From NCBI GenBank assembly GCA_017557425.1, contig JAFYYU010000012.1, positions 248,001 through 312,000 of the forward strand: a DNA stretch of 64,000 nucleotides, read 5' to 3'. Source of the DNA: Muribaculaceae bacterium. GTDB taxonomy: Bacteria; Bacteroidota; Bacteroidia; Bacteroidales; Muribaculaceae. The notes beneath the pieces are model-generated. The model did not search any database and was not told where the DNA came from. It saw only the letters and a list, made by a program, of their open reading frames with translations. The first letter of the stretch is position 1, and each line of letters begins with the position of its first letter. Made by a program: the position numbers and the translations under genes. Below are positions 1-64,000 of this stretch, piece after piece.

Positions 1-1
1 A

Positions 2-1099
2 GAAACCGATCTTTGCTTCTATTCTATTTCATATTACCAGGGAACTGCATACGATGCAGACAACTGGTTGATCATGCCACTTCACAAACTGGAGGGTGAC
101 TTGAGGTTCAAAGCATGGAGTTTAACATCCCAGTGGCCTGATGACATTCAAATTATGATTGGTAAGGAGGATGCTATCGAAGGCAATACTGTTTATACCG
201 ACATGTTCGAGACTATCGCAACTTACACATGCGATAGTGAGGAACCCCAAGAGTACTACATAGATTTGAGTGAATATAATGGTGAATTGGGTTATGTCGT
301 ATTCCGTCACCAGAATTACAACCAGTATGTCTTGTTCCTCGATGACATCTTCATTGGCGATCCCAATGCAGAAGTTGTTGTGCCCTACGAGTGGACCATT
401 ATACCTGCTCTGGAGACCAACGAATGCACCATCCCTGGCCTGACTCCTGAAACTACCTATGAGGTACAGGCAATGGCTTATAACGGTGATATAGAGACTG
501 ACTGGTGTGGCTCAGTGATCTTCACCACGCTGCCCGAGCCCGTAATTCCTGATGTTTACATGTTGGGAGGTAGCGGACAAACTTGGGATCCCACCAGTGG
601 AACCAAGTTCGACTATAACGCTGAGGACAACATCTACACCAAGACCATTACCTTCCCAGACGAGAATAACTACTTCGGCTTCACCACAAAGCTCGCTGAG
701 AACAACGATGATGGTGGCTGGGCGTACATTGAGCCCTTCCGCTTCGGCGCCGTGAGCGTGGGTAACTTCGACTATCTTGACGAGTATAACGGCCTGCCCA
801 TCGATCTGACTTGGGATGCGTATCAATCCATCCATATCGCTGGTGGCGAGTACAATCTGACCGTTGACCTCACGAGCATGAAGCTCATCATCGTGAAGGT
901 TGTTCCTCCCCACAATTACGATAAGGGTGACGTGAACCACGACCGTGCCGTCAACATCTCTGACGTAACGACTCTGATCGACTACCTACTGGGTATCGGT
1001 ACAGTTTGCGAGATCTGTGCTGACGTGAACGGTGATGGCCCCATCAACATTAGTGATGTTACTGCTTTGATTGATGTGCTGCTCGGTGGCAGCAACTAA
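2..1099 (+). CDS. Secreted jelly-roll/Fn3/dockerin protein, 5' end cut by window edge
   Basis: The reading frame is open from base 2, so the true start lies outside the window; 365 residues are visible. In order: the C-terminal part of a MAM-like 'choice-of-anchor' jelly roll ending in an IDDIFIGDPNAE-type strand (about 1-125), the end of a fibronectin type III fold (GLTPETTYEVQAMAYN, about 135-180), a module starting VYMLGGSG and containing AENNDDGGWAYIEPFRFG that resembles SusE/SusF-type starch-binding modules (about 184-300), and a C-terminal dockerin-like pair (GDVNHDRAVNISDV and ADVNGDGPINISDV). It closely resembles the next gene, so the two look like a tandem duplication. Surface or extracellular location is inferred from the domains. 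Ligand unknown. Confidence 0.8.
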   Translation, partial: ETDLCFYSISYYQGTAYDADNWLIMPLHKLEGDLRFKAWSLTSQWPDDIQIMIGKEDAIEGNTVYTDMFETIATYTCDSEEPQEYYIDLSEYNGELGYVVFRHQNYNQYVLFLDDIFIGDPNAEVVVPYEWTIIPALETNECTIPGLTPETTYEVQAMAYNGDIETDWCGSVIFTTLPEPVIPDVYMLGGSGQTWDPTSGTKFDYNAEDNIYTKTITFPDENNYFGFTTKLAENNDDGGWAYIEPFRFGAVSVGNFDYLDEYNGLPIDLTWDAYQSIHIAGGEYNLTVDLTSMKLIIVKVVPPHNYDKGDVNHDRAVNISDVTTLIDYLLGIGTVCEICADVNGDGPINISDVTALIDVLLGGSN

Positions 1100-1148
1100 T
1101 TGATAAACACTGTCCATTAGAGATTTCTAACAGGATAGTATTGAATAA

Positions 1149-1193
1149 AATGATGCGGTATGCTGGATTTATGGCACACCGCATCATTGTTTT
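1149..1193 (+). terminator. Rho-independent terminator
   Basis: An 11-bp perfect stem, AATGATGCGGT (1149-1159) with ACCGCATCATT (1178-1188), is followed by GTTTT. It sits just after the stop codon of the first dockerin protein. Confidence 0.75.
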
Positions 1194-1283
1194 GGACAAC
1201 CGATTAACTAGCGAAACAGTTAACAAAAAATGGTTGCAACACATCGCTAGGCAATGTGTTGTTAAAAAAAATTATTAAGCATA

Positions 1284-1313
1284 TTGTCAATAGGGAAAAA
1301 ATAGTTATTTTTG
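1284..1313 (+). promoter_or_regulatory. Bacteroidetes-type promoter for the 672-residue dockerin protein
   Basis: A TTG at 1284-1286 and TATTTTTG at 1306-1313 are 19 nt apart, matching the -33/-7 pattern. Transcription would start near 1319, leaving a leader of about 138 nt. Confidence 0.65.
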
Positions 1314-1457
1314 CGAAAATATTTCAAAGTTTAACCAAAACCGGGGTTATTTATCCAGTTTTATTTTATTTCTCGTTTTGGAAGCCTTTGATAAATCTGT
1401 ATGTAAGCTATTGAGTGTTAACTCCAAATAATTATTAATTTAAACTTTTAAACGTTT

Positions 1458-3476
1458 ATGAAGAAATTTTTAGTTTTACTCTTAGGCATGGCAGTTGCTG
1501 TATCTGCCAGTGCAGGGATTAACAAATCTCCGCTGCAAAAGAAGGTGACTGACGCCCCCAAGGCAAAGATTGAGAAGGTAACCCGCGCAAATGGTTTGGT
1601 TGCTCCCTCAACCAGCATCCAGTTCAATGGCTGGGACAAGTTTGCAAGCCACGTTTTGAGGTCTGATCAAGCCATTACTTGGGACTTTGAGGATGAAGGC
1701 CAGTTTGCTGAATTCCAGGCTCTCGATGCCGATGGTGACGGCTTCAACTGGAAGTACTTCAACAATGAGGGTTTGACCAGTGGCATAATGACTGCTCATG
1801 GTGGTTATGGCCTCGTTGCTTCGGCAAGTTATGACAAAGACAGCAGTACGCCCTTGACTCCCAACAACTGGCTGGTTTCGCCTGAGGTAACTCTGGGTGG
1901 TGCCTTGACGTTCTGGGCAGTAGGTCAGGATGATAGCTATGCGGAAGAGGTATTCGCAGTTTATGTATGTGTTGGCACGCCTTCCAGTACTGCCGACTTC
2001 GTGAAGGTAAGTCCAGATTTCACTGCTACTGGTAGTTATGTGCAGTATGAAATCGATCTGAGCGCTTACCAGGGCCAGGTTGGCCATTTCGCTATCCGTC
2101 ACTACAACGTGACCGACATGTTCTGGCTGAACATCGACGACATCACGCTGGATGTTGCTAGCATTGTACTGCCTTATCCCGCAGTTCCTGAGATTGAGGT
2201 TACTCCTGCTGCCACTTCTGCTCTTGTAGAGTGGACTGCCGACGAGAACGCTGACGGTTATAACCTGCGCTGGCGTCCCTGGACCGACATGTCAGGCAAT
2301 CCCCACGAGTGGACCTTCTCCGTTGCTAATCTCGATGAGGAACTTGACGGCTGGTGGACCTATGACATGGATGGTGACGGACAAGGTTGGGGCTTGGCTT
2401 ATACCGATAGCGAGCAAACCGATGCTTGCCTCATCTCTGGCTCTTATACCAGCAGTGGTGCTTGCTCGCCCGACAACTGGATCGGTACGCCTGACGTGCC
2501 CTTGAAGGGTGAACTCCACTTCACCATGTGGGGCCGCTCAGCTAGTTATCCTGAAGTTGTTCAGGTTTATGCTATGGTAGGTGAAGACATGTATCAGCTC
2601 TTCGAGGATTCTCTGATTACCACGACCACCCATACGGTTTACACTGCTGACCTGAGCGCATTTGATGGTGTTGAGGGTAGCATTGTCTTCCGCAACTACA
2701 GCACTTATGACCAGTGGTCAGTTTACATTGATGACGTCTTCATTGGCGATCCCAATGCTGAGCTTATCCAGCCTGCCGCTTGGAACTATGTATATAACAT
2801 TACCGACGCCGAATTCAACATCGAGGGCCTGACTCCCGAAACCAAGTATGAGGTACAGGTACAGAGCTACAACGCTGCTCATGAGAGTGAATGGTGTGAT
2901 ATCGTTGACTTCACCACGTTGGCCGAGATTAAGGATGTCTACATGCTGGGCGGCAATGACCAGGGTTGGGATCCCTCCTATGGCACCCAGTTTACCTATG
3001 ACGCTGAGAACGGCGTTTACACGCTGAACTACACCTTCCCCGCAGAGTTCAACTACTTCGGCTTCACCACCGAGCTCGCCGAGAACAACGACGATGGTGG
3101 CTGGGCATACATTGAGCCCTTCCGCTTCGGTGCTATTGCCGATGAAGGTACTGACTACTGGTACTCTGGCGAAGAGGACTTTGTATCACTGACCTGGGAT
3201 GCTTATCATGCAATCCGCATCGCTGGCGGCGAGTACAATCTGACCGTTGACTTGAACGAGATGAAGCTCTACATCGAGAAGGTTGAAGCTCCTCACAATT
3301 ACGAGGTTGGTGACGTGGACCACAATGGAGACGTGAACATTGCCGACGTTACGACCCTGATTGACTACCTGCTGGGCGGTGGCTCTGTTTGCGAGATTTG
3401 CGCTGATGTGGACGGTAGTGGAGATATTAACATCGCTGATGTAACCTCTCTTATCGATATCCTGTTGGGTCACTAA
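1458..3476 (+). CDS. Secreted jelly-roll/Fn3/SusE-like/dockerin protein
   Basis: 672 residues with a clear signal peptide (MKKFLVLLLGMAVAVSASAG). A first choice-of-anchor jelly roll spans about 70-235. An Fn3 domain then begins (ALVEWTADENADGYNLRWRPW, about 255-275) but is interrupted by a second jelly roll (about 283-440, ending VYIDDVFIGDPNAE). The Fn3 fold resumes as GLTPETKYEVQVQSYNA and ends near 490. A VYMLGG...GGWAYIEPFRFG module follows (about 493-610), then a dockerin-like pair from 618 (GDVDHNGDVNIADV, ADVDGSGDINIADV). It is a paralog of the gene at the left edge. Likely an exported adhesin or glycan-binding protein; no catalytic motif is seen. Ligand and partner unknown. Confidence 0.85.
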   Translation: MKKFLVLLLGMAVAVSASAGINKSPLQKKVTDAPKAKIEKVTRANGLVAPSTSIQFNGWDKFASHVLRSDQAITWDFEDEGQFAEFQALDADGDGFNWKYFNNEGLTSGIMTAHGGYGLVASASYDKDSSTPLTPNNWLVSPEVTLGGALTFWAVGQDDSYAEEVFAVYVCVGTPSSTADFVKVSPDFTATGSYVQYEIDLSAYQGQVGHFAIRHYNVTDMFWLNIDDITLDVASIVLPYPAVPEIEVTPAATSALVEWTADENADGYNLRWRPWTDMSGNPHEWTFSVANLDEELDGWWTYDMDGDGQGWGLAYTDSEQTDACLISGSYTSSGACSPDNWIGTPDVPLKGELHFTMWGRSASYPEVVQVYAMVGEDMYQLFEDSLITTTTHTVYTADLSAFDGVEGSIVFRNYSTYDQWSVYIDDVFIGDPNAELIQPAAWNYVYNITDAEFNIEGLTPETKYEVQVQSYNAAHESEWCDIVDFTTLAEIKDVYMLGGNDQGWDPSYGTQFTYDAENGVYTLNYTFPAEFNYFGFTTELAENNDDGGWAYIEPFRFGAIADEGTDYWYSGEEDFVSLTWDAYHAIRIAGGEYNLTVDLNEMKLYIEKVEAPHNYEVGDVDHNGDVNIADVTTLIDYLLGGGSVCEICADVDGSGDINIADVTSLIDILLGH

Positions 3477-3525
3477 TCATCTAGAGAAAAGAGACTGATA
3501 CTGACAGTTGTCAGTTTAACCTAAA

Positions 3526-3566
3526 AAATGGGTGCGCGGACCTTAATGGCTGGCGCACCCATTTCT
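3526..3566. terminator. Bidirectional terminator between convergent genes
   Basis: AAATGGGTGCGC (3526-3537) pairs with GCGCACCCATTT (3553-3564), with A and T runs on the two sides. The dockerin protein gene and the antiporter gene converge here. A smaller CTGACA/TGTCAG hairpin lies just upstream (3501-3514). Confidence 0.75.
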
Positions 3567-3590
3567 TGTACAGTTATCTAATTCCTTTCG

Positions 3591-5831
3591 CTATTTGAGT
3601 TTGGATAATTGTTTGGGGTCGCCCACGATCCACAGGATGTCGCCCGCTTTGAATAGCAGGTCGGGGGTGGGGGAGATATACTCGTCCTCGCCGCGCTGCA
3701 CCGCCACCAGCAGGGCGCCGTAATCCTCCCGCAGATGGGTCTTCTCGAGACGTTGCCCCACGATGGGCGACTGTTCGCCGATGGCAAAGTGAATGAATTT
3801 CACATCAAGGTTAGACGTCTCGACATGATCGCTCTGAGCCTCGACAAGGGGCAGCATGCGTTGGATTTGTTCCTCGGTCCCGATCACGCCCAGCACATCG
3901 CCCGGGAATATGCGCATTTCGCCCGACGGCACGGGGTGCTGCTTGCCGGCTCGCTGGATGTTGACCAAATTGATGCCGTAGCGGGAGCGCAGGTCCAGAT
4001 TGCGCAACCGGTCGCCCACAAAGGGGCAGCCATGCCCCACGGTCATGTACGCCAGATGCAAGTCGCTCACCAGATTGTGCTCACGACCCGTTCGGCGGTT
4101 CTCACGCTCGTTGATATTGTTTATGAAGCGTTTCTCGATGTTGGCGAGGCGGTTTCGCAGCGGACTGGGGAACGTCCCAACGACAATGACTGTGACAAGC
4201 ACGAGCAATACAGCGGCAATGACCGAGACGGCGCTTGGGTAGATGCTTTGCAGGATGATGGCAGTGTATATCATCGACAAGATTGCACTGACGATGAGCA
4301 TAACGACAACCGGCACAAACGACACCGTTCCGTTGGCTTCAACCAATTGGTCATATTCCGAGCGTTTGATGGTGGGCATGATGATGGAGGCAATAAACGG
4401 CCCGACAATGAAGAACGTGCCAACGGCACAGGACAAGCGGCCCCATGGGCCTTTGCCCAACCACGAGAACAACAATGGCTTCAGATAGGTGCGGCACAGG
4501 GCAATGAGCGCGATGATAACCACCGAATAAACCACCAGGCGCACCAGATAACGCGAGACGATGGATTTCCACAACTGTTTGGTCTCGCTGCCCTCGCTTT
4601 CGCTGGCATTTTGGCTATAGCCGTTGAGCAGGCGGGTCCAGCTCTTGGGCAACACCTTGTAGATAGCATTGTAACAGGGTTCGGCGCGCTTGATAAAGAA
4701 CGGTGTGGTGAACGTCGTGATGACCGACACGGCCACGATAATGGGATAGATGCTCTTGTCCAGCACTCCAAGTCCCGTTCCCAAAGTGGCGATGATGAAA
4801 GAGAATTCACCGATCTGGGTCAGCGAGAACCCCGATTCCATAGCCAGCTTGAGCGGCTGACCCGTTGCCAGCATGCCAAATGTGCCAAATACAATCATGC
4901 CGACAATCACCACGACAGCCAGCAGGGCAATGACGCTCCAGTGCTGAGTCATGACCGTGGGATTGACCATCATGCCCACCGAGATAAAGAACACCGCCCC
5001 GAACAGGTCCTTGACGGGAGAGATGAGCCGCTCAATGCGCTCGGCCTCGATAGTGCCGGCAAGGATTGACCCCATGACAAACGCGCCCAGTGCGGCCGAG
5101 AATCCCGACTTGATGGAAAACAGCACCATCGCAAAGCACAGGCCCATGGCGATGATGAGCATCTGTTCGTCGCTGATGTATCGCTTGAATTTCTTAAATG
5201 TCGTGGGTATCATGAAAATGCCCACCGTGAACCACATGATTAGGAAGAATGACAACTTGAGGATACTGACCACCATTTCACCGCCCTTGACACTGTTGTT
5301 CAGTGCAATTGATGACAAAATCACCATCATCACGACGGCGAAGAGGTCCTCAACGATGAGAACGGCAAACGTCATGGGGACAAAGCGCCGCTGACGCATG
5401 TTCAGGTCGGTCAAGGCTTTGATGATGATGGTGGTCGAGGACATCGAGAGCATACCGCCCAGGAAGATGCTGTTAACGAGGCCGTAACCCAGGAATTTGC
5501 CCACGACAAACCCCAGGCTCATCATGCCCAGCACAATTATGAGAGCAGTGATGATGGCCGAGCCGCCAACATCGACCAGTTTCTTGAAACTGAACTCCAG
5601 TCCCAGCGAGAAAAGCAACACGATGATGCCGATTTGCGCCCAAAACTCAATGTTGGCCTCCCCGGCTACCGACGGCAATAACGCAAAATGCGGGCTGGCA
5701 AGAAATCCCGCCACGATGTATCCCAGCACAACAGGCTGCTTGAGCATCTTGAAAATGATGGTTGCAATCGCTCCCAGCACCAGAATAAGCGCCAAGTCAC
5801 TGATCAGGCTGTTGATGTCGAGATTCTCCAT
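3591..5831 (-). CDS. CPA2-family cation:proton antiporter with two TrkA-C domains
   Basis: 746 residues. The N-terminal 400 residues are a highly hydrophobic Na+/H+-exchanger-type core with features of the KefB/YbaL group (LFSLGLEFSF, ALTDLNMRQRRFVPMTFAVLIVEDLFAV, FISVGMMV). A second membrane block follows (about 430-560). Two tandem TrkA-C/RCK-C regulatory domains end the protein (GINLVNIQRAGKQ...FPGDVLGVIG and GALLVAVQRGED...KAGDILWIVG). The family exchanges K+ or Na+ for protons across the inner membrane, and RCK-C domains gate it by ligand binding. No RCK-N nucleotide-binding domain is seen before the TrkA-C pair. It lies 38 nt downstream of the mgtC-like gene and is probably cotranscribed. 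The transported ion cannot be read from sequence. Confidence 0.88.
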   Translation of the reverse strand: MENLDINSLISDLALILVLGAIATIIFKMLKQPVVLGYIVAGFLASPHFALLPSVAGEANIEFWAQIGIIVLLFSLGLEFSFKKLVDVGGSAIITALIIVLGMMSLGFVVGKFLGYGLVNSIFLGGMLSMSSTTIIIKALTDLNMRQRRFVPMTFAVLIVEDLFAVVMMVILSSIALNNSVKGGEMVVSILKLSFFLIMWFTVGIFMIPTTFKKFKRYISDEQMLIIAMGLCFAMVLFSIKSGFSAALGAFVMGSILAGTIEAERIERLISPVKDLFGAVFFISVGMMVNPTVMTQHWSVIALLAVVVIVGMIVFGTFGMLATGQPLKLAMESGFSLTQIGEFSFIIATLGTGLGVLDKSIYPIIVAVSVITTFTTPFFIKRAEPCYNAIYKVLPKSWTRLLNGYSQNASESEGSETKQLWKSIVSRYLVRLVVYSVVIIALIALCRTYLKPLLFSWLGKGPWGRLSCAVGTFFIVGPFIASIIMPTIKRSEYDQLVEANGTVSFVPVVVMLIVSAILSMIYTAIILQSIYPSAVSVIAAVLLVLVTVIVVGTFPSPLRNRLANIEKRFINNINERENRRTGREHNLVSDLHLAYMTVGHGCPFVGDRLRNLDLRSRYGINLVNIQRAGKQHPVPSGEMRIFPGDVLGVIGTEEQIQRMLPLVEAQSDHVETSNLDVKFIHFAIGEQSPIVGQRLEKTHLREDYGALLVAVQRGEDEYISPTPDLLFKAGDILWIVGDPKQLSKLK

Positions 5832-5869
5832 ATTATGTACTCTATTACCTAAACCCTAAAGCCTAAAAA

Positions 5870-6586
5870 CTACATATTCATCTCGTTGGTCAACGTGATG
5901 GAGATGGGGTCGTTCTTCTCCCTGATGGCCTTGAACATCGCCGGCACGTCCACGCCGTTCTTGCTGCGCACCATGAAGTTGACGATGGTGTGCTGGTTCT
6001 CGTAGTCAAATTTCATGAACTCGTCGCTGATGTGTACGTCATTGCTGGTGATGATATCACGCAGGCTCTGGATGTCGTCGATGATGCCGTGCACCTTCAC
6101 GCGAATGATTTTCGACTCCCAAAGGAAATTATGGCGCTGCTCGATACGCTCGATATTCACCAGGATAAAGATGATGAGCAAGGTGGCGATGATGCTGATG
6201 AGGTACATGCCCGCGCCCACGGCCAGGCCGATGCACGCGGTCATCCAGATGCCTGCCGCAGTTGTCAGACCCCGCACCGAGCCTTTCATCTGGATAATGG
6301 CTCCTGCACCCAGGAAACCTACACCGCTTACGACTTGGGCGGCGATACGGCCCGGGTCGCCGTTTTTGAGGCCCAGGTATTCCTGCGGAATATAGATGGA
6401 TATGAGCATGGCAAGTGTCGCACCCATGGATATGAGAGCAAACGTTCGCAGACCGGCAATCTGACCCTTGCGGCGGCGTTCAATGCCGATGGTAGCACCC
6501 AACACGAGGCTCAGCACCAGTTTGGCGATGGCACCGATCAGGTTGACGTCGGGACTTATGATGTCATTGTAGATATCTTGTAGCAT
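5870..6586 (-). CDS. MgtC/SapB family membrane protein
   Basis: 238 residues starting MLQDIYNDIISPDVN. The MgtC core is plain: GATIGIERRRKGQIAGLRTFALISMGATL, DPGRIAAQVVSGVGFLGAGAI and GLTTAAGIWMTACIGLAVGAG. A soluble ACT-like C-terminus follows. The family is linked to Mg2+ limitation and control of ATP synthase in other bacteria; the role here is unknown. A longer in-frame start at 6628 is rejected because it lies inside the TAACTTTG promoter box. It is the first gene of a likely two-gene unit with the antiporter, which suggests ion homeostasis. Confidence 0.88.
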   Translation of the reverse strand: MLQDIYNDIISPDVNLIGAIAKLVLSLVLGATIGIERRRKGQIAGLRTFALISMGATLAMLISIYIPQEYLGLKNGDPGRIAAQVVSGVGFLGAGAIIQMKGSVRGLTTAAGIWMTACIGLAVGAGMYLISIIATLLIIFILVNIERIEQRHNFLWESKIIRVKVHGIIDDIQSLRDIITSNDVHISDEFMKFDYENQHTIVNFMVRSKNGVDVPAMFKAIREKNDPISITLTNEMNM

Positions 6587-6625
6587 AGCTTTGACATTAT
6601 TTAGATGATTCTGTTTATAAATTTG

Positions 6626-6656
6626 CAAAGTTAGTATTTTTCGGCTTTTCGGACAA
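6626..6656 (-). promoter_or_regulatory. Promoter of the mgtC-like gene
   Basis: On the minus strand, TTG (6654-6656) and TAACTTTG (6626-6633) are 20 nt apart. This gives a leader of about 35 nt to the ATG at 6586 and decides the start. Confidence 0.7.
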
Positions 6657-6723
6657 CCCTTGGCGTGTAAAATCAGGAAAATGTTTTACATTTGCATCTT
6701 GAAATCATAATAAACTAAAGGTA

Positions 6724-7662
6724 ATGAAAAGGTTTTATTTCTCGGTTGTACTGATAGCATTTGCCGTCATGCAACTCTCGGCTCAAATGCTGGTGGGCTC
6801 TTACAATATCCGCCTCAAGGTTAGTAGCGATAGCGTGAAGGGTAACGTGTGGGAAAAGCGGTGCCAGGTCATCTGCGACCAGGTTAACTTTATGGCGCCC
6901 GATATTTTTGGCGCCCAAGAGGTGCTTCACACTCAGTTGGTCGATATGCTGGCTGGTCTTGATGGATATGACTACATCGGCGTGGGACGTGATGACGGCA
7001 AGACTGGCGGTGAATATGCGGCCATCTTCTACAAGACCGACCGCCTGCGCCTGCTCGATTCGGGTAATTTTTGGCTCAGCGAGACCCCTGACAGGCCAGG
7101 ACTGGGTTGGGATGCTGTATGTATCCGCATCTGCACCTGGGGAAGGTTTGCGGGGCAAACGGCGACCGACGACGAAGCCTTCTACTTTTTCAACCTGCAC
7201 ATGGATCATGTGGGAGTTGTCGCCCGTCGTGAAGCGGCAAAACTCATCGTCAGGAAAATCAGGGAGATTGCCCAGGGCGCCCCTGTCATCGTCACGGGAG
7301 ACTTCAATGTGGACCAGAATGATGAGATATACAGCATTTTCACGCAGTCAGGGCTGCTGAAGGATTCGTTTCTTGATACGCGCCTGCGCTTTGCCGAGAA
7401 CGGTACATTCAATTCCTTTGACACCGGCTTGTACACCGATAGCCGCATCGACCATGTGTTTGTCTCACCCGGCGTCAATGTTGACGCTTACGGCATCTTG
7501 ACCAACAGCTACTGGACGCCTGACAGTGCCTCGGCAGGGCAGTTGAAAGGCCATGACGCCCCTCAGCAGATAGATTTCTCGCGCTACACGCGCCGTCAGC
7601 CCTCTGACCATTATCCCGTCTTTGTGCGTCTGGGTTCCCTTAAGGTGACTTCTATAAATTAG
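6724..7662 (+). CDS. Secreted endonuclease/exonuclease/phosphatase (EEP) family protein
   Basis: 312 residues with a signal peptide (MKRFYFSVVLIAFAVMQLSAQ). It has the DNase I-like EEP fold motifs in order: SYNIRL near the start, DIFGAQEVL (metal-binding Glu), NLHMDHVG, VTGDFNVD, DSRIDHVFVSP and the C-terminal RQPSDHYPVFV (catalytic His). The family cleaves phosphoester bonds in nucleic acids, inositol phosphates or sphingomyelin; the substrate cannot be assigned from sequence. Periplasmic or extracellular location is inferred. A TACATTTG box (6687-6694) upstream is a plausible promoter, divergent from mgtC. Confidence 0.88.
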   Translation: MKRFYFSVVLIAFAVMQLSAQMLVGSYNIRLKVSSDSVKGNVWEKRCQVICDQVNFMAPDIFGAQEVLHTQLVDMLAGLDGYDYIGVGRDDGKTGGEYAAIFYKTDRLRLLDSGNFWLSETPDRPGLGWDAVCIRICTWGRFAGQTATDDEAFYFFNLHMDHVGVVARREAAKLIVRKIREIAQGAPVIVTGDFNVDQNDEIYSIFTQSGLLKDSFLDTRLRFAENGTFNSFDTGLYTDSRIDHVFVSPGVNVDAYGILTNSYWTPDSASAGQLKGHDAPQQIDFSRYTRRQPSDHYPVFVRLGSLKVTSIN

Positions 7663-7690
7663 CTTGAGGTGGATTTTGATTGATTTTTGA

Positions 7691-7757
7691 GCAGTTTTTG
7701 ACATAGCTTCGCCGGAGCATAGCGAGCTATGCTTCAAGAAGCCAGGGCAAAAACTGC
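7691..7757. repeat. Nested inverted repeat after the EEP gene
   Basis: An outer pair GCAGTTTTTG (7691-7700) and CAAAAACTGC (7748-7757) encloses a perfect hairpin GCATAG-CGAG-CTATGC (7717-7732). A competing pairing, CATAGCT (7702-7708) with AGCTATG (7725-7731), is also possible. It may end transcription of the EEP gene, or be an intergenic repeat. Confidence 0.5.
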
Positions 7758-7868
7758 CAAAAAGCGGCAAAATACAGCCAACACTAATCTCTAACAATTT
7801 GGTAATTTATAGATGTCCCCTTAACTAAAATTAAACGTCCGTGATGGCTGTGAATGGGGAAAAAGTGC

Positions 7869-7876
7869 TAATTTTG
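7869..7876 (+). promoter_or_regulatory. -7 box upstream of the nrnA-like operon
   Basis: TAATTTTG lies 23 nt before the ATG at 7900. No clear -33 TTG is visible at the usual distance. Confidence 0.5.
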
Positions 7877-7899
7877 CAAATTCTTGTGATTGCAAAACG

Positions 7900-8955
7900 A
7901 TGATTACACCCATCATAGACGAAACGACGATCGAACGCCTTCGCGCCACTATCAATGGCGTGCAGCGCGTTGCCATCACTTGCCACAAGTCGCCCGATGG
8001 CGATGCCCTGGGCTCGACGTTGGCGCTGTGCCATGTGCTCAGGCGCCTGGGCAAGGATGCCGTGGTGGTCACGCCCGATATGGCACCCAGGTCGCTGGAG
8101 TTTATCCCAGGTGTGCGTGATATCATCGTGTTTACCAAGCACGAGCAGCGGGCTCGACGCGCCCTGAGTGATGCGCAGGTGATATTTTGCCTGGACTTCA
8201 ATTCTTTGCACCGCATCGACCGCTTGGGTGAGGTGATTGAGCCCCTCAACACCCGCCGTGTGCTCATCGACCACCACCTTGACCCTGAGGATGCCTTCGA
8301 CCTCTCGATTTCGTTTCCTGAGGCGTCTTCAACCTGCGAGCTGGTCTTTCGCGTGCTCATGCAGTTGGGCTTATTGAGGTTGATGGACCGTCATACGGCA
8401 AGCTGCCTGTATGTAGGATTGTTGACCGACACGGGCGGCTTTGCTTACAGTTGTGACAATCCGGAGTTCTATGAGATACTCGCGTCTATCATGCGCCGAC
8501 ACATCGACCGCATTGGACTCTATAACAAGGCGATGAACACCTTCAGCGCCGACAGCCTGCGACTGCAAGGCTTCGCTATCAACGAGAAAATGCAGCTTTT
8601 CCCTGACCAGGGTGTAGCCCTCATCACGCTCGACAAGCAGGAACTGGAACGCTTCAATTACAACCGTGGCGACACCGAGACCCTTGTCAACAAGCCGTTG
8701 GCTATACCTGGCATCTATTGGAGCGTTTTCATGCGCGAGGATGCCGACCGCATCAAGGTTTCTTGCCGCTCTCAGGGCGACTTCTCGGTGAGCGACATCT
8801 GTGCGCGCTATTTCAACGGCGGCGGTCATGAGAACGCTGCCGGAGGTGAATTTAGCGGCACTATCGACGAGGCCGTTCAGGTTTTCCATCAGGTCCTCGT
8901 CGACCTCTTTCCCAATCAACAGCAAAATCATCAAGAACAACCATCAAACGAATGA
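7900..8955 (+). CDS. DHH/DHHA1 phosphoesterase, NrnA-like oligoribonuclease/pAp phosphatase
   Basis: 351 residues. DHH-family metal motifs appear in order: CHKSPDGDALGSTLAL (DGD), CLDFN, IDHHLDPEDAF (DHH) and GLLTDTGGFAYS. The C-terminal DHHA1 signature FNGGGHENAAGGEF is intact. The closest family is NrnA, which degrades 2-5 nt RNA fragments (nanoRNA) and dephosphorylates pAp; activity is inferred from family. Cytoplasmic. The stop overlaps the next start by 4 nt (ATGA), so translation is probably coupled to the DUF4827 lipoprotein. Confidence 0.9.
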   Translation: MITPIIDETTIERLRATINGVQRVAITCHKSPDGDALGSTLALCHVLRRLGKDAVVVTPDMAPRSLEFIPGVRDIIVFTKHEQRARRALSDAQVIFCLDFNSLHRIDRLGEVIEPLNTRRVLIDHHLDPEDAFDLSISFPEASSTCELVFRVLMQLGLLRLMDRHTASCLYVGLLTDTGGFAYSCDNPEFYEILASIMRRHIDRIGLYNKAMNTFSADSLRLQGFAINEKMQLFPDQGVALITLDKQELERFNYNRGDTETLVNKPLAIPGIYWSVFMREDADRIKVSCRSQGDFSVSDICARYFNGGGHENAAGGEFSGTIDEAVQVFHQVLVDLFPNQQQNHQEQPSNE

Positions 8956-9539
8956 TAATGAAGAAAGTAATGAACAAATCCATGTTGCTGGCCGCGATGG
9001 CTTTAATGTTACTCACGGCATGTAACGACAGTGAGAGTTACGCCGACCGCTTGAACAATGAGCGCAATGCCGTCAATGCTTATCTGGCCAATCACCGCGT
9101 GGTGATGTCAATCCCAGAAGATACCATCTTTGAAGTGGGGGAGAATGCCCCATTCTATAGGGTGGATGAAGATGGAAATGTATATATGCAGGTGCTGAAT
9201 GCAGGCGACCGTGTAGGGGACCGCGCCAAGGATGGCGAGCCCATATATTTCCGCTATTCGCGATATAGCCTTTCCACCTGGTATGCCGATGGTCAGTTGG
9301 TTGCCCTTGGCGATGCTAATGAGTACACGATGAGCGCCAGCCCCTATTCATTTAATTTCAAGGATTATACGTTGCCTTCCTCGTCACAATGGGGTTATGG
9401 CTTGCAATACCCGTTGCTTTTCCTCGGCGTGGAATGTGAGGTGAACCTGATTATCAAATCTCAGTACGGCTTCACGAGTGAGATTTCCTATGTGACCCCC
9501 TACCTGTTCCATGTGCGTTACTTCCACAGCATGATTTAA
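8952..9539 (+). CDS. DUF4827-type lipoprotein
   Basis: 195 residues. A lipoprotein signal ends in LLTAC (lipobox Cys near residue 24). The body (SYADRLNNERNAVNAYL, FEVGENAPFYRVDEDGNVYMQV, YFRYSRYSL) matches my recollection of the Bacteroidetes DUF4827 family, which has an FKBP-like look but no assigned function. The start at 8952 overlaps the phosphoesterase stop; ATG codons at 8958 and 8970 are alternatives. It sits between nrnA-like and glmM genes, 24 nt before glmM. Membrane anchoring is inferred from the lipobox. Confidence 0.8.
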   Translation: MIMKKVMNKSMLLAAMALMLLTACNDSESYADRLNNERNAVNAYLANHRVVMSIPEDTIFEVGENAPFYRVDEDGNVYMQVLNAGDRVGDRAKDGEPIYFRYSRYSLSTWYADGQLVALGDANEYTMSASPYSFNFKDYTLPSSSQWGYGLQYPLLFLGVECEVNLIIKSQYGFTSEISYVTPYLFHVRYFHSMI

Positions 9540-9563
9540 CAACTAAAAACCAATAACTAAATA

Positions 9564-10949
9564 ATGTCCCTTATAAAATCAATATCTGGAATCCGCGGTA
9601 CCATCGGCGGTAACGCTGGCGATGGACTCACACCGCTCGACATTGTCAAATTCACATCGGCCTACGCCACATTTATGCGGCGTAATTCGCCTGTACAATC
9701 AAACGTCATCGTCGTTGGCCGTGATGCCCGTTTGTCGGGACGCATGGTGCTCAATACCGTTGTCGGCACATTAACAGGCATGGGCTTTGATGTCGTGAAC
9801 ATCGGATTGGCTACCACTCCTACAACCGAGTTGGCAGTGGTGGGCGAACATGCCTGTGGCGGTATCATCATCACCGCCTCTCACAATCCTAAACAGTGGA
9901 ATGCACTCAAGTTGCTCAACCACAACGGGGAATTCCTTACCGATGCCGAGGGCAAGGAGGTGCTGCGACTGGCCGAGGCCGAGGACTTTGATTATGCCGA
10001 CGTGGACCATCTGGGACGTGAGCAAAAGAACTATACCTGGTTGCGCCGACACATCGACCATGTGTTGGCTCTTGACCTCGTTGACGTTGAGGCTATCTGC
10101 AAGGCTGACTTTACAGTCGCTGTCGATGCCGTGAACTCCGTCGGCGGTATTGCCATCCCGCGGCTGCTCGAAGAGCTGGGCGTCAAGCGGGTGGAGAAAC
10201 TCTTCTGTGACCCCACGGGCAACTTTGGCCACACGCCCGAGCCCATTCCTGAGAACTTGACAGCCATCAGCGACTATATGCGCCAGGGCAAGGCCGATGT
10301 GGGCTTTGTCGTGGATCCTGATGTGGACCGCCTGGCCATCGTGATGGAGAACGGTGAATTCTTTGTCGAGGAATATACCCTGGTCGCTGTGGCCGACTAT
10401 GTGCTGTCCCATACCCCTGGCTCGACTGTGAGCAACCTGTCTTCTTCGCGTGCCCTGCGTGACGTGACGGTGAACCATGGTTGTACCTATACCGCTGCTG
10501 CTGTGGGCGAGGTCAATGTGACGACTGAGATGCGCCGCACGGGCGCCGTTATCGGTGGCGAGGGTAATGGCGGTGTCATTTATCCTGCCAGCCACTATGG
10601 CCGTGACGCCCTCGTGGGAGTGGCGTTGTTCCTCTCGTTGCTTGCCAAGAGCGGAAAGAAGGTGAGCGAGCTCAAGCAGACTTATCCCCAGTACAGCATC
10701 GCAAAGACCAAACTTGAACTCAAGCCCGGAATGGACGTGGATGCCATCCTCAAGGCTGTCGAGAAGCACTATCAAGGTGAGCAGATGACGACCATCGACG
10801 GCGTGAAGATCGACTTTGCCGATGGCTGGGTGCACCTGCGCAAAAGCAATACCGAGCCGATCATCCGCATCTATAGCGAGGCGCATTCTATGCAGGAGGC
10901 CGAACAGCTGGGCAACGATGTCAAGCAAATCGTCCTCTCACTCATCTGA
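9564..10949 (+). CDS. glmM: Phosphoglucosamine mutase
   Basis: 461 residues. The protein converts glucosamine-6-phosphate to glucosamine-1-phosphate on the way to UDP-GlcNAc. Alpha-D-phosphohexomutase motifs: GRDARLSG, the phosphoserine loop TASHNP (Ser106), metal loop DPDVDRL, sugar loop GEGNGGVI and phosphate-binding RKSNTEPIIRIYSEA at the C-terminus. Bacteroidetes use this phosphohexomutase form as GlmM, although PMM/PGM activity cannot be excluded from sequence. It is the last gene of the nrnA-like/DUF4827 operon and is followed by a strong terminator. Confidence 0.9.
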   Translation: MSLIKSISGIRGTIGGNAGDGLTPLDIVKFTSAYATFMRRNSPVQSNVIVVGRDARLSGRMVLNTVVGTLTGMGFDVVNIGLATTPTTELAVVGEHACGGIIITASHNPKQWNALKLLNHNGEFLTDAEGKEVLRLAEAEDFDYADVDHLGREQKNYTWLRRHIDHVLALDLVDVEAICKADFTVAVDAVNSVGGIAIPRLLEELGVKRVEKLFCDPTGNFGHTPEPIPENLTAISDYMRQGKADVGFVVDPDVDRLAIVMENGEFFVEEYTLVAVADYVLSHTPGSTVSNLSSSRALRDVTVNHGCTYTAAAVGEVNVTTEMRRTGAVIGGEGNGGVIYPASHYGRDALVGVALFLSLLAKSGKKVSELKQTYPQYSIAKTKLELKPGMDVDAILKAVEKHYQGEQMTTIDGVKIDFADGWVHLRKSNTEPIIRIYSEAHSMQEAEQLGNDVKQIVLSLI

Positions 10950-10969
10950 TTTTGCAAAAGAATACTTCA

Positions 10970-11002
10970 CACAAAAAAGCGGCTTTTGCCGCTTTTTTTG
11001 TG
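10970..11002 (+). terminator. Rho-independent terminator after glmM
   Basis: AGCGGC-TTTT-GCCGCT (10978-10993) is followed by seven Ts. The stem can extend outward through CACAAAAA and TTTTTGTG. Confidence 0.9.
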
Positions 11003-11184
11003 TTTTGCCGTATCGTTTTTTGTGATTTTCCTACTGTTTTCGGTAGTTGCTTTTCCGCTCCTTGTTTCAGATTACCCCCGAATGACCTTTTTCTTTTTTA
11101 AAACATTGGAAATCAAATATTTAAGTGTGCTGAAAAGACCTTCGAATGCTGGTGGTTTTTGGTTATTTTTCCGTTATTCAAGTG

Positions 11185-11192
11185 TAACTTTG
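11185..11192 (+). promoter_or_regulatory. -7 box of a possible small-RNA promoter
   Basis: TAACTTTG is preceded by TTG at 11159-11161, a 23-nt spacing that is slightly long. No gene starts downstream before the valS promoter. Confidence 0.45.
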
Positions 11193-11197
11193 CAAGT

Positions 11198-11325
11198 GAG
11201 AGAAAACCTGTTTTTCTCCCTTGGAAAATCATTAGACTAATAGCAAAAAATAATATAAACCATCATCACTTCTATCTAAGCTATAGCGGCTGATTTGTTC
11301 CTCAGGCAGATCAGCCGCTTTTCTT
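11198..11325 (+). ncRNA. Candidate small RNA between glmM and valS
   Basis: A transcript of about 125 nt is predicted from the -7 box at 11185-11192. Its 5' end folds as GAGAAAA (11200-11206) with TTTTCTC (11212-11218). Its 3' end is a 10-bp perfect stem AGCGGCTGAT (11285-11294) with ATCAGCCGCT (11310-11319), followed by TTTTC. valS has its own promoter further downstream. I do not recognise a known RNA family. It could instead be an untranslated leader or remnant. Confidence 0.35.
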
Positions 11326-11386
11326 GCAACATCAAGCAAAGAATACTCACAAGCAGACCAAAACCACTATCTTTCAACTAAAACCC

Positions 11387-11417
11387 TTTGCCGTTTGGCG
11401 GTTTTTCACTAATTTTG
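11387..11417 (+). promoter_or_regulatory. valS promoter
   Basis: TTTG (11387-11390), 19 nt, then TAATTTTG (11410-11417): a close match to the Bacteroidetes consensus. The leader to ATG 11458 is about 35 nt. Confidence 0.75.
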
Positions 11418-11457
11418 CCGTTTGAAAAAAAATGAACACTATAATAATGTTTAAACA

Positions 11458-14172
11458 ATGAGCGAAAAAGAAAACACTTTGGCAACAAAATACGACCCTA
11501 AAGAGGTCGAAGACAAGTGGTATCAATATTGGGACGAGCATGGCCTGTTCAAGAGCGTTCCCGACGAGCGCGAGCCGTATTGCATCGTGATTCCGCCACC
11601 CAATGTGACGGGTGTGCTACATATGGGCCACATGCTCAACAACACCATCCAGGACATCCTCATCCGCCGTGCGCGCATGGAGGGCAAGAACGCCCTGTGG
11701 GTGCCTGGCACCGACCATGCTTCGATTGCTACCGAGGCCAAGGTGGTGAAGCGCCTTGCCGAGCAGGGTATCCGCAAGCGTGACCTCACCCGCGACGAGT
11801 TCCTCAAGCATGCCTGGGACTGGACCCACGAGCATGGTGGCATCATCCTGCAGCAGTTGCGCAAGCTGGGTGCCTCCTGTGACTGGAGCCGTACCGCCTT
11901 CACGATGGACGAGACCCGCAGCAACAGCGTGTTGAAGGTCTTCGTCGATCTCTACGACAAGGGTTATATCTACCGTGGACTGCGCATGGTGAACTGGGAT
12001 CCCAAGGCCCAGACCGCATTGAGCAACGAGGAGGTGATCTACAAGGAGGAGAAAAGCCACCTGTTCCATCTCAAGTATTATGTTGACGGTCTGCAGACTC
12101 TCGAGAATGAGGAGCAGCTGCGTGCCGAGGGCAACATCATCCATAAGGACGAGAAGGGCTACTATGCCGTCGTTGCCACCACGCGTCCCGAGACCATCAT
12201 GGGTGATACCGCCATGTGTATCAATCCCAAGGATCCCAAGAACCAGTGGCTCAAGGGCCGCAAGGTCATCGTCCCCCTAGTGGGCCGCGTGATCAACGTG
12301 ATCGAGGACCGCTATGTCGAGATAGAGTTCGGTACGGGCTGCTTGAAGGTCACTCCCGCCCACGACCCCAACGACTATGTGCTGGGCAAGACCCATAATC
12401 TGGAAACCATCGACATCTTCAACGCCGATGCCACCATCAGCGAGCAGTCGCCGTTGTACGTCGGCATGGACCGCATGGAGTGCCGCAAAGTGATTATCGA
12501 GGACCTCAAGAATGCAGGCCTGATGGAACGCATTGAGGACTACGAGAACAAGGTGGGCTATAGCGAGCGCAACAGCGACACTGCTGTCGAGCCGCGCCTG
12601 TGTATGCAGTGGTTCCTGAAGATGAAGCACTTTGCCGACATCGCCTTGCCCTGCGTCATGAACGACGAACTCAAGTTCCATCCTGCCAAATACAAGAACA
12701 TCTACAACGTGTGGTTGGAGGGTATCCAGGACTGGTGCATCTCGCGCCAACTGTGGTGGGGACACCGCATTCCCGCCTATTTCCTGCCCACCGATGACGA
12801 GACCAATGAGGTCTATGTAGTGGCAATGAACGACGAAGAGGCCTTGGAGAAGGCCCGCAAGATTCCCGGATACGAGAATATCGAGGCCAGCCAGCTGCGC
12901 CGTGACGAGGATGCCCTCGACACCTGGTTCAGCTCGTGGTTGTGGCCCATTTCGCTGTTTGACGGCATCAACAACCCCGGTAACGAGGAAATCAAGTACT
13001 ATTATCCCACCAACGACTTGGTAACTGCTCCCGACATCATCTTCTTCTGGGTAGCACGCATGATCATGGCGGGATATGAGTATATGGGTGACATGCCTTT
13101 CCGCAACGTATATTTCACGGGTGTCGTGCGCGACAAGCTGGGCCGCAAGATGTCCAAGTCGCTGGGTAACTCGCCCGACCCGCTCATGCTCATCGACAAG
13201 TTCGGTGCCGATGGCGTACGCATGGGTCTGATGCTTGCTGCTCCTGCCGGTAACGACATCCTCTACGATGACGCTCTGTGTGAGCAAGGCCGCAACTTCA
13301 ACAACAAGATCTGGAATGCCTTCCGCCTTGTTAAGGGCTGGGAGGTAGCCGATGTCGAGCAGCCCGAGCCTTGCCGTCAGGCGGTGCTCTGGTTCCGCAA
13401 TACGCTCAACGATGCCTTGGCGACTGTCAAGGACCACTTCTCGAAGTTCCGCCTGAGCGATGCCATGATGGTGCTTTACCGCCTGTTCTGGGAGGAGTTC
13501 TCGGCATGGTATCTCGAGGCAGTGAAGCCTGCCTACGGCCAGCCTATGGACCGTGCCACGATGCAGGCTACGCTCGAGTTCTTCGACATGCTGTTGCGTC
13601 TGCTGCACCCATTCATGCCGTTCATCACCGAGGAACTGTGGCAGCATCTGGCCGAGCGCAAGGACGGCGAGAGCATCATGTATGCCCGCATTCCTGAGCC
13701 TGAGCAGGCCGACCAGGCCTTGCTTAAGGCCATGGCCGACGTCAAGGAAATCGTGGGCGGTGTGCGCAATGTGCGCAAGCAGAAGAATCTCCCCAATAAG
13801 GAACAACTCACGCTGCAGGCCGTTGGCGGCTTGAACAACCCGTTCGAGGCCATCATCATCAAGCTTGCAGGTCTCGAGAATATCGAGGCTGTGGCCGAGA
13901 AGGATGCCACGGCATCCGCCTTTATGGTCGGTACCGCTGAGTTCGCCGTTCCTCTGGCCGGCAGCATCGACGTTGAGGAGGAAATCAAGAAGCTTGAGGC
14001 CGACTTGGAATATACCCGTGGCTTCCTGGCAAGCGTGGACAAGAAACTGAGCAACGAGCGCTTCGTCGCCAATGCTCCCGAGGCCGTTGTCGCCAACGAG
14101 CGCAAGAAAAAGGCCGATGCCGAGAGCAAGATCGCCACGATGGAGCAAGCCCTCCAGCAATTGAAAAAGTAA
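11458..14172 (+). CDS. valS: Valyl-tRNA synthetase
   Basis: 904 residues, a normal length for bacterial ValRS. It charges tRNA-Val with valine in the cytoplasm. Class I signatures are intact: [13 protein letters not shown] (HIGH-type motif at 55-58) and [10 protein letters not shown] (KMSKS at 564-568). The editing domain carries the [12 protein letters not shown] region and [15 protein letters not shown]. The C-terminus ends in the ValRS tRNA-binding coiled coil ([16 protein letters not shown] onward). It is followed at 45 nt by rpiB and then a membrane protein gene, probably one transcription unit. No T-box leader is seen. Confidence 0.97.
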
Positions 14173-14217
14173 TGTTCACTGTGCCGTGGCTCGCCACGGC
14201 CACAAGACAATGGAATA

Positions 14218-14676
14218 ATGGAAAAATCAATTTTGAAGCCCGGCATTCCCGTGGCACTGTGCAGCGACCACGCCGGATTCCAGACCAAGGAGGCCGTCAA
14301 GCAGTGGCTGGAAGGGCAAGGTATCGCCTATAAGGACTTCGGTACCTATAACGAGGACAGTTGTGATTATCCCGACTTTGCCCACCCCTGTGCCGAGGCT
14401 GTCGAGCAGGGCATCTGCTATCCCGGAATCGCCGTGTGTGGCAGTGGTGAAGGCATCAACATTACCCTCAACAAGCACCAGGGTGTGCGTTCGGCTCTGT
14501 GCTGGCGTCTGGCGGTAGCCCGTCTGGCGCGTCAGCACAACGATGCCAACGTGCTGGCCATGCCCGGCCGCTTTGTCACCGACGAGGAGGCCGTTGCCAT
14601 GGTCGAGGCCTTCCTGACGACCCCCTACGAGGGTGGACGCCACCAGCGCCGCATCGACAAGATCCCGGTGAAGTAA
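14218..14676 (+). CDS. rpiB: Ribose-5-phosphate isomerase B
   Basis: 152 residues, typical for the RpiB/LacAB family. It interconverts ribose-5-phosphate and ribulose-5-phosphate in the pentose phosphate pathway. Visible motifs: CSDHAGFQTKEAV, the active-site loop AVCGSGEGINITLNKHQGVRSAL with the catalytic Cys, and RQHNDANVLAMPGRF. The loop reads CGSGEGI where CGTGIGM or CGSGIGM is more usual. It lies 45 nt after valS, with a GCCGTGG/CCACGGC hairpin in the gap, and 13 nt before the membrane protein gene. Confidence 0.93.
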   Translation: MEKSILKPGIPVALCSDHAGFQTKEAVKQWLEGQGIAYKDFGTYNEDSCDYPDFAHPCAEAVEQGICYPGIAVCGSGEGINITLNKHQGVRSALCWRLAVARLARQHNDANVLAMPGRFVTDEEAVAMVEAFLTTPYEGGRHQRRIDKIPVK

Positions 14677-14689
14677 GACAATGTAGGCA

Positions 14690-16342
14690 ATGGCAGCGTC
14701 ATCCTCACACAAGAAGTGGTTTGACAACAACCGTGGATGGTTGTTTTTGGCGCTTGTCACGATAGCCTTTTACATTCACAACCTGCTGTCACCCGAGTTT
14801 CTGGACGATTACGTCTATAAATTCGTGTTCGATAAGAGCGGTCCTGATTATTCCCAGCGCATCAGTAACCTGTGGGATGTTTTCCGTTCCCAGTACGGTT
14901 TCTACTTTGCATGGAACGGACGCACAGGCGTTCAGTTCCTCGGGCAACTGTTTTGCGGACTGTTGGGCAAACCTTTATTCAATGTCCTGAATGCGCTTGT
15001 TTTTGCTGCATTCATCTATCTGCTTCGCCGTCAGGTCGCTGAAAAAGGAAAATATACATTATTTTCCTATGCCTTAGCCGTGGCCTTGGTTTTGCTGTTG
15101 CCCACCTTCTGTGAAACCTTCTTGTGGGTGGTAGGCAGCGTCAATTACCTGTGGTGCTCGACAGGCGTGTTGCTGTTTCTATGGTTTTATGAGAAAAACC
15201 ATGAGTTACCCGTCAACAAGCGGCTGATAGCCTTGTGGCCCTGTGTTTTCCTGCTCGGGTGGACCCATGAGGGCATAGTTTTGCCGCTGGCCGCGGCGCT
15301 GGTCGCTATCAATGTGTTGACGATCAAAAAGTCGCTGCGAACGCGCGGTTTTTGGCTGGCGCTGATTCTGTTGGCAGGCACCTGTATGGCAGCGTTTGCC
15401 CCGTCGCTCATCACGCGCTCGGGAGCCTCGTCCGGCATGTACAAGGCCTTGATACTCCGAAAGCTGTTGCCCTTCTGCAATGTGCTGTCCCAACTCAGGC
15501 TGGTTTATCTGGCCATCCTATTGACGCTCGTGCTTTGCATCAGGCACAGGGATGTCGTGTTGCGCACAATCAAGAGGAATGTCCACCTGATTATAGCGGT
15601 ATTGTTGTCGTTTGGCATCGTTTTTGCCTCAGGTATGCCCATCACCCGTCCTGCTTTTGGCCTGGAGTTTTTCTCGTTGGTGTATCTGTTGCGGCTTGTT
15701 GGTGAAGCGGTGCCCGAGCTTAACGCTAAGTTATTGAACGGGCTTGGCATTCTGCTCACTGCGGGAATCGTCGTGTTCTATGGCCTGATGATGCGTCATG
15801 CCGTCCCCAACTGGCAAGAAACCGAGCGGCTCGTGAATCAGATCGAACAGAACACTGACAGCATCATCAGCACCCAAGAGCATGACGCAGGACCGTTCAC
15901 CTCGTTCATGTGCACGATGATAGAAAAGGACACGTCGGATTATGCGACGAATTTCGACCCGCGCACCGAGCCTGCCAGCATTGCGGCGACCTATCACCGC
16001 AAATCCCTGGTTTTCTTGCCCAAGACGCTGCTCGATGACCTCAAAACCAATCCCCAGCATTATGACACGCTGAACCTGAAGTCGCCCTACGGCTTCTATA
16101 TCAAGCGGATAGGCGAGAATGAGCATATCAGTCAGGTGAACTACATCTTGCGACCATTGGAAGACCCCAATCAGGCTTCATTTTTCAGGCGGCTGGCCAT
16201 CAAGGCCTCACATTATCCCGACACGATATCCGAGACGCATCAATGGGTCGTGCTGGACTTGTATGGCGACAAGTATCTTGTAGTCAACAAGATAAATGGC
16301 ATAAAAGACCGTCTGGACGGTATCCAGATAGTCAATGACTGA
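14690..16342 (+). CDS. Polytopic membrane protein, DUF6056-like
   Basis: 550 residues. Repeated hydrophobic segments (roughly ten) span residues 15-370, followed by a soluble C-terminal region of about 180 residues. The first loop carries SPEFLDDYVYKFVF and the second WNGRTGVQFLGQLF; an acidic pair after the first helix and an Arg in the next loop resemble GT-C-type glycosyltransferases and, from memory, the DUF6056 family. Function is not established. It is probably cotranscribed with valS and rpiB and converges with the endonuclease gene 14 nt downstream. Confidence 0.7.
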   Translation: MAASSSHKKWFDNNRGWLFLALVTIAFYIHNLLSPEFLDDYVYKFVFDKSGPDYSQRISNLWDVFRSQYGFYFAWNGRTGVQFLGQLFCGLLGKPLFNVLNALVFAAFIYLLRRQVAEKGKYTLFSYALAVALVLLLPTFCETFLWVVGSVNYLWCSTGVLLFLWFYEKNHELPVNKRLIALWPCVFLLGWTHEGIVLPLAAALVAINVLTIKKSLRTRGFWLALILLAGTCMAAFAPSLITRSGASSGMYKALILRKLLPFCNVLSQLRLVYLAILLTLVLCIRHRDVVLRTIKRNVHLIIAVLLSFGIVFASGMPITRPAFGLEFFSLVYLLRLVGEAVPELNAKLLNGLGILLTAGIVVFYGLMMRHAVPNWQETERLVNQIEQNTDSIISTQEHDAGPFTSFMCTMIEKDTSDYATNFDPRTEPASIAATYHRKSLVFLPKTLLDDLKTNPQHYDTLNLKSPYGFYIKRIGENEHISQVNYILRPLEDPNQASFFRRLAIKASHYPDTISETHQWVVLDLYGDKYLVVNKINGIKDRLDGIQIVND

Positions 16343-16356
16343 GAAAATCCGATTTT

Positions 16357-18147
16357 TTAAGAATTCAGTATTATATCGATGACTAAGTTCACGTCGGCGA
16401 TGTTGACCTCTTCGTCCTCGTTGACGTCACAGTCGTTGTCCGACTCACCGCCCAGGATGACTTCGATGATGCAGTTCACGTCGGCAATGTTGACCTCGCC
16501 GTCACCGTTCACGTCGCCTTTGAGCTTCTTGCTGCGGCAATAGATGGTGATGTCGTCAATGTTGACGCGGGAGCCCGATGTCTGGGAAATAGCGAAGCGC
16601 AACGGCCAGTCGCTGTCGACCTCCAAGATGAAGTGCTGCAGGCTGCCTCTGGTGACGGTCACTGACCCTAAGCCGATCCATGAGCTACCTTGATTAGTGC
16701 TGTAAGCAACCGAAAGATCGGCATCGCTGTCGTTACCATAGCTTGCGGCATAGAAGCCAATGGCCCTGACGTCAGTCACACTCTCAAGCATAGTGATGGC
16801 ACTGTTGCTGCTTTTGCCAAATCGGCATGAGAGTTTGTCATGACTCATGCTGTCGCCCCAGATACCGGCGTCGGTGAAGTACCAAGTCCAGGCATGTCCC
16901 TGAATTTCCTTGTTCCAGTATCCGCCGGTCTCACAGTCTTCCCAGTCCTCCATGATACTATCACCGTGTATCGTTGGATCCGGTCCGGGGTCCTGCTTGG
17001 TGGCTGTGGCGGTAACCGAGAATGTTGTCGATGCCTCGCTGCTGCTGATGGTAATGAAGTCGGTGTAGGTATCTTCTTCATCGGCAGCAAAGGTGATGAT
17101 GAACGAGGTGCCGTTGTTCACTTCGCTGGCCGTGAAGGTGTCGGCGCTCGAGTGGAAATAATCATTGTCGGTTATCGCCAGGGTGAGTGGCTGGTTCAGT
17201 CCCTCGCCCTTGAGGTTGATAACATAGTTCAACTCGGTGCCGACGGGAGTCGAGCCCAAGTCAATATATGAACCGTTGGCCGGAGAGGTGATAGTCGGAG
17301 TGACAATGCCGCTTGAGCCAGTCCAGGGCTTGCCCTGCATGTCGCCCCAGATGTATTCAGCCAACTCGGGGTGGTCGATAAAGGGGTTGCGGTTCCCTTG
17401 TATGCCATAGACGGCCTCATTGCGCTTGATTTCCTTATCGCTGACGGGATCGAGCCTGGTCCACTCCATGAGCATGTTGATGGTCCAGGTCGAGAAAGCC
17501 TTATATTTATTGGTCCGATAGTCAAGTTGGTCGCTGCCGGGCCAGTTAGGCAACTCATTCTTGTAGCAGGTCACCATATAGAAATAGGTGCGTGCCAGGT
17601 CGCCCTTGTATTCGTCATCGGGCTCGAAGACGGTGCCTGAGTAGCCGGGATAGGTGCAGGTGCCCAGTTTACCCTTGGCCACGTAGTTGCCGTAGGAGAG
17701 GCGTGTACCGTTGGCGCAAACGCCATAAGGATTATTGCCTCTTTGGCTGTTTACTTTGATGTCGGTTGGATAAACATGGAACACGTCGGTGTTCATGGGG
17801 GCTACGGCGCCATTGAACCAGCTCCTGGGAAAGCTGTGCTCACGGTTATAACCCTCGCCCACATGCGAGGCCGACGAGCCATTGTCGCTGGGCCTGTAAC
17901 GCACGTTGCTGTAGATATCGATGATATAGCCCTCACTATCGGTGTCAGCAGTCCTGAAAGCGCTGAGCAGTCCCGAAGTGTAGGACACTTCCCTGTGATC
18001 GCGGATGATGTTGCACAAGGCAGTCATCAGTGACTCGTCGCTTTTGCCAATGGCACTCTTGTAATAGTTCACGGGTTCGCTGGCCAGTGAGGTCAGTGCT
18101 ATTACTGCCATTGACAGCAGCAGGGATATTCGTGTATGCTTGCTCAT
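16357..18147 (-). CDS. Secreted endonuclease I family protein with dockerin
   Basis: 596 residues with a signal peptide (MSKHTRISLLLSMAVIALTSLAS). The nuclease domain (about 30-270) has EndA/NucM motifs: GEGYNREHSFPRSWF (catalytic His region), VNSQRGNNPYG and FEPDDEYKGDLARTYFYM. A beta-sandwich of about 100 residues follows (TITSPANGSYIDLGSTPVG...FSVTATA), then a jelly-roll-like module ending VNIDDITIYC, then a dockerin-like pair (GDVNGDGEVNIADV, CDVNEDEEVNIADV). The family degrades DNA and RNA non-specifically outside the cell. It starts 27 nt after the rlmN stop and may be read from the same transcript. Confidence 0.88.
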   Translation of the reverse strand: MSKHTRISLLLSMAVIALTSLASEPVNYYKSAIGKSDESLMTALCNIIRDHREVSYTSGLLSAFRTADTDSEGYIIDIYSNVRYRPSDNGSSASHVGEGYNREHSFPRSWFNGAVAPMNTDVFHVYPTDIKVNSQRGNNPYGVCANGTRLSYGNYVAKGKLGTCTYPGYSGTVFEPDDEYKGDLARTYFYMVTCYKNELPNWPGSDQLDYRTNKYKAFSTWTINMLMEWTRLDPVSDKEIKRNEAVYGIQGNRNPFIDHPELAEYIWGDMQGKPWTGSSGIVTPTITSPANGSYIDLGSTPVGTELNYVINLKGEGLNQPLTLAITDNDYFHSSADTFTASEVNNGTSFIITFAADEEDTYTDFITISSSEASTTFSVTATATKQDPGPDPTIHGDSIMEDWEDCETGGYWNKEIQGHAWTWYFTDAGIWGDSMSHDKLSCRFGKSSNSAITMLESVTDVRAIGFYAASYGNDSDADLSVAYSTNQGSSWIGLGSVTVTRGSLQHFILEVDSDWPLRFAISQTSGSRVNIDDITIYCRSKKLKGDVNGDGEVNIADVNCIIEVILGGESDNDCDVNEDEEVNIADVNLVIDIILNS

Positions 18148-18174
18148 AGTCAGTCAGCTGGAATAATGGGGTGG

Positions 18175-19296
18175 TTATTTCTTTTTATTGTTCTCTCGCT
18201 TGTTCGCCGTCTTCGGGCTCACGGCATTTTTGTTGGCGGCGGTTTTTCGCTCGGCCTGCTGCTTGCGCACCTGTCCCGCAAGCTGTCCGCAGGCGGCAGC
18301 GATGTCCTCGCCACGGCTGCGGCGAATGGTGCACGTCACTCCCTTGCTGTTCAGGTAGTCGCGGAAGTAGGTCATCCTCTCGTCGCTGCTGGTGCGCAGT
18401 TTCTCGATGCCGGGAATCATGTGGTAGCGGATGAGGTTCACGCGCACGTGTTCGTTGGGCAACAGCTCGCGCAGCTTCTCGGCATGCTGGATGTCGTCGT
18501 TGAACCACTGCCAGCAGATGTATTCCACCGACAGGCGGCGCTGGTGGGCAAAATCATAGTTGCCCAGCATCTCCATGATGTCGGCAATGGGGTAGAGGCG
18601 TTCAATCGGCATCATCGACGAGCGTTCCTCCTGCACGGCATTATGCACGCTCACGGCGATGTGCACGCTGGTCTGCTCGCACAATATCTTCAGCTCCGGC
18701 TTCTTGCCCACCGTCGAGACGGTCACGCGCTTGGGGCTCCATGCCAGGCCCCACGGCTCGGTCAGGATGGCGATGACGCGCAGCACCTCGTCGAGGTTGT
18801 CCAGCGGCTCACCCATGCCCATAAACACGACATTGGTCAACGATTCGCTCTCGGGAACGCTCAGCACCTGGTTGATGATCTGGTTGGACGTCAGGTTGCC
18901 GTGGAAGCCCTGTTTGCCCGTCATGCAAAAGTAGCAGTTCATCCGGCACCCCTTCTGTGACGAGATGCACAGCGTGCCGCGGTCGTCCTCGGGGATATAG
19001 ACCGACTCGACGGCCTGCTTGTCGCCCACGTCGAACAGATACTTTACCGTGCCGTCTTCGCTCGCCATGGCCTGGCTGGGAGGATACAGGCCCACATAGT
19101 AGCGGCTGGCCAGCAGCTCGCGGTTGGCCTTGGAGATGTTCAGCATCTCGTCAAAGTCGTTCACACGCTTCTGGTATATCCACTGTGCCAACTGTTTGGC
19201 CACAAAGCGCGGCATACCCAGCGAGGTGACGGCATCCTGCATTTCCTCAAGGGTCATGCCCGCCATCGGCTGCAATATTATCTTGTCGTTGCTCAT
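18175..19296 (-). CDS. rlmN: 23S rRNA (adenine-2503-C2)-methyltransferase
   Basis: 373 residues. This radical-SAM enzyme methylates A2503 of 23S rRNA (and A37 of some tRNAs). The cluster motif CRMNCYFC gives the three cysteines at 117, 121 and 124; GMGEPLDNLDEVL is the SAM-binding GEP motif; and CTIRRSRGEDIAAACGQL near the C-terminus holds the catalytic Cys region. The tail is Lys/Asn-rich (KRENNKKK). A longer start at 19377 is rejected because the TAATTTTG box at 19327-19334 lies between it and the ATG at 19296, and homologs begin near the chosen Met. Confidence 0.95.
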   Translation of the reverse strand: MSNDKIILQPMAGMTLEEMQDAVTSLGMPRFVAKQLAQWIYQKRVNDFDEMLNISKANRELLASRYYVGLYPPSQAMASEDGTVKYLFDVGDKQAVESVYIPEDDRGTLCISSQKGCRMNCYFCMTGKQGFHGNLTSNQIINQVLSVPESESLTNVVFMGMGEPLDNLDEVLRVIAILTEPWGLAWSPKRVTVSTVGKKPELKILCEQTSVHIAVSVHNAVQEERSSMMPIERLYPIADIMEMLGNYDFAHQRRLSVEYICWQWFNDDIQHAEKLRELLPNEHVRVNLIRYHMIPGIEKLRTSSDERMTYFRDYLNSKGVTCTIRRSRGEDIAAACGQLAGQVRKQQAERKTAANKNAVSPKTANKRENNKKK

Positions 19297-19326
19297 TGTC
19301 TTCAGGTTTAAGAGTTGTTTAACCCA

Positions 19327-19334
19327 CAAAATTA
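19327..19334 (-). promoter_or_regulatory. -7 box of rlmN
   Basis: TAATTTTG on the minus strand lies 30 nt before the ATG at 19296, with a GTTTAC-type weak -33 about 19 nt further upstream. Confidence 0.6.
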
Positions 19335-19410
19335 CACATATTTCTCGTAAACGGCAACAACAACCCCGTTTTTCCATAACTATTCAGCCAAACATCCTCT
19401 TTATACCCCA

Positions 19411-19480
19411 CACTAAGCCGCGAAGGCGCTAAGATATAATTATAAACAAAAACTTAGCGTCTTTGCGCCTTAGCGTGAGG
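19411..19480. repeat. Inverted pair of a dispersed CTAAG/GCGCAAAG repeat
   Basis: CACTAAGCCGCGAAGGCGCT begins the left arm (19411-19433). The right arm (19453-19480) contains CTTAGCGTCTTTGCGCCTTA. The arms are imperfect reverse complements. Similar copies lie at 23897-23914, 23989-24016 and 27252-27277. Confidence 0.6.
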
Positions 19481-19522
19481 CACCCGACTGCAGATGTCCC
19501 CTAAAGTCTAAGGTCTTAAACC

Positions 19523-20344
19523 TCAAGGATACACAGGTTGGCCAAGCATTTGTTTCAGATGGGTCTCGAGGATGTGGAAACCGGGGTTAATCATGCCGTT
19601 GTGCCCGTGCCCGTCGATTTCATAAAGATAGGTCTGCTGGTGCCCGGCCAGTTTCATCATGCGGGCTAAGTACTGGTTCTCGTCATATCGGCCGTAGAGT
19701 TCCAGTTCCCTGTCTCCGCATATCAATACCATCGGGGGACAGTTGCCGCGCACCCAGTAGAGCGGCGCATACTCGTCGATAGTGGCCTGCAGTGGCGGGA
19801 TGCCCTGCATCTTGCGCACGTTGAAATGGGTGATGGCCTGACCGCTGAACGGGACGTACATCATCACGCTGTCGGCATCAATGCCATAGGCCCCGAGCCA
19901 GGATTTGTCTAGGCACAGCATCATCGAGATGTATCCTCCTGCCGAGTGCCCGGTCACGACAATCTTGTGCGTGTCGCCGCCATACTCGACGATGTGCCTG
20001 AACACCCATGCTACAGCCTCCGCAGCATCGTCAAGCGTCTCCTTGACCGTCACCTGTGGCAGCAGTCTGTAGTTGACCCCGACGACCACGGCGTTTTTCT
20101 CCCGCAGTTGTTTTGGAATCTCCTTGTTTCCGCCTTCGAGTCCGCCGCCATGAAACCAGACGATGACCGGGCAGTCGGTCACGCCCTCAGGATGATACAC
20201 GTCAAGTTTCAGCCTTTCCAGTGAATAGGCATCGCGCTTCAGTGTATAACTGATGTCATTGACTTGTCTGTAGCTCTGGGCCGATGCACCGGCGCAGAAT
20301 ATGCTAAAGAAGAGCAATACTGAGATTTTGTTTATTCTTTTCAT
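19523..20344 (-). CDS. Secreted alpha/beta hydrolase (esterase/lipase-like)
   Basis: 273 residues with a signal peptide (MKRINKISVLLFFSIFCAGASAQ). The alpha/beta-hydrolase features are complete: oxyanion loop VWFHGGGLEGG, nucleophile elbow GHSAGG, Asp in LICGDRELELYG and His in IDGHGHNGM. The HGGG motif places it with carboxylesterase/BD-FAE-type esterases. Likely substrates are acyl or feruloyl esters on dietary glycans, but this is inference. It is flanked by intergenic repeats and is probably a single-gene unit. Confidence 0.85.
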   Translation of the reverse strand: MKRINKISVLLFFSIFCAGASAQSYRQVNDISYTLKRDAYSLERLKLDVYHPEGVTDCPVIVWFHGGGLEGGNKEIPKQLREKNAVVVGVNYRLLPQVTVKETLDDAAEAVAWVFRHIVEYGGDTHKIVVTGHSAGGYISMMLCLDKSWLGAYGIDADSVMMYVPFSGQAITHFNVRKMQGIPPLQATIDEYAPLYWVRGNCPPMVLICGDRELELYGRYDENQYLARMMKLAGHQQTYLYEIDGHGHNGMINPGFHILETHLKQMLGQPVYP

Positions 20345-20410
20345 GTGGCTATTGATTTTATTCTAAATGAGGGTGAGCCAAAATCAATTGACGCACCCTC
20401 AATATCGATT

Positions 20411-20435
20411 TCTAAAGTCTAAGGTCTAAAGTCTA
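20411..20435. repeat. Short heptamer repeat (CTAAAGT/CTAAGGT)
   Basis: TCTAAAGTCTAAGGTCTAAA continues as a tandem, degenerate 7-mer run just past the stop of the BspA-like gene. Related runs lie at 5847-5872, 19500-19520 and 24037-24068. Confidence 0.55.
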
Positions 20436-20437
20436 AT

Positions 20438-23400
20438 TTACCACTGTCCGCCCAGCAGGTAGTCGATCAGGGTGGTCACGTCGGCGATGTTCACGCTATT
20501 GTCCTGATTGCAGTCGGCGGATGCGGGAGGCGTCGTGCCGCTTAGCAGGTAGTCGATCAGGGTGGTCACGTCGGCGATGTTCACACTGCCGTCACCGTTC
20601 ACGTCACCGCGCTGGGCGGTGTACTTGGCCGTAAAGTAGCCTGGGTTGCTCGGGCCACCGTCGATGTGGGCATAATCCTCATCAATGTGGTTTGGGTCAT
20701 AGGTTGTGCCCATGCCGCCTACCAGTGAGGTACAGTTCTCGAACATGTTCTCTGGGAAACTATAACTACCATATGATACAATGCCATCGGTGCTCCACCC
20801 TGTGCCAGCGTAGATGGTGATCAGACTCGAGCAGCCGCTGAACATTTTATACATATCGTAGACATTTGCGGTATTCCAGCCTGAAAGGTCAAGCGAGGTC
20901 AGTTTGCTGCAGTCTGTAAATGTCCTTTGTATTCTTTTAACGTTTCTGGTATCCCAGCCCGAAAGACTGAGCGACTCAAGCCCCGAGCACCCAGAGAACA
21001 TATTAATCATATTATTGACATTCCTGGTATCCCAATCCGAAAGGTCGAGCGAGTCGAGACTTGAGCAGTTGGAGAACATAGCTTCCATGCTGGTGACATT
21101 GCTGGTGTTCCATCCCGAGACATCGAGCTTAGTCAGACTCGAACAATGACTAAACGCAGTGCGCATATCGATGACATTGTCGGTTTTAAAACCTGTGAGG
21201 TTGAGTGTGGTCAAATTTGAGCAGTTATAGAACATATGGTCCATGCTGGTGAGCTTGCCGGTGTTCCACCCCGAGAGGTTGAGCGTTCTCAGACCCTTGC
21301 ATTCATAGAACATAGATGCCATGAGGATGACACTATCAGCTTTCCATCCCGAGAGGTCAAGCGAGGTCAGGCTACTGCAGCCGTAGAACATATCCCCCAT
21401 GTTTCTGACCTTGCCAGTATCCCAGTTTGATATATTGAGCGAAGTCAGCTGCGTGCAGCCAGAAAACATTCTTCTCATGTTCTCAACTTTGGCGGTATTC
21501 CAACTAGAAAGGTCGAGCAAGGTCAGCTTCTGGCAGTTGCCGAACAAATATTCCATGTTGATGACATTGGCGGTATTCCAACCCGATACATCGAGCGATT
21601 CCAGTTTCGGGCAGTTGCCGAACAGATAGTACATGTTGGTGACATTGCCCGTATGCCATCTTGAGACGTTGAGCGATGTCAATTCTGTGCAGTTGCCGAA
21701 CATAAATTCTATATTGGTGACATTGCTCGTATGCCAGCCTGAAAGGTTGGACGTAGACAGATGATAGCAACCTTCGAACATGTATGTCATATCGGTTACA
21801 CTATCAGTGTCCCAGTTGGAGAGGTCGATAGAAGTTATGCCCGTACAGCCTTCAAACATTCTGCTTGCACTTGTCATCCGACTTGTATTGACATTGTTCA
21901 GATCAAAGTTGATGCAACTTGAATAATCCTTGAACATCTCTGAGCAGTTGCCGACGAATTTCACATCGCTGGTTGCTGTAACGCTCTTGATGGACCCATA
22001 CCCAACGGCGCCCCATTTGTGGTCCTTATCGTACTCGCCCCAGTTGAGCGTCAGCTCGCCGGTTTCATAATAGAATGTGTAGCGAGGGTAATTATACCAT
22101 GTAGCGGAATAGAAGCGGTCGCCGTGAGAGTGAGTGGAAAGGGTAACTTCCATGGTGGGTTCGCTGAGTTCGGCACCCAACCAGCCACAGAAGATGTAAT
22201 TATTACTGTTGCTGTCGTTCAGCGTGCAAATCGGGTTGACAAACTTGAAGCTGGGTGTTTCATAGGTGTAAGTTTCGGGGTTGATTTGTCCTTCGGGTAG
22301 AGAGCCAAGTCCAAGGCTATAGATGATGGAATAGGTGTAACTGGCATCCAGAGTGGTGCCGAAACTATGGCTGATGGTGCCGCTTAAGCTATTACCCGCC
22401 AAGTCCTTGATCGTGCCGCTATAGCTATACACGGTGAAGGACCCGTTTGCATCGTCACCGATGGTGCCGCTGAAGGTGAGCACATTGCTGCCGCTTCCGC
22501 TCACATAATTGAGCGTGCCCCAGTTGGTGCTGAGCGTGGGGGTGCCACTGACGGTGACAATCTCGCTGAAGGGTACACTCACGTAGATGGTGTTGCCCTT
22601 GCTGTGGCGACCGCCGTTCACCTTGTAGTTGTCAAGAACGGTGGGTGCAGTGGCATCGACCAGCGCAAGACGCACCTTGAGGTCCTTAAAGTACCAATCG
22701 TCGGCGTCCTTGCCTGCCGCGTCAAAACGGATGTCCAGTTCATTGACTGTAGGCGCAAGGCAGAGCGAGCCGGTGTTTGGCGCATTATATGAAGACGACT
22801 TATATTTCTGATCATACAAGTAGCTGTCATCGTAGTCAAATGAGTAACGGGAGAGTACGGCATCAATTTCCGCAGCCTTATTCACAAAGTCATAGCGGTG
22901 AGGGAAGAACTGATAATGTGAATCGGTCACATATCCGCCGGTATAGCTCATCTCAAAGCACGCTTTGTATATCGAGGTGGATGGGTTGTTGACCGCACCA
23001 TCCGGGTCGTTGCCGTCGTAGGTCGTACTGTTGTCGGCGAGGATCTGGATGTACTGGTAGCCGTCCTTCTCCTCCTTTTGGGTGAAATACACCGTGGCAT
23101 ACATCTTATTTCCACGGTTGTTCAGATACGTTCGCAGGGCACTATTGTTATTGTAGAGGGCATCAGTGGATACCGTGTGAACCCCCTGCGCATATCCGGC
23201 ATCGGTGACCTTGATCCAATTAGAAGAGGAATAGGATACATCTAGGTACTTGTTGTTGCTGCCCGACTTGATGTTGCCGCTGTTGTCAAAATAGACCAGG
23301 TCGGTTACACTCTTGTTCAGGTAGGTGGTTGAGAACTGGTAGTTAGTGCCGTAATCGATGTCACGGTCACAGGAAGCCATCAGGAAACCTCCCTTTTCGA

Positions 23401-23728
23401 ATACCTCAAAGCGGTAGGTGCGTGTGGTGCCAGTCTGGAAATGGTACTGCTCGGCAATATTGCCGCCAGGGGTTTCAGTAACCGTGATCTTTTTCTCGTA
23501 TTCGCCTTCCGAGAAGTCCAGAGTGCCGACATCCTCGGTGAAGTGCACCCCAGCGATAGCCGATAGACTCACGGTGCGGTAATATACTGTCTCAGCAGCC
23601 CCACCCATACGGGAGATGGTGAACTCATTGCCGTTGTTTTTCACCGTGTAAGTGCTTTGCAGGATTTGTGCCCACGACGTCGCTGCCGTGAGCAGCGTCA
23701 CAAGAAGAAATAGTATTGTCTTTTTCAT
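20438..23728 (-). CDS. BspA-like (DUF285) repeat surface protein with dockerin
   Basis: 1096 residues with a signal peptide (MKKTILFLLVTLLTAATSWAQ). The N-terminal region (about 25-130) resembles a Calx-beta-type domain. Further beta-rich modules follow, including an Ig-like stretch with TPTLSTNWGTLNYVSGSG and an InlB-type beta-grasp segment (ICTLNDSNSNNYIFCGWLG). About 14 copies of a 24-residue repeat of the type L-D-L-S-G-W-(D/N)-T-x-N-V-x-x-M-x-x-M-F-x-x-C-x-x-L come next, as in BspA/DUF285 proteins. A C-terminal dockerin-like pair (GDVNGDGSVNIADV, ADCNQDNSVNIADV) ends it. In other species BspA-type repeats mediate adhesion. A longer start at 23782 is unlikely because TATCTTTG (23762-23769) lies between. 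Confidence 0.85.
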   Translation of the reverse strand: MKKTILFLLVTLLTAATSWAQILQSTYTVKNNGNEFTISRMGGAAETVYYRTVSLSAIAGVHFTEDVGTLDFSEGEYEKKITVTETPGGNIAEQYHFQTGTTRTYRFEVFEKGGFLMASCDRDIDYGTNYQFSTTYLNKSVTDLVYFDNSGNIKSGSNNKYLDVSYSSSNWIKVTDAGYAQGVHTVSTDALYNNNSALRTYLNNRGNKMYATVYFTQKEEKDGYQYIQILADNSTTYDGNDPDGAVNNPSTSIYKACFEMSYTGGYVTDSHYQFFPHRYDFVNKAAEIDAVLSRYSFDYDDSYLYDQKYKSSSYNAPNTGSLCLAPTVNELDIRFDAAGKDADDWYFKDLKVRLALVDATAPTVLDNYKVNGGRHSKGNTIYVSVPFSEIVTVSGTPTLSTNWGTLNYVSGSGSNVLTFSGTIGDDANGSFTVYSYSGTIKDLAGNSLSGTISHSFGTTLDASYTYSIIYSLGLGSLPEGQINPETYTYETPSFKFVNPICTLNDSNSNNYIFCGWLGAELSEPTMEVTLSTHSHGDRFYSATWYNYPRYTFYYETGELTLNWGEYDKDHKWGAVGYGSIKSVTATSDVKFVGNCSEMFKDYSSCINFDLNNVNTSRMTSASRMFEGCTGITSIDLSNWDTDSVTDMTYMFEGCYHLSTSNLSGWHTSNVTNIEFMFGNCTELTSLNVSRWHTGNVTNMYYLFGNCPKLESLDVSGWNTANVINMEYLFGNCQKLTLLDLSSWNTAKVENMRRMFSGCTQLTSLNISNWDTGKVRNMGDMFYGCSSLTSLDLSGWKADSVILMASMFYECKGLRTLNLSGWNTGKLTSMDHMFYNCSNLTTLNLTGFKTDNVIDMRTAFSHCSSLTKLDVSGWNTSNVTSMEAMFSNCSSLDSLDLSDWDTRNVNNMINMFSGCSGLESLSLSGWDTRNVKRIQRTFTDCSKLTSLDLSGWNTANVYDMYKMFSGCSSLITIYAGTGWSTDGIVSYGSYSFPENMFENCTSLVGGMGTTYDPNHIDEDYAHIDGGPSNPGYFTAKYTAQRGDVNGDGSVNIADVTTLIDYLLSGTTPPASADCNQDNSVNIADVTTLIDYLLGGQW
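20454..20584. repeat. 41-bp direct repeat encoding the two dockerin halves
   Basis: Bases 20454-20494 recur identically at 20544-20584 (90-bp period). Both encode the INIADVTTLIDYLL-type helix of the dockerin-like module. Confidence 0.85.
20845..21900 (-). repeat. 72-bp coding repeat array (BspA/DUF285)
   Basis: About 14 degenerate copies of a 72-bp unit encode the 24-residue surface repeats. Copies differ at synonymous and variable positions, so the array is old rather than freshly amplified. Confidence 0.8.
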
Positions 23729-24065
23729 AAGTGGAGATATTAAATGGTTAAAGATTTTTCGCAAAGATACAAAATAAATCAATAAATGTTGAATTTCTGG
23801 CTAAATTTTTTACATTTTTGTGCAAAAATGCCAGAAAAAGATAAAATCCATCAAGAGCATGGCATTGTTGCAGCAGCATCGGCTGTAACATCCCCTGCGC
23901 GCAAAGACGCTAAGATTGACGGTCGGCGAATTAAGCCAATTAAACAAAAATAGCACCCGCATTGCAAGAATGCGGATGCTATTAATGACTTAGCGGCTTT
24001 GCGCCTTAGCGTGAGGCCCCTGAATGCGGATGCCAGCTAAAGCCTAATACCTAAAGCCTAAAGCC
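23729..24065. other. 337-bp intergenic region between the BspA-like gene and pruA
   Basis: No gene is supported. It contains a -7 box for the BspA-like gene (TATCTTTG, minus strand, 23762-23769), two copies of the dispersed CTAAG/GCGCAAAG repeat (23897-23914 and 23989-24016) flanking the pruA terminator, and a CTAAAGC heptamer run ending at the pruA stop. Confidence 0.6.
23942..23983 (-). terminator. Rho-independent terminator of the rocD-pruA unit
   Basis: On the minus strand, AATAGCATCCGCATT pairs with AATGCGGGTGCTATT across a 5-nt loop (23949-23983) and a T-run follows. It lies about 80 nt past the pruA stop. Confidence 0.8.
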
Positions 24066-24068
24066 TTA
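24037..24068. repeat. CTAAAGC heptamer run at the pruA stop
   Basis: CTAAAGCCTAATACCTAAAG continues as CCTAAAGCCTTA and includes the pruA stop codon. It is the same kind of degenerate 7-mer run as at 20411-20435. Confidence 0.55.
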
Positions 24069-25691
24069 TTTCAGATAGGTGTAGCGGTAGTCGGTGGGGG
24101 ACACGAGGGTCTCCTTGATGACGCGCGGGATGATCCAGCGGATGAGGTTGAACTCGCCGCCGGCCTTGTCGTTGGTGCCGCTGGCACGGGCGCCTCCAAA
24201 GGGCTGCATACCTACAACGGCACCGGTCGGCTTGTCGTTGATGTAGAAGTTACCGGCTGCATAGCACAGCTTCTCGGTGAGTTTCTCCACCTCCAGGCGG
24301 TCGCGGCCCCAAACGGCACCGGTCAGGCCATAAGGCGAGGTCTCGTCACACAAGCGGGCGGTCTCGTTCACCTTGTCGTCGTCATAGGGGTAAACCGTCA
24401 GCACGGGGCCGAAGATTTCCTCTTCCATCGACTTGAAGCGCGGGTTAGTGGTTTCGATCACGGTAGGCTCAACAAACCAGCCTTTCTTCTTGTCGCACTT
24501 GCCGCCGATGACGATCTTGGCGTCGTCGGCCTTCTTGGCATAGTCGATATAGCTCTTGCACTTGTCGAACGAAGCCTCGTCGATCACGGCGTTGATGAAG
24601 TTCATGGGATCCTTCACATCGCCCATCTTCACCTCCTTGCACATGGCCTTGATGTCCTTCAGCACATCGGGCCATAGGCTCTTGGGAATGTACATGCGCG
24701 AAGCGGCCGAGCACTTCTGGCCCTGGAACTCAAACGCACCGCAGAAGGCAGCCGCAGCCACGCCCTTCTTGTCGGCACTGGGGTGAACAAAGATGAAGTC
24801 CTTGCCGCCGGTCTCGCCCACGAGACGGGGGTAGGAGATGTACTTGTCCACGTTCAGGCTGGCCTGCTTCCACAGCGACTTGAACGTTGCGGTGCTGCCG
24901 GTGAAGTGGATGCCGCTGAAGTACTTGCTCTGGGTAGCAACCTCGCCGATGAGGGCGCCGCTGCCGGGCAGGAAGTTGATCACGCCGTCGGGCAGACCGG
25001 CCTCCTTGTAGAGCTGCATCAGGTAGTAGTTGCTCAGCAGGGCGGTAGTGGAGGGTTTCCACAGGGCCACGTTACCCATGAGCACGGGAGTCATGCACAG
25101 GTTGCTGGCAATCGAGGTAAAGTTGAACGGGGTAACAGCCAGGATAAAGCCCTCGAGGGGACGATACTCGGTGTGGTTCAGCTGGCCAACGCCGTCCTTG
25201 GGCTGCATGCCGTAGATCTTGCTGGCATAGTGCACGTTGTAGCGGAAGAAGTCGATGGTCTCGCAAGCCGAGTCGATTTCGGCCTGGAAGATGTTCTTGC
25301 TCTGGCCCAGCATAGTAGCGGCATTCATGATGGGACGGTACTTGGTGGCGAGCAGCTCAGCCATCTTCATCACGATAGCGGCACGGGTAGTCCACGGTGT
25401 GCGGCTCCACTCCTTCCACGCCTTCATAGCGGCGTCGATGGCCATCTTGATCTCTTTCTTGGTCACCTTGTGGTAGGTGGCCAGCACGTGCTTGTGGTCG
25501 TGGGGGCAGGTCACCTGGCCCGTGTCACCGGTGCGGATTTCCTTACCGCCGATGATGATGGGGATGTCAACCACGATTTTGCTTTGGCGCTCGAGTTCTG
25601 CTTCGAGGGCTACGCGCTCGGGCGAACCGGGCATATAGGCCTTCACCGGCTCATTGGCGGGAAGGGGAAAATTGATAACAGCGTTATTCAT
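24066..25691 (-). CDS. pruA: L-glutamate gamma-semialdehyde (P5C) dehydrogenase
   Basis: 541 residues, the length of stand-alone P5C dehydrogenases. It oxidises glutamate-gamma-semialdehyde to glutamate with NAD+. ALDH motifs: VTPFNFTSIASNL, FTGSTATF, the general base in RLVGETGGKDF (Glu293), catalytic Cys327 in FQGQKCSAASRMY, and EEEIFGPVLTVYPYDD. The phrasing matches the PruA/RocA subgroup rather than general ALDHs. It lies 91 nt downstream of the ornithine aminotransferase gene, whose product is its substrate. A terminator follows. Confidence 0.95.
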   Translation of the reverse strand: MNNAVINFPLPANEPVKAYMPGSPERVALEAELERQSKIVVDIPIIIGGKEIRTGDTGQVTCPHDHKHVLATYHKVTKKEIKMAIDAAMKAWKEWSRTPWTTRAAIVMKMAELLATKYRPIMNAATMLGQSKNIFQAEIDSACETIDFFRYNVHYASKIYGMQPKDGVGQLNHTEYRPLEGFILAVTPFNFTSIASNLCMTPVLMGNVALWKPSTTALLSNYYLMQLYKEAGLPDGVINFLPGSGALIGEVATQSKYFSGIHFTGSTATFKSLWKQASLNVDKYISYPRLVGETGGKDFIFVHPSADKKGVAAAAFCGAFEFQGQKCSAASRMYIPKSLWPDVLKDIKAMCKEVKMGDVKDPMNFINAVIDEASFDKCKSYIDYAKKADDAKIVIGGKCDKKKGWFVEPTVIETTNPRFKSMEEEIFGPVLTVYPYDDDKVNETARLCDETSPYGLTGAVWGRDRLEVEKLTEKLCYAAGNFYINDKPTGAVVGMQPFGGARASGTNDKAGGEFNLIRWIIPRVIKETLVSPTDYRYTYLK

Positions 25692-25782
25692 TTTTAAGGA
25701 TATAATAATTTAAATGTCTTTAAACTTCAAACTCTAAACTTCAAGTGTCGTAAGTGATGTCACTTGCGGCACTTGAATTAAA

Positions 25783-27096
25783 TTATCCGAACATCTGCTC
25801 GAAGGTCTTCTTGATGATGCCGATGGCCACCATGAGCTCGTCCTTGGTGATGCACAAGGGAGGAGCGAAGCGGATGATGTGGTCGTGGGTCGGCTTAGCC
25901 AGCAGACCGTTGTCACGCAGCTTGAGGCAGATGTCCCAAGCGGTCTTGCCCTCGACGGGCTTGGTGACGATGGCGTTCAACAGACCGCGGCCGCGCACCT
26001 GTACGATGAACGGCGAGTTGATCTTCTCGATTTCCTCGCGGAAGATCTTACCCATCTTCTCGGCATTCTGCACGAGTTTCTCGTCCTTAACCACCTTCAG
26101 AGCCTCGACGGCAACGCGGGCAGCCAGCGGGAAACCGCCAAAGGTCGAGCCGTGCTCACCGGGCTTCACGTTAAGCATGATGTCGTCGTCGGCCAGGCAT
26201 GCCGATACGGGCAACACACCGCCACCCAGGGCCTTGCCCAGGATCACGATGTCGGGACGGATGCCGTCGTGCTGGCTGCACAGCATCTTACCCGTGCGGG
26301 CGATACCGGTCTGCACCTCGTCGGCGATAAAGAGCACGTTGTGCTTGTGGCACAGGTCGAAGCATTTCTTCAGGTAGCCGTCATCGGGAACGAATACGCC
26401 GGCTTCGCCCTGGATGGGCTCGGCGATAAAGGCGGCAACTTCCTTGCCGTGCTCTTTGAGGGCTTTTTCAAGCGCCTTGGTGTCGTTATAGGGGATGCGG
26501 ATGAAACCAGGAGTCAGAGGACCGTAGTTGGCAAAGCTGTCGGGGTCGTTGCTCATGGTGATGATGGTCACGGTGCGGCCGTGGAAGTTGCCCTCGCAGC
26601 AGATGATCTTCACCTTGTCATTGGGGATACCTTTCTTGACAACACCCCAACGGCGGGCGAGCTTCAGGGCGGTCTCGACGCCCTCGGCACCGGTGTTCAT
26701 GGGCAGCACCTTGTCGTAGCCGAAGTAGGAGTGCATGAACTTCTCATACTCGCAGAAGGCCTCGTTGTAGAACGCACGCGAGGTCAGACACAGCTTGTTG
26801 GTCTGGTCCTTCAGCGCCTTCACGATGCGGGGGTGGCAGTGACCCTGGTTAACAGCCGAGTAGGCCGACAGGAAATCGAAGTATTTCTTGCCCTCTACGT
26901 CCCACACATAGATGCCTTTGCCCTTCTTCAGGACCACGGGCAGGGGATGGTAGTTGTGAGCGCCATAGCGGTCTTCCATCGCCATGTAGCGCTTGGTCTC
27001 GGCGCCCAGCGGATTGGGCTGGCAATTGTTCTTCTTACACGTTGATTTACACTTGGTTTCTTTCTTCACAGCAGGTTTACATTTTTTCGTTGCCAT
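25783..27096 (-). CDS. rocD: Ornithine--oxo-acid aminotransferase with Lys/Cys-rich N-terminal extension
   Basis: 437 residues. This PLP enzyme transfers the delta-amino group of ornithine to 2-oxoglutarate, giving glutamate semialdehyde for the adjacent PruA. Class III aminotransferase motifs: [54 protein letters not shown] and the PLP lysine in [13 protein letters not shown] (Lys288). The first 30 residues are an unusual basic, cysteine-rich extension (Cys6, 16, 20 and 25) ahead of the normal start of the fold. A TATTTTTG box at 27150-27157 fits a promoter. Confidence 0.94.
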
Positions 27097-27447
27097 GTTC
27101 AGATGTTAATTGGTTAAAAGATGATTAAAGTTAATGAATTTTTACACTGCAAAAATAACCCATTTTGTGCAACCAATCTTAAGTTTCACAAAATTTAACG
27201 GAAATGAAACTGCTGGTAACTCCATTCAGCCAAACACCTTGTGTCATGTCCCACGCTAAGCTGCCAAGACGCAAAGGTTTTTAGATTGGTCGCAGGTTTC
27301 GCAAAAACCAATTCAAATAAAGAACTATAATCTCGCCCGTGAGGGTTAAATAGTCAGGTAAGGTTGCGATTGTTTGTATGAAATATTCACGCTTTGTTGA
27401 CTTTTTTGTATTTTTGTGGGTGCAAGTATAATAACTTTTAAATTTTG
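27097..27447. other. 351-bp divergent intergenic region
   Basis: No gene is supported. It contains the rocD -7 box (TATTTTTG, minus strand, 27150-27157), one copy of the dispersed repeat (27252-27277), and a TATTTTTG box (27409-27416, plus strand) ahead of the small dockerin gene. Confidence 0.6.
27252..27277. repeat. Dispersed CTAAG/GCAAAG repeat, single copy
   Basis: CACGCTAAGCTGCCAAGACG continues into CAAAGG. It matches the right arm of the inverted pair at 19411-19480 when read on the opposite strand. Confidence 0.5.
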
Positions 27448-28215
27448 ATGGAAATGAAAAAGACTGCTTCTTTATTCTTTGTATTATCGTTGATGCTGAC
27501 CTCGTTCACGGCTGGTGCCCAGGATCTGCGAGGTGATGTTGACTATGACGGCAAAGTAAGTATCGCCGATGTGACAACTTTGATTGACTACCTGCTCTCA
27601 GGTCAGTGGCCCGAAGATGTTCACGAGTGGGTTGACTTGGGGCTTCCCTCAGGCACGTTGTGGGCGACGTGCAACGTGGGTGCCAGCGCTCCCGAGGACT
27701 ACGGCGACTACTTCGCTTGGGGCGAGACCGCCCCCAAAGACTACTACGACAAGTCCACCTACAAGTGGTGCAACGGTAGCTACAACACGCTGACGAAGTA
27801 CTGCACTAACAGCAGTTACGGCAATGACGGCTTCACCGACGGCAAGATCGAGCTGGATTCTGAGGACGATGCGGCCACCGTGAACTGGGGTGAGAACTGG
27901 CGCATGCCGACCAATGACCAACAACAGGAACTGATTGATAACTGCACCAGGACATGGACGCAGTGCAACGGCGTGAACGGTACGTTGGTCACCGGACCTA
28001 ATGGTAACACCATCTTCTTGCCCGCTGCGGGCTTCCGTTCATGTGGTTTGCTCGGCGACGCGAGTGACTTCTGCTACTATTGGTCGCGCTCGCTCGACTC
28101 CGGCCACACGTTCCTCGCGTGTAGCCTGTACTTCTACTCGGGATACTATTATTGTGACAACTTCGACCGCTACTACGGGTTCGCCGTGCGTCCTGTGCGC
28201 GTGTCACAGAATTAA
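27448..28215 (+). CDS. Secreted protein: N-terminal half-dockerin plus FSU-like domain
   Basis: 255 residues; ATG at 27454 is an alternative start. The signal peptide (MKKTASLFFVLSLMLTSFTAGAQ) is followed directly by a single dockerin-like repeat (GDVDYDGKVSIADVTTLIDYLLSGQW, split here as GDVDYDGKVSIADV and LIDYLL), with no second half. The rest (about 60-253) is a compact domain with WVDLGLPSGTLWATCNVGA, YFAWGET, WRMPTNDQQQELIDNC and YYWSRS...YGFAVRPVR. This resembles the 'Fibrobacter succinogenes major paralogous' type of C-type-lectin/formylglycine-enzyme-like fold. Function unknown; exported. No operon partner. Confidence 0.75.
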   Translation: MEMKKTASLFFVLSLMLTSFTAGAQDLRGDVDYDGKVSIADVTTLIDYLLSGQWPEDVHEWVDLGLPSGTLWATCNVGASAPEDYGDYFAWGETAPKDYYDKSTYKWCNGSYNTLTKYCTNSSYGNDGFTDGKIELDSEDDAATVNWGENWRMPTNDQQQELIDNCTRTWTQCNGVNGTLVTGPNGNTIFLPAAGFRSCGLLGDASDFCYYWSRSLDSGHTFLACSLYFYSGYYYCDNFDRYYGFAVRPVRVSQN

Positions 28216-28296
28216 GTATCCTCTCTCAACGCAAAAGGGCAAACCCCGCGCCGCTTGCCGCCAGTACAAGCAATTATAAAATGATAGGGGGTGCCA

Positions 28297-28467
28297 TGTC
28301 ATCAAAGGGACGGTTCTTTTGATGACATTATTGGTGAAGGCGGCGAGGTTGGTGCATCATCGGGACGGTTCTTTGTGATGGCGCCGCTGCGCTTGCCGCA
28401 TCAAAAGAACGCGTCCCGGCTGATAGCACCCGCTTCGTTTATGCTATACATCATCGGGATGGTTTAG
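28297..28467. repeat. REP-like cluster of GGGACGGTTC elements
   Basis: Copy 1 (28297-28327) is a perfect hairpin, TGTCATCAAA and TTTGATGACA around GGGACGGTTC. Copy 2 (28354-28382) has CATCATCGGGACGGTTCTTT. Copy 3 (28398-28425) is in reverse orientation, TCAAAAGAACGCGTCCC. Copy 4 (28449-28467) is partial, CATCATCGGGATGGTTTAG. No transposase gene lies nearby. Confidence 0.6.
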
Positions 28468-28500
28468 TAGGGCCTCGCCTTGGCGTGGCCGCGATATAAT

Positions 28501-28535
28501 AAGGCCGCCCTGCTGGTGTTGTGCAGGGCGGCCTT
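28501..28535 (-). terminator. Strong hairpin after the RNase G gene
   Basis: AAGGCCGCCCTGC (28501-28513) pairs perfectly with GCAGGGCGGCCTT (28523-28535), 13 bp. The T-run on the minus strand is weak. It lies 30 nt past the stop. Confidence 0.65.
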
Positions 28536-28564
28536 GATGTCTGTCGGCCTGGAGGTGACTTGTG

Positions 28565-30211
28565 TCAGTCCTGGCTGTCGTCTTCAGCGTCAGCGTGGCG
28601 GTGCTTGGAGCGGCGCTCTTTTTTGCTCGTCTCACTGCTGCTGGTGTCTTTTTCCTCTTTGAGGTCGATCTCGTTGCGATCGTTGTCGAGTACCTTGTAT
28701 TCCAAGTAATTGAGCGACTGGTCAGGCAGGATGCGGAACTTGCGCTTGAATTCCCTGCGCCATCTCCAGTATTCACTCACGATACCTTTCTTGAGGTAGG
28801 CATCGACAAACGGATGGACATACATAATGAAGTTGTTCACGTTCAACGTGTGGACAAGATAATCAATCTTGTCTTTCAACAGGTCGGTAAACAGCAGCGA
28901 GGGTTGAACTTCGCCTTTGCCGCCACAGGACGGACAGGTCTCGGCGGTTGCGATATCCAGGGCCGGACGCACGCGCTGTCGCGTGATTTGCATCAGTCCG
29001 AATTTGCTCAGCGGCAGTATGTTGTGGCGAGCCCGGTCTTTCTGCATCACTTCGCGCATGTGCTTGTACAGCTCATTGCGGTGCTCGGCCTTAGCCATGT
29101 CAATGAAGTCGATGACAATGATGCCGCCCATGTCCCTGAGGCGCAGCTGGCGCGCGATTTCGTCGGCAGCAAGCAGGTTCACGTTCAATGCGTTGCTTTC
29201 TTGGTCGGTACTGGTGCGCGAGCGGTTGCCGGAGTTCACGTCGATGACGTGAAGGGCCTCGGTGCTTTCTACGATTATGTATGCGCCCGACTTAAAGGAT
29301 ACCGTTTTGCCAAACGAGGACTTAATCTGCTTGGTAATGCCGAATTTGTCAAAGATGGGCATGTCCTCGCTGTAGAGTTTCACGATATCGCTGCGATCGG
29401 GGGCTATCAGGTTCACATAGTCATGAATTTGTTCAAATACCTCAGCATTGTTGACTTGAATGCTCTCGAAGTCCGGATTGAAGATATCGCGGATTTCACC
29501 GACGGCACGGCTTTCTTCCTCATAGACGAGGGTGGGAGGGGTCGCATGCTGTACTTTAGCGATAGCGTCGTCCCAGGCTTTGAGCAGCGTGCGGAGCTCG
29601 GCATTGAGCTCGGCAGCTTTTTTGTTTTCGGCCGATGTGCGCACGATGATGCCAAAGTTCTTGGGCTTCATGCTCTCGATGAGTCGGCGCAGTCGGGTCT
29701 TCTCGGCGTGGTCCTTGATTTTCTGGGATACCGAGATGCGGTCGTTGAAGGGCGTGAGCACCAGGAATCGTCCAGTGAAAGTGATTTCGGTGGTCAGGCG
29801 GGGACCCTTGGTCGAGATGGGTTCCTTGGCAATCTGTACCAATAGCTCCTGACCCTGTGTCAGCACGTCGCTCACGGTGCCGTGCTTGTTGGTCTCGGGC
29901 TGGATCTTCACCTTACTGATGCTGACGGGCCGCTTATTGGGATTGGCTCGTACCGTCTGGATGTATTGAGATAATGTGTTGAACTGTGAACCCAAATCAA
30001 GGTAATGAAGGAATGCGTCCTTGGAGTGACCCACGTTGACAAACGCGGCATTTAGTCCCGGCATCAACTTCTTTATCTTGGCAAGGTAGATGTTGCCCAC
30101 AGCATAGGAGGCATCTCGCGTCTCCCGTTGCAAGGTCACGAGGCGGCCGTCTTCAAGCAGCGCCGTCGTCATGTCCCTGGGCGTGACGTCAACTACTAGT
30201 TCACTTTTCAT
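28565..30211 (-). CDS. rng: Ribonuclease E/G family (RNase G)
   Basis: 548 residues, RNase G-like in length, without the long RNase E C-terminal scaffold. It cleaves single-stranded AU-rich RNA and matures rRNA and mRNA. The N-terminal S1-like segment (YAVGNIYLAKIKKLMPGLNAAFVNVG), the catalytic region (LHVIDVNSGNR and GGIIVIDFIDM, metal-binding Asp residues) and the zinc link CPSCGGKG are present. The extreme C-terminus is a charged Ser/Lys/Arg/Asp tail (SSSETSKKERRSKHRH). It lies downstream of HU and the bS22-like gene on the same strand. Confidence 0.95.
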   Translation of the reverse strand: MKSELVVDVTPRDMTTALLEDGRLVTLQRETRDASYAVGNIYLAKIKKLMPGLNAAFVNVGHSKDAFLHYLDLGSQFNTLSQYIQTVRANPNKRPVSISKVKIQPETNKHGTVSDVLTQGQELLVQIAKEPISTKGPRLTTEITFTGRFLVLTPFNDRISVSQKIKDHAEKTRLRRLIESMKPKNFGIIVRTSAENKKAAELNAELRTLLKAWDDAIAKVQHATPPTLVYEEESRAVGEIRDIFNPDFESIQVNNAEVFEQIHDYVNLIAPDRSDIVKLYSEDMPIFDKFGITKQIKSSFGKTVSFKSGAYIIVESTEALHVIDVNSGNRSRTSTDQESNALNVNLLAADEIARQLRLRDMGGIIVIDFIDMAKAEHRNELYKHMREVMQKDRARHNILPLSKFGLMQITRQRVRPALDIATAETCPSCGGKGEVQPSLLFTDLLKDKIDYLVHTLNVNNFIMYVHPFVDAYLKKGIVSEYWRWRREFKRKFRILPDQSLNYLEYKVLDNDRNEIDLKEEKDTSSSETSKKERRSKHRHADAEDDSQD

Positions 30212-30515
30212 CGCAGTTGGTGTGGGTGAAATACATATCTAAGTAAATTGTCAGTATATACCGCAATGATATGACTTGGAAGCGGTATATTGCACATGGC
30301 CGGATCCTTGAATGGCTGTCCCGCTGGACATGATGGAACGGATGTGCGGTGGGGCGCTATAGCGCCGAGGAACAAAAAGACAGGAACAAACCAATTGACT
30401 GGATGGTGGCAAGGGTGGTGACTCGGTGTCAATCCGCCTCGATAGCTCATCATGCGTGCCAATTCGTTTGTTCCCGTTATTTCACAGTCGTCATGTGAGG
30501 GTTAAAAAAGTAAAA
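30212..30515. other. 304-nt leader of rng with inverted repeats
   Basis: No gene is supported. It contains a perfect 9-bp inverted repeat ATATACCGC (30256-30264) with GCGGTATAT (30282-30290), and a 14-bp palindrome GGCGCTATAGCGCC (30353-30366). No TAnnTTTG promoter is seen on the minus strand, so rng may be read from HU through a long structured leader. Confidence 0.5.
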
Positions 30516-30608
30516 TTACTTTTTGTTTTTATGACGATTCTTGCGCAGTCTTTTTTTACGCTTGTGGGTAGCCATTTTGTGGCCTTTACGTTTCTTTCCG
30601 TTTGGCAT
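30516..30608 (-). CDS. Small basic ribosomal protein of the bS22/mS38 (AURKAIP1/COX24) type
   Basis: 30 residues, starting MPNGKKRKGHKMATHKRKK and ending with further Lys, Arg, Asn and His; more than half the residues are basic. The ATHKRKKRLRKNRHK core matches the AURKAIP1/COX24 motif of mitochondrial mS38 and mycobacterial bS22, and near-identical small proteins are annotated in many Bacteroidetes between HU and RNase G genes (from memory). It would bind rRNA in the small ribosomal subunit. The stop is TAA at 30516-30518. It is too short for ordinary gene calling, but the context and composition are convincing. Confidence 0.85.
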   Translation of the reverse strand: MPNGKKRKGHKMATHKRKKRLRKNRHKNKK

Positions 30609-30684
30609 AGTCGTAAAAATGTTATATTATACTATATAATGTGTTATGTTGGACGAATAAGAGGGATTCGTGTCACATGCGACA

Positions 30685-30957
30685 TTACTTCACCTGATCC
30701 ATGAACACCTTAGCGGGCTTGAAAGCCGGAATCTTGTGCTCGGGGATAATGATAACGGTGTTCTTGCTGATATTGCGGGCGGTCTTCTGTGAACGGGTCT
30801 TCACGATGAAGCTGCCGAAGCCGCGCAGGTAAACATTCTCACCATTGGCCAGGGAGTCCTTTACGGTGTCCATGAACTTCTCAACAGTCTCGAGAACCGA
30901 AGCCTTGTCGATTCCAGTGCTTTGAGCGATCTCTCTTACGATTTCTGCTTTAGTCAT
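30685..30957 (-). CDS. HU-family DNA-binding protein
   Basis: 90 residues, the standard HU/IHF length. It starts MTKAEIVREIAQSTGIDKASV and holds the beta-arm region with LRGFGSFIVKTRSQKTARNI. The C-terminus is IPEHKIPAFKPAKVFMDQVK; the Pro at the arm tip and PAFKPAK are family features. It bends and compacts nucleoid DNA. Whether it acts as HU homodimer or IHF-type partner cannot be told. It is first in a minus-strand run with the bS22-like gene (76 nt gap) and rng. Confidence 0.93.
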   Translation of the reverse strand: MTKAEIVREIAQSTGIDKASVLETVEKFMDTVKDSLANGENVYLRGFGSFIVKTRSQKTARNISKNTVIIIPEHKIPAFKPAKVFMDQVK

Positions 30958-31272
30958 TGTATCTAAAATTTAATTTCTGGTTAAATAATAAAAAACTTAC
31001 TCTTTTATAATTGCTTGACCGTTAGGGTTTTGACACATTTCTTTCAGAAAAAGCGTCAAACAAAAAGCGCCCAAAAATGAGCCCCTCTCGATTTTGCGAC
31101 TGCAAATATCGCACTTTTTTTTTAATTAAGCGCTAATATTCAGCATTTTTTACAATTTTTTTTGATTCTCACCTGTTTTGATATGTCGAATATCGGATTT
31201 TGACGATGAATGCTTTTTGAGGAGCTTCTTGCGTGTGGTTTCCGACTTTTTGATTAACTTTGCCGCCAAGTT
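30958..31272. other. 315-bp divergent AT-rich region
   Basis: No gene is supported. It separates HU (minus) from the DUF59 gene (plus). The plus-strand TAACTTTG box (31255-31262) is clear. On the minus strand only a near match (GATATTTG, about 31104-31111) is seen for HU. Confidence 0.5.
31255..31262 (+). promoter_or_regulatory. -7 box of the DUF59-lpxH unit
   Basis: TAACTTTG ends 10 nt before the ATG at 31273, leaving a leader of only about 5 nt. Confidence 0.6.
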
Positions 31273-31593
31273 ATGGAACAAGAACAAAAGCTGAAAATCG
31301 AGGAAGACATCGTCAAGATGCTCAAGACGGTCTATGACCCGGAGCTCCCTGTCGATGTCTATAGCCTGGGGCTGATCTACAAGATCGACCTCAATGACGA
31401 CGGGCACGTTGATATCGACATGACGCTCACCGCTCCCAACTGCCCCATTGCCGACTTCATCTTTGAGGACGTCAGGCAAAAGGTCGAGAGTGTGGACGGT
31501 GTCACCAGTGCCACGGTCAACTTGGTGTTTGAGCCCGAGTGGGACCCGCGCATGATGACCGACGAGGCCAAACTGGAGCTGGGCATGATGTAA
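31273..31593 (+). CDS. DUF59/MIP18-family Fe-S assembly protein (SufT-like)
   Basis: 106 residues. The DUF59 core is clear: ILKTVYDPELPVDVYSLGLIY-type motif near residues 17-37 (DPELPVDVYSLGLIY), MTLTAPNCPIADFI with the conserved Cys, and a C-terminal EPEWDPRMMTDEAKLELGMM. The family helps mature Fe-S proteins, usually near suf genes, which are not in this window. It is followed after 8 nt by the LpxH-like gene, so the two are probably cotranscribed; no functional link is evident. Confidence 0.9.
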   Translation: MEQEQKLKIEEDIVKMLKTVYDPELPVDVYSLGLIYKIDLNDDGHVDIDMTLTAPNCPIADFIFEDVRQKVESVDGVTSATVNLVFEPEWDPRMMTDEAKLELGMM

Positions 31594-31601
31594 TCACTGG
31601 G

Positions 31602-32366
31602 ATGGCTGGCAAGAACACATATTTCATTTCCGACCTGCACTTGGGCGCCAAGTACATGGATAATCCCTTGGAGCGGGAGCGGCGTGTGTGCCGCTTCCTC
31701 GACAGCATCCGTGACGATGCTGCCGAGCTTTACCTGTTGGGCGATATCCTGGATTATTGGTACGAGTACAAGTATGTGGTGCCGCGTGGCTATATCCGTT
31801 TCCTGGGCAAATTGGCTGAGCTTGCCGACGCTGGCGTAAAGCTTACCTGGGTCACGGGCAACCACGATGTATGGCTGTTCGACTATCTGCGCGACCAGCT
31901 GAACATGACCGTACTCAAGGGGCATACCGTTATCGAGACCCAGGGCAAGCGCATCCTTATCGCCCATGGCGACGATGTAGGAGTGCAACCGGTCATGTAC
32001 CGCTTCACAAGATGGTGCTTTTATAACAAGGTGTGCCAGTGGCTGTACGCCTCCATCCATCCACGGTGGACCTATCCCGTCGCAACAGGATGGTCCAACG
32101 AGAACCGCACACGTCGCGATGCTACCGCCCAGCAGGCCATATCAGAGCAAGCGGCATCCCGACTGATAGACTTTTCCCGTGACTATCACAGCCGACATCC
32201 TGAGGTCGAAGCATTTGTTTATGGCCACATCCACATAGCGCGATTCAACGAACAGGCCAACGGCATGCCGCCCGTCATCTTCTTGGGCGAATGGATTTCG
32301 TTGAACTCCTACGTCGTTCTTGACCAGTCAGGCACATTCACACTCAAGTTTTTTGAGAAACAATGA
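31602..32366 (+). CDS. lpxH: UDP-2,3-diacylglucosamine pyrophosphatase-like metallophosphatase
   Basis: 254 residues starting MAGKNTYFISDLHLGAKYM. Calcineurin-like phosphoesterase motifs are complete: DLHLG, GDILDYWYEY, VTGNHDVW, AHGDD and YGHIHIARF. The spacing and FISDLHLGA opening fit LpxH, which cleaves UDP-diacylglucosamine to lipid X in lipid A synthesis. An upstream in-frame GTG at 31539 is rejected because it overlaps the DUF59 gene and is not part of the fold. Cytoplasmic, membrane-associated in the family. Confidence 0.88.
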   Translation: MAGKNTYFISDLHLGAKYMDNPLERERRVCRFLDSIRDDAAELYLLGDILDYWYEYKYVVPRGYIRFLGKLAELADAGVKLTWVTGNHDVWLFDYLRDQLNMTVLKGHTVIETQGKRILIAHGDDVGVQPVMYRFTRWCFYNKVCQWLYASIHPRWTYPVATGWSNENRTRRDATAQQAISEQAASRLIDFSRDYHSRHPEVEAFVYGHIHIARFNEQANGMPPVIFLGEWISLNSYVVLDQSGTFTLKFFEKQ

Positions 32367-32486
32367 TTTTTTTGCTTTGGTCTGTGCTTTTGATTATCAG
32401 CAAAATAGGTAATGTCAAGTGTTTTCGGGGAGAGTAATATGTTATAAAACATAATTTTTTTGAATACATGTTTCAAAAAAAGGCTA

Positions 32487-32494
32487 TACTTTTG
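32487..32494 (+). promoter_or_regulatory. Isolated -7 box after lpxH
   Basis: TACTTTTG is preceded by TTG at 32460-32462 (24-nt spacing, long). The only element downstream before ispD is the hairpin at 32551-32588. Confidence 0.3.
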
Positions 32495-32550
32495 TGGCAT
32501 AAACCTGAAACAATCTTTTTTACCTTAGAAATTTTACCTATTTGAAACCT

Positions 32551-32588
32551 AAAAAGGAATTTTAAGCCGAGGCTTAAAGTTCCTTTTT
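32551..32588 (+). terminator. Long stem-loop terminator upstream of ispD
   Basis: AAAAAGGAATTTTAAGCC (32551-32568) pairs with GGCTTAAAGTTCCTTTTT (32571-32588), an 18-bp stem with one wobble and a 2-nt loop, ending in five Ts. It may end lpxH transcription or a short RNA of about 90 nt started at 32487-32494. Confidence 0.75.
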
Positions 32589-32632
32589 AAAGTATTTAAG
32601 AGTTTCTTTTTCATTTATTTGACGTTTTTAAT

Positions 32633-32640
32633 TACTTTTG
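32633..32640 (+). promoter_or_regulatory. -7 box of ispD
   Basis: TACTTTTG lies 24 nt before the GTG at 32665. It overlaps and so rules out an in-frame TTG start at 32638. Confidence 0.5.
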
Positions 32641-32664
32641 CGGCCGAAAAATGTCTCTAATGTG

Positions 32665-33348
32665 GTGAAGACGTTAGCTATCATAGTGGCTGGCGGCAGC
32701 GGAAAGCGGTTTGGAGCGGAGCTGCCGAAGCAGTTCTTGGAGTTGAATGGAAGGCCTATCCTGATGCACACCATCGACGCCTTCGGGAGATATGGGGACT
32801 GTTCTTTTGATGTCATTGTGACCCTGCCAGCCGATCAGATAGACTTGTGGCGACAGTTGTGCGACAAGTTCGGCTTTGACGTGCCTCATCGTGTGGTGCC
32901 TGGCGGCGAAACCCGCTGGCACAGCGTCAAGAATGCGATTGACAGCATAGATGACATCAATCAAGTTGAAATTATCGCCGTTCATGATGGCGTGCGCCCA
33001 TTAATCACTGCCGAACTCATATGCCGCACTATTGAAGCTGCCCGCTGTGACGGGGCGGCTATCCCCGTGGTCACACTCAATGACTCGGTGCGACAGGTTG
33101 AGGGCAAAGTCAGTCACGCCCTTGACCGTTCGACATTGCGCGCTGTGCAGACGCCCCAGGCCTTTGATGCACGTCTGTTGCATGACGCATATTCATTGCC
33201 TTATCAATCGACGTTTACCGACGATGCATCGGTGGTGGAATGCGCCGGTCATCTGGTGACGCTTGTCGAGGGTGACCCGCATAATCTGAAGATTACCCGT
33301 CCTATGGACTTGGCACTTGCCGAATACCTGTTGAATCAAGATGCCTGA
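32665..33348 (+). CDS. ispD: 2-C-methyl-D-erythritol 4-phosphate cytidylyltransferase
   Basis: 227 residues from a GTG start (MKTLAIIVAGGSGKRFG); GTG at 32662 is an equal alternative. It couples MEP to CTP in the non-mevalonate isoprenoid pathway. Nucleotidyltransferase motifs: IIVAGGSGKRFGAELPKQF, VPGGETRWHSVKNAI, VHDGVRP, AIPVVTLNDSVRQ, LRAVQTPQAF and FTDDASVVE. The stop overlaps the recG start by 8 nt, so the two genes are translationally linked. Confidence 0.93.
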   Translation: MKTLAIIVAGGSGKRFGAELPKQFLELNGRPILMHTIDAFGRYGDCSFDVIVTLPADQIDLWRQLCDKFGFDVPHRVVPGGETRWHSVKNAIDSIDDINQVEIIAVHDGVRPLITAELICRTIEAARCDGAAIPVVTLNDSVRQVEGKVSHALDRSTLRAVQTPQAFDARLLHDAYSLPYQSTFTDDASVVECAGHLVTLVEGDPHNLKITRPMDLALAEYLLNQDA

Positions 33349-35440
33349 TTTGCGCCATACCGACATACAGTATTTGCACGGGGTGGGTCCCAAGCGTGCC
33401 GAGTTGCTCAGAAAAGAACTGGGCATCAGCACCTACTATGACCTGTTGTATTATTTCCCCTTCCGCTACATCGACCGCAGCGTCATCAATCATGTGAACG
33501 AGTTGAGCGGCGATGAGGCCGCGGTTCAGTTGTGCGGACGCTTCCTCACGTTCACCACGGTGGGTGAGGGCCGCAAGCGCCGCCTTCAGGCACTGTTCAC
33601 CGATGGCTCAGGCACCATCGAAGTGGTGTGGTTCAATCGCGTGGCTTCTATTCAGAAGACCTACAACACCAACACGCAGTACATCCTTTTCGGTAAGCCG
33701 TCGTTGTTCAATAACCACCTGAATATCGTTCATCCGGAGGTGGATGTGGCCACGACAGACAATGTAGCCCAAGGCCTTACTGGCGTGTATAACCTCACAG
33801 AGGTGCTGCGTAACCGCTCGTTCACATCACGTGCCATACACAAGCTGGTGCTCAACCTGTTGGATACTCCTGCTGTACAATACATCAGCGAAACGTTGCC
33901 ACCCGACTTGCTGCAGCGTCACCGGCTCATGCCGCTTGCTGACGCGTTGCGGAGTATCCATGTGCCTGTCGACCAGCAGTCATTGCAACGGGCACAGTTG
34001 AGACTCAAGTTCGAGGAACTGTTTTTCTTGGAACTCAACATCCTTCATTATATAAAAGGCAGCAGCCGTCGGCTGGTGGGACATGTTTTCGGAAACGTGG
34101 GCGCCTATTTCAACGGCTTTTACCACAACGTTCTGCAATTCCCGCTTACCGGGGCTCAGAAGCGTGTCATCCGCGAGATGCGCCATGACATGGGCAGCGG
34201 AAAGCAGATGAACCGTCTCTTGCAGGGGGATGTGGGCAGCGGTAAGACGATTGTCGCATTTATGACCGCACTCATTGCCCTGGATAACGGATACCAGGCC
34301 TGCATCATGGCGCCTACCGAGATTTTGGCGGGTCAACATCTGGAAACTATCCGGCCGCTGGCCGACGCTATCGGTGTTAAGGTGGCACTCTTGACGGGCT
34401 CGACTCGCAAGCGTGAGCGCACCGCCATCCACGAGGCGCTGATGAATGGCGAGTTGCAGATACTCATTGGCACTCATGCCCTCATCGAGGACACGGTGCA
34501 ATTCCGTAACCTGGGTCTGGCTATCATCGACGAGCAACACCGCTTTGGTGTGGCTCAGCGAGCCCGACTGTGGAGCAAAAACCGTACAGCGCCGCCTCAT
34601 GTGCTTGTGATGACGGCAACGCCAATCCCGCGGACACTGGCAATGACGGTCTATGGTGATCTGGACGTATCGGTCATTGATGAACTGCCGCCAGGCCGCA
34701 AACCGGTTACCACTATCTTGAAGCATGAGCCCGACCGCTTCAAGATGTACCAGTTCGTGGGCCAGCAGTTGAAGGAGGGCCGTCAGGCTTATATTGTCTA
34801 TCCTCTTATCGAGGAAAACGAGAAACTCGACCTGCATGCTCTGGAACAGGGCTTCGAGCAGGTGCGCGACGTGTTCCCGCATTACAATGTGGCAATGGTA
34901 CACGGCCGCATGAAACCCGCCGAAAAGGACCACCAGATGATGCTCTTTGCTACAGGCAAGGCGCATATCTTGGTGGCGACCACGGTTATCGAGGTGGGAG
35001 TCAATGTTCCCAACGCCTCGGTCATGGTCATAGAGGATGCTGAGCGGTTTGGACTGTCGCAGTTGCATCAGCTGCGTGGCAGGGTGGGGCGCGGACCCGA
35101 TCAGAGCTACTGCATCCTGATGGCACGCAGTGACCTGGGGCGCGACACGCGTCACCGTCTGCAAGTGATGACACAGACCAACGACGGCTTTGTCGTCGCC
35201 GAGGAGGACATGAAACTGCGCGGTCCTGGCGACATGGAAGGCACGCAGCAGAGCGGTATAGCTTTTAACCTGCGTATTGCCAACCTGGCGCAGGACGGCC
35301 AAATCGTCCAATTGGCCCGTAATGCCGCTGAGGACTACTTGCGTGAAGATCCGAAGATGGAAACCACCTGGGGACGCAAGATGGCGGGCCATATGCGTGA
35401 AATCTATGACAAACAGGCCAACTGGGGCCTTATCTCTTAA
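33341..35440 (+). CDS. recG: ATP-dependent DNA helicase RecG
   Basis: 699 residues, normal for RecG. It remodels stalled replication forks and Holliday junctions. An N-terminal wedge/OB domain (ELSGDEAAVQLCGRFLTFTT, LFTDGSGTIEVVWFN) precedes the superfamily 2 motor: Walker A LLQGDVGSGKTIVA, motif II IIDEQHRFGV (DEQH), motif III MTATPIPRTLAMTVYGDL, and motif VI QLHQLRGRVGRG. The C-terminus has LRGPGDMEGTQQSG. It overlaps ispD by 8 nt. Confidence 0.97.
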   Translation: MPDLRHTDIQYLHGVGPKRAELLRKELGISTYYDLLYYFPFRYIDRSVINHVNELSGDEAAVQLCGRFLTFTTVGEGRKRRLQALFTDGSGTIEVVWFNRVASIQKTYNTNTQYILFGKPSLFNNHLNIVHPEVDVATTDNVAQGLTGVYNLTEVLRNRSFTSRAIHKLVLNLLDTPAVQYISETLPPDLLQRHRLMPLADALRSIHVPVDQQSLQRAQLRLKFEELFFLELNILHYIKGSSRRLVGHVFGNVGAYFNGFYHNVLQFPLTGAQKRVIREMRHDMGSGKQMNRLLQGDVGSGKTIVAFMTALIALDNGYQACIMAPTEILAGQHLETIRPLADAIGVKVALLTGSTRKRERTAIHEALMNGELQILIGTHALIEDTVQFRNLGLAIIDEQHRFGVAQRARLWSKNRTAPPHVLVMTATPIPRTLAMTVYGDLDVSVIDELPPGRKPVTTILKHEPDRFKMYQFVGQQLKEGRQAYIVYPLIEENEKLDLHALEQGFEQVRDVFPHYNVAMVHGRMKPAEKDHQMMLFATGKAHILVATTVIEVGVNVPNASVMVIEDAERFGLSQLHQLRGRVGRGPDQSYCILMARSDLGRDTRHRLQVMTQTNDGFVVAEEDMKLRGPGDMEGTQQSGIAFNLRIANLAQDGQIVQLARNAAEDYLREDPKMETTWGRKMAGHMREIYDKQANWGLIS

Positions 35441-35491
35441 CGAATGATCTTTTTTCAACATATCAACTATCATTTCAAATCATAACCAATT

Positions 35492-37063
35492 ATGAAACAT
35501 ATCATGGGAAAATTAAAGTCTGTTTTAGTGACCTGCCTTTTGGTGGCGTCCTTGATTCCTGTACCTGCCGGAGCACATATCATTCTGCCGGATGTGAATC
35601 TCGATAATGCGGCCAATATCAAGGATGTGACTGACCTTATCGACTACTTGTTGTTTGGTGAAGACGGTGGGTTCACGGTGTTACAAGGTTCCCTGTCGGC
35701 TACCGACTTTGGTGCTGTGGGTGACGGCGTTACCGATGATACCGAAGCACTGGAGAGACTGTTTGCCACAGCTGCCGCCCGAAAGATGGCGGTCTATATT
35801 CCCAGAGGCACTTACATGATCCGTCGCCCGTTGACTATCATGAGCGGCATGGAAATCTATGGCGATGGCTACTCGTCCATCATCAAGAAGTTCCCTGCAG
35901 CATGGCACAAACTCACCGATGCCATTCCGACCGGTGTTTACAATGATGATGAGTACAACTCCATTTCTGTCAAGGTAGATGGAGTCAGCGGCTATCATGT
36001 GGGTGACCACTGCTTTATCTCATATTCGACCAATCCGTTTGTACCCGGCAACACCAAGGCAAGGTATTGCACTTACGGCGAAATAATCGAAATCAACGAC
36101 AGTGCTATTGTTGAAAATGGGGTGGAAAAATATGAGGTCAAAATCAAGAGCGCCCATGACAGCGAGAAACATGGGGTGGTCTATAAACATGATGCAGGAA
36201 CAGTCTTGTCCACATCGTTCCCCATCCTGCGTTCCTGGGGATTCAAAGATGAGTGCATCAATGTCTATATTCATGACATCTGTCTCGATGGTAATCGGCA
36301 GACCGAGGGTCCAACCTACAACGGTGTGACTTACGAGCCCATGGAGTGGGCCAATGCCTGCATACATTTTGATGCTTACGGCACTAGCAAGGTCAATGGT
36401 ATTTCCTACAACAAGCACTCTTATAACCATGTCATAGTACATTGCAAACTCATCAACGCTTCCTATGACGGCCTCAGCGACCAGGGAGAGGGTGGACTCT
36501 ATGTCAAGAACTGTTCGATTCAGAATAACGCTATGTCTGGTGTGCACCTGGGTACCATATTTAATGGCGCCGTCATCACGAACAACACGATGAAGGGAAA
36601 TACAGAGCGCGGGGCTGGTGTGTTCTTCTGCCAGGATGTGACCAATGTTATCGTTGACAACAACACCATAACGGACTTCAATCATGGCTGCAGCGACGAG
36701 GAGTATGCTACGGTAGGAAAGTTCAATATCATCCGCAACAACACCTTTAATAATACGACCACCTACGTGTTTGATTTTCTCAAGTCAACATCTAAAAATC
36801 ACGGGGGCGGTTTGCTCATCACCGATAATACCATCAATGGTTTGAAATATACCATGTTTGCGGGCAATTATCTTGATGATGTCATTATCTCGAACAACAA
36901 AATCAAGAGCGTGGACACGATACCGTCAACACTGATTGTTTCTAATAATTCTAACGGCATGATCATCGTGGGCAACACGTTGCCCGAGGGCACCAGCATT
37001 TCGCAACCAGTCGACGTTACCGATGCTACCAACGTGGTAGAAGCGTCCAACTCATGGAACTGA
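35492..37063 (+). CDS. Secreted right-handed beta-helix protein (pectate-lyase-3-like) with N-terminal dockerin repeat
   Basis: 523 residues. A signal peptide (MGKLKSVLVTCLLVASLIPVPAGA from the second Met at 35504) is followed by one degenerate dockerin-like repeat (PDVNLDNAANIKDVTDLIDYLL, read as DVNLDNAANIKDV plus LIDYLL). The body begins with the pectate-lyase-3 opening ATDFGAVGDGVTDDTEALERLF and IPRGTYMIRRPL, then runs of beta-helix coils with Asn ladders (ITNNTMKGNTERGAGVFF, IVDNNTITDF, IIRNNTFNNT). The family includes polysaccharide lyases and glycosidases; no catalytic site is identified. It starts 52 nt after recG with no obvious promoter. Confidence 0.8.
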   Translation: MKHIMGKLKSVLVTCLLVASLIPVPAGAHIILPDVNLDNAANIKDVTDLIDYLLFGEDGGFTVLQGSLSATDFGAVGDGVTDDTEALERLFATAAARKMAVYIPRGTYMIRRPLTIMSGMEIYGDGYSSIIKKFPAAWHKLTDAIPTGVYNDDEYNSISVKVDGVSGYHVGDHCFISYSTNPFVPGNTKARYCTYGEIIEINDSAIVENGVEKYEVKIKSAHDSEKHGVVYKHDAGTVLSTSFPILRSWGFKDECINVYIHDICLDGNRQTEGPTYNGVTYEPMEWANACIHFDAYGTSKVNGISYNKHSYNHVIVHCKLINASYDGLSDQGEGGLYVKNCSIQNNAMSGVHLGTIFNGAVITNNTMKGNTERGAGVFFCQDVTNVIVDNNTITDFNHGCSDEEYATVGKFNIIRNNTFNNTTTYVFDFLKSTSKNHGGGLLITDNTINGLKYTMFAGNYLDDVIISNNKIKSVDTIPSTLIVSNNSNGMIIVGNTLPEGTSISQPVDVTDATNVVEASNSWN

Positions 37064-37080
37064 TACAGCGATAAATTCAA

Positions 37081-37116
37081 ATTGGGCCAGAATGTGTTAA
37101 ATCATTCTGGCTCAAT
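37081..37116 (+). terminator. Stem-loop after the beta-helix protein
   Basis: ATTGGGCCAGAATG (37081-37094) pairs with CATTCTGGCTCAAT (37103-37116), 14 bp with one wobble. No T-run follows, so termination is uncertain. Confidence 0.5.
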
Positions 37117-37294
37117 ACCTTAATAGTTGAGTCTTGAAAAATGGCTACTGACCAATTTCGGAATTAAAACAGTTTGCATTTGTGAATTTTTTATTTCGTT
37201 GATATACAGTTAGTTGTATTGCCTTGTTTAGAGAACTAAACCAAACTTTACACTTTTTAGCAGACTAAATGCGGCCTCTTATAAAATAAATGAG

Positions 37295-37302
37295 TAATTT
37301 TG
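37295..37302 (+). promoter_or_regulatory. -7 box of the M23 peptidase
   Basis: TAATTTTG lies 40 nt before the ATG at 37343. No good -33 TTG is visible. Confidence 0.45.
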
Positions 37303-37342
37303 GACGTTCTTAAAAACAAAGAGACTTAGAATACAACCAAAA

Positions 37343-38368
37343 ATGATTATAAAACGATTATTTTTCGCCTTGATGGCGATAACCCTTTTTGCGCTTGGCT
37401 TATCGGCCCAGAATTTGCGATCAGCATCCAGTTTCAGTCAGATGCACAACGACCTTCTTGCCAAGCAAAACCGAGTTAAGGACCAAATTCGTGTACAGGA
37501 GGCTCAGAAGTATGCAGCCGACCTGTATGAGGAATGTGAACCCGAACCCGATATCTACACCGAGGGCTGGGAAAGCAATCTCGTCAATTGCTATAAAGAC
37601 GCCAACGTGCCTAACACCAAGGTGCTTGACGTGCGTCACTATGTGATGCCGGTCAAGGGAAATTACGTGACCTCGCATTACGGATACCGTCCCCAGTTTG
37701 GCCGCACCCACAAGGGAATTGACTTGCGTGCCGCAATTGGCGATACTGTTTATTCGGCATTCTCTGGCCGCGTTCGTCTCACCCGATTTGAGCGCGGCGG
37801 TTATGGCTTTTATGTGATTGTGCGTCACGAGAATGGCTTGGAGACTGTTTATGGCCACCTCTCGCGCTTCCTCGTCAAGCCCGACCAGTATGTCAAGGCC
37901 GGTCAACCCATCGCTTTGAGTGGAAACACGGGTCGCAGCACGGGTCCCCACCTCCATTTTGAAACCCGTTTCATGGGCTATGCAATCAACCCCGAGGCTA
38001 TCTTCGACTTTGCTAACCGTTGCACCCACACCGACAGTTACACCTTCTCTAAGGCCAATTACACCAAGGCTCGTGACTATGCTCCCAGCAAGCGTTACAA
38101 CCAAGCCAAGAAATCTGCTGCCGAGGATAAGGAAACCGCTAGCAAGAAGAATAACAAGAAAGAGAAGGATCAGTCTCAGGTAACCGCCAGCACCCGCAAG
38201 TCAACCAAGGAAAGCCGTGAGGAGAGTCGTTCGACTTACAAGGTGCGTCAAGGCGACAATCTGACAAAGATTGCCAAGAACAACGGCATGACCGTGGCCC
38301 AGCTCAAGAAGCTCAACGGCCTCACTGGTGATGATGTGGTTGAGGGTAAAGTACTTCGACTGAAATAA
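37343..38368 (+). CDS. Secreted M23 peptidase with C-terminal LysM domain
   Basis: 341 residues with a signal peptide (MIIKRLFFALMAITLFALGLSAQ). The M23 fold is intact: HYGYRPQFGRTHKGIDLRA, with the zinc ligands His and Asp, and the C-terminal GPHLHFETR (H-x-H). A Lys-rich linker (about 240-290) leads to a LysM domain (TYKVRQGDNLTKIAKNNGMTVAQLKKLN). The family cleaves peptidoglycan crosslinks or, without full ligands, activates amidases; here all ligands seem present. Acts in the periplasm, tethered to peptidoglycan by LysM. A terminator shared with the convergent gene follows. Confidence 0.93.
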   Translation: MIIKRLFFALMAITLFALGLSAQNLRSASSFSQMHNDLLAKQNRVKDQIRVQEAQKYAADLYEECEPEPDIYTEGWESNLVNCYKDANVPNTKVLDVRHYVMPVKGNYVTSHYGYRPQFGRTHKGIDLRAAIGDTVYSAFSGRVRLTRFERGGYGFYVIVRHENGLETVYGHLSRFLVKPDQYVKAGQPIALSGNTGRSTGPHLHFETRFMGYAINPEAIFDFANRCTHTDSYTFSKANYTKARDYAPSKRYNQAKKSAAEDKETASKKNNKKEKDQSQVTASTRKSTKESREESRSTYKVRQGDNLTKIAKNNGMTVAQLKKLNGLTGDDVVEGKVLRLK

Positions 38369-38386
38369 TTGAATAACATAAAATGT

Positions 38387-38423
38387 CAAGAGCGGCACAT
38401 CATCGGCCGCTCTTGTAATTTTT
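38387..38423. terminator. Bidirectional terminator
   Basis: CAAGAGCGGC (38387-38396) pairs with GCCGCTCTTG (38406-38415) and TAATTTTT follows, between the convergent M23 and orphan genes. Confidence 0.8.
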
Positions 38424-38967
38424 AATAGCTCTTTCCCATCATGTAGCGGTACACAGCAGTGAATTGGCGCCTGAATCGGTCCTGGAATTTATCCAGTTTG
38501 CGGTCAAAAGTAAAATCTTGGGTCTGTGATGAGAGTTTGGTGACACGGTTGCGCGTGATGCGTTGGATGTCATAGGAACTCATCGGGTAGTGACAGGTCA
38601 CATAGTAGTCGTTATAAGTGCGGTAATGGCGCTTGACAATGTCCGCACGTGTCACATCTCGGTCTGTCTTCAGCACGATGCGGTCACCGCCTCTGAGAAA
38701 CAGTGTCAGGCTGTCGCCTTGGGCCACATCGAGCAGGCCCTCGTCATAAGTGACTTCTAGCATGAATGTCACCAGTCCACCGGCATTGGCAGATGCCTCG
38801 ACAGCAAAACGCGCTGCGTGGAAGAAGTCATCATACAGCACCTCCTGCTGTGAACGCACATAACGGGAGCCGTCCTCACGATAGAGGTCGACACTCACCT
38901 GGGCCGTTGCAGGTAAAAGAATGTACAACAACGCCACAACTGTGCAGATGACTTGCTTGCCAATCAC
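38422..38967 (-). CDS. Secreted protein of unknown function
   Basis: 181 residues from GTG 38967 (MIGKQVICTVVALLYILLPATAQ signal peptide). The mature part has VSVDLYREDGSRYVRSQQEVLYDDFFHAARFAV, a beta-rich middle (LTLFLRGGDRIVLKTDRDV) and a basic Tyr/Arg-rich end (FRRQFTAVYRYMMGKSY). I do not recognise the family. An ATG at 38985 is upstream but lies before the TACCTTTG box (38972-38979), so the GTG four nt after the box is preferred; the message would be nearly leaderless. It converges with the M23 peptidase gene. Confidence 0.7.
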   Translation of the reverse strand: MIGKQVICTVVALLYILLPATAQVSVDLYREDGSRYVRSQQEVLYDDFFHAARFAVEASANAGGLVTFMLEVTYDEGLLDVAQGDSLTLFLRGGDRIVLKTDRDVTRADIVKRHYRTYNDYYVTCHYPMSSYDIQRITRNRVTKLSSQTQDFTFDRKLDKFQDRFRRQFTAVYRYMMGKSY

Positions 38968-38971
38968 GGTG

Positions 38972-38979
38972 CAAAGGTA
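38972..38979 (-). promoter_or_regulatory. -7 box placed 4 nt before a start codon
   Basis: TACCTTTG on the minus strand is followed by CACC and the GTG start at 38967. Confidence 0.5.
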
Positions 38980-38993
38980 ACACAAATAAATGT

Positions 38994-39028
38994 TTCAAAA
39001 AAACATCACGCCTTTGGATGGCGTGATG
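38994..39028 (-). terminator. Terminator of the deoxynucleoside kinase pair
   Basis: On the minus strand CATCACGCC (39020-39028) pairs with GGCGTGATG (39004-39012), followed by seven Ts. A second hairpin, ACAAGCC/GGCTTGT, lies at 39036-39053. Confidence 0.85.
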
Positions 39029-39078
39029 CTATATGACAAGCCACAGGGCTTGTCTTGCTAGTCAGTAGCAGGGAAACG

Positions 39079-39714
39079 TTATGGACGCTGCTGGTTGAAC
39101 GGCGAGAAGATGCCGAACAGGTTGGCGTCAATCTTGTCGCACACCTGTTGGAACGCTTCCTCGCTGTCCCCGAACTTCACCTCATCGCCGTTGATGACGA
39201 CCAGATTGCCCTTGTAGTCGGCAATCCAGTCCTCATAGCGTTTGTTCAGGCCTTCCAGATAATCCAGGCGCATGGTCTGCTCATAGTCGCGCCCGCGCTT
39301 CTGGATTTGCTGCACCAGGTTGGGGATGGTCGAGCGGATGTAGATCATCAGGTCGGGCATCTTCACCAGCGACATCATCAGGTCGAACAGGTCGCGGTAA
39401 TTGTTGAAGTCGCGGTCGCTCATCAGTCCCTGGCCATGCAGGTTAGGGGCAAAGATACACGCGTCCTCATAGATGGTGCGGTCCTGGATGATGTCGATTT
39501 CACTCTGCGAGATCTCTACCACTTCCTTGAAACGTTTGTTCAGGAAGTAGATCTGCAAGTTGAATGACCAGCGCGACATGTCGGCATAGAAATCCTCCAG
39601 ATAGGGGTTGTTGTCCACAGGCTCAAACCGCGGGCTCCACCCGTAATGTTTGGCAAGCAGCTTGGTCAAAGTAGTCTTGCCGCTGCCGATGTTTCCTGCT
39701 ACTGCGATATGCAT
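39079..39714 (-). CDS. Deoxynucleoside kinase (second of tandem pair)
   Basis: 211 residues. It phosphorylates deoxynucleosides in the salvage pathway. dNK-family motifs: P-loop VAGNIGSGKTTLTKLL, the substrate Glu in FEPVDNNPYLEDFY, IIQDRTIYEDACIF (DRS-type loop), and the lid region IQKRGRDYEQTMRLDYLEGLNKRYE. It follows its paralog by 49 nt and a terminator lies downstream. The pair recalls the tandem deoxyadenosine/deoxyguanosine kinase subunits of lactobacilli; whether these form a heterodimer is inference. Confidence 0.9.
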   Translation of the reverse strand: MHIAVAGNIGSGKTTLTKLLAKHYGWSPRFEPVDNNPYLEDFYADMSRWSFNLQIYFLNKRFKEVVEISQSEIDIIQDRTIYEDACIFAPNLHGQGLMSDRDFNNYRDLFDLMMSLVKMPDLMIYIRSTIPNLVQQIQKRGRDYEQTMRLDYLEGLNKRYEDWIADYKGNLVVINGDEVKFGDSEEAFQQVCDKIDANLFGIFSPFNQQRP

Positions 39715-39763
39715 ATCTATTTAGTTTTAAGTTTATTTCCTGTTTAAGTTATAGTCCATCCAA

Positions 39764-40390
39764 TCAGTCCAGGGGGCCGAAGATACCGAACATCGTCGCA
39801 TCGATTTTATCGACAATGGCGGCAAAGTCCTCAGGATTGTTCTTGTAGTCCATGTCGTCAACGTCGATGACAAGTTTGCGGCCTTGATAGGTGCTCATCA
39901 TGAACTCCTCGTAACGATCATTAAGGTTGGAGAGATACTGCAGGGGTATCGTCTGCTCATAGTCGCGGCCGCGTTTGCGGATGTTATCCACCAGATGGGG
40001 GACTCTGGAACGCAGGTAGATCATCAGGTCGGGCAGGCGCACGATGGTCATCATCTGCTCGAACAGTTCCATGTACGTCTCAAAGTCGCGGTCATCCATA
40101 TTGCCCATGTCATGGTTGTTGGCCGTGAAGATATACACGCCCTCAAAGATGCTGCGGTCTTGGATGATGGTCTTGTCGCTGGCGTTGATGCCCAGGATGT
40201 CCTTGAAACGCTGCTTCAGGAAGAACACCTCCAGGGCAAACGACCAGCGCTTGATGTCCTTGTAATAGTCACTCAGGTAGGGGTTGTCCACTACAGGCTC
40301 CATAAACGGTTCCCAGCCGTAATGCTTGGCAAGCATCTCGGCCAGTGTGGATTTACCGCTACCGATATTTCCTGCTATGACGATGTGCAC
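39764..40390 (-). CDS. Deoxynucleoside kinase (first of tandem pair)
   Basis: 208 residues, paralogous to the next gene along the whole length. Motifs: VIAGNIGSGKSTLAEML, MEPVVDNPYLSDYY, IIQDRSIFEGVYIF and RKRGRDYEQTIPLQYLSNLNDRYE. Substrate-side residues differ from the paralog (for example VVDNPYLSDYYKDI against VDNNPYLEDFYADM), so specificity may differ. A TATCTTTG box (40423-40430) lies upstream on the minus strand. Confidence 0.9.
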   Translation of the reverse strand: MHIVIAGNIGSGKSTLAEMLAKHYGWEPFMEPVVDNPYLSDYYKDIKRWSFALEVFFLKQRFKDILGINASDKTIIQDRSIFEGVYIFTANNHDMGNMDDRDFETYMELFEQMMTIVRLPDLMIYLRSRVPHLVDNIRKRGRDYEQTIPLQYLSNLNDRYEEFMMSTYQGRKLVIDVDDMDYKNNPEDFAAIVDKIDATMFGIFGPLD

Positions 40391-40422
40391 GGTTGTGAAA
40401 TGATGGGTTGTTTTACAATCTA

Positions 40423-40430
40423 CAAAGATA
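40423..40430 (-). promoter_or_regulatory. -7 box of the deoxynucleoside kinase pair
   Basis: TATCTTTG on the minus strand lies 32 nt before the ATG at 40390. No clear -33 element. Confidence 0.45.
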
Positions 40431-40536
40431 GGCTATTTTTATTTCTCGACATATCGACTCTTCAATAAAGTTATTAACAACCTCTGGGCCTCCGAAATAT
40501 TTCCCTAAAAACCACATGTGTTACGAAAATAATTAC

Positions 40537-40544
40537 TATTTTTG
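40537..40544 (+). promoter_or_regulatory. -7 box of the flavin reductase gene
   Basis: TATTTTTG ends 14 nt before ATG 40559 and 23 nt before ATG 40568. It overlaps and so rules out an in-frame GTG at 40544. Confidence 0.5.
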
Positions 40545-40567
40545 TGCCATTATTCACGATGGGAGTA

Positions 40568-41140
40568 ATGAAACAGAATTGGAGACCTGGAACCATGATA
40601 TACCCGCTGCCTGCGATACTGGTGAGCTGCGGGTCGGTGCCAGAGGAATATAATGTCTTCACTGCCGCGTGGGTGGGAACAATCTGTTCTGACCCTGCTT
40701 TGTGTTATGTCTCCATCAGGCCCGAACGCCACAGCCACGGCATTGTGGAACGCAACATGGCCTTCACGCTCAATCTCACCAACCGTGAACTTGCCCGTGC
40801 TACCGACTGGTGCGGTGTGCGCTCGGGCAGGGATTATGACAAGTGGAACGAGATGGGTTTGACCCCCGTCAAGGGTGAAACCGTGGCGGCTCCCTACATC
40901 GAGGAGGCCCCTGTGAGCATCGAGTGCCGCGTGCGCGACATCATGCGTCTGGGTACCCATGACATGTTCATTGCCGAGGTCATGAACGTCATCGCCGACG
41001 ACCGCTTTATTGACCCCGAGACGGGTGCCCTCGACCTCAAGGCCGCCGACCTGATTACCTACTGTCACGGCCACTATTACGCCTTGGGCGAGGAGTTGGG
41101 CCATTTCGGCTGGACAGTGCGCAAGAAGAAAACTAAATAG
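40568..41140 (+). CDS. Flavin reductase family (FMN-binding split-barrel) protein
   Basis: 190 residues; ATG 40559 is an alternative. It starts MKQNWRPGTMIYPLPAILVSCG and has the split-barrel features FTAAWVGTICSDPALCYVSIRPERHSHGIV, FTLNLTNRELARATDWCG and the ECRVRDIMRLGTHDMFIAEV stretch. The family binds FMN and transfers hydride from NAD(P)H to flavin or acts in unknown redox steps. Cytoplasmic. It precedes glyA by 49 nt; a shared transcript is possible, with no obvious functional link. Confidence 0.88.
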   Translation: MKQNWRPGTMIYPLPAILVSCGSVPEEYNVFTAAWVGTICSDPALCYVSIRPERHSHGIVERNMAFTLNLTNRELARATDWCGVRSGRDYDKWNEMGLTPVKGETVAAPYIEEAPVSIECRVRDIMRLGTHDMFIAEVMNVIADDRFIDPETGALDLKAADLITYCHGHYYALGEELGHFGWTVRKKKTK

Positions 41141-41189
41141 AGAATAAATATCTTAAAACTAACAACTTAAAACTTAAAACTAAAATTAA

Positions 41190-42470
41190 ATGGAAAGAGA
41201 CAATGTGATTTTTGACATCATTGAGCGCGAACATCTGCGTCAAAAGCATGGTATCGAGCTGATTGCCAGCGAGAACTTCGTCAGCGACCAGGTCATGCAG
41301 GCCATGGGTAGCTGCTTGACCAACAAGTATGCCGAGGGTTATCCCGGACACCGCTACTATGGCGGTTGCCAGTGCGTGGACGAGAGCGAGAACGTCGCTA
41401 TCGATCGCCTGAAAGAGATTTTCGGCGCCGAGTATGCCAACGTGCAGCCCCACTCGGGCGCACAGGCCAACATGGCCGTGTTCATGGCATGCCTCAAGCC
41501 CGGTGACAAGTTCATGGGTCTGAACCTGGCTCATGGCGGTCACCTGTCACATGGTAGCCCCGTCAACTTCTCGGGCCTGATGTTTGAGGCTTGTGAGTAT
41601 AACGTGACCCCCGACACCAATCTGGTGGACTATGACCAGATGGAAGAGGTGGCACAGCGCGAGCGTCCCAAACTGATCGTCGGTGGTGCCAGCGCCTACA
41701 GCCGCGAGTGGGACTACGAGCGCATGCGCAAGATTGCCGACAGCGTGGGCGCACTGCTCATGATCGACATGGCACATCCCGCCGGCCTCATCGCAGCCGG
41801 TCTGCTGAACAACCCCTTGAAGTATGCCCACATCGTGACCAGTACCACCCACAAGACCCTGCGCGGTCCCCGTGGCGGTATCATCCTGCTGGGTAAGGAC
41901 TTTGACAATCCTTGGGGCAAGACCACCAAGAAGGGCGTCATCCGCAAGATGTCGTCGCTGCTCGACAGCGCCGTCTTCCCCGGCGTGCAGGGCGGTCCCC
42001 TCGAGCACGTGATTGCAGCTAAGGCTGTCGCCTTCGGTGAGATTCTCCAGCCCTCGTTCAAGGACTACGCAATCCAGGTACGCACCAATGCCGCCGCTAT
42101 GGCCCAGGCCCTCATCGATAAGGGTTACAAGATCTGCTCGGGCGGTACCGATAACCACTGCATGCTGGTTGACCTGCGCACCAAGTATCCCGAGTTGACC
42201 GGTAAAGTGGCCGAGGCTGCCCTCGTTGCTGCCGACATCACCGTCAACAAGAACATGGTGCCCTTCGACGACCGCAGCGCCTTCCAGACCAGCGGTCTGC
42301 GTCTGGGTACTCCCGCCATCACTACCCGTGGCCTCAAGGAGGACAAGATGGGCGACATTGTCGAGCTCATCGACACCGTTCTCCAGGCTCCCGAGGACGA
42401 GGCAGTTATCGCCAGCGTTCGCGCCAAGGTCAACGACATGATGAAGGACTATCCCATGTTCGCCTGGTAA
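41190..42470 (+). CDS. glyA: Serine hydroxymethyltransferase
   Basis: 426 residues, normal length. It converts serine and tetrahydrofolate to glycine and methylene-THF, feeding FolD encoded later in the window. Motifs: [60 protein letters not shown], and the PLP lysine in [13 protein letters not shown] (Lys222). The end of the protein has the expected [15 protein letters not shown]. Codon use is strongly biased, as in a highly expressed gene. A clear terminator follows. Confidence 0.97.
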
Positions 42471-42513
42471 TTATACACGCTGGGTACATAACTACCAATT
42501 ACACGTCATACGG

Positions 42514-42550
42514 CATCCGCACTCATTTGAGGAGTGCGGATGTTGTTTTT
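42514..42550 (+). terminator. Terminator after glyA
   Basis: CATCCGCACTC (42514-42524) pairs with GAGTGCGGATG (42532-42542), followed by TTGTTTTT. Confidence 0.9.
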
Positions 42551-42570
42551 ATCGTTCCTGTCCATTTTTA

Positions 42571-42601
42571 TTGCGATTATTGATTGGTTTTATTATTTTT
42601 G
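42571..42601 (+). promoter_or_regulatory. Promoter of the LRR/dockerin protein
   Basis: TTG (42571-42573), 20 nt, then TATTTTTG (42594-42601). The leader to ATG 42644 is about 37 nt. Confidence 0.7.
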
Positions 42602-42643
42602 CAGCAAATAGCAATTCAATCTACATTTAAAACTTAAACCGAT

Positions 42644-44275
42644 ATGAACAAAATGTTACTATTAAGAGGAGTTGTCCTGTTGGCGCTTTTGGCTTGTGCC
42701 GTGAGCACCAGTGCCGCAAACTACTACTTCTCCGACGGTGGAATTTACTACAGGTTGACGACTTACAATGACGGCAGCGGTGTCATCAGTGTCGAGAACA
42801 ATGGTACCAATACCTATTCAGGTCTTGTTGCCATCCCCGATAGCGTGGAATACAACGGCGTGAATTATCCTGTCACTACTATTGGTTACCAGGCATTTAA
42901 GGATTGTGCAGAACTTACTGGTGTCAAGATGCCCGAGGGAATCAAGATGCTGATGAATGAATCATTTGCTGGCTGTACTTCGTTGACGAGAATCACCTTG
43001 CCCAGTACCCTGCGGACGATTTACAATAATGCCTTTACCGGCTGTTCTAACCTCATGGACATTATTTGCTTGATGGAGAACCCGGTATCGTGCAATGAAA
43101 ACAACTTTGACAGTTACAACTATAACAACACCATACTCCATGTTCCCGGAGCCTCTATAGGCAGTTACTTTAGCACTTCGCCTTGGTCGAAATTCCTACA
43201 CATTAGGGCCATTGTCACACTTGATGAAGCTTTGAATGTCGAGGGCGGTAACATTGAGTTCACCGACGAGGGCGACTATCCCTGGGTTGTGAAGGAAGAA
43301 GATGGCCGCGTGTATGCCCAATCCAGCAACTCGGGTATCCATAGCAGTTACTCCACGTTTACGGCCACTGTCCGTGTCACTGAACCCTCCGTCCTGTCGT
43401 TTGATTTCAAGGCCTGGGGCGAAAGTGATCCATCGAATCCAAACACAAACTATGATGAGTGCGTGTTTATGATGAACGGCACTTCGATATTCCGTTACGG
43501 CGCTCGCGATAACGACTGGGAGACCTTTACTGTGGACCTGAATCCCAATATCACATACCGACTGGTTTGGTTCTATCACAAGGATGTCAATGAGAACGGT
43601 GTGGGCGACTACTTTGCCGTGGACAATATCAGAATTGTTTCCCAGAGTCATATCTTACTCAACGAGGCACTGAATGTCGAGGGCGGTAACATTGAGTTCA
43701 CCGACGAGGGTGACTATCCCTGGGTTGTGAAGGAAGGGGACGGCCGCCTGTATGCCCAATCCAGTAACGCCGGTATCCATAGCAGTTACTCCACATTTAC
43801 GGCCACTGTCCGTGTCACTGAACCCTCCGTCCTGTCCTTTGATTTCAAGGCCTGGGGCGAAAGTGATCCATCGAATCCAAACACAAACTATGATGAGTGC
43901 GTGTTTATGATGAACGGCACTTCGATATTCCGTTACGGCGCTCGCGATAACGACTGGGAGACCTTCACCGTGGACCTGAATCCCAATGTCACATACCGAT
44001 TGGTTTGGTTCTATCACAAGGATGTCAATGAGAATGGAGAGGGCGACTACTTCGCTGTGGATAATATAAAGATTGCTCCCAAGTCAATTCGCGGCGACGT
44101 GAACGATGATGGTTCTGTAAACATCGCTGACGTGACCTCGCTGATTGACTATCTGCTGAGCAGCAACGCATCGGGCGCCAACCTGAGTGCCGCCGACTGC
44201 AACCAGGACACCAGCATCAACATCGCCGATGTCACCGCTCTCATCGACTACCTGCTAAGCGGCAACTGGCCCTGA
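42644..44275 (+). CDS. Secreted LRR protein with duplicated jelly-roll domain and dockerin
   Basis: 543 residues with a signal peptide (MNKMLLLRGVVLLALLACAVSTSAA). An LRR_5/BspA-type region (about 45-170) has SVEYNGVNYPVTTIGYQAFKDC and LPSTLRTIYNNAFTGCSNL. Two near-identical domains follow: residues 193-332 and 339-478, each starting L-(D/N)-E-A-L-N-V-E-G-G-N-I-E-F and ending DYFAVDNI. They resemble choice-of-anchor/MAM-type jelly rolls. A dockerin-like pair ends the protein (GDVNDDGSVNIADV from 484; ADCNQDTSINIADV). Probably surface-exposed; the ligand is unknown. Confidence 0.85.
   Translation: MNKMLLLRGVVLLALLACAVSTSAANYYFSDGGIYYRLTTYNDGSGVISVENNGTNTYSGLVAIPDSVEYNGVNYPVTTIGYQAFKDCAELTGVKMPEGIKMLMNESFAGCTSLTRITLPSTLRTIYNNAFTGCSNLMDIICLMENPVSCNENNFDSYNYNNTILHVPGASIGSYFSTSPWSKFLHIRAIVTLDEALNVEGGNIEFTDEGDYPWVVKEEDGRVYAQSSNSGIHSSYSTFTATVRVTEPSVLSFDFKAWGESDPSNPNTNYDECVFMMNGTSIFRYGARDNDWETFTVDLNPNITYRLVWFYHKDVNENGVGDYFAVDNIRIVSQSHILLNEALNVEGGNIEFTDEGDYPWVVKEGDGRLYAQSSNAGIHSSYSTFTATVRVTEPSVLSFDFKAWGESDPSNPNTNYDECVFMMNGTSIFRYGARDNDWETFTVDLNPNVTYRLVWFYHKDVNENGEGDYFAVDNIKIAPKSIRGDVNDDGSVNIADVTSLIDYLLSSNASGANLSAADCNQDTSINIADVTALIDYLLSGNWP
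43220..44075 (+). repeat. 438-bp tandem coding repeat (two copies)
   Basis: Copy 1 starts at 43220 and copy 2 at 43658. Long stretches are identical at the DNA level, for example the segment encoding ESDPSNPNTNYDECVFMMNG, which points to recent duplication or gene conversion. Confidence 0.85.
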
Positions 44276-44384
44276 TCCCCCACAGAATAAACAAGAAGAA
44301 AAAGGGAAAACGCAGTGATGACCGAGGCGGGGCCCTGGCAGTCGTCTGTGCCACGGCATTGCCGTGGCGATAATTGACCGCGAT

Positions 44385-44415
44385 TTTGCAGTCTCAACAA
44401 TTATGAGTACCTTTG
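44385..44415 (+). promoter_or_regulatory. fabG promoter
   Basis: TTTG (44385-44388), 19 nt, then TACCTTTG (44408-44415): a near-ideal match. The leader to ATG 44465 is about 45 nt. Confidence 0.75.
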
Positions 44416-44464
44416 CAGCCCGTGAAATGAAATTAACAATAATAACTAAATAGATTTAGACACA

Positions 44465-45211
44465 ATGAAGATGTTAGAAGGAAAAGTAGCGCTCATCACT
44501 GGAGCTGCTAGGGGCATCGGCAAGGCCATCGCCCTGAAGTTCGCTGCCGAGGGTGCCGATATCGCGTTTACCGACCTCGTCATCGACGAGAACGGCAAGC
44601 AGACCGAGCAGGAAATCGCTGCCCTGGGTGTGAAGGCCAAGGGCTATGTCAGCAATGCCGCAAGTTTTGAGGAAACCGAGGCTGTCGTGAAGCAGATTCA
44701 CGAGGACTTTGGTCACATCGATATCCTGGTCAACAATGCCGGTATCACCAAGGACGGCATCATGCTGCGCATGACCGAGCAGCAGTGGGACGCCGTCATC
44801 GCCGTCAACCTCAAGAGCGCGTTCAACTTTATCCACGCTCTGGTGCCCATCATGATGCGCCAGCGTGCCGGTTCCATCATCAACATGGCATCGGTAGTGG
44901 GTGTTCACGGCAATGCAGGACAGGCAAACTACGCTGCCAGCAAGGCCGGCCTCATCGCTCTGGCTAAGAGCATCGCACAGGAGATGGGTAGCCGCGGCAT
45001 CCGTGCCAACGCCATCGCTCCGGGCTTTATCGACACGGCCATGACCCAAGAACTCCCCGAGGAGGTGCGCAAGGAGTGGTGTCAGCGCATCCCGTTGCGC
45101 CGTGGCGGTACCGTCGAGGACATCGCCAACGTCGCCACCTTCCTCGCCAGCGACATGTCGAGCTATGTCACCGGTCAGGTCATCCAGGTCGATGGCGGCA
45201 TGAACATGTAA
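44465..45211 (+). CDS. fabG: 3-oxoacyl-[acyl-carrier-protein] reductase
   Basis: 248 residues, the classic FabG length. It reduces 3-ketoacyl-ACP with NADPH in fatty acid elongation. SDR motifs: TGAARGIGKAIA (cofactor loop), NNAG, catalytic Ser in INMASVVGVHGNAGQ, YAASKAG (Tyr and Lys), and the C-terminal GQVIQVDGGMNM. ATG at 44471 is an alternative start. It is a single-gene unit with its own promoter and terminator, apart from other fab genes, so another SDR reductase role remains possible. Confidence 0.92.
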   Translation: MKMLEGKVALITGAARGIGKAIALKFAAEGADIAFTDLVIDENGKQTEQEIAALGVKAKGYVSNAASFEETEAVVKQIHEDFGHIDILVNNAGITKDGIMLRMTEQQWDAVIAVNLKSAFNFIHALVPIMMRQRAGSIINMASVVGVHGNAGQANYAASKAGLIALAKSIAQEMGSRGIRANAIAPGFIDTAMTQELPEEVRKEWCQRIPLRRGGTVEDIANVATFLASDMSSYVTGQVIQVDGGMNM

Positions 45212-45232
45212 TCTTTATATAAAAATACTTAA

Positions 45233-45270
45233 AAGCAGGGGCGCTCTATTAAGGGTGCCCTTGCTTTTTT
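45233..45270 (+). terminator. fabG terminator
   Basis: AAGCAGGGGCGC (45233-45244) pairs with GTGCCCTTGCTT (45255-45266) with two wobbles, followed by four more Ts. Confidence 0.85.
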
Positions 45271-45283
45271 GAAGATTTATGCT

Positions 45284-45291
45284 TAATTTTG
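45284..45291 (+). promoter_or_regulatory. -7 box upstream of the 592-residue dockerin protein
   Basis: TAATTTTG lies 62 nt before the ATG at 45354. The -33 element is not at the usual distance. Confidence 0.45.
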
Positions 45292-45353
45292 CCGCAATTC
45301 GGAAATTATTTCCCAAGAGTGTCATTTTAATTAATTAATTTAGAATTCTGATC

Positions 45354-47132
45354 ATGGATATAAAAACTATACTCATTGTTGCTGCTGCCTCGCTCATGGC
45401 CTTGAGTGCCGGCGCACAGTCGAAACAGTCTGCCCCGGTGCCGCAGCACCCAAAGGCATTGAGCCAAGTCATCGCCGAGGATGTGAAGGAAATGAACCGT
45501 TCCGATGGCCAGATGCGATCTGTAGAGTTGTCGCCCCGACAACCTGATGTCTATTACAGGCGTCCCGCTGGCGCTTTTTCAGGCTCATTGATGATTAAAG
45601 ATGGGTGTTATGACGGCAATGTTGGTTTTCCGCTTTTCTTGATGCTCAAGCCTTACGCTGATTACACATTCACAGCCATTGGTGATGGTCTGGACAGTGA
45701 GTGTGCTTTTCGGTGGTACAGGCCTAACGTCCCATACGATCCAGTGGGCAAACTGACAGTGAACTATGAGCCGGAGATATATGGAGTGCCTATCATGGAG
45801 GTGTTGAAGGGCGGTTCAGTCGTTGGCGAGTATCAGTATGCGGGTTACGATAATGCATGGATATATGCTTACCCATCATTCAGGGGTTATGAAGACTATG
45901 AATTACTGTTGTCAAGCAAGACTTTTTTATATGGTGATAATCACACGATGCTCACCTATTTCACGGGATGTACACCCTATGGAGAAAACGAAAAGGGATG
46001 GTGGTTCGGGAAGAATGGCGCCCATATCGATGGCATGGCTCAGGCATTTGAGAAGCCCGAACATCCTTATCTGCTCAAAAAGGTGGAGATGTTAACCACT
46101 GTTCAGAATTTCGCTTCTCCAGTCCATATAAAATGTAAGATTTACAGGCTTGACGAGATACCAGCCTATAACGATACCGCATCGGTTTCCTTACCCGAGG
46201 AGCCTGGTGAACTCGTCGCAATCGGTATGGGATCATTTGCTTTTGGTACAGGAGGCTTGGTGGAGTTTAAGTTATATAGCTTTCCTGAGTACAACCCTGA
46301 CTTATTATATGAAGATTGCCTGACTGTAGATTATCCGATACTCATAGTCGTTGACGGCTATAATGACCCTGAGGCAGAAGAACTCAAGGGATTTTCAGCC
46401 TATATCAGTTCAGATTATCATTTTGATGAGGGATATGGCGAACTGGCATACCTCAAATGCCCAATCAACGATGAAGAGGGGAATTTCACTGGACAATATC
46501 AATGGAAAGGCCTTAACAACTTCTTTTCCTCGGGAGAGATGAAGACAGGTTTCTCCATCTTCATCGTTGCCGAATACCCCTATATCACTTTCAAATATGA
46601 TGATGAAGATGGGAAATATATTTTCCCGGAAGAGGGTGGCGAATTGGTGAAAGATCTTCATGAGCAAGATTTATCCGAGATAGTCAATGGTATCAGATTT
46701 TATTCCTCGACGCCTAGCGAAGATGACGGCTGGGAATTGGTGTGGATCGGACATGACGAATTGCCCGATTGGCTTGAAATCAAACTGATTGATGATAAAG
46801 ATTCTGAAGGGGAATTCTCTGGTCTTGTCACCGCCCATGTGACTGCCGATCCATTGCCTAAAGAGATTCCTTATCGTGAGACGAAAGTGAGATTTCAGAT
46901 ACCGGGTGACTACATTGACTATACATTCATCCAAGAACGGTTTAGTATCCCGTTGGATTGTGACGTGAACGGCGACGGCGAGGTGAATATCGCCGACGTG
47001 AATTGCGTGATTGATGTGATCCTAGGGGGCAATGACATCTATGAAGGCCGCGCTGACGTAAATCGTGACGACGAGATCAATATCGCCGACGTCAATGCGG
47101 AGATTGATAAAATCTTAGGAAATAATCGGTAA
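45354..47132 (+). CDS. Secreted protein of unknown function with dockerin
   Basis: 592 residues with a signal peptide (MDIKTILIVAAASLMALSAGAQ). The first 440 residues are a unique region with many aromatic residues (FSGSLMIKDGCYDGNVGFPLF, GCTPYGENEKGWWFG); I recognise no family. About 440-530 resembles a BACON-type domain (LPDWLEIKLIDDKD, VTAHVTADPLPKEIPYRETKV). The dockerin-like pair starts near 537 (CDVNGDGEVNIADV, ADVNRDDEINIADV). The gene converges with the DUF695-like gene 10 nt downstream. Export is inferred; function unknown. Confidence 0.8.
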   Translation: MDIKTILIVAAASLMALSAGAQSKQSAPVPQHPKALSQVIAEDVKEMNRSDGQMRSVELSPRQPDVYYRRPAGAFSGSLMIKDGCYDGNVGFPLFLMLKPYADYTFTAIGDGLDSECAFRWYRPNVPYDPVGKLTVNYEPEIYGVPIMEVLKGGSVVGEYQYAGYDNAWIYAYPSFRGYEDYELLLSSKTFLYGDNHTMLTYFTGCTPYGENEKGWWFGKNGAHIDGMAQAFEKPEHPYLLKKVEMLTTVQNFASPVHIKCKIYRLDEIPAYNDTASVSLPEEPGELVAIGMGSFAFGTGGLVEFKLYSFPEYNPDLLYEDCLTVDYPILIVVDGYNDPEAEELKGFSAYISSDYHFDEGYGELAYLKCPINDEEGNFTGQYQWKGLNNFFSSGEMKTGFSIFIVAEYPYITFKYDDEDGKYIFPEEGGELVKDLHEQDLSEIVNGIRFYSSTPSEDDGWELVWIGHDELPDWLEIKLIDDKDSEGEFSGLVTAHVTADPLPKEIPYRETKVRFQIPGDYIDYTFIQERFSIPLDCDVNGDGEVNIADVNCVIDVILGGNDIYEGRADVNRDDEINIADVNAEIDKILGNNR

Positions 47133-47142
47133 TTGGCTGTAA

Positions 47143-47592
47143 CTATTCACCGGAGTCACCGACTTCGCACTCGCACATCTCGCGGTATTCCTGCCAGTCT
47201 GGGTCTTCCTCGGCCTCAAACTGCAGGGGAAGGGCAGGGAAGGGGGCCATCACCTCGTTGAACTTACGCTGGAAGATGTGCAGGCTGCGGGTATAGAACA
47301 CCCAGTTGCGTTGTCCGTCACCGGTATAGATGCCTGTCATTATTGCTACAGGGTCGCGATCAAAACAATCGTTCAAGGCATCGGTGACTTCTTCCATCAC
47401 CTTGCTGTCGGCATAAGTGGGCAGTCCCTTTCCGTCTCCCTCATAGGGCCATGTGACCTCGACACGGTAGCGGTAAAGGCCTGTAGCGATGACATTACCC
47501 ATGCAGCGGCGGCCGGTAACCAAAACAAGCCGTCCGCCCTCGCCTTCGGCAGGAGCGGTCCACCAATCGTTACTGATTATAAGCTTGGCCAT
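47143..47592 (-). CDS. DUF695-like protein
   Basis: 149 residues, no signal peptide. The sequence NDWWTAPAEGEGGRLVLVTG at the start and GQRNWVFYTRSLHIFQRKFNEV and AEEDPDWQEYREM near the end fit my recollection of DUF695 domains, which often occur in small cytoplasmic proteins of unknown function. The C-terminus is acidic (CECEVGDSGE). It starts 17 nt after the stop of a lipoprotein gene on the same strand and is probably cotranscribed. Confidence 0.75.
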   Translation of the reverse strand: MAKLIISNDWWTAPAEGEGGRLVLVTGRRCMGNVIATGLYRYRVEVTWPYEGDGKGLPTYADSKVMEEVTDALNDCFDRDPVAIMTGIYTGDGQRNWVFYTRSLHIFQRKFNEVMAPFPALPLQFEAEEDPDWQEYREMCECEVGDSGE

Positions 47593-47609
47593 GGTTATTA
47601 CTGGCCGGG

Positions 47610-48071
47610 TTAGGGATAGCTGTACTCGATGTGCTCGTACTTCAAGTCGCCGTTTTTGCCCTGGGCGCGCTTGGCATAGGCATAGAATGTCGCTGTGACA
47701 TGAACGGATTTGCCATAGGTTCCCTTGTTCAATTCAGCCGTAATTTCTTGAAGGTGAGCCTTGAATTTGGGCAAATAGTCCTCTTCGAACTTCTTGATGG
47801 CCTCGTTGTCGGTTGTGGTGAACTCCGAGGCCTCTCCAGTGCTGTAGTTGACCTGTCTGTCATAGGACACTTGATGGTTATGAATCCATGCCTGTATGTC
47901 AGTCAGCAATTCATTCGGGCCAGTGAATGACACACTGCCAGCCGAGATGGTGTAAGTGACATATAATGGATGTTCTGGATCTTCATGCATGCTAAAATCA
48001 CACGAGGATGAAATGCCCGTAATGGTCAGAAGACTGAAGAACACGAAGGCTAAAGTGTAAATTCTCTTCAT
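47610..48071 (-). CDS. Putative lipoprotein
   Basis: 153 residues. The signal peptide ends in ISSSC (lipobox Cys near residue 24). The mature part has YTISAGSVSFTGPNELLTDIQAWIHNHQ, a charged helix (NEAIKKFEEDYLPKFKAHLQEI) and a short beta-rich end. I do not recognise the family. It is upstream of the DUF695-like gene in a likely two-gene unit. Confidence 0.75.
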   Translation of the reverse strand: MKRIYTLAFVFFSLLTITGISSSCDFSMHEDPEHPLYVTYTISAGSVSFTGPNELLTDIQAWIHNHQVSYDRQVNYSTGEASEFTTTDNEAIKKFEEDYLPKFKAHLQEITAELNKGTYGKSVHVTATFYAYAKRAQGKNGDLKYEHIEYSYP

Positions 48072-48230
48072 TTCTGTTTTGTAGATGATTTAGTGCGACA
48101 AAGTTATACAATTCTGCCTGATTTGCAAATTAATTGAGGATTTTATTTTGGCGGAATTGGCGGTTTGAAACGATGAAAAAAGACAAGAAATGCACTTAAA
48201 CCACCAAAAATAAGCAGTTTTTACCCAAGA

Positions 48231-48264
48231 ATTGCTTGTTAATAACTTTTTTTGAGTAAATTTG
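48231..48264 (+). promoter_or_regulatory. Promoter of the thioredoxin-like gene
   Basis: ATTGCTTG (48231-48238) is about 18 nt before TAAATTTG (48257-48264). The leader of about 100 nt carries an imperfect inverted repeat, CTGAATGAC with GTCATTTCAG (about 48277-48297). Confidence 0.55.
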
Positions 48265-48368
48265 CGCGCACCTTTCTGAATGACACGTCATTTCAGAATT
48301 GGGCAGGGTGGCGGATAACAAATGCTTGCTAACCGTGACCTTGATTGTGAAACAAAACTTAAAATGGA

Positions 48369-48854
48369 ATGAATAAGACATTATTGACGATTGCCGTTTT
48401 GGGATTGTTGACCCTGTTTACCTCGGCTTATTATTCGGCTCCTGCCGACAGCCGCATCGGGTACAGGGCTCCTGCACTCGCATTGGGCGACAGCAACAAT
48501 GATTTGTCACCATTACAACAGCATCGTGGCAGCAATGTGTTGCTCACGTTCTGGTCATCGGCCGACGCCCAGTCACGTCTCGACAACATGCGCTATGACC
48601 GCTTATCGAGAGACGCTGAAGCCCGCTACACTCACGTGTCGGTGAATATGGACCGCAGCATGAGCGTGTTCAACAGCGTCATCGTTATGGATGATCTTGA
48701 CCGTTCGGCCCAGTTTTTCTCATCGCTGGAAACCCGCGACGACATTATCAAGAACTGGCGTCTTGAGGGGGCTTATCATTCCTTCTTGCTCGATGCATCG
48801 GGAGTGATAATTGCCATTGATCCCGACGAGAAAACGCTGGCACAACTGCGATAA
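48369..48854 (+). CDS. Secreted thioredoxin-like protein without a CXXC motif
   Basis: 161 residues with a signal peptide or anchor (MNKTLLTIAVLGLLTLFTSA). The layout GYRAPALALGDSNNDLSPLQ, RGSNVLLTFWSSADAQSR and YHSFLLDASGVIIAIDP follows the TlpA/AhpC-type thioredoxin fold. The position of CXXC in FW-x-x-C-x-x-C reads FWSSADAQ, so it cannot act as a dithiol oxidoreductase. A structural or binding role is possible. A bidirectional terminator follows. Confidence 0.7.
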   Translation: MNKTLLTIAVLGLLTLFTSAYYSAPADSRIGYRAPALALGDSNNDLSPLQQHRGSNVLLTFWSSADAQSRLDNMRYDRLSRDAEARYTHVSVNMDRSMSVFNSVIVMDDLDRSAQFFSSLETRDDIIKNWRLEGAYHSFLLDASGVIIAIDPDEKTLAQLR

Positions 48855-48878
48855 GCATTTAAGAGACATATCAAATCA

Positions 48879-48923
48879 CAGACCTGGGCTCTCAATCACC
48901 ATTGGTGCGGGAGCCCAGGTCTG
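48879..48923. terminator. Bidirectional terminator
   Basis: CAGACCTGGGCTC (48879-48891) pairs perfectly with GAGCCCAGGTCTG (48911-48923), between convergent genes. Confidence 0.8.
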
Positions 48924-48942
48924 TTGTATGATGGCTGTTGAA

Positions 48943-49923
48943 TCATTCCTTGACGACTGCCTTGGGTTTCTTTTTGAAGGTGGGATGTGTGAGCCACCGT
49001 AACGGCGGAATCTTGTGCAGCAGCACGAGGGCAAGCAGGGTGAATGCCGTGTACAGGAGCATGAATGGTAAGTAGCGCGGCAACCCGTAATTCTTGACTA
49101 GCGGAATTGTCACGATTCCTATGAAAAGTATATGATATAGATAATAGAACAGGCTGTCCTTGCCGATGGGACGCAGCAACTTGATGTCAGGAATGATGTT
49201 GAACATGAGTAGCGTCATCGGTATGGAGCACATCAATACCAACGCTTTCTGGGGCAGGCCGGCAATTCCGTAATAGTCGGCTCCATTCATGACGTTGCCG
49301 CAGCGCGGATACAGCCACAAGAGCAACGGCAGCAAGACTATGAGCACGACGGCATGCAGCTTGTCGTTGTGCCACAGCGGGGTGTTGAACGTTCCTTGCC
49401 GGTAATAGAATCCCAGCAGGAAGAAGAAGTAGAAATTGAGCGTGCGCTGAACCGCCAGGGTTGACCCTAGATGGAATACTCCGCTCAACAGCGATACCAC
49501 GATGGCGATGATCAGATACAATAACGGGCGGTTCAACAGCGGCTTGGGTGTGTAGTAAATCATGATACGCCACCAGATGAGGCACATCAGATACCACAGT
49601 ATGCCGAAGGGGAACATCTTGAGTGCCATGAGGATTTCACCCCTTAAATAGTAAAACCGTAGGCATGAGATGGCTTGGAAAATGAGTAGGACAACAAAAA
49701 TCTTGCCCACGCTTTTCCACATCTGTCTGGGCTGTTGGTTGTCAGGATGCTTGGTCAGGTAGCCCGAAATCAGGATAAAAAGAGGCATGTGGAAAATGTA
49801 GATCAGACCCATCACGCTGTGATTGATAACGTTGTAGTTATCAAGCGCAATGATGAGGTGACCCAGAATGACCAGAATGATCAGCAGTCCCTTTATGGTA
49901 TCGAGTCGATAATCTCGTGTCAT
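48943..49923 (-). CDS. Acyltransferase-3 family membrane protein
   Basis: 326 residues with about ten membrane segments. The N-terminal RLDTIKGLLIILVILGHLI carries the conserved R-x-x-x-x-x-K-G-x-x-I-x-x-V-x-x-x-H pattern of acyltransferase 3 (OafA/NodX/WecH type), and FHMPLFILISGYL follows as expected. The family O- or N-acylates surface glycans and lipids in the membrane. It is the last gene of the minus-strand operon with GNAT, GT2, coaW and yqgE, 13 nt after the GNAT stop. Confidence 0.88.
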   Translation of the reverse strand: MTRDYRLDTIKGLLIILVILGHLIIALDNYNVINHSVMGLIYIFHMPLFILISGYLTKHPDNQQPRQMWKSVGKIFVVLLIFQAISCLRFYYLRGEILMALKMFPFGILWYLMCLIWWRIMIYYTPKPLLNRPLLYLIIAIVVSLLSGVFHLGSTLAVQRTLNFYFFFLLGFYYRQGTFNTPLWHNDKLHAVVLIVLLPLLLWLYPRCGNVMNGADYYGIAGLPQKALVLMCSIPMTLLMFNIIPDIKLLRPIGKDSLFYYLYHILFIGIVTIPLVKNYGLPRYLPFMLLYTAFTLLALVLLHKIPPLRWLTHPTFKKKPKAVVKE

Positions 49924-49936
49924 AACTGTCGTCAGA

Positions 49937-50461
49937 TTAAAGGATCATTTGCAGCAGTGTCACATCTTGGTAATTGCTGCCTCGTTTCACCCATGACTGT
50001 ATCACTCCCACACGACGGTAACCGAAATCCTCAAACAACTTTAGGCACACACTGTTGTCATTGGATATGTAAACATATATCTGTTTGAGGCCGATATGCT
50101 CGCGGGCGTATGTGGTGATGACCTCCAGCGACTGGCGTCCCAATCCCTTGCCTCTCATCTCTTTGGTGATGAACAATCCCAGCTCTGCCCGGTTGTTCAA
50201 CGGGTCAAAGTTCAGAAAATCGACGGTGCCTACGGCGGTTCCGTCACTGGTCAGAGTGATGATCAGTCGCAGTTGCCGCTGAGCATAGATGTCACCCGTA
50301 TTCTCCTGTAAGTATTGCCACAACGCTTTTCGTGAATAGGGGGCGATGGTGTCGCTCACTACCCATAAGGCCGTGTCGTTTTCCCAGCGGTAAAGCATGT
50401 CCAGGTCAGTGGGCTCCAGGGCGCGCAGGGTGATGATATCGTTGTTCAGTAGTTGGTTCAT
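49937..50461 (-). CDS. GNAT-family N-acetyltransferase (RimJ/RimL-like)
   Basis: 174 residues starting MNQLLNNDIITLRALEPTDL. The acetyl-CoA loop is in FITKEMRGKGLGRQSLEVI, with the expected LRALEPTDLDMLYRWEND opening and YISNDNSVCLKLFEDFGYRRVG end. The ATG overlaps the GT2 stop codon by 4 nt (ATGA), so a longer reading frame from 50602 is rejected. Substrate unknown; given its neighbours, an amino-sugar is one possibility. Confidence 0.88.
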   Translation of the reverse strand: MNQLLNNDIITLRALEPTDLDMLYRWENDTALWVVSDTIAPYSRKALWQYLQENTGDIYAQRQLRLIITLTSDGTAVGTVDFLNFDPLNNRAELGLFITKEMRGKGLGRQSLEVITTYAREHIGLKQIYVYISNDNSVCLKLFEDFGYRRVGVIQSWVKRGSNYQDVTLLQMIL

Positions 50462-51579
50462 GACATTTTGGGTGAGATGATGACGCCGTGACGGGCGGCA
50501 AAGATATGGAACGCGAGACGGGGTTTGTTGCCATGCTCCCTGATGAAGTCCACGATCTGGGCATAGGTGTGGCAGCCGTCGTCGATGAGCACATTGTAGC
50601 AACCTGTTGACGGGATGGTGGTGAAGTGGTCGTTGATGTTCGCTCTACGGGCCACGTTGGCGGCGTCATCGCTGATGATGATCCACGGCCAAATCTCACT
50701 GGCTGGCTTACCCTTGCCGGGAATCAGGCGTTTAATGAGCCGTTTGGCCATGGCCAGCCCCGCCCGGACAATGACACCCAACTTGACGATGGGGTAGAAA
50801 ATGACGTTGAACCGCGGGAAATGCTTGCGGTAGAAAATCAGCATCGCGTCATAGAATATCCTGACGTAGCGCATCGAATCCTTGTGGGTGCTCTCGCCCT
50901 TATAATGCACCATCGGCGTGGGGAGGAACCAGTTCTCGTAGCCGGCTTTGACAATGCGGTAACTCAGGTCGATGTCTTCGCCGTACATGAAGAAGTCCTC
51001 GTCAAAGCCGCCCAACTGCTGCAACACGTCAGTGCGACACAGCATATAGGCCCCTGACAGGATGTCGATGCACTGGGGCTCCAGGTCGCTCAGGTAGCGC
51101 AGGTGGTATTTAGCGAATAACGGCGAGCGCGGGAACAGCTTGGACAGGCCAAAGATTTTGCAGAACGACACCCACGGCGTGGGGAACGCACGCTTGCTCT
51201 CGGGCAGGAACACGCCGTTACCGTCCATCATCCGGGCACCGATTGCCCCGCACTTGGAATGAGATTTCATCCATGCGATGCCCTCTTGCAGGCATTGCGG
51301 CGTGATGATGGTGTCGGGGTTGAGGATGAGTGTGTACTCGCCTTGAGCCTGCATGATGGCTTGGTTGTTAGCCCGGGCAAAACCCACGTTCTCCTGGTTC
51401 TCAATAAAGGTGACCCCAGGATGCCGCTCGCGGGAAAAGGAGATGCTGTCGTCGCCTGACAGGTTATCGACGACGATAACCTCGCCTGTCAAGCCTTGCA
51501 TGGCTTGCTGCACCGAGCACAAAGTCTGCTCCAGCAGGTATTTCACGCGGTAATTGACGATGACAACACTCAGCTCCAT
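50458..51579 (-). CDS. Family 2 glycosyltransferase
   Basis: 373 residues. The GT-A fold motifs are clear: LSVVIVNYRVKYLLEQTL, VIVVDNLSGDDS, NVGFARANNQAI, ILNPDT (DXD-like Asp) and FFMYGEDIDLSYRI. This is the dTDP-rhamnosyltransferase-like (WbbL) group, which adds sugars to surface polysaccharide. The last 70 residues (IWPWIIISDDAANVARRANIN onward) look like an additional domain. It starts 7 nt after the coaW stop and overlaps the GNAT gene by 4 nt. Confidence 0.9.
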   Translation of the reverse strand: MELSVVIVNYRVKYLLEQTLCSVQQAMQGLTGEVIVVDNLSGDDSISFSRERHPGVTFIENQENVGFARANNQAIMQAQGEYTLILNPDTIITPQCLQEGIAWMKSHSKCGAIGARMMDGNGVFLPESKRAFPTPWVSFCKIFGLSKLFPRSPLFAKYHLRYLSDLEPQCIDILSGAYMLCRTDVLQQLGGFDEDFFMYGEDIDLSYRIVKAGYENWFLPTPMVHYKGESTHKDSMRYVRIFYDAMLIFYRKHFPRFNVIFYPIVKLGVIVRAGLAMAKRLIKRLIPGKGKPASEIWPWIIISDDAANVARRANINDHFTTIPSTGCYNVLIDDGCHTYAQIVDFIREHGNKPRLAFHIFAARHGVIISPKMS

Positions 51580-51586
51580 GGGACAA

Positions 51587-52426
51587 TCAGGGTTTCATAG
51601 ATTGTTGTTGATAGGATAACGCTGCGCCCAGTGCTGTGCAGTAGCGGGCGTGCTCAGGAATGTGGAAGCGAACGCCGTACAGGCTTTCCATCATCGGGAA
51701 AATGGTCTGGCACTCAGGCAGCAGGGTCAGGTTGCCGATGAGCACATAATCTTTAAATCCGCCGTTCACTTGTGACAACACGGCACAGGAGCCGATAGTC
51801 TCCAGGACCATGCAGATGAGCCCTTTGGCGATGTCGTTGTCATTGGGGTTGCTGTTCAATACCTTGCCGAACAGGGATGCTGTAGCGTGCATGGGAAGCC
51901 CCTCGATATCCCCCTTGCTGATGTCTTTGATCTGCAAGTTGATACGCGAAATATCACCATGCTGGGCCATCTCAATCACATCCTGGATATGGCTGTCTTT
52001 AAGCAACAGGTGAGACAGTCCCTGCAGGGTGCCGCCACCCATCGAGATGCCACCTATGTGGGCAATATCGTCACCATCGACCCGCACCAGCGTGGTGCCG
52101 GTGCCCATCGACACGACGATGAGTTGCTGCAGGCCGCTGACAAAGCGCGCTCCCAGTCCGTCGGCACGGAACTCATCGACATGGGTTGTAGGCAGACCAT
52201 AGATGGGAGTCGTCACGCCGCTGGCGCCAACGCCAGTTAGCATCACGTGCTCCACGTCCTCGAGTGCTATATTGTTGTCATAGAGGTATTTGCCAAAAGC
52301 GCCGAACAACGATGTGATCGGGTCATTGGCGGTGATGTTCATGGGTGACTTGATGTGGGTGCCGTTTTCGATACCCACAATCTTGGTGGTGCTGCCGCCC
52401 ACGTCTATGCCGATTACTTGACTCAT
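51587..52426 (-). CDS. coaW: Type II pantothenate kinase
   Basis: 279 residues. It catalyses the first committed step of CoA synthesis. ASKHA-fold motifs of the CoaW/PanK-II group: VIGIDVGGSTTKIVGIENG, EHVMLTGVGASGV, VVSMGTGTTLVRVDGDD, HIGGISMGGGTLQGLSHLL and GLICMVLETIGSCAVL. The C-terminus AALGAALSYQQQ is usual. Type II PanK is the form expected in staphylococci and some Bacteroidetes. It is the second gene of the yqgE operon. Confidence 0.92.
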   Translation of the reverse strand: MSQVIGIDVGGSTTKIVGIENGTHIKSPMNITANDPITSLFGAFGKYLYDNNIALEDVEHVMLTGVGASGVTTPIYGLPTTHVDEFRADGLGARFVSGLQQLIVVSMGTGTTLVRVDGDDIAHIGGISMGGGTLQGLSHLLLKDSHIQDVIEMAQHGDISRINLQIKDISKGDIEGLPMHATASLFGKVLNSNPNDNDIAKGLICMVLETIGSCAVLSQVNGGFKDYVLIGNLTLLPECQTIFPMMESLYGVRFHIPEHARYCTALGAALSYQQQSMKP

Positions 52427-52447
52427 TAAATATTTGATTCCTGATTC

Positions 52448-53053
52448 CTAATTACAGTTTGGGTCACTGGGCAGGTTAAGCCAAAGGCGATAGCGCCCTC
52501 CGAACCTCGATACCGCTTCTCGCCACTGGTCATCATCGCCATCGTCCATGAACAGACTACGGTCACCCTTGTCGAGTACGGCCCAGTCATGGCGTGCCAA
52601 CTCTTGGGCAATCTGTCCCTTGCCCCATCCGCTGTAACCGACGATAAACTTCACGCGCCCCTCGACGGGCCCGCCCAGTTCGACATATCGTTTTACCGCA
52701 TCAAAATCACCCCCGAACCATACCCCGTCGCCAACATCAATGGCTTGCGGAACGATTTCAGGCCCCAGTGTGTGCATGTAAAACAACATCTCGGTGCCGA
52801 CCGGGCCACCAAGGAACAGAGGAATCTCTTCTACTGTCTCGATGTCAGGCATGATGTCACGCAGGTTATAGCCCATATAGTGGTTGGTTACCACTCCCAT
52901 GGCTCCCTCGCCCTCGTCAGGATCCACGATGAGAACAAGCGACCGCCTAAAGAAGAAGTCACCCACCGTAGGCTTTGCCACTAGCAGGGAACCTCGAGTG
53001 GGCTGCGGTTGCTCGTCATTGAGGTGATAGATATCCTGATCCCAGTCGTTCAT
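52448..53053 (-). CDS. YqgE/AlgH family protein
   Basis: 201 residues starting MNDWDQDIYHLNDEQ. Family features: GSLLVAKPTVGDFFFRRSLVLIVD, AMGVVTNHYMGYNLRDIMP, LFLGGPVGTEMLFYMHTLG and VKFIVGYSGWGKGQIAQEL. The family's role is unsettled (once a proposed regulator, AlgH). A much longer reading frame from 53365 is rejected because TACATTTG (53058-53065) ends 4 nt before this ATG and the extra residues overlap the divergent kinase gene. It is the first gene of the minus-strand operon. Confidence 0.92.
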   Translation of the reverse strand: MNDWDQDIYHLNDEQPQPTRGSLLVAKPTVGDFFFRRSLVLIVDPDEGEGAMGVVTNHYMGYNLRDIMPDIETVEEIPLFLGGPVGTEMLFYMHTLGPEIVPQAIDVGDGVWFGGDFDAVKRYVELGGPVEGRVKFIVGYSGWGKGQIAQELARHDWAVLDKGDRSLFMDDGDDDQWREAVSRFGGRYRLWLNLPSDPNCN

Positions 53054-53057
53054 GTCG

Positions 53058-53065
53058 CAAATGTA
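53058..53065 (-). promoter_or_regulatory. -7 box of the yqgE operon, 4 nt before the start
   Basis: TACATTTG on the minus strand is followed by CGAC and the ATG at 53053. A TTG lies at 53082-53084, 16 nt further upstream. Confidence 0.55.
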
Positions 53066-53206
53066 CAAAAAAATGCGTTGCAAGAGGCGATTTTTGGAAA
53101 AAATGAGCCCTTTGCCGCTCCTTATGGCGCGATATTTGCTGTAACGGTCTAATAAATCATGTTTTTTGACGTTTAGAGATATATAGAAGAATAATACCGA
53201 ATTAGA

Positions 53207-54100
53207 ATGAAAGTGATGAAATTTGGCGGCACCTCGGTCGGTAGCGTCGAGAGTCTGCTCAACCTCAGGGACATTGTAAATGCCGAGTCCAAGCCCGTGA
53301 TCGTGGTGGTCTCGGCGATGGGTGGTTTTACCAACCAGCTTTTGGCCATGTGTGAACAGGCGCAACAGCGCGACATCTCATGTCTTGACACGCTCGAGGA
53401 GGCTCGAAAACGTCACCATGATGCCGTTGACGGCGTGGTTATTCCCGCGATGCGTGACCAAGTCCATGCCACGATCGATCGCTTCATCGACGAGAGCCTC
53501 AAGCCCTATTATTTGGCACTGGCCACCAATCCCCATATGCCCGTTGATGAGATTGAGCGCGTGTGCGATGCCATCGTTGCCCACGGCGAGATTCTCTCGT
53601 CGGCGATTGTGACAGGAATGTTCGAGGACGGTGTGCCTCACCTCTCGCTCAATTTCATGCGCACTACACCTGATGCCGGGGGGCGTGTTCTCGACTGGGA
53701 GGAGACCGAGCACCTGGTCAAGGCCGATTTCGCCTCGCTCGACGAGGGCGTCCATGTTGTGCAGGGCTTTATTTCACGGGATAAGGAATCAGGTGCAGTG
53801 ACCAATCTGGGACGTGGCGGCAGTGACTATACGGGAGCCATTCTTGCATCACTTCTTGATGCCGATTCTCTGGAAATCTGGACCGATGTGGACGGCTTCA
53901 TGACAGCCGACCCGCGCACTCATCCTGATGCGACCGTCATTCCGCAGATGACCTATGCTCAGGCCCAGGAGATGTGCGATGCCGGTGCCAAGGTGATCTA
54001 TCCGCCCACCATCGCACCCGTGGCCATGAAGCACATTCCAGTTTGGGTAAAGAACACGTTCAATCCCAGTGCACCAGGCACGGTGATTGTGGATGAATAA
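53207..54100 (+). CDS. Aspartate kinase catalytic domain without ACT domains
   Basis: 297 residues. It would phosphorylate aspartate, the first step toward Lys, Met, Thr and Ile. Amino-acid-kinase motifs: KVMKFGGTSVGSVESLL, VVVSAMGGFTNQLL, GFISRDKESGAVTNLGRGGSDYTGAIL and WTDVDGFMTADPRTHPDA. The protein ends at FNPSAPGTVIVDE, just where the two regulatory ACT domains begin in ordinary aspartokinases (about 440-450 residues). No ACT-like reading frame follows the TAA, because the next gene converges 14 nt later. Such an enzyme should lack Lys or Thr feedback control unless a separate subunit exists. It is divergent from yqgE. Confidence 0.85.
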   Translation: MKVMKFGGTSVGSVESLLNLRDIVNAESKPVIVVVSAMGGFTNQLLAMCEQAQQRDISCLDTLEEARKRHHDAVDGVVIPAMRDQVHATIDRFIDESLKPYYLALATNPHMPVDEIERVCDAIVAHGEILSSAIVTGMFEDGVPHLSLNFMRTTPDAGGRVLDWEETEHLVKADFASLDEGVHVVQGFISRDKESGAVTNLGRGGSDYTGAILASLLDADSLEIWTDVDGFMTADPRTHPDATVIPQMTYAQAQEMCDAGAKVIYPPTIAPVAMKHIPVWVKNTFNPSAPGTVIVDE

Positions 54101-54114
54101 AGGATAGATATTAA

Positions 54115-55041
54115 TTATAAGAGGAAGAACAAAGAAACGCCTATCACTGAAATCAGCGCTCCCAACAGGCTCTTGACGGTGATGGGCTGCTTGAAAATCC
54201 ACCAGGCAGGCAGGATAATGATAATCGGCGTCAGCGCCATCAAGGTGCTGGCGATGCCGGCTGCGGTGTATTGTACGGCCAGTAGCGACGCTCCCACGCC
54301 GACGAACGGGCCAAAGATGGTCGTCGCCACGGCGGCAGTCATGCCCTGACGGTCCCGCACACCCTTGCACAGCGGTTTGAAGCCCTCACGCAACGCCATC
54401 AATATCGTAAAACCGATGGTTCCTGCTATACAACGGAAGAAATTGGCATGGAACGGCAGCATCCAGTCTGCCAGGTTGGTTGTTAGCGACGCCTCGTAGT
54501 GGTTCATGCCGATTTTGCTGAGTACCAGTCCTACGCCCTGACAGACAGCGGCCCCGATGGCAAACAGTACGCCCGCCAATGGTAATTTCAACGACACCTT
54601 GCGGCCCTCGCCGCGACCCAGCACGCTGATGGCGATCCCCGTCAATGTTACCAGCATCGCAAGCATGGCCTGCGGGCGGATTTCCTGGCCTAGTGTCATC
54701 CATGCGGTGATGGCGGCGGCAATGGGTGCCAGCGTCATGAACAACTGGCCGAATTTGGAACCGATGATCAGGTAGCACTGGAACAGGCAGAAGTCCCCGA
54801 TGACATATCCCACAAGACCCGAAAGCATCATCCACAGGTAGGCCTCGGTGCTGGCGCCGGCGGGCAGGGGAGTGCCGCCTATCACCCAGAACATGACAGC
54901 TGAGAAGACAAGCGTGATGACCATGCGCATCAGGTTCAGCGTCAGGTTGCCCATGCGCTTGCTACCGAACTCACTCAACAGCGCTGTAGCCGTCCACGAG
55001 AAGGCCACACCTATCGATATCAGTTCACCAACATACTGCAT
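54115..55041 (-). CDS. EamA/DMT-family transporter
   Basis: 308 residues with about ten membrane segments in two EamA repeats (ISIGVAFSWTATALLSEFGSKR opening the first; PLAGVLFAIGAAVCQGVGLVLSK opening the second). The family exports or imports small metabolites, often amino acids; the substrate is unknown. The ATG at 55041 follows TACCTTTG (55047-55054) by 5 nt, and an in-frame GTG at 55047 lies within that box and is rejected. It converges with the aspartate kinase gene, which makes amino acid export a guess, not a finding. Confidence 0.88.
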   Translation of the reverse strand: MQYVGELISIGVAFSWTATALLSEFGSKRMGNLTLNLMRMVITLVFSAVMFWVIGGTPLPAGASTEAYLWMMLSGLVGYVIGDFCLFQCYLIIGSKFGQLFMTLAPIAAAITAWMTLGQEIRPQAMLAMLVTLTGIAISVLGRGEGRKVSLKLPLAGVLFAIGAAVCQGVGLVLSKIGMNHYEASLTTNLADWMLPFHANFFRCIAGTIGFTILMALREGFKPLCKGVRDRQGMTAAVATTIFGPFVGVGASLLAVQYTAAGIASTLMALTPIIIILPAWWIFKQPITVKSLLGALISVIGVSLFFLL

Positions 55042-55046
55042 AGGCA

Positions 55047-55054
55047 CAAAGGTA
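55047..55054 (-). promoter_or_regulatory. -7 box 5 nt before the EamA start
   Basis: TACCTTTG on the minus strand is followed by TGCCT and ATG. No -33 element at the usual distance. Confidence 0.45.
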
Positions 55055-55097
55055 ATACTTTTTTGTAGTTTAGTTTCGCTATTGCAAAACTATTCGT

Positions 55098-55105
55098 TAT
55101 CTTTG
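55098..55105 (+). promoter_or_regulatory. -7 box of the class A PBP gene
   Basis: TATCTTTG lies 90 nt before ATG 55196. The leader holds a 13-codon reading frame (55113-55154, MSAVILWLICSIG). Confidence 0.45.
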
Positions 55106-55195
55106 CAGGTTGATGAGTGCTGTCATACTCTGGTTGATATGTTCAATAGGCTGAATGGCAGTAGTTTATTCATGAATTAAACTGAAAAGATATAT

Positions 55196-57652
55196 ATGAG
55201 CGAAAAAACTACCGGAAAGAAGAAGAACAAGAAGCGCAGTATCGTCCGCAAGATGTGGATGTGGTTTGCCATTTTTGTGGGCCTGTTGGCGTTAATGTTC
55301 GTATTGATCTACAATGGTGTGATTGGCTACATGCCTGCTATCGATCAGTTGAAGAATCCCACCGACAAGTTTGCTTCGACCATCTACAGTGCCGACGGCG
55401 TTGAAATGGGCCGCTATTACCGCAGTCGCAGCAACCGCATCTATGTAGATTTCGACGAGATGTCGCCGCACTTGACCGAGGCGTTGATTGCCACCGAGGA
55501 TTCGCGCTTTGACGAGCATTCGGGCATTGATGTCAAGGCCATCGGGCGAGCCGTGATCAAGCGCGTCCTCATGGGTCAGAAGAGTGCCGGTGGTGGCAGT
55601 ACCATCACCCAGCAGCTGGCTAAACAGCTGTATTCTCCCGAGTCGCACAACATCTTTGAACGTGCTCTGAAGAAGCCTGTGGAGTGGGTAATCGCTGTTA
55701 AACTCGAGCGCTACTACACCAAGGATGAGATCATCAAGATGTACTTCAACCAGTTTGACTTCTTGAATAACGCTGTGGGTATCAAGATGGCGTCAGAGGT
55801 CTATTTTGATAAGGAACCCAAGGATTTGAACATCCAGGAGGCGGCAACCCTGGTGGGCATGTGCAAGAATCCGTCTTACTATAATCCTGTTCGTCACACC
55901 GAACGCACCCGCCAGCGCCGCAACGTGGTCTTTGAGCAGATGGTGAAGGCCGGCTTCTTGAGCGAAGCCGAGTGTAACCAGCTCAAGGAAACGCCTCTGG
56001 TCATCAAATTCAAGAAACTGGATCATAACGACGGTCCTGCACCTTACTTCCGCGAGGAGCTGCGCCGTGTGATGATGGCCAAGAAGCCCAACCGCAAGGA
56101 TTATCCGACCTGGAACCAGCAGGCCTTTATCGACGACTCGGTGGCCTGGGCTGTGAATCCGCTCTACGGTTGGTGCAATAAGAATACCAAGCCTGACGGT
56201 TCCCATTATGATATATATACCGATGGCCTGAAGATCTACACCACAATCGACTCGCGCATGCAGGAATATGCCGAGAAGGCCGTGCACAAGCACATGAGCA
56301 AGACGTTGCAGCCTGCCTTCCTGCGTGAGCGTGGCGGCACCAAGAATCCTTACACCAACAACAAGCAGGAGCTGTCCAGTGCAGGCAAGCAGGCGCTCAT
56401 CAATGCCGCTATCCGCCATAGCGAGCGCTATCGTGTCCTCAAGAACGAGGGAAAGAGCGATGCCGAAATCATGGAGAACTTCAAGAAGCCTGTGCAGATG
56501 CACCTCTTCAACTATGACGGTGGCTTCGATGCACAGATGACGCCGCTGGACTCGCTGCTCTACACCAAGTCGTTCCTGCGTTGCGCCATGATGTCGATGG
56601 ATCCCGTCACGGGCTTTGTCAAGGCCTATGTGGGCGGTCCCAACTTCCGTTTCTTCAAGTATGACATGGTATCGACCGGTCGTCGTCAGATTGGTTCAAC
56701 GGTAAAACCCTTTGTATATTCCCAGGCCATTGAGTTCGGAGGCTTGACTCCTTGCTCGCCCCGTCCTGGTGGCGCGCCCAACATCATTTGGCACAATGAG
56801 GTGTATAATCCTGCCAATGAGGGCAGTGGCGGCGGAATGGACCTGCGCAACGCGTTGAAATATTCAAAGAACTGGATCTCGGCAGGCTTCATGCGTGGAA
56901 CGCGCGAGAACTGGATTGAGCGCAACGGCTACTACACCATGACGCCCGAAGAGCTGGCTAAGTGGATGCACAGCTTCGGCATCACGAGCTATCTCGATCC
57001 CGTTCCCGCCTTGAGCTTGGGCGCTTGTGAGGTGAGTCTGCGCGAGATGGTTGCTGCCTACTCGGCGTTTGCTAATGGCGGTATGCGAGTTGAACCCGTA
57101 TATGTGTCACGCATCACCGACAACCGAGGTAATGTGCTCGCTGAGTTCACTGGAAGCCAGACCGAGATCATGAGCGAGGATACTTACCTCAAGATGCTCT
57201 CGATGCTGCTCGAAGTCGTGGACGGCGGTACGGGTGCCAGGTTGCGTTACGCCTATGGCATCACGGCCGATATGGGAGGTAAAACGGGTACCACCAACTT
57301 CCACAGCGACGGTTGGTTTATGGGCTTCACGCCTGAACTGGTCACCGGCGTATGGGTCGGCGGCGAGGAACGCTACATCCATTTCAACAGCATGGCAATG
57401 GGTCAAGGTGCCGAGGCAGCGCTTCCCATCCTTGGCTACTACATGAAGTGGATTTATGACGACAAGAACTTGCCCTATAAACAGAGTACCAAATTTGAGT
57501 TCCCCAAGGGCTTCAATGCTTGCGGTGACGAGCTGGCTGGCTACTACGGCAGTGGCGGCGGAGGCTGGCACGGTGGCGGCGGTGGCGGCGGTGACGCCGG
57601 CGATGGCGGCGGAGGCGGCCAAGACGATGCCACCGAAGGACTCTTCGACTAA
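55196..57652 (+). CDS. Class A penicillin-binding protein (PBP1A-type)
   Basis: 818 residues. It polymerises and crosslinks peptidoglycan at the inner membrane. A Lys-rich cytoplasmic start and one membrane anchor (about 17-43) precede the GT51 domain: EDSRFDEHSGID (catalytic Glu), GGSTITQQLAKQLY and the ERALKKPVEWVIAVKLE stretch. The transpeptidase has S-x-x-K in GSTVKPF (Ser501, Lys504), S-x-N in YSKNWIS and KTGTT. The C-terminus is a Gly-rich tail (GSGGGGWHGGGGGGGDAGDG and more) ending EGLFD. It has its own promoter and terminator. Confidence 0.95.
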   Translation: MSEKTTGKKKNKKRSIVRKMWMWFAIFVGLLALMFVLIYNGVIGYMPAIDQLKNPTDKFASTIYSADGVEMGRYYRSRSNRIYVDFDEMSPHLTEALIATEDSRFDEHSGIDVKAIGRAVIKRVLMGQKSAGGGSTITQQLAKQLYSPESHNIFERALKKPVEWVIAVKLERYYTKDEIIKMYFNQFDFLNNAVGIKMASEVYFDKEPKDLNIQEAATLVGMCKNPSYYNPVRHTERTRQRRNVVFEQMVKAGFLSEAECNQLKETPLVIKFKKLDHNDGPAPYFREELRRVMMAKKPNRKDYPTWNQQAFIDDSVAWAVNPLYGWCNKNTKPDGSHYDIYTDGLKIYTTIDSRMQEYAEKAVHKHMSKTLQPAFLRERGGTKNPYTNNKQELSSAGKQALINAAIRHSERYRVLKNEGKSDAEIMENFKKPVQMHLFNYDGGFDAQMTPLDSLLYTKSFLRCAMMSMDPVTGFVKAYVGGPNFRFFKYDMVSTGRRQIGSTVKPFVYSQAIEFGGLTPCSPRPGGAPNIIWHNEVYNPANEGSGGGMDLRNALKYSKNWISAGFMRGTRENWIERNGYYTMTPEELAKWMHSFGITSYLDPVPALSLGACEVSLREMVAAYSAFANGGMRVEPVYVSRITDNRGNVLAEFTGSQTEIMSEDTYLKMLSMLLEVVDGGTGARLRYAYGITADMGGKTGTTNFHSDGWFMGFTPELVTGVWVGGEERYIHFNSMAMGQGAEAALPILGYYMKWIYDDKNLPYKQSTKFEFPKGFNACGDELAGYYGSGGGGWHGGGGGGGDAGDGGGGGQDDATEGLFD

Positions 57653-57655
57653 ACA

Positions 57656-57692
57656 AGAAAGTCGGGCCAAAATGGCTCGACTTTCTCGTTTT
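57656..57692 (+). terminator. Terminator after the PBP gene
   Basis: AGAAAGTCGGGCC (57656-57668) pairs with GGCTCGACTTTCT (57674-57686) with one wobble, then CGTTTT. It also lies beyond the folD stop and may act both ways. Confidence 0.75.
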
Positions 57693-57711
57693 ATTCGGGG
57701 TGGGATATCAA

Positions 57712-58593
57712 TTATCTAGAATAAATCTCTTTTTTTGCGGCTGCGAGGGTGTTCTTCATCAAGGAGCAAATGGTCATGGGCCCCACGCCGCCAGGAACGG
57801 GAGTGATGTACTCGCACTTGGGAGCAACCTCATCAAACTTCACGTCGCCGTTCAGACGGAAGCCGGACTTGCTGTTGGCGTCGGGAACACGTGTCGTGCC
57901 CACGTCGATGACCACGGCGCCCTCCTTAACCATGTCGGCAGTGACAAAGTCGGGACGGCCGATGGCGGCGATAATGATGTCGGCGGCGCGGCATTCCTCT
58001 TTAAGCGTTGCCGAATGACTGTGACAAACGGTTACCGTGGCGTCGCCATACTGTTTCTGCATCATCAGCTGCGCCATGGGCTTGCCCACGATGTTGCTGC
58101 GACCAAGCACCACGCACTTTTTACCCGAGGTGGGAATGTTATAGCGTTGCAGCAGGGTGATGATTCCCAACGGGGTGGCTGAGATGAAGCTGGGCAGGCC
58201 CAGTGCCATGCGGCCAGCATTCATCGGGTGGATGCCGTCCACGTCCTTGCGGTAGTCGATGGTATTGATCACCCTCTGCTCATTGATGTGCTTGGGCAGT
58301 GGCAACTGCACGATAAAGCCGTCAACGTCGGGGTCCTCATTCAAACCGCGTATGCAGTCCAGCAGTTGTTCTTCGGTAGTGTCTTCTTCCATGCGGATGA
58401 GAGACGACTTGAAACCGCATTTCTCACAGGCGATCACTTTATTCTTCACATAGGCCTCTGAGCCGCCGTCATGCCCGACGAGTACAGCAGCCAGATGCGG
58501 GCGCTTCTGTCCCGCAGCTATCATTTGGTCTACTTCGGCCTTGATTTCCTCTTTGATGGCCGCAGCAGTCATTTTTCCGTCTATCAGTTTCAT
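57712..58593 (-). CDS. folD: Bifunctional methylene-THF dehydrogenase/cyclohydrolase
   Basis: 293 residues, normal for FolD. It oxidises methylene-THF and hydrolyses methenyl-THF to 10-formyl-THF, linking GlyA output to purine and fMet supply. Motifs: [17 protein letters not shown] (catalytic Lys region), [44 protein letters not shown] and [25 protein letters not shown] box at 58646-58653 precedes it. It is separated from priA by about 190 nt, so it is probably transcribed on its own. Confidence 0.96.
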
Positions 58594-58645
58594 ATTTCCT
58601 TATAGATCTTTTGAGTGCAGATACACATGTTTCTGAAATCGGGCA

Positions 58646-58653
58646 CAAAATTA
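58646..58653 (-). promoter_or_regulatory. -7 box of folD
   Basis: TAATTTTG on the minus strand lies 52 nt before the ATG at 58593. Confidence 0.45.
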
Positions 58654-58784
58654 CTGCAAAAAACTAATATTCCACCTATTATTAAAGAAATATTTCCTTA
58701 AAAGGCCGGTAAAACGGGTAGATGTAGCGTAAAGGTATTGCAAGCTATCAGCTTGTATGTCTGAATAGTAACCACGGGAGAGGA

Positions 58785-61247
58785 TTACACGGGATCGACG
58801 TCGTAATAGAGGCGCACGTTCTTCATCCGGGCATCAGCGGCAAGCATCTGTTCATAGAGCGTGCGCAGGATGCCCTTGACTTTAGCCATCGAAGCAGATG
58901 TTTCCATCTTCAGGGTCACTTGACGGATGTAGAGGTTTTGCACCTTGGCAACCAAGGGTGTCATCGGTCCCAACACCCTTGTCCCGAACACCTGGCGCAG
59001 CAGACCGCTATAACGCACTGCCAGCTCGCCCACTGTAGCATCATCTCGGTGTTTGAGGTAAATGTTGATGACCTTGGTGAACGGGGGATATCCAAATTGC
59101 TGTCGGTCAGCGAGTTCATGTTGGTAAAAACCCTCGTAATCGTGGGCTTGGACATACTTGATGACATCGTGCTCGGGATTACTGGTCTGGATGATGACCT
59201 GACCTTGTTTGTGCGCCCTGCCGGCACGTCCCGACACTTGTTCAAGCATGTCGAAGGCCCGCTCGTGGCTGCGGAAGTCCGGGAAATTGATCATCGTGTC
59301 GGCATTGAGGATGCCCACAATGCTCACGGCATCAAAATCCAGCCCTTTTGTGATCATTTGGGTACCCACCAGGATGTTGGTGCGGTGCTGCGAGAACTCA
59401 TCGATGATGCGGTCATAACTGTTCTTGCTGCGGGTAGTGTCCAGATCCATGCGCGAGATTTTCTCGTCAGGAAACAGGGCGTCGATGTCGTCCTCGATGC
59501 GTTCAGTGCCGTAACCGATGATTTCAAGGCCAGGCAACTGGCAGGCGGGGCACAGGTCGGGCAGAGGAATCGTGTATCCGCAGTAGTGGCACACCAGGCT
59601 GCGGCTGTGCTTGTGGTAGGTGAGTGACACGTCGCAGTTCTCGCACTTGGGCACGGAGCCGCACTCCTTGCAGCGCACCATGGGCGAATAACCGCGGCGG
59701 TTCTGGAACAGAATGACCTGCTCTTCGTTTTTCAATGCTTTGCGGCAATTGTCAATGAGTTCGTTGCTGAACAAGCCATGCATCTCTCGCCGTTTGCGGG
59801 CGTCAAGAGTGTCGATGACCTTGACATCGGGCATCTTGATGTCGCCATAGCGCGTCAGCAGTTTCACCAATCCGTATTTTCCTTCAAGTGCATTGTGATA
59901 GACTTCGATAGCGGGTGTCGCCGAGCCTAATACGGTCTTGGCTCCATGCATCTGTGCCAGCACCAGAGCCGCGTTGCGTCCGTTATAGCGTGGAGCGGGA
60001 TCCTGTTGTTTGTAGCTGCTGTCATGCTCCTCATCCACAATGACCAGTCCCAGGTTGGAGTAGGGGAGAAATACCGATGAGCGTACGCCAATGACGACGC
60101 ACGGTTCACTGCTGTCCAGCAGGCGTTTCCAGATGTCCACGCGCTCGTTGTCGCTGAACTTGGAATGGTAGATGAGCAGTTTATCGCCAAAAACTCGTCG
60201 CAATCGGCGTGTGAGTTGGGTCGTCAGCGCTATCTCGGGAACAAGATAGAGCACCTGCTTGCCCAACTTTAATGCGTCGGCAATGAGTTGCATATAGACT
60301 GACGTCTTGCCGCTGCTGGTCACTCCATGCAGCAGGGTGATGGCGTGCTCGCGCATAGACTGGTGGATTTCCCCATAAGCGCGTTTCTGCTCTTCGCTCA
60401 ACGTTGGCGGTTCCTCCAGCACGCTGCCCAAGTCGGCAAAACGGTTGATTTCTTTCTTATATATTTCAAACATGCCCCGCTTCACTGCCTCGTGCAATAC
60501 CGCACCACTCACTCCAGCGCGTTTTAGCAGGTTGTCTTTGCTTACCTCACGTACCTCGCCGCCTTGCAGCCAGCGTGACATGTCCAGATAGGCAAGCAGC
60601 AGCGCCTCTTGTTTGGGCGCCCGTTTCAGTTGGTCAAAGTATTGGTGCAGAGACTGTTCGTCATCGCGGGCGATAGTCAGTCTGACGCACGATTCGGTTT
60701 TGGGCCGGTAATTGTCCACAACACGCTCGCTCACGTGCAGGGCTTCCATATCCAGCAAGTGGCTGACATTACGCTCTACGGTCTTGAATCCGGTTGCCCG
60801 TGCGATTTCGGCAATCTGGACGCGTCCACGTTGAGCGGTGAAGTCCAGAATGACACGCTCGTGGTCAGTCAACTGCCCTGGCTCGCTCTCCTCAAAGTCG
60901 GGATTTACGCTGATTGTCGTCTCGCTTTCCACTTTCAGTCCCGAGGGTACAGCCGCTTTATAGACTTCGCCCATTGAGCACAGGTAGTAGTCGGCAATCC
61001 ATTGCCAAAAGTTCAGTTGGGGATGACGAACGATGGGTTTGTCATCGAGTGTGCCCAAAATCTCTTTTATGTCATAGCCCTTGGGTTCCCTGTCGTGCAA
61101 GCTCATCACAATAGCAGTGAAAATCTTTTTGCGGCCGAAGGGAACCAGTACCCGCATGCCGATTGATAGCGCCATCCCCTCGGGAATACGGTAGGTATAG
61201 GTGCCGGGAAGGGCTAAAGGAAGCAATGTTTCGGCAAATTTGGGCAT
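58785..61247 (-). CDS. priA: Primosomal protein N' (replication restart helicase)
   Basis: 820 residues. It reloads the replisome at stalled forks. The N-terminal 3'-DNA-binding domain (LPGTYTYRIPEGMALSIGMRVLVPFGRKK) and a winged-helix region precede the helicase: Walker A HGVTSSGKTSVY, DEEHDSSYKQQD, GSATPAIEV. The zinc-binding insert is complete: CKECGSVPKCENCDVSLTYH and CHYCGYTIPLPDLCPACQ (eight Cys). QVSGRAGRAHKQG is motif VI. A normal-length PriA on the opposite side of folD with its own upstream region. Confidence 0.96.
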   Translation of the reverse strand: MPKFAETLLPLALPGTYTYRIPEGMALSIGMRVLVPFGRKKIFTAIVMSLHDREPKGYDIKEILGTLDDKPIVRHPQLNFWQWIADYYLCSMGEVYKAAVPSGLKVESETTISVNPDFEESEPGQLTDHERVILDFTAQRGRVQIAEIARATGFKTVERNVSHLLDMEALHVSERVVDNYRPKTESCVRLTIARDDEQSLHQYFDQLKRAPKQEALLLAYLDMSRWLQGGEVREVSKDNLLKRAGVSGAVLHEAVKRGMFEIYKKEINRFADLGSVLEEPPTLSEEQKRAYGEIHQSMREHAITLLHGVTSSGKTSVYMQLIADALKLGKQVLYLVPEIALTTQLTRRLRRVFGDKLLIYHSKFSDNERVDIWKRLLDSSEPCVVIGVRSSVFLPYSNLGLVIVDEEHDSSYKQQDPAPRYNGRNAALVLAQMHGAKTVLGSATPAIEVYHNALEGKYGLVKLLTRYGDIKMPDVKVIDTLDARKRREMHGLFSNELIDNCRKALKNEEQVILFQNRRGYSPMVRCKECGSVPKCENCDVSLTYHKHSRSLVCHYCGYTIPLPDLCPACQLPGLEIIGYGTERIEDDIDALFPDEKISRMDLDTTRSKNSYDRIIDEFSQHRTNILVGTQMITKGLDFDAVSIVGILNADTMINFPDFRSHERAFDMLEQVSGRAGRAHKQGQVIIQTSNPEHDVIKYVQAHDYEGFYQHELADRQQFGYPPFTKVINIYLKHRDDATVGELAVRYSGLLRQVFGTRVLGPMTPLVAKVQNLYIRQVTLKMETSASMAKVKGILRTLYEQMLAADARMKNVRLYYDVDPV

Positions 61248-61402
61248 ATTTTACTGGTTAATTCTTTGCTTTAAACTTATAATTTATCAGCAGTGATTAT
61301 CAATGTATAAGACTTGTCAAATAAGGACAAATTTGTCAAATTATAACAACGGTTTTTATATTAAATAATCACTTTATATAATATGGATTAAATTATTGTA
61401 TA

Positions 61403-62596
61403 TCAATCAGTAGAATGATTGATATAAAGGTACTTGCGATAGATTTTGTCTTCCTTGACAGCGGTTGCTGCCCAGCTCACTTCGGGCGGCAGCTGCTGGT
61501 CGATGTTTTCGCTCAGCAGTTCCACGGCTCGGTCGGTGAATCGTTCAACGAAATTGTCTCCCAGGTCTATGGCGTTCTCTCGTCCTACAGCCTCGGCGGT
61601 GCCGATGACATTGGTGGCTACAACGTGTGCACCACACGACAGGGCCTCAATGACTACGAGAGGCAGTCCCTCGAGGCTGCTGGGCAACACAAGCAGGTCA
61701 ACGCAGTTGAGAATGTCGGGAATCTCTTCGGGCGGCACTTTTCCGGTAAAGTGGCATTTGACCCCCTTATCGGCCATTAGGCGGCGGGTCTCATCGAGCT
61801 GTACTCCGTCACCTATTGCCCAGAAGGTCAATCCCTTGCCATACTTGGTTTCAAGCATTTTATAGATTTCGGGCAGTAAGGTCACATTCTTTACGGGTTC
61901 GAAGCGTCCGACAAAGGCGACAACCTTTTTGTCATCTTTCACGCCGTAATCCTTGCGCAGCTGGGTCCGCAGCTCGTCATTATATAGGCGGAACTGGGCG
62001 CTGGCCCCGTTGAGCAAGACCTCGGCGGGAAAACCGTCGGTCAATTCGGCATGGGCCTTGTCAAGCAGTCCCTGACTGACGAAGAAGTTGCAAGTAGCGT
62101 CATGCAGGAGTTTGATAGTCAGTTCTTTGATCATCGGGTCACGGGGTGGGTCGGTATAGATGCTCGCGCCATGCCATGTGATGAAACTGGGAATGTGCAG
62201 GTGTTGGCCGGCAAACACGGCAGCGTGCCCCACGATGCGGTCATGGGCGCTCACCAGGTCGTGGCCGCGCATTTCCCATCCCAACCGATGCAGGCGACGT
62301 ATCAGTGCCCGTGGCGGTTTGTGAAACAAGCGGTGCATGATGGCGTCACTCCAGCGGCGCCTGAACCAGGTGATGTGTACGTTCACTCCGTCGGCAAGGA
62401 TCTCATCGGGACGGGAATGCACCTTTTTAGTGTGGCGCACACGGCGCATGAGCCATCCGTCGTAAACCTGCAACATGTGTACATCTATCTTGTAATCAGC
62501 GATTTGCTGCAAGTGCTTCACCCGGTTGATGACCGCATTGAAAACACCTAGCCGCCGATTGATGTCACCCTCGAATAGTACTGCAATCTGTTTCAT
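61403..62596 (-). CDS. Family 4 glycosyltransferase
   Basis: 397 residues starting MKQIAVLFEGDINRRLGVFNAV. The GT-B fold is clear in the second half: VVAFVGRFEPVKNVTLLPEIY, FWAIGDGVQLDETRRLM, VKCHFTGKVPPEEIPDIL and the E-x7-E motif in PSSLEGLPLVVIEALSCG. The family transfers nucleotide-activated sugars, commonly to surface polysaccharide or LPS; donor and acceptor unknown. An upstream in-frame start at 62671 is rejected because TACATTTG (62621-62628) lies between. No other glycan genes are adjacent. Confidence 0.9.
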   Translation of the reverse strand: MKQIAVLFEGDINRRLGVFNAVINRVKHLQQIADYKIDVHMLQVYDGWLMRRVRHTKKVHSRPDEILADGVNVHITWFRRRWSDAIMHRLFHKPPRALIRRLHRLGWEMRGHDLVSAHDRIVGHAAVFAGQHLHIPSFITWHGASIYTDPPRDPMIKELTIKLLHDATCNFFVSQGLLDKAHAELTDGFPAEVLLNGASAQFRLYNDELRTQLRKDYGVKDDKKVVAFVGRFEPVKNVTLLPEIYKMLETKYGKGLTFWAIGDGVQLDETRRLMADKGVKCHFTGKVPPEEIPDILNCVDLLVLPSSLEGLPLVVIEALSCGAHVVATNVIGTAEAVGRENAIDLGDNFVERFTDRAVELLSENIDQQLPPEVSWAATAVKEDKIYRKYLYINHSTD

Positions 62597-62620
62597 AACA
62601 TCCCATTGTTTTAAGTTTAG

Positions 62621-62628
62621 CAAATGTA
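62621..62628 (-). promoter_or_regulatory. -7 box of the GT4 gene
   Basis: TACATTTG on the minus strand, with CTTG about 20 nt further upstream. The ATG follows 24 nt downstream. Confidence 0.6.
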
Positions 62629-62684
62629 CACATGTTTCGCCAACTATGCAAGTCATGTTATGGTTTTTCACCCGAAATTGATAT

Positions 62685-62716
62685 AAAAAAAGAGGCCAAG
62701 CATGACGCTTGACCTC
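62685..62716 (-). terminator. Terminator of the initiator tRNA
   Basis: On the minus strand GAGGTCAAGC pairs with GCTTGGCCTC (one wobble), followed by seven Ts. Confidence 0.9.
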
Positions 62717-62723
62717 TGTCTAG

Positions 62724-62795
62724 TAGCGGGAGCCAGACTCGAACTGACGACCTTTGGGTTATGAGCCCAACGAGCTGCCACTGCTCCATCCCGCA
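62724..62795 (-). tRNA. Initiator tRNA-fMet (CAU)
   Basis: A 72-nt cloverleaf reading TGCGGGATGGAGCAGTGGCA at its 5' end. The anticodon stem-loop is TTGGG-CTCATAA-CCCAA; the three consecutive G-C pairs next to the loop and the mismatched first pair (T1 with T72) are the hallmarks of an initiator tRNA. The T arm is GTCAG-TTCGAGT-CTGGC. The discriminator is A and no CCA is encoded. It has its own promoter and terminator. Confidence 0.93.
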
Positions 62796-62806
62796 ATTTG
62801 CGAGTG

Positions 62807-62836
62807 CAAAATTACTGCTTTTTTGTGACCTGGCAA
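62807..62836 (-). promoter_or_regulatory. Promoter of the initiator tRNA
   Basis: On the minus strand TTG (62834-62836), 19 nt, then TAATTTTG (62807-62814). Transcription would start about 5 nt before the tRNA. Confidence 0.75.
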
Positions 62837-62912
62837 GCATTTTTGCTCGAAAAATGTGCTGTTTAACATATTTTTACCAAAAACAATAGGGACTATTGTC
62901 TTTTGAACCCTC

Positions 62913-62951
62913 AAAAATAACCACGCGACACTCCAAATTGAGGTCGCGTGG
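62913..62951 (-). terminator. Terminator of the fumarase gene
   Basis: On the minus strand CCACGCGAC (62943-62951) pairs with GTCGCGTGG (62921-62929), followed by TTATTTTT. A further small hairpin, ACAATAG/CTATTGT, lies at 62883-62899. Confidence 0.85.
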
Positions 62952-62978
62952 CTTTGTTCAGACTGTGTCCTGTGCGGG

Positions 62979-64000
62979 TTACAGGCCAATTTTCTTGAAG
63001 AAATCGTTGCCCTTGTTGTCCACGAGGATAAAGGCGGGGAAGTCCACGACGCGGATTTTCCACACGGCCTCCATGCCCAGCTCAGGATACTCTACACACT
63101 CGATGCTCTTGATGCTCTCCTGTGACAGGATGGCTGCAGGGCCGCCAATGCTGCCCAAGTAGAAACCGCCGTGCTTCTTGCAGGCGTCGGTCACCTCCTG
63201 GCTGCGGTTGCCCTTGGCAATCATCACCATGCTGCCGCCCAAGCTCTGGAACAGGTCAACGTAGGGGTCCATGCGGTTGGCAGTCGTCGGGCCCATCGAG
63301 CCGCAGGGCATGCCTTGCGGGGTCTTGGCGGGACCGGCATACAGCACGGGATGATTCTTGATGTACTCGGGGATGCCCTCGCCGCGGTCATAGCGCTCTT
63401 TCCACTTGGCATGGGCGATGTCGCGGCCCACAATGATGGTTCCGCTCAGCGATACGCGGGTCGATACGGGATACTTGTCGAGGATGGCAAGCGTCTCGCT
63501 CATGGGACGGTCCAGGTCGATCTTGATGCCGTCGCCCTCGCCGGCCTGTCGCAGTTCTTCGGGAATCAATTCGGTGGGTTTGTCGTCCAGTTTCTCGATC
63601 CACACGCCGTCGGCATTGATTTTGGCTTTGATATTGCGGTCGGCACTGCAGCTCACGCCCAAGCCGATGGGGCACGATGCGCCATGGCGGGGCAGACGCA
63701 CGATGCGTATGTCATGTGCCATGTACTTGCCGCCGAACTGGGCACCCAAGCCGATCTTGTATGCTTCTTCCAGCACCTGTTTTTCCAGTTCCACATCGCG
63801 GAAGGCGCGTCCCGTCTCGTCGCCCGTGGTGGGCAGGTTGTCATAGTAGTGGGTCGAGGCCAGCTTGACGGTCAGCAGGTTCTTCTCGGCACTGGTGCCG
63901 CCGATGACGAATGCGATGTGGTAGGGTGGGCAGGCTGCCGTACCCAGTGTGCGCATCTTATCGACCAGGAAGGGAACCAGCGTGCCCGGATTGAGCACGG
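62979..64000 (-). CDS. Class I (iron-sulfur) fumarate hydratase, N-terminus cut by window edge
   Basis: About 340 C-terminal residues; the frame is open to the last base, so the start is outside. It interconverts fumarate and malate with a 4Fe-4S cluster. Class I signatures: [92 protein letters not shown] and [15 protein letters not shown]. Fused alpha and beta regions (FumA/FumB type) are both represented. The end [20 protein letters not shown] is typical. Confidence 0.93.

Follow-up and report, generated by a model that had tools for sequence, protein, structure and literature searches.

The dockerin-like modules analysed here are probably true dockerins that belong to one genome-wide cohesin-dockerin system, for which sequence comparisons predict a cell-bound, cellulosome-like assembly not directed at cellulose. 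Surface assembly would be the likeliest use of the dockerin tag. The window, i.e., the whole stretch of DNA analysed, comprises 64,000 nt of Muribaculaceae bacterium GCA_017557425.1 (contig JAFYYU010000012.1, positions 248,001-312,000, forward strand). All eight genes to which the first-pass annotation had assigned such modules were present at their positions:

2..1099, + strand: P0001, cut 5' by the window edge; choice-of-anchor J, fn3 below cut-off, C-terminal T-class dockerin (~923-1081)
1458..3476, + strand: P0002; signal peptide, two Cleaved_Adhesin/jelly-roll stretches, fn3, C-terminal T-class dockerin (~3309-3467)
16357..18147, - strand: P0003; Endonuclease I, jelly-roll-like region (by eye), C-terminal N-class dockerin (~16369-16521)
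20438..23782, - strand: P0004; PARCEL/BspA-type repeats, C-terminal T-class dockerin (~20453-20608)
27445..28215, + strand: P0005; signal peptide, single N-terminal dockerin half (~27532-27615), Lcl_C-like domain (below cut-off)
35492..37063, + strand: P0006; signal peptide, single N-terminal dockerin half-motif (from residue 34, ~35591-35659), pectate-lyase-like beta-helix
42644..44275, + strand: P0007; BspA LRR, domain present twice (by eye), C-terminal T-class dockerin (~44093-44257)
45354..47132, + strand: P0008; signal peptide, body without Pfam match, C-terminal dockerin (match ~46962-47096), N-type by eye

Six of the eight genes exceeded the cut-off of Pfam Dockerin_1 (PF00404, 22.9 bits), where membership needs two F-hand repeats over the cut-off: those at 2 (36.7 bits), 1458 (26.4), 16357 (31.8), 20438 (48.6), 42644 (44.4) and 45354 (27.6). 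The claim of a dockerin in every gene did not extend to the genes at 27448 and 35492, which have one N-terminal half-module each. The half-module of the former scored 20.3 bits against Dockerin_1, below the cut-off (22.9 with its neighbours in the genome search), while the latter had no Pfam dockerin match and a single half-motif only. A hand-written dockerin motif was found twice in each of the six genes and once in each half-module gene; for each of the eight proteins, no more than 1 in 2000 composition-shuffled versions contained it. Six modules are C-terminal and two are N-terminal, directly after the signal peptide. The partner domains broadly match those that had been claimed, including Cleaved_Adhesin/choice-of-anchor J, fn3 (over the cut-off in P0002 alone among the window genes), Endonuclease I, LRR_5/PARCEL repeats and a pectate-lyase-like beta-helix, and none of the window partners is a cellulase. 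A local operon was ruled out, with ordinary genes surrounding the dockerin genes (Pfam on 10 of the 39 others).

The proposal of a general tag on scattered single genes was borne out by a profile search of the genome, which identified 122 distinct dockerin ORFs. The 133 matches fell at 131 places in 123 ORFs, one of which was dropped as a contained fragment; C20:61507 (internal stop) and C9:323483 (frame length and score identical to C17:31641) were excluded. Among the 122 are two almost identical fragments of 53 aa, located at contig ends, as well as some ORFs truncated where a contig, window or stretch stops. The underlying alignment (A1) holds modules of this genome, eight other genomes of the genus and G063, a genome from another family, all of which match it by construction. 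The best PDB matches of the dockerin profile were solved dockerins (4fl4, 3.6e-12; 2ccl, 2.9e-9). The module lies 0-11 residues from the C-terminus in 100 of the 122 ORFs and near the N-terminus in 13, and 118 of the 119 ORFs with complete N-termini passed a simple home-made hydrophobicity rule for signal peptides.

The first-pass annotation had recognised no cohesin, which holds for the window, where none of the ten genome matches at E <= 1 lies, and fails for the genome as a whole. The lack of a recognisable receptor is contradicted by a genome-wide cohesin profile search, which revealed a divergent cohesin family with five strong modules (150, 125, 116, 112 and 81 bits) and a weak one (36 bits) in five proteins, encoded on C20, C4 and C13. 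The stock Pfam model PF00963 detected one of the genome's own modules over its cut-off (26.3 bits) and another below it (16.5 bits) and listed none of the others. In named relatives, it recognised 19 of 22 scaffold halves at E <= 0.01. The best PDB matches of the cohesin profile were cellulosomal cohesins (5n5p, 2.9e-6; 6kgc, 1.9e-5). It counts against our reading that six cohesins, at most two per protein, stand against about 120 dockerins in this MAG, which is 85% complete.

The annotation had also named many modules with no conserved candidate receptor as the outcome that would refute its view. Instead, the divergent cohesin family was found in all 61 genus genomes searched (weakly in two), each with at least 28 dockerin matches. 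The proposed co-occurrence of receptor and dockerin was also found among 295 Bacteroidales genomes, with dockerins in 21 of 23 cohesin-bearing versus 45 of 272 cohesin-less genomes (Fisher 2.3e-13, kinship ignored). Four genomes count against the link: G202 and G081 contain the cohesin and no dockerin match at E <= 1e-5 (G081 has one at 2.8e-5), and G154 and G256 contain many dockerins without the divergent cohesin.

Recognition residues were counted at the 104 of 131 places with two pattern motifs, which represent 102 unique pairs (P0008 and the half-modules were left out); positions 12 and 13, which the pattern fixes, were left uncounted. Residues 10 and 17 are nearly invariant and 18 mostly so, while other loop positions vary. 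Two classes could be distinguished, T (I10, T14, I17 and D18 in both halves) and N (I10, N14 and I17), and the halves agreed in 63 T/T and 29 N/N pairs, with no mixed pairs and 10 others; this match between halves may reflect shared descent alone. The constancy of positions 10, 17 and mostly 18 amid variable neighbours, together with the co-occurrence of cohesins and dockerins, speaks against the modules being calcium-stabilised terminal caps with no partner. We regard such caps as improbable, although the terminal position of most modules and the lone half-modules of P0005 and P0006 would suit them.

Among 36 named loci, 22 contain a gene pair consisting of a cohesin-dockerin-cohesin-tail scaffold (CDC) and a cohesin-dockerin protein (CD), usually a small adaptor; a scaffold/adaptor pair carries cohesins in the window's genome as well. 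Since these loci were retrieved using scaffold and adaptor cohesins, the sample is biased towards the pair. Nine other loci have DC + CCD architectures and five have further forms, with neither pair form. A dockerin is present on 68 of the 71 cohesin ORFs of the named loci. Compared with the maximum of two cohesins per protein in the window's genome, larger scaffoldins occur in relatives: in four genus genomes (L211-L214), scaffoldins with six cohesins and a dockerin adjoin a dockerin-cohesin-tail gene, and G063 (L202) encodes scaffolds with 8 and 5 cohesins and a TIGR04183 end over the cut-off.

The cargo was surveyed in 120 of the 122 ORFs, omitting the two 53-aa fragments. The first 25 of 41 and of 40 Pfam families included at least 16 Peptidase_C10, 17 LRR_5, 11 CotH, 5 S8, 5 alpha-amylase, 4 M6, 3 Endonuclease_1, 1 GH53 and 1 GH32. 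Neither a cellulase nor the preponderance of cellulases and plant-wall glycoside hydrolases that characterises cellulosome cargo was seen among these listed families. Lipoprotein anchoring of cargo was ruled out, as the lipobox pattern occurred in 3 of 119 leaders, each time, as judged by eye, within the hydrophobic core and followed by an AxA site.

SprA, the pore of the T9SS, is encoded in the genome (C20:204342-211580, 2651 bits) and in 57 of the 61 genus genomes. Scaffold tails from the genus and named relatives stay below the cut-off of the T9SS C-terminal domain (CTD) model TIGR04183, which counts against our reading: one scan of six gave no match, and in another four scored 16.6-17.4 bits against a cut-off of 23. 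Alignment to nine CTDs gave hhalign probabilities of 70 and 80%. Copies of TIGR04183 number 4-23 per genus genome (7 in this one), and are thus rarer than in 36 of 40 other families, which have at least 20 under a scoring cap near 51. A CTD-like tail specific to the genus (A5, an alignment of tails taken from this genome and from named relatives) occurs 12-45 times in each genus genome (19 in this one) and 0-2 times elsewhere. Because this tail is frequent, the low TIGR04183 count partly reflects model sensitivity. The idea that the genus lost its T9SS tails and that dockerins replaced them is weakened by these counts, and further by G063, which has many dockerins as well as many CTDs.

In some proteins a dockerin stands where homologues have a CTD. 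At the place of the dockerin in the window nuclease, 21 of 25 order-level homologues have TIGR04183 (E <= 0.01), an observation that also speaks for the cohesin-dockerin system favoured here; the 25 remained from the 29 best-scoring loci (112 of 198 genomes had a match) after four ran off the locus. Four endonuclease I paralogues in the genome end in a dockerin (two), a dockerin plus CTD-like tail (one) or a CTD-like tail recognised by eye (one). Of L152 and L153, which share 46% identity over 278 aa, the first terminates in a CTD-like tail and the second in a dockerin. All three observations would fit a dockerin that is itself an alternative C-terminal sorting signal read by the T9SS, with cohesins a secondary use. 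We judge this quite improbable, given that 13 of the 122 dockerins are near N-termini, that a dockerin precedes a CTD-like end in 5 of 24 G063 ORFs, and that EF-hands consist of helices, which do not resemble the beta-sandwich of a CTD.

That 100 of the 122 dockerin ORFs end in the module leaves the passage of cargo across the outer membrane without explanation, which counts against our reading. Export in trans is a tentative and rather unlikely answer: CTD-less cargo would bind a CTD-bearing cohesin carrier through its dockerin and cross together with that carrier. In that case the dockerin would take the place of the CTD in both export and anchoring, and the T9SS would move pre-assembled complexes. 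Cargo and cohesins might instead meet in the periplasm and remain there, consistent with Sec-like cargo leaders and with the lack of a recognised outer-membrane export signal on most cargo. Such retention seems very improbable in view of the CTD-like scaffold tails, which exceed the CTD cut-off in G063, and the CTDs on most homologues of one cargo enzyme. Binding to cohesins of other gut bacteria, e.g., ruminococcal scaffoldins, is the most far-fetched alternative: many named relatives are, from their titles, ruminant-gut MAGs, and that gut is described in the available text of PMC7480376 as harbouring true cellulosomes, but the genus has its own cohesins throughout, and its dockerin recognition positions differ by eye from those of G063, which fits each lineage having its own partner.

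In the surface assembly that we favour, the T9SS would export the scaffold, with its cohesin-dockerin-cohesin modules and CTD-like tail, and attach it to the outside of the cell. The small adaptor, a cohesin with a C-terminal dockerin, would dock on the scaffold, and cohesins would hold T- and N-class cargo by Ca2+-dependent binding. The predicted outcome is a complex that stays on the cell and brings together peptidases, nucleases, amylases and repeat proteins.

Clostridial and ruminococcal cellulosomes are anchored by SLH or LPxTG elements. The present system resembles them in its dockerin and cohesin families, by sequence, and, in the relatives studied here, in a scaffoldin that carries several cohesins and a distinct dockerin of its own and in anchoring- and adaptor-type proteins. 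It differs in its Gram-negative host, in a CTD-like tail in place of SLH/LPxTG and in the absence of cellulases among the listed cargo families. The Pfam matches of those 22 scaffold halves from named relatives include no CBM.

A closer parallel is Ca. Stygibacter (Cloacimonadota), for which, according to the sections available of PMC8542988, a cellulosome-like complex was inferred from MAGs. Both have C-terminal dockerins on signal-peptide enzymes, which in Stygibacter include S8 and gingipain-like peptidases, and the scaffoldin proposed for it, with cohesins in tandem and a CTD that would tether it to the organism's own surface, is a similar idea. As far as those sections go, Stygibacter, from another phylum, has four named dockerin enzymes, one other dockerin protein and CBM2/3 on the scaffoldin, whereas the present system spans a genus, with some 120 dockerin ORFs in this genome, dockerins of two classes and a scaffold paired with an adaptor. 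The same source cites the Planctosome of Nemodlikiaceae (Andrei 2019), a non-canonical cellulosome-like structure for polypeptide degradation, which by its description resembles our peptidase-bearing set. Many dockerins for few cohesins are also found in Ruminococcus albus, a member of the Clostridiales, where the excerpted text of PMC6118326 interprets this as a way of tethering individual enzymes to the cell surface.

Dockerins have been reported in rumen Bacteroidetes, where their gene neighbourhoods gave them no defined role (PMC7480376, in part), and cohesins in some rumen Bacteroidetes bins are already on record (PMC6071333). In the accessible part of the latter, camel rumen bin 136 is tabulated with 5 dockerins and 1 cohesin and named among tandem-cohesin bins, and bin 49 has 11 dockerins and 0 cohesins. 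These bins share with our genome the presence of dockerins in Bacteroidetes; unlike the system described here, that part of the report mentions no anchor, gene pair or cohesin subfamily for them. The present analysis adds likely receptors mostly missed by the stock model, a recurring gene pair and candidate recognition residues, which together make the binding question directly testable with recombinant modules. The finding raises the question of how CTD-less cargo exits a Gram-negative cell and, if true, would extend cellulosome-like assembly to the protease- and repeat-rich secretome of gut Bacteroidales.

All eight genes to which the first-pass annotation had assigned dockerin-like modules are present in the window. 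The Dockerin_1 profile scores over its cut-off in six of them, whereas the genes at 27448 and 35492 each carry only a single half-module, located directly after the signal peptide. Composition alone does not account for the dockerin motif in the window genes, and the genes adjoining them are ordinary among the neighbours examined. The gene at 20438-23782 (minus strand) also contains 13 stretches of PARCEL repeats (TIGR02167) and matches DUF285, a family named from Mycoplasma.

The window corresponds to C9:248001-312000 of a metagenome-assembled genome (2.58 Mb, 24 contigs, 85% complete), in which Dockerin_1 has 133 matches (E ≤ 1). We derived 122 distinct ORFs from 131 of these; identical duplicates were merged and one near-identical fragment pair was kept apart. 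A few genes occur twice in the assembly because contig ends overlap. The ends of C9/C17, C1/C13, C11/C19 and C5/C12 appear to coincide or to be duplicates; the window gene at 45354 reappears at the start of C17, as does the end of the one at 42644. The dockerin lies 0-11 residues from the C-terminus in 100 ORFs, near the N-terminus in 13 and elsewhere in nine, and 118 of the 119 ORFs with a complete N-terminus have a signal peptide by a simple hydrophobicity rule. A Pfam search of 120 dockerin ORFs, whose counts are lower bounds among the families listed, identified C10 peptidases (at least 16), subtilases (at least 5), M6 peptidases (at least 4), LRR_5 (at least 17), CotH (at least 11), alpha-amylase (at least 5), endonuclease I (at least 3), GH53 (at least 1) and GH32 (at least 1), with no cellulase family among those listed. 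SusD proteins are normally lipoproteins; one SusD-like protein on C3 (L065, 3232-4482), whose 3' end lies outside the fetched locus, has a dockerin near its N-terminus and a leader without a lipobox.

The earlier observation that no cohesin is visible holds for the window, which has no cohesin profile match at E ≤ 1, but not for the genome. With stock Pfam Cohesin, a single module (C20:239847, 26.3 bits) exceeds the cut-off, and another scores 16.5 bits. Starting from these two and from modules of related genomes, we built a profile that reached 38 modules by iteration (22 in the alignment). Searching the whole genome with it revealed cohesin modules in five proteins (150, 125, 116, 112 and 81 bits in four, 36 bits in the fifth), so the suggestion that no cohesin is recognisable does not extend to the genome. 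The profile's best matches among PDB chains are cellulosomal cohesins (5n5p, 2.9e-6; 6kgc, 1.9e-5).

The sequences show the parts of this system, their families, their conservation and their co-occurrence. The cohesin profile matches all 61 genus genomes searched, weakly in two (G013, 6.1e-5; G037, 8.4e-8). In other families it matches four genomes out of 40, and two of those matches are again weak. Among 295 evenly drawn Bacteroidales genomes, dockerins occur in 21 of 23 with the cohesin versus 45 of 272 without it (Fisher 2.3e-13, relatedness ignored), with exceptions on both sides (G081 and G202; G154 and G256). The latter two, from family f94, have many dockerins, with counts that reach the scoring cap, without this cohesin family; another receptor is possible there.

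Using scaffold and adaptor cohesins of this genome as queries, we fetched 36 loci of named records. These are filed as uncultured Prevotellaceae, Muribaculaceae, Bacteroidales and one Porphyromonadaceae, and many of their titles mention ruminant-gut samples. A cohesin-dockerin-cohesin scaffold accompanies a cohesin-dockerin protein in 22 loci, the latter being 213-267 aa long in 21 of them. Nine loci pair a dockerin-cohesin protein with a cohesin-cohesin-dockerin protein, and five have neither form. Nearly all cohesin ORFs of these loci (68/71) also bear a dockerin. DUF6383 matches 4 of the 22 scaffold halves. The genome under study has the scaffold and cohesin-dockerin pair, as well as two adjoining LRR-dockerin-cohesin-tail genes. 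In four genus genomes, a gene for six tandem cohesins and a C-terminal dockerin lies beside a dockerin-cohesin-tail gene, an arrangement that matches primary and anchoring scaffoldins.

Scaffold tails in the genus and the named relatives are CTD-like only, while scaffolds with eight and five cohesins in G063, a genome of another family, have ends that match the T9SS C-terminal model TIGR04183 over its curated cut-off. The T9SS pore SprA was found in the genome under study; on C20, two subtilase-dockerin genes lie immediately upstream of it on the same strand (L247, 1770-5942 and 6582-14087). A genus-specific C-terminal tail, YFNLAGQ..GV.IVVTTY.DGT...KVIK (for example at C20:37201 and C4:30445), is perhaps a divergent T9SS tail. 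It has 12-45 copies per genus genome and 0-2 in the other 40 genomes.

Among complete order-level homologues of the window endonuclease I, 21 of 25 have a C-terminal TIGR04183 match (E ≤ 0.01). Two of the four paralogues in the genome end in a dockerin; the third has a dockerin and a CTD-like tail (18.3 bits, below cut-off), and the tail of the fourth is CTD-like by eye and absent from the TIGR04183 matches listed. L152 and L153 (46% identity over 278 aa) form a second such pair, with a CTD-like tail in one and a dockerin in the other. Of the 24 dockerin ORFs in G063, 18 have the dockerin as their last domain, one has it near the N-terminus, and five (L252, L254, L256, L262 and L265) have an end, CTD-like by eye, 197-210 residues past it in every case. 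Dockerin and CTD therefore take one and the same position, which would be expected of two tags that each lead to the surface.

Type I dockerins contact the cohesin through positions 10, 11, 17 and 18, and when the modules are aligned to the solved structure 2ccl, the positions so numbered here fall on these sites. Across the first and second halves of 102 unique dockerin pairs, Ile occupies position 10 in 101 and 98 and position 17 in 100 and 99, and Asp occupies position 18 in 86 and 83, while positions 4, 7, 15 and 22 are variable. The residue at position 14 defines two classes that agree within pairs (63 T/T, 29 N/N, 0 mixed, 10 others). Both halves of every one of the 63 T/T pairs carry I10, I17 and D18. 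Among N/N pairs, I10 is retained, I17 is almost always present, and position 18 varies. In the scaffold-internal dockerin of the genome under study, positions 14 and 17 are V and A and position 18 is R or H; by eye, dockerins of the six-cohesin scaffoldins have T or S at 10 and mostly Y-N at 17-18. These divergent residues would fit separate specificities for cargo versus assembly.

Cohesin-dockerin assembly as such is already known, and Bensoussan 2017 reportedly concerns rumen cellulosomal components. Passages of earlier papers infer a CTD-anchored, peptidase-bearing version in Ca. Stygibacter (PMC8542988) and record rumen Bacteroidetes dockerins of undefined role (PMC7480376). Parts of PMC6071333 describe dockerins in Bacteroidetes bins of the camel rumen, of which one holds 11 but lacks any cohesin; cohesins are recorded there too, in tandem in bin 136. 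Excerpts of PMC9763041 list 13 of 25 MAGs from several taxa with cohesin and dockerin and nine with dockerins only; PF00963 is the cohesin model named in sections of this paper and PMC7480376. A portion of PMC5831590 describes its genome, and other Bacteroidetes genomes, as without cellulosomal components. In the genome survey PMC11557425, 'bacteroid' occurs twice, in reference titles only, and the review PMC12484212 mentions neither Bacteroidota, Bacteroidetes nor Bacteroidales. No account of this cohesin family or of the gene pair turned up in the literature searched, which beyond the papers named above covered titles and the starts of abstracts; subscription papers could contain related data.

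The boldest answer to how cargo lacking a CTD crosses the outer membrane, which we consider improbable, is joint export with a cohesin-CTD carrier. The best reading is that secreted cargo docks on T9SS-anchored cohesin scaffolds: dockerin cargo would bind the cohesin scaffold at the cell surface, where T9SS would anchor it.
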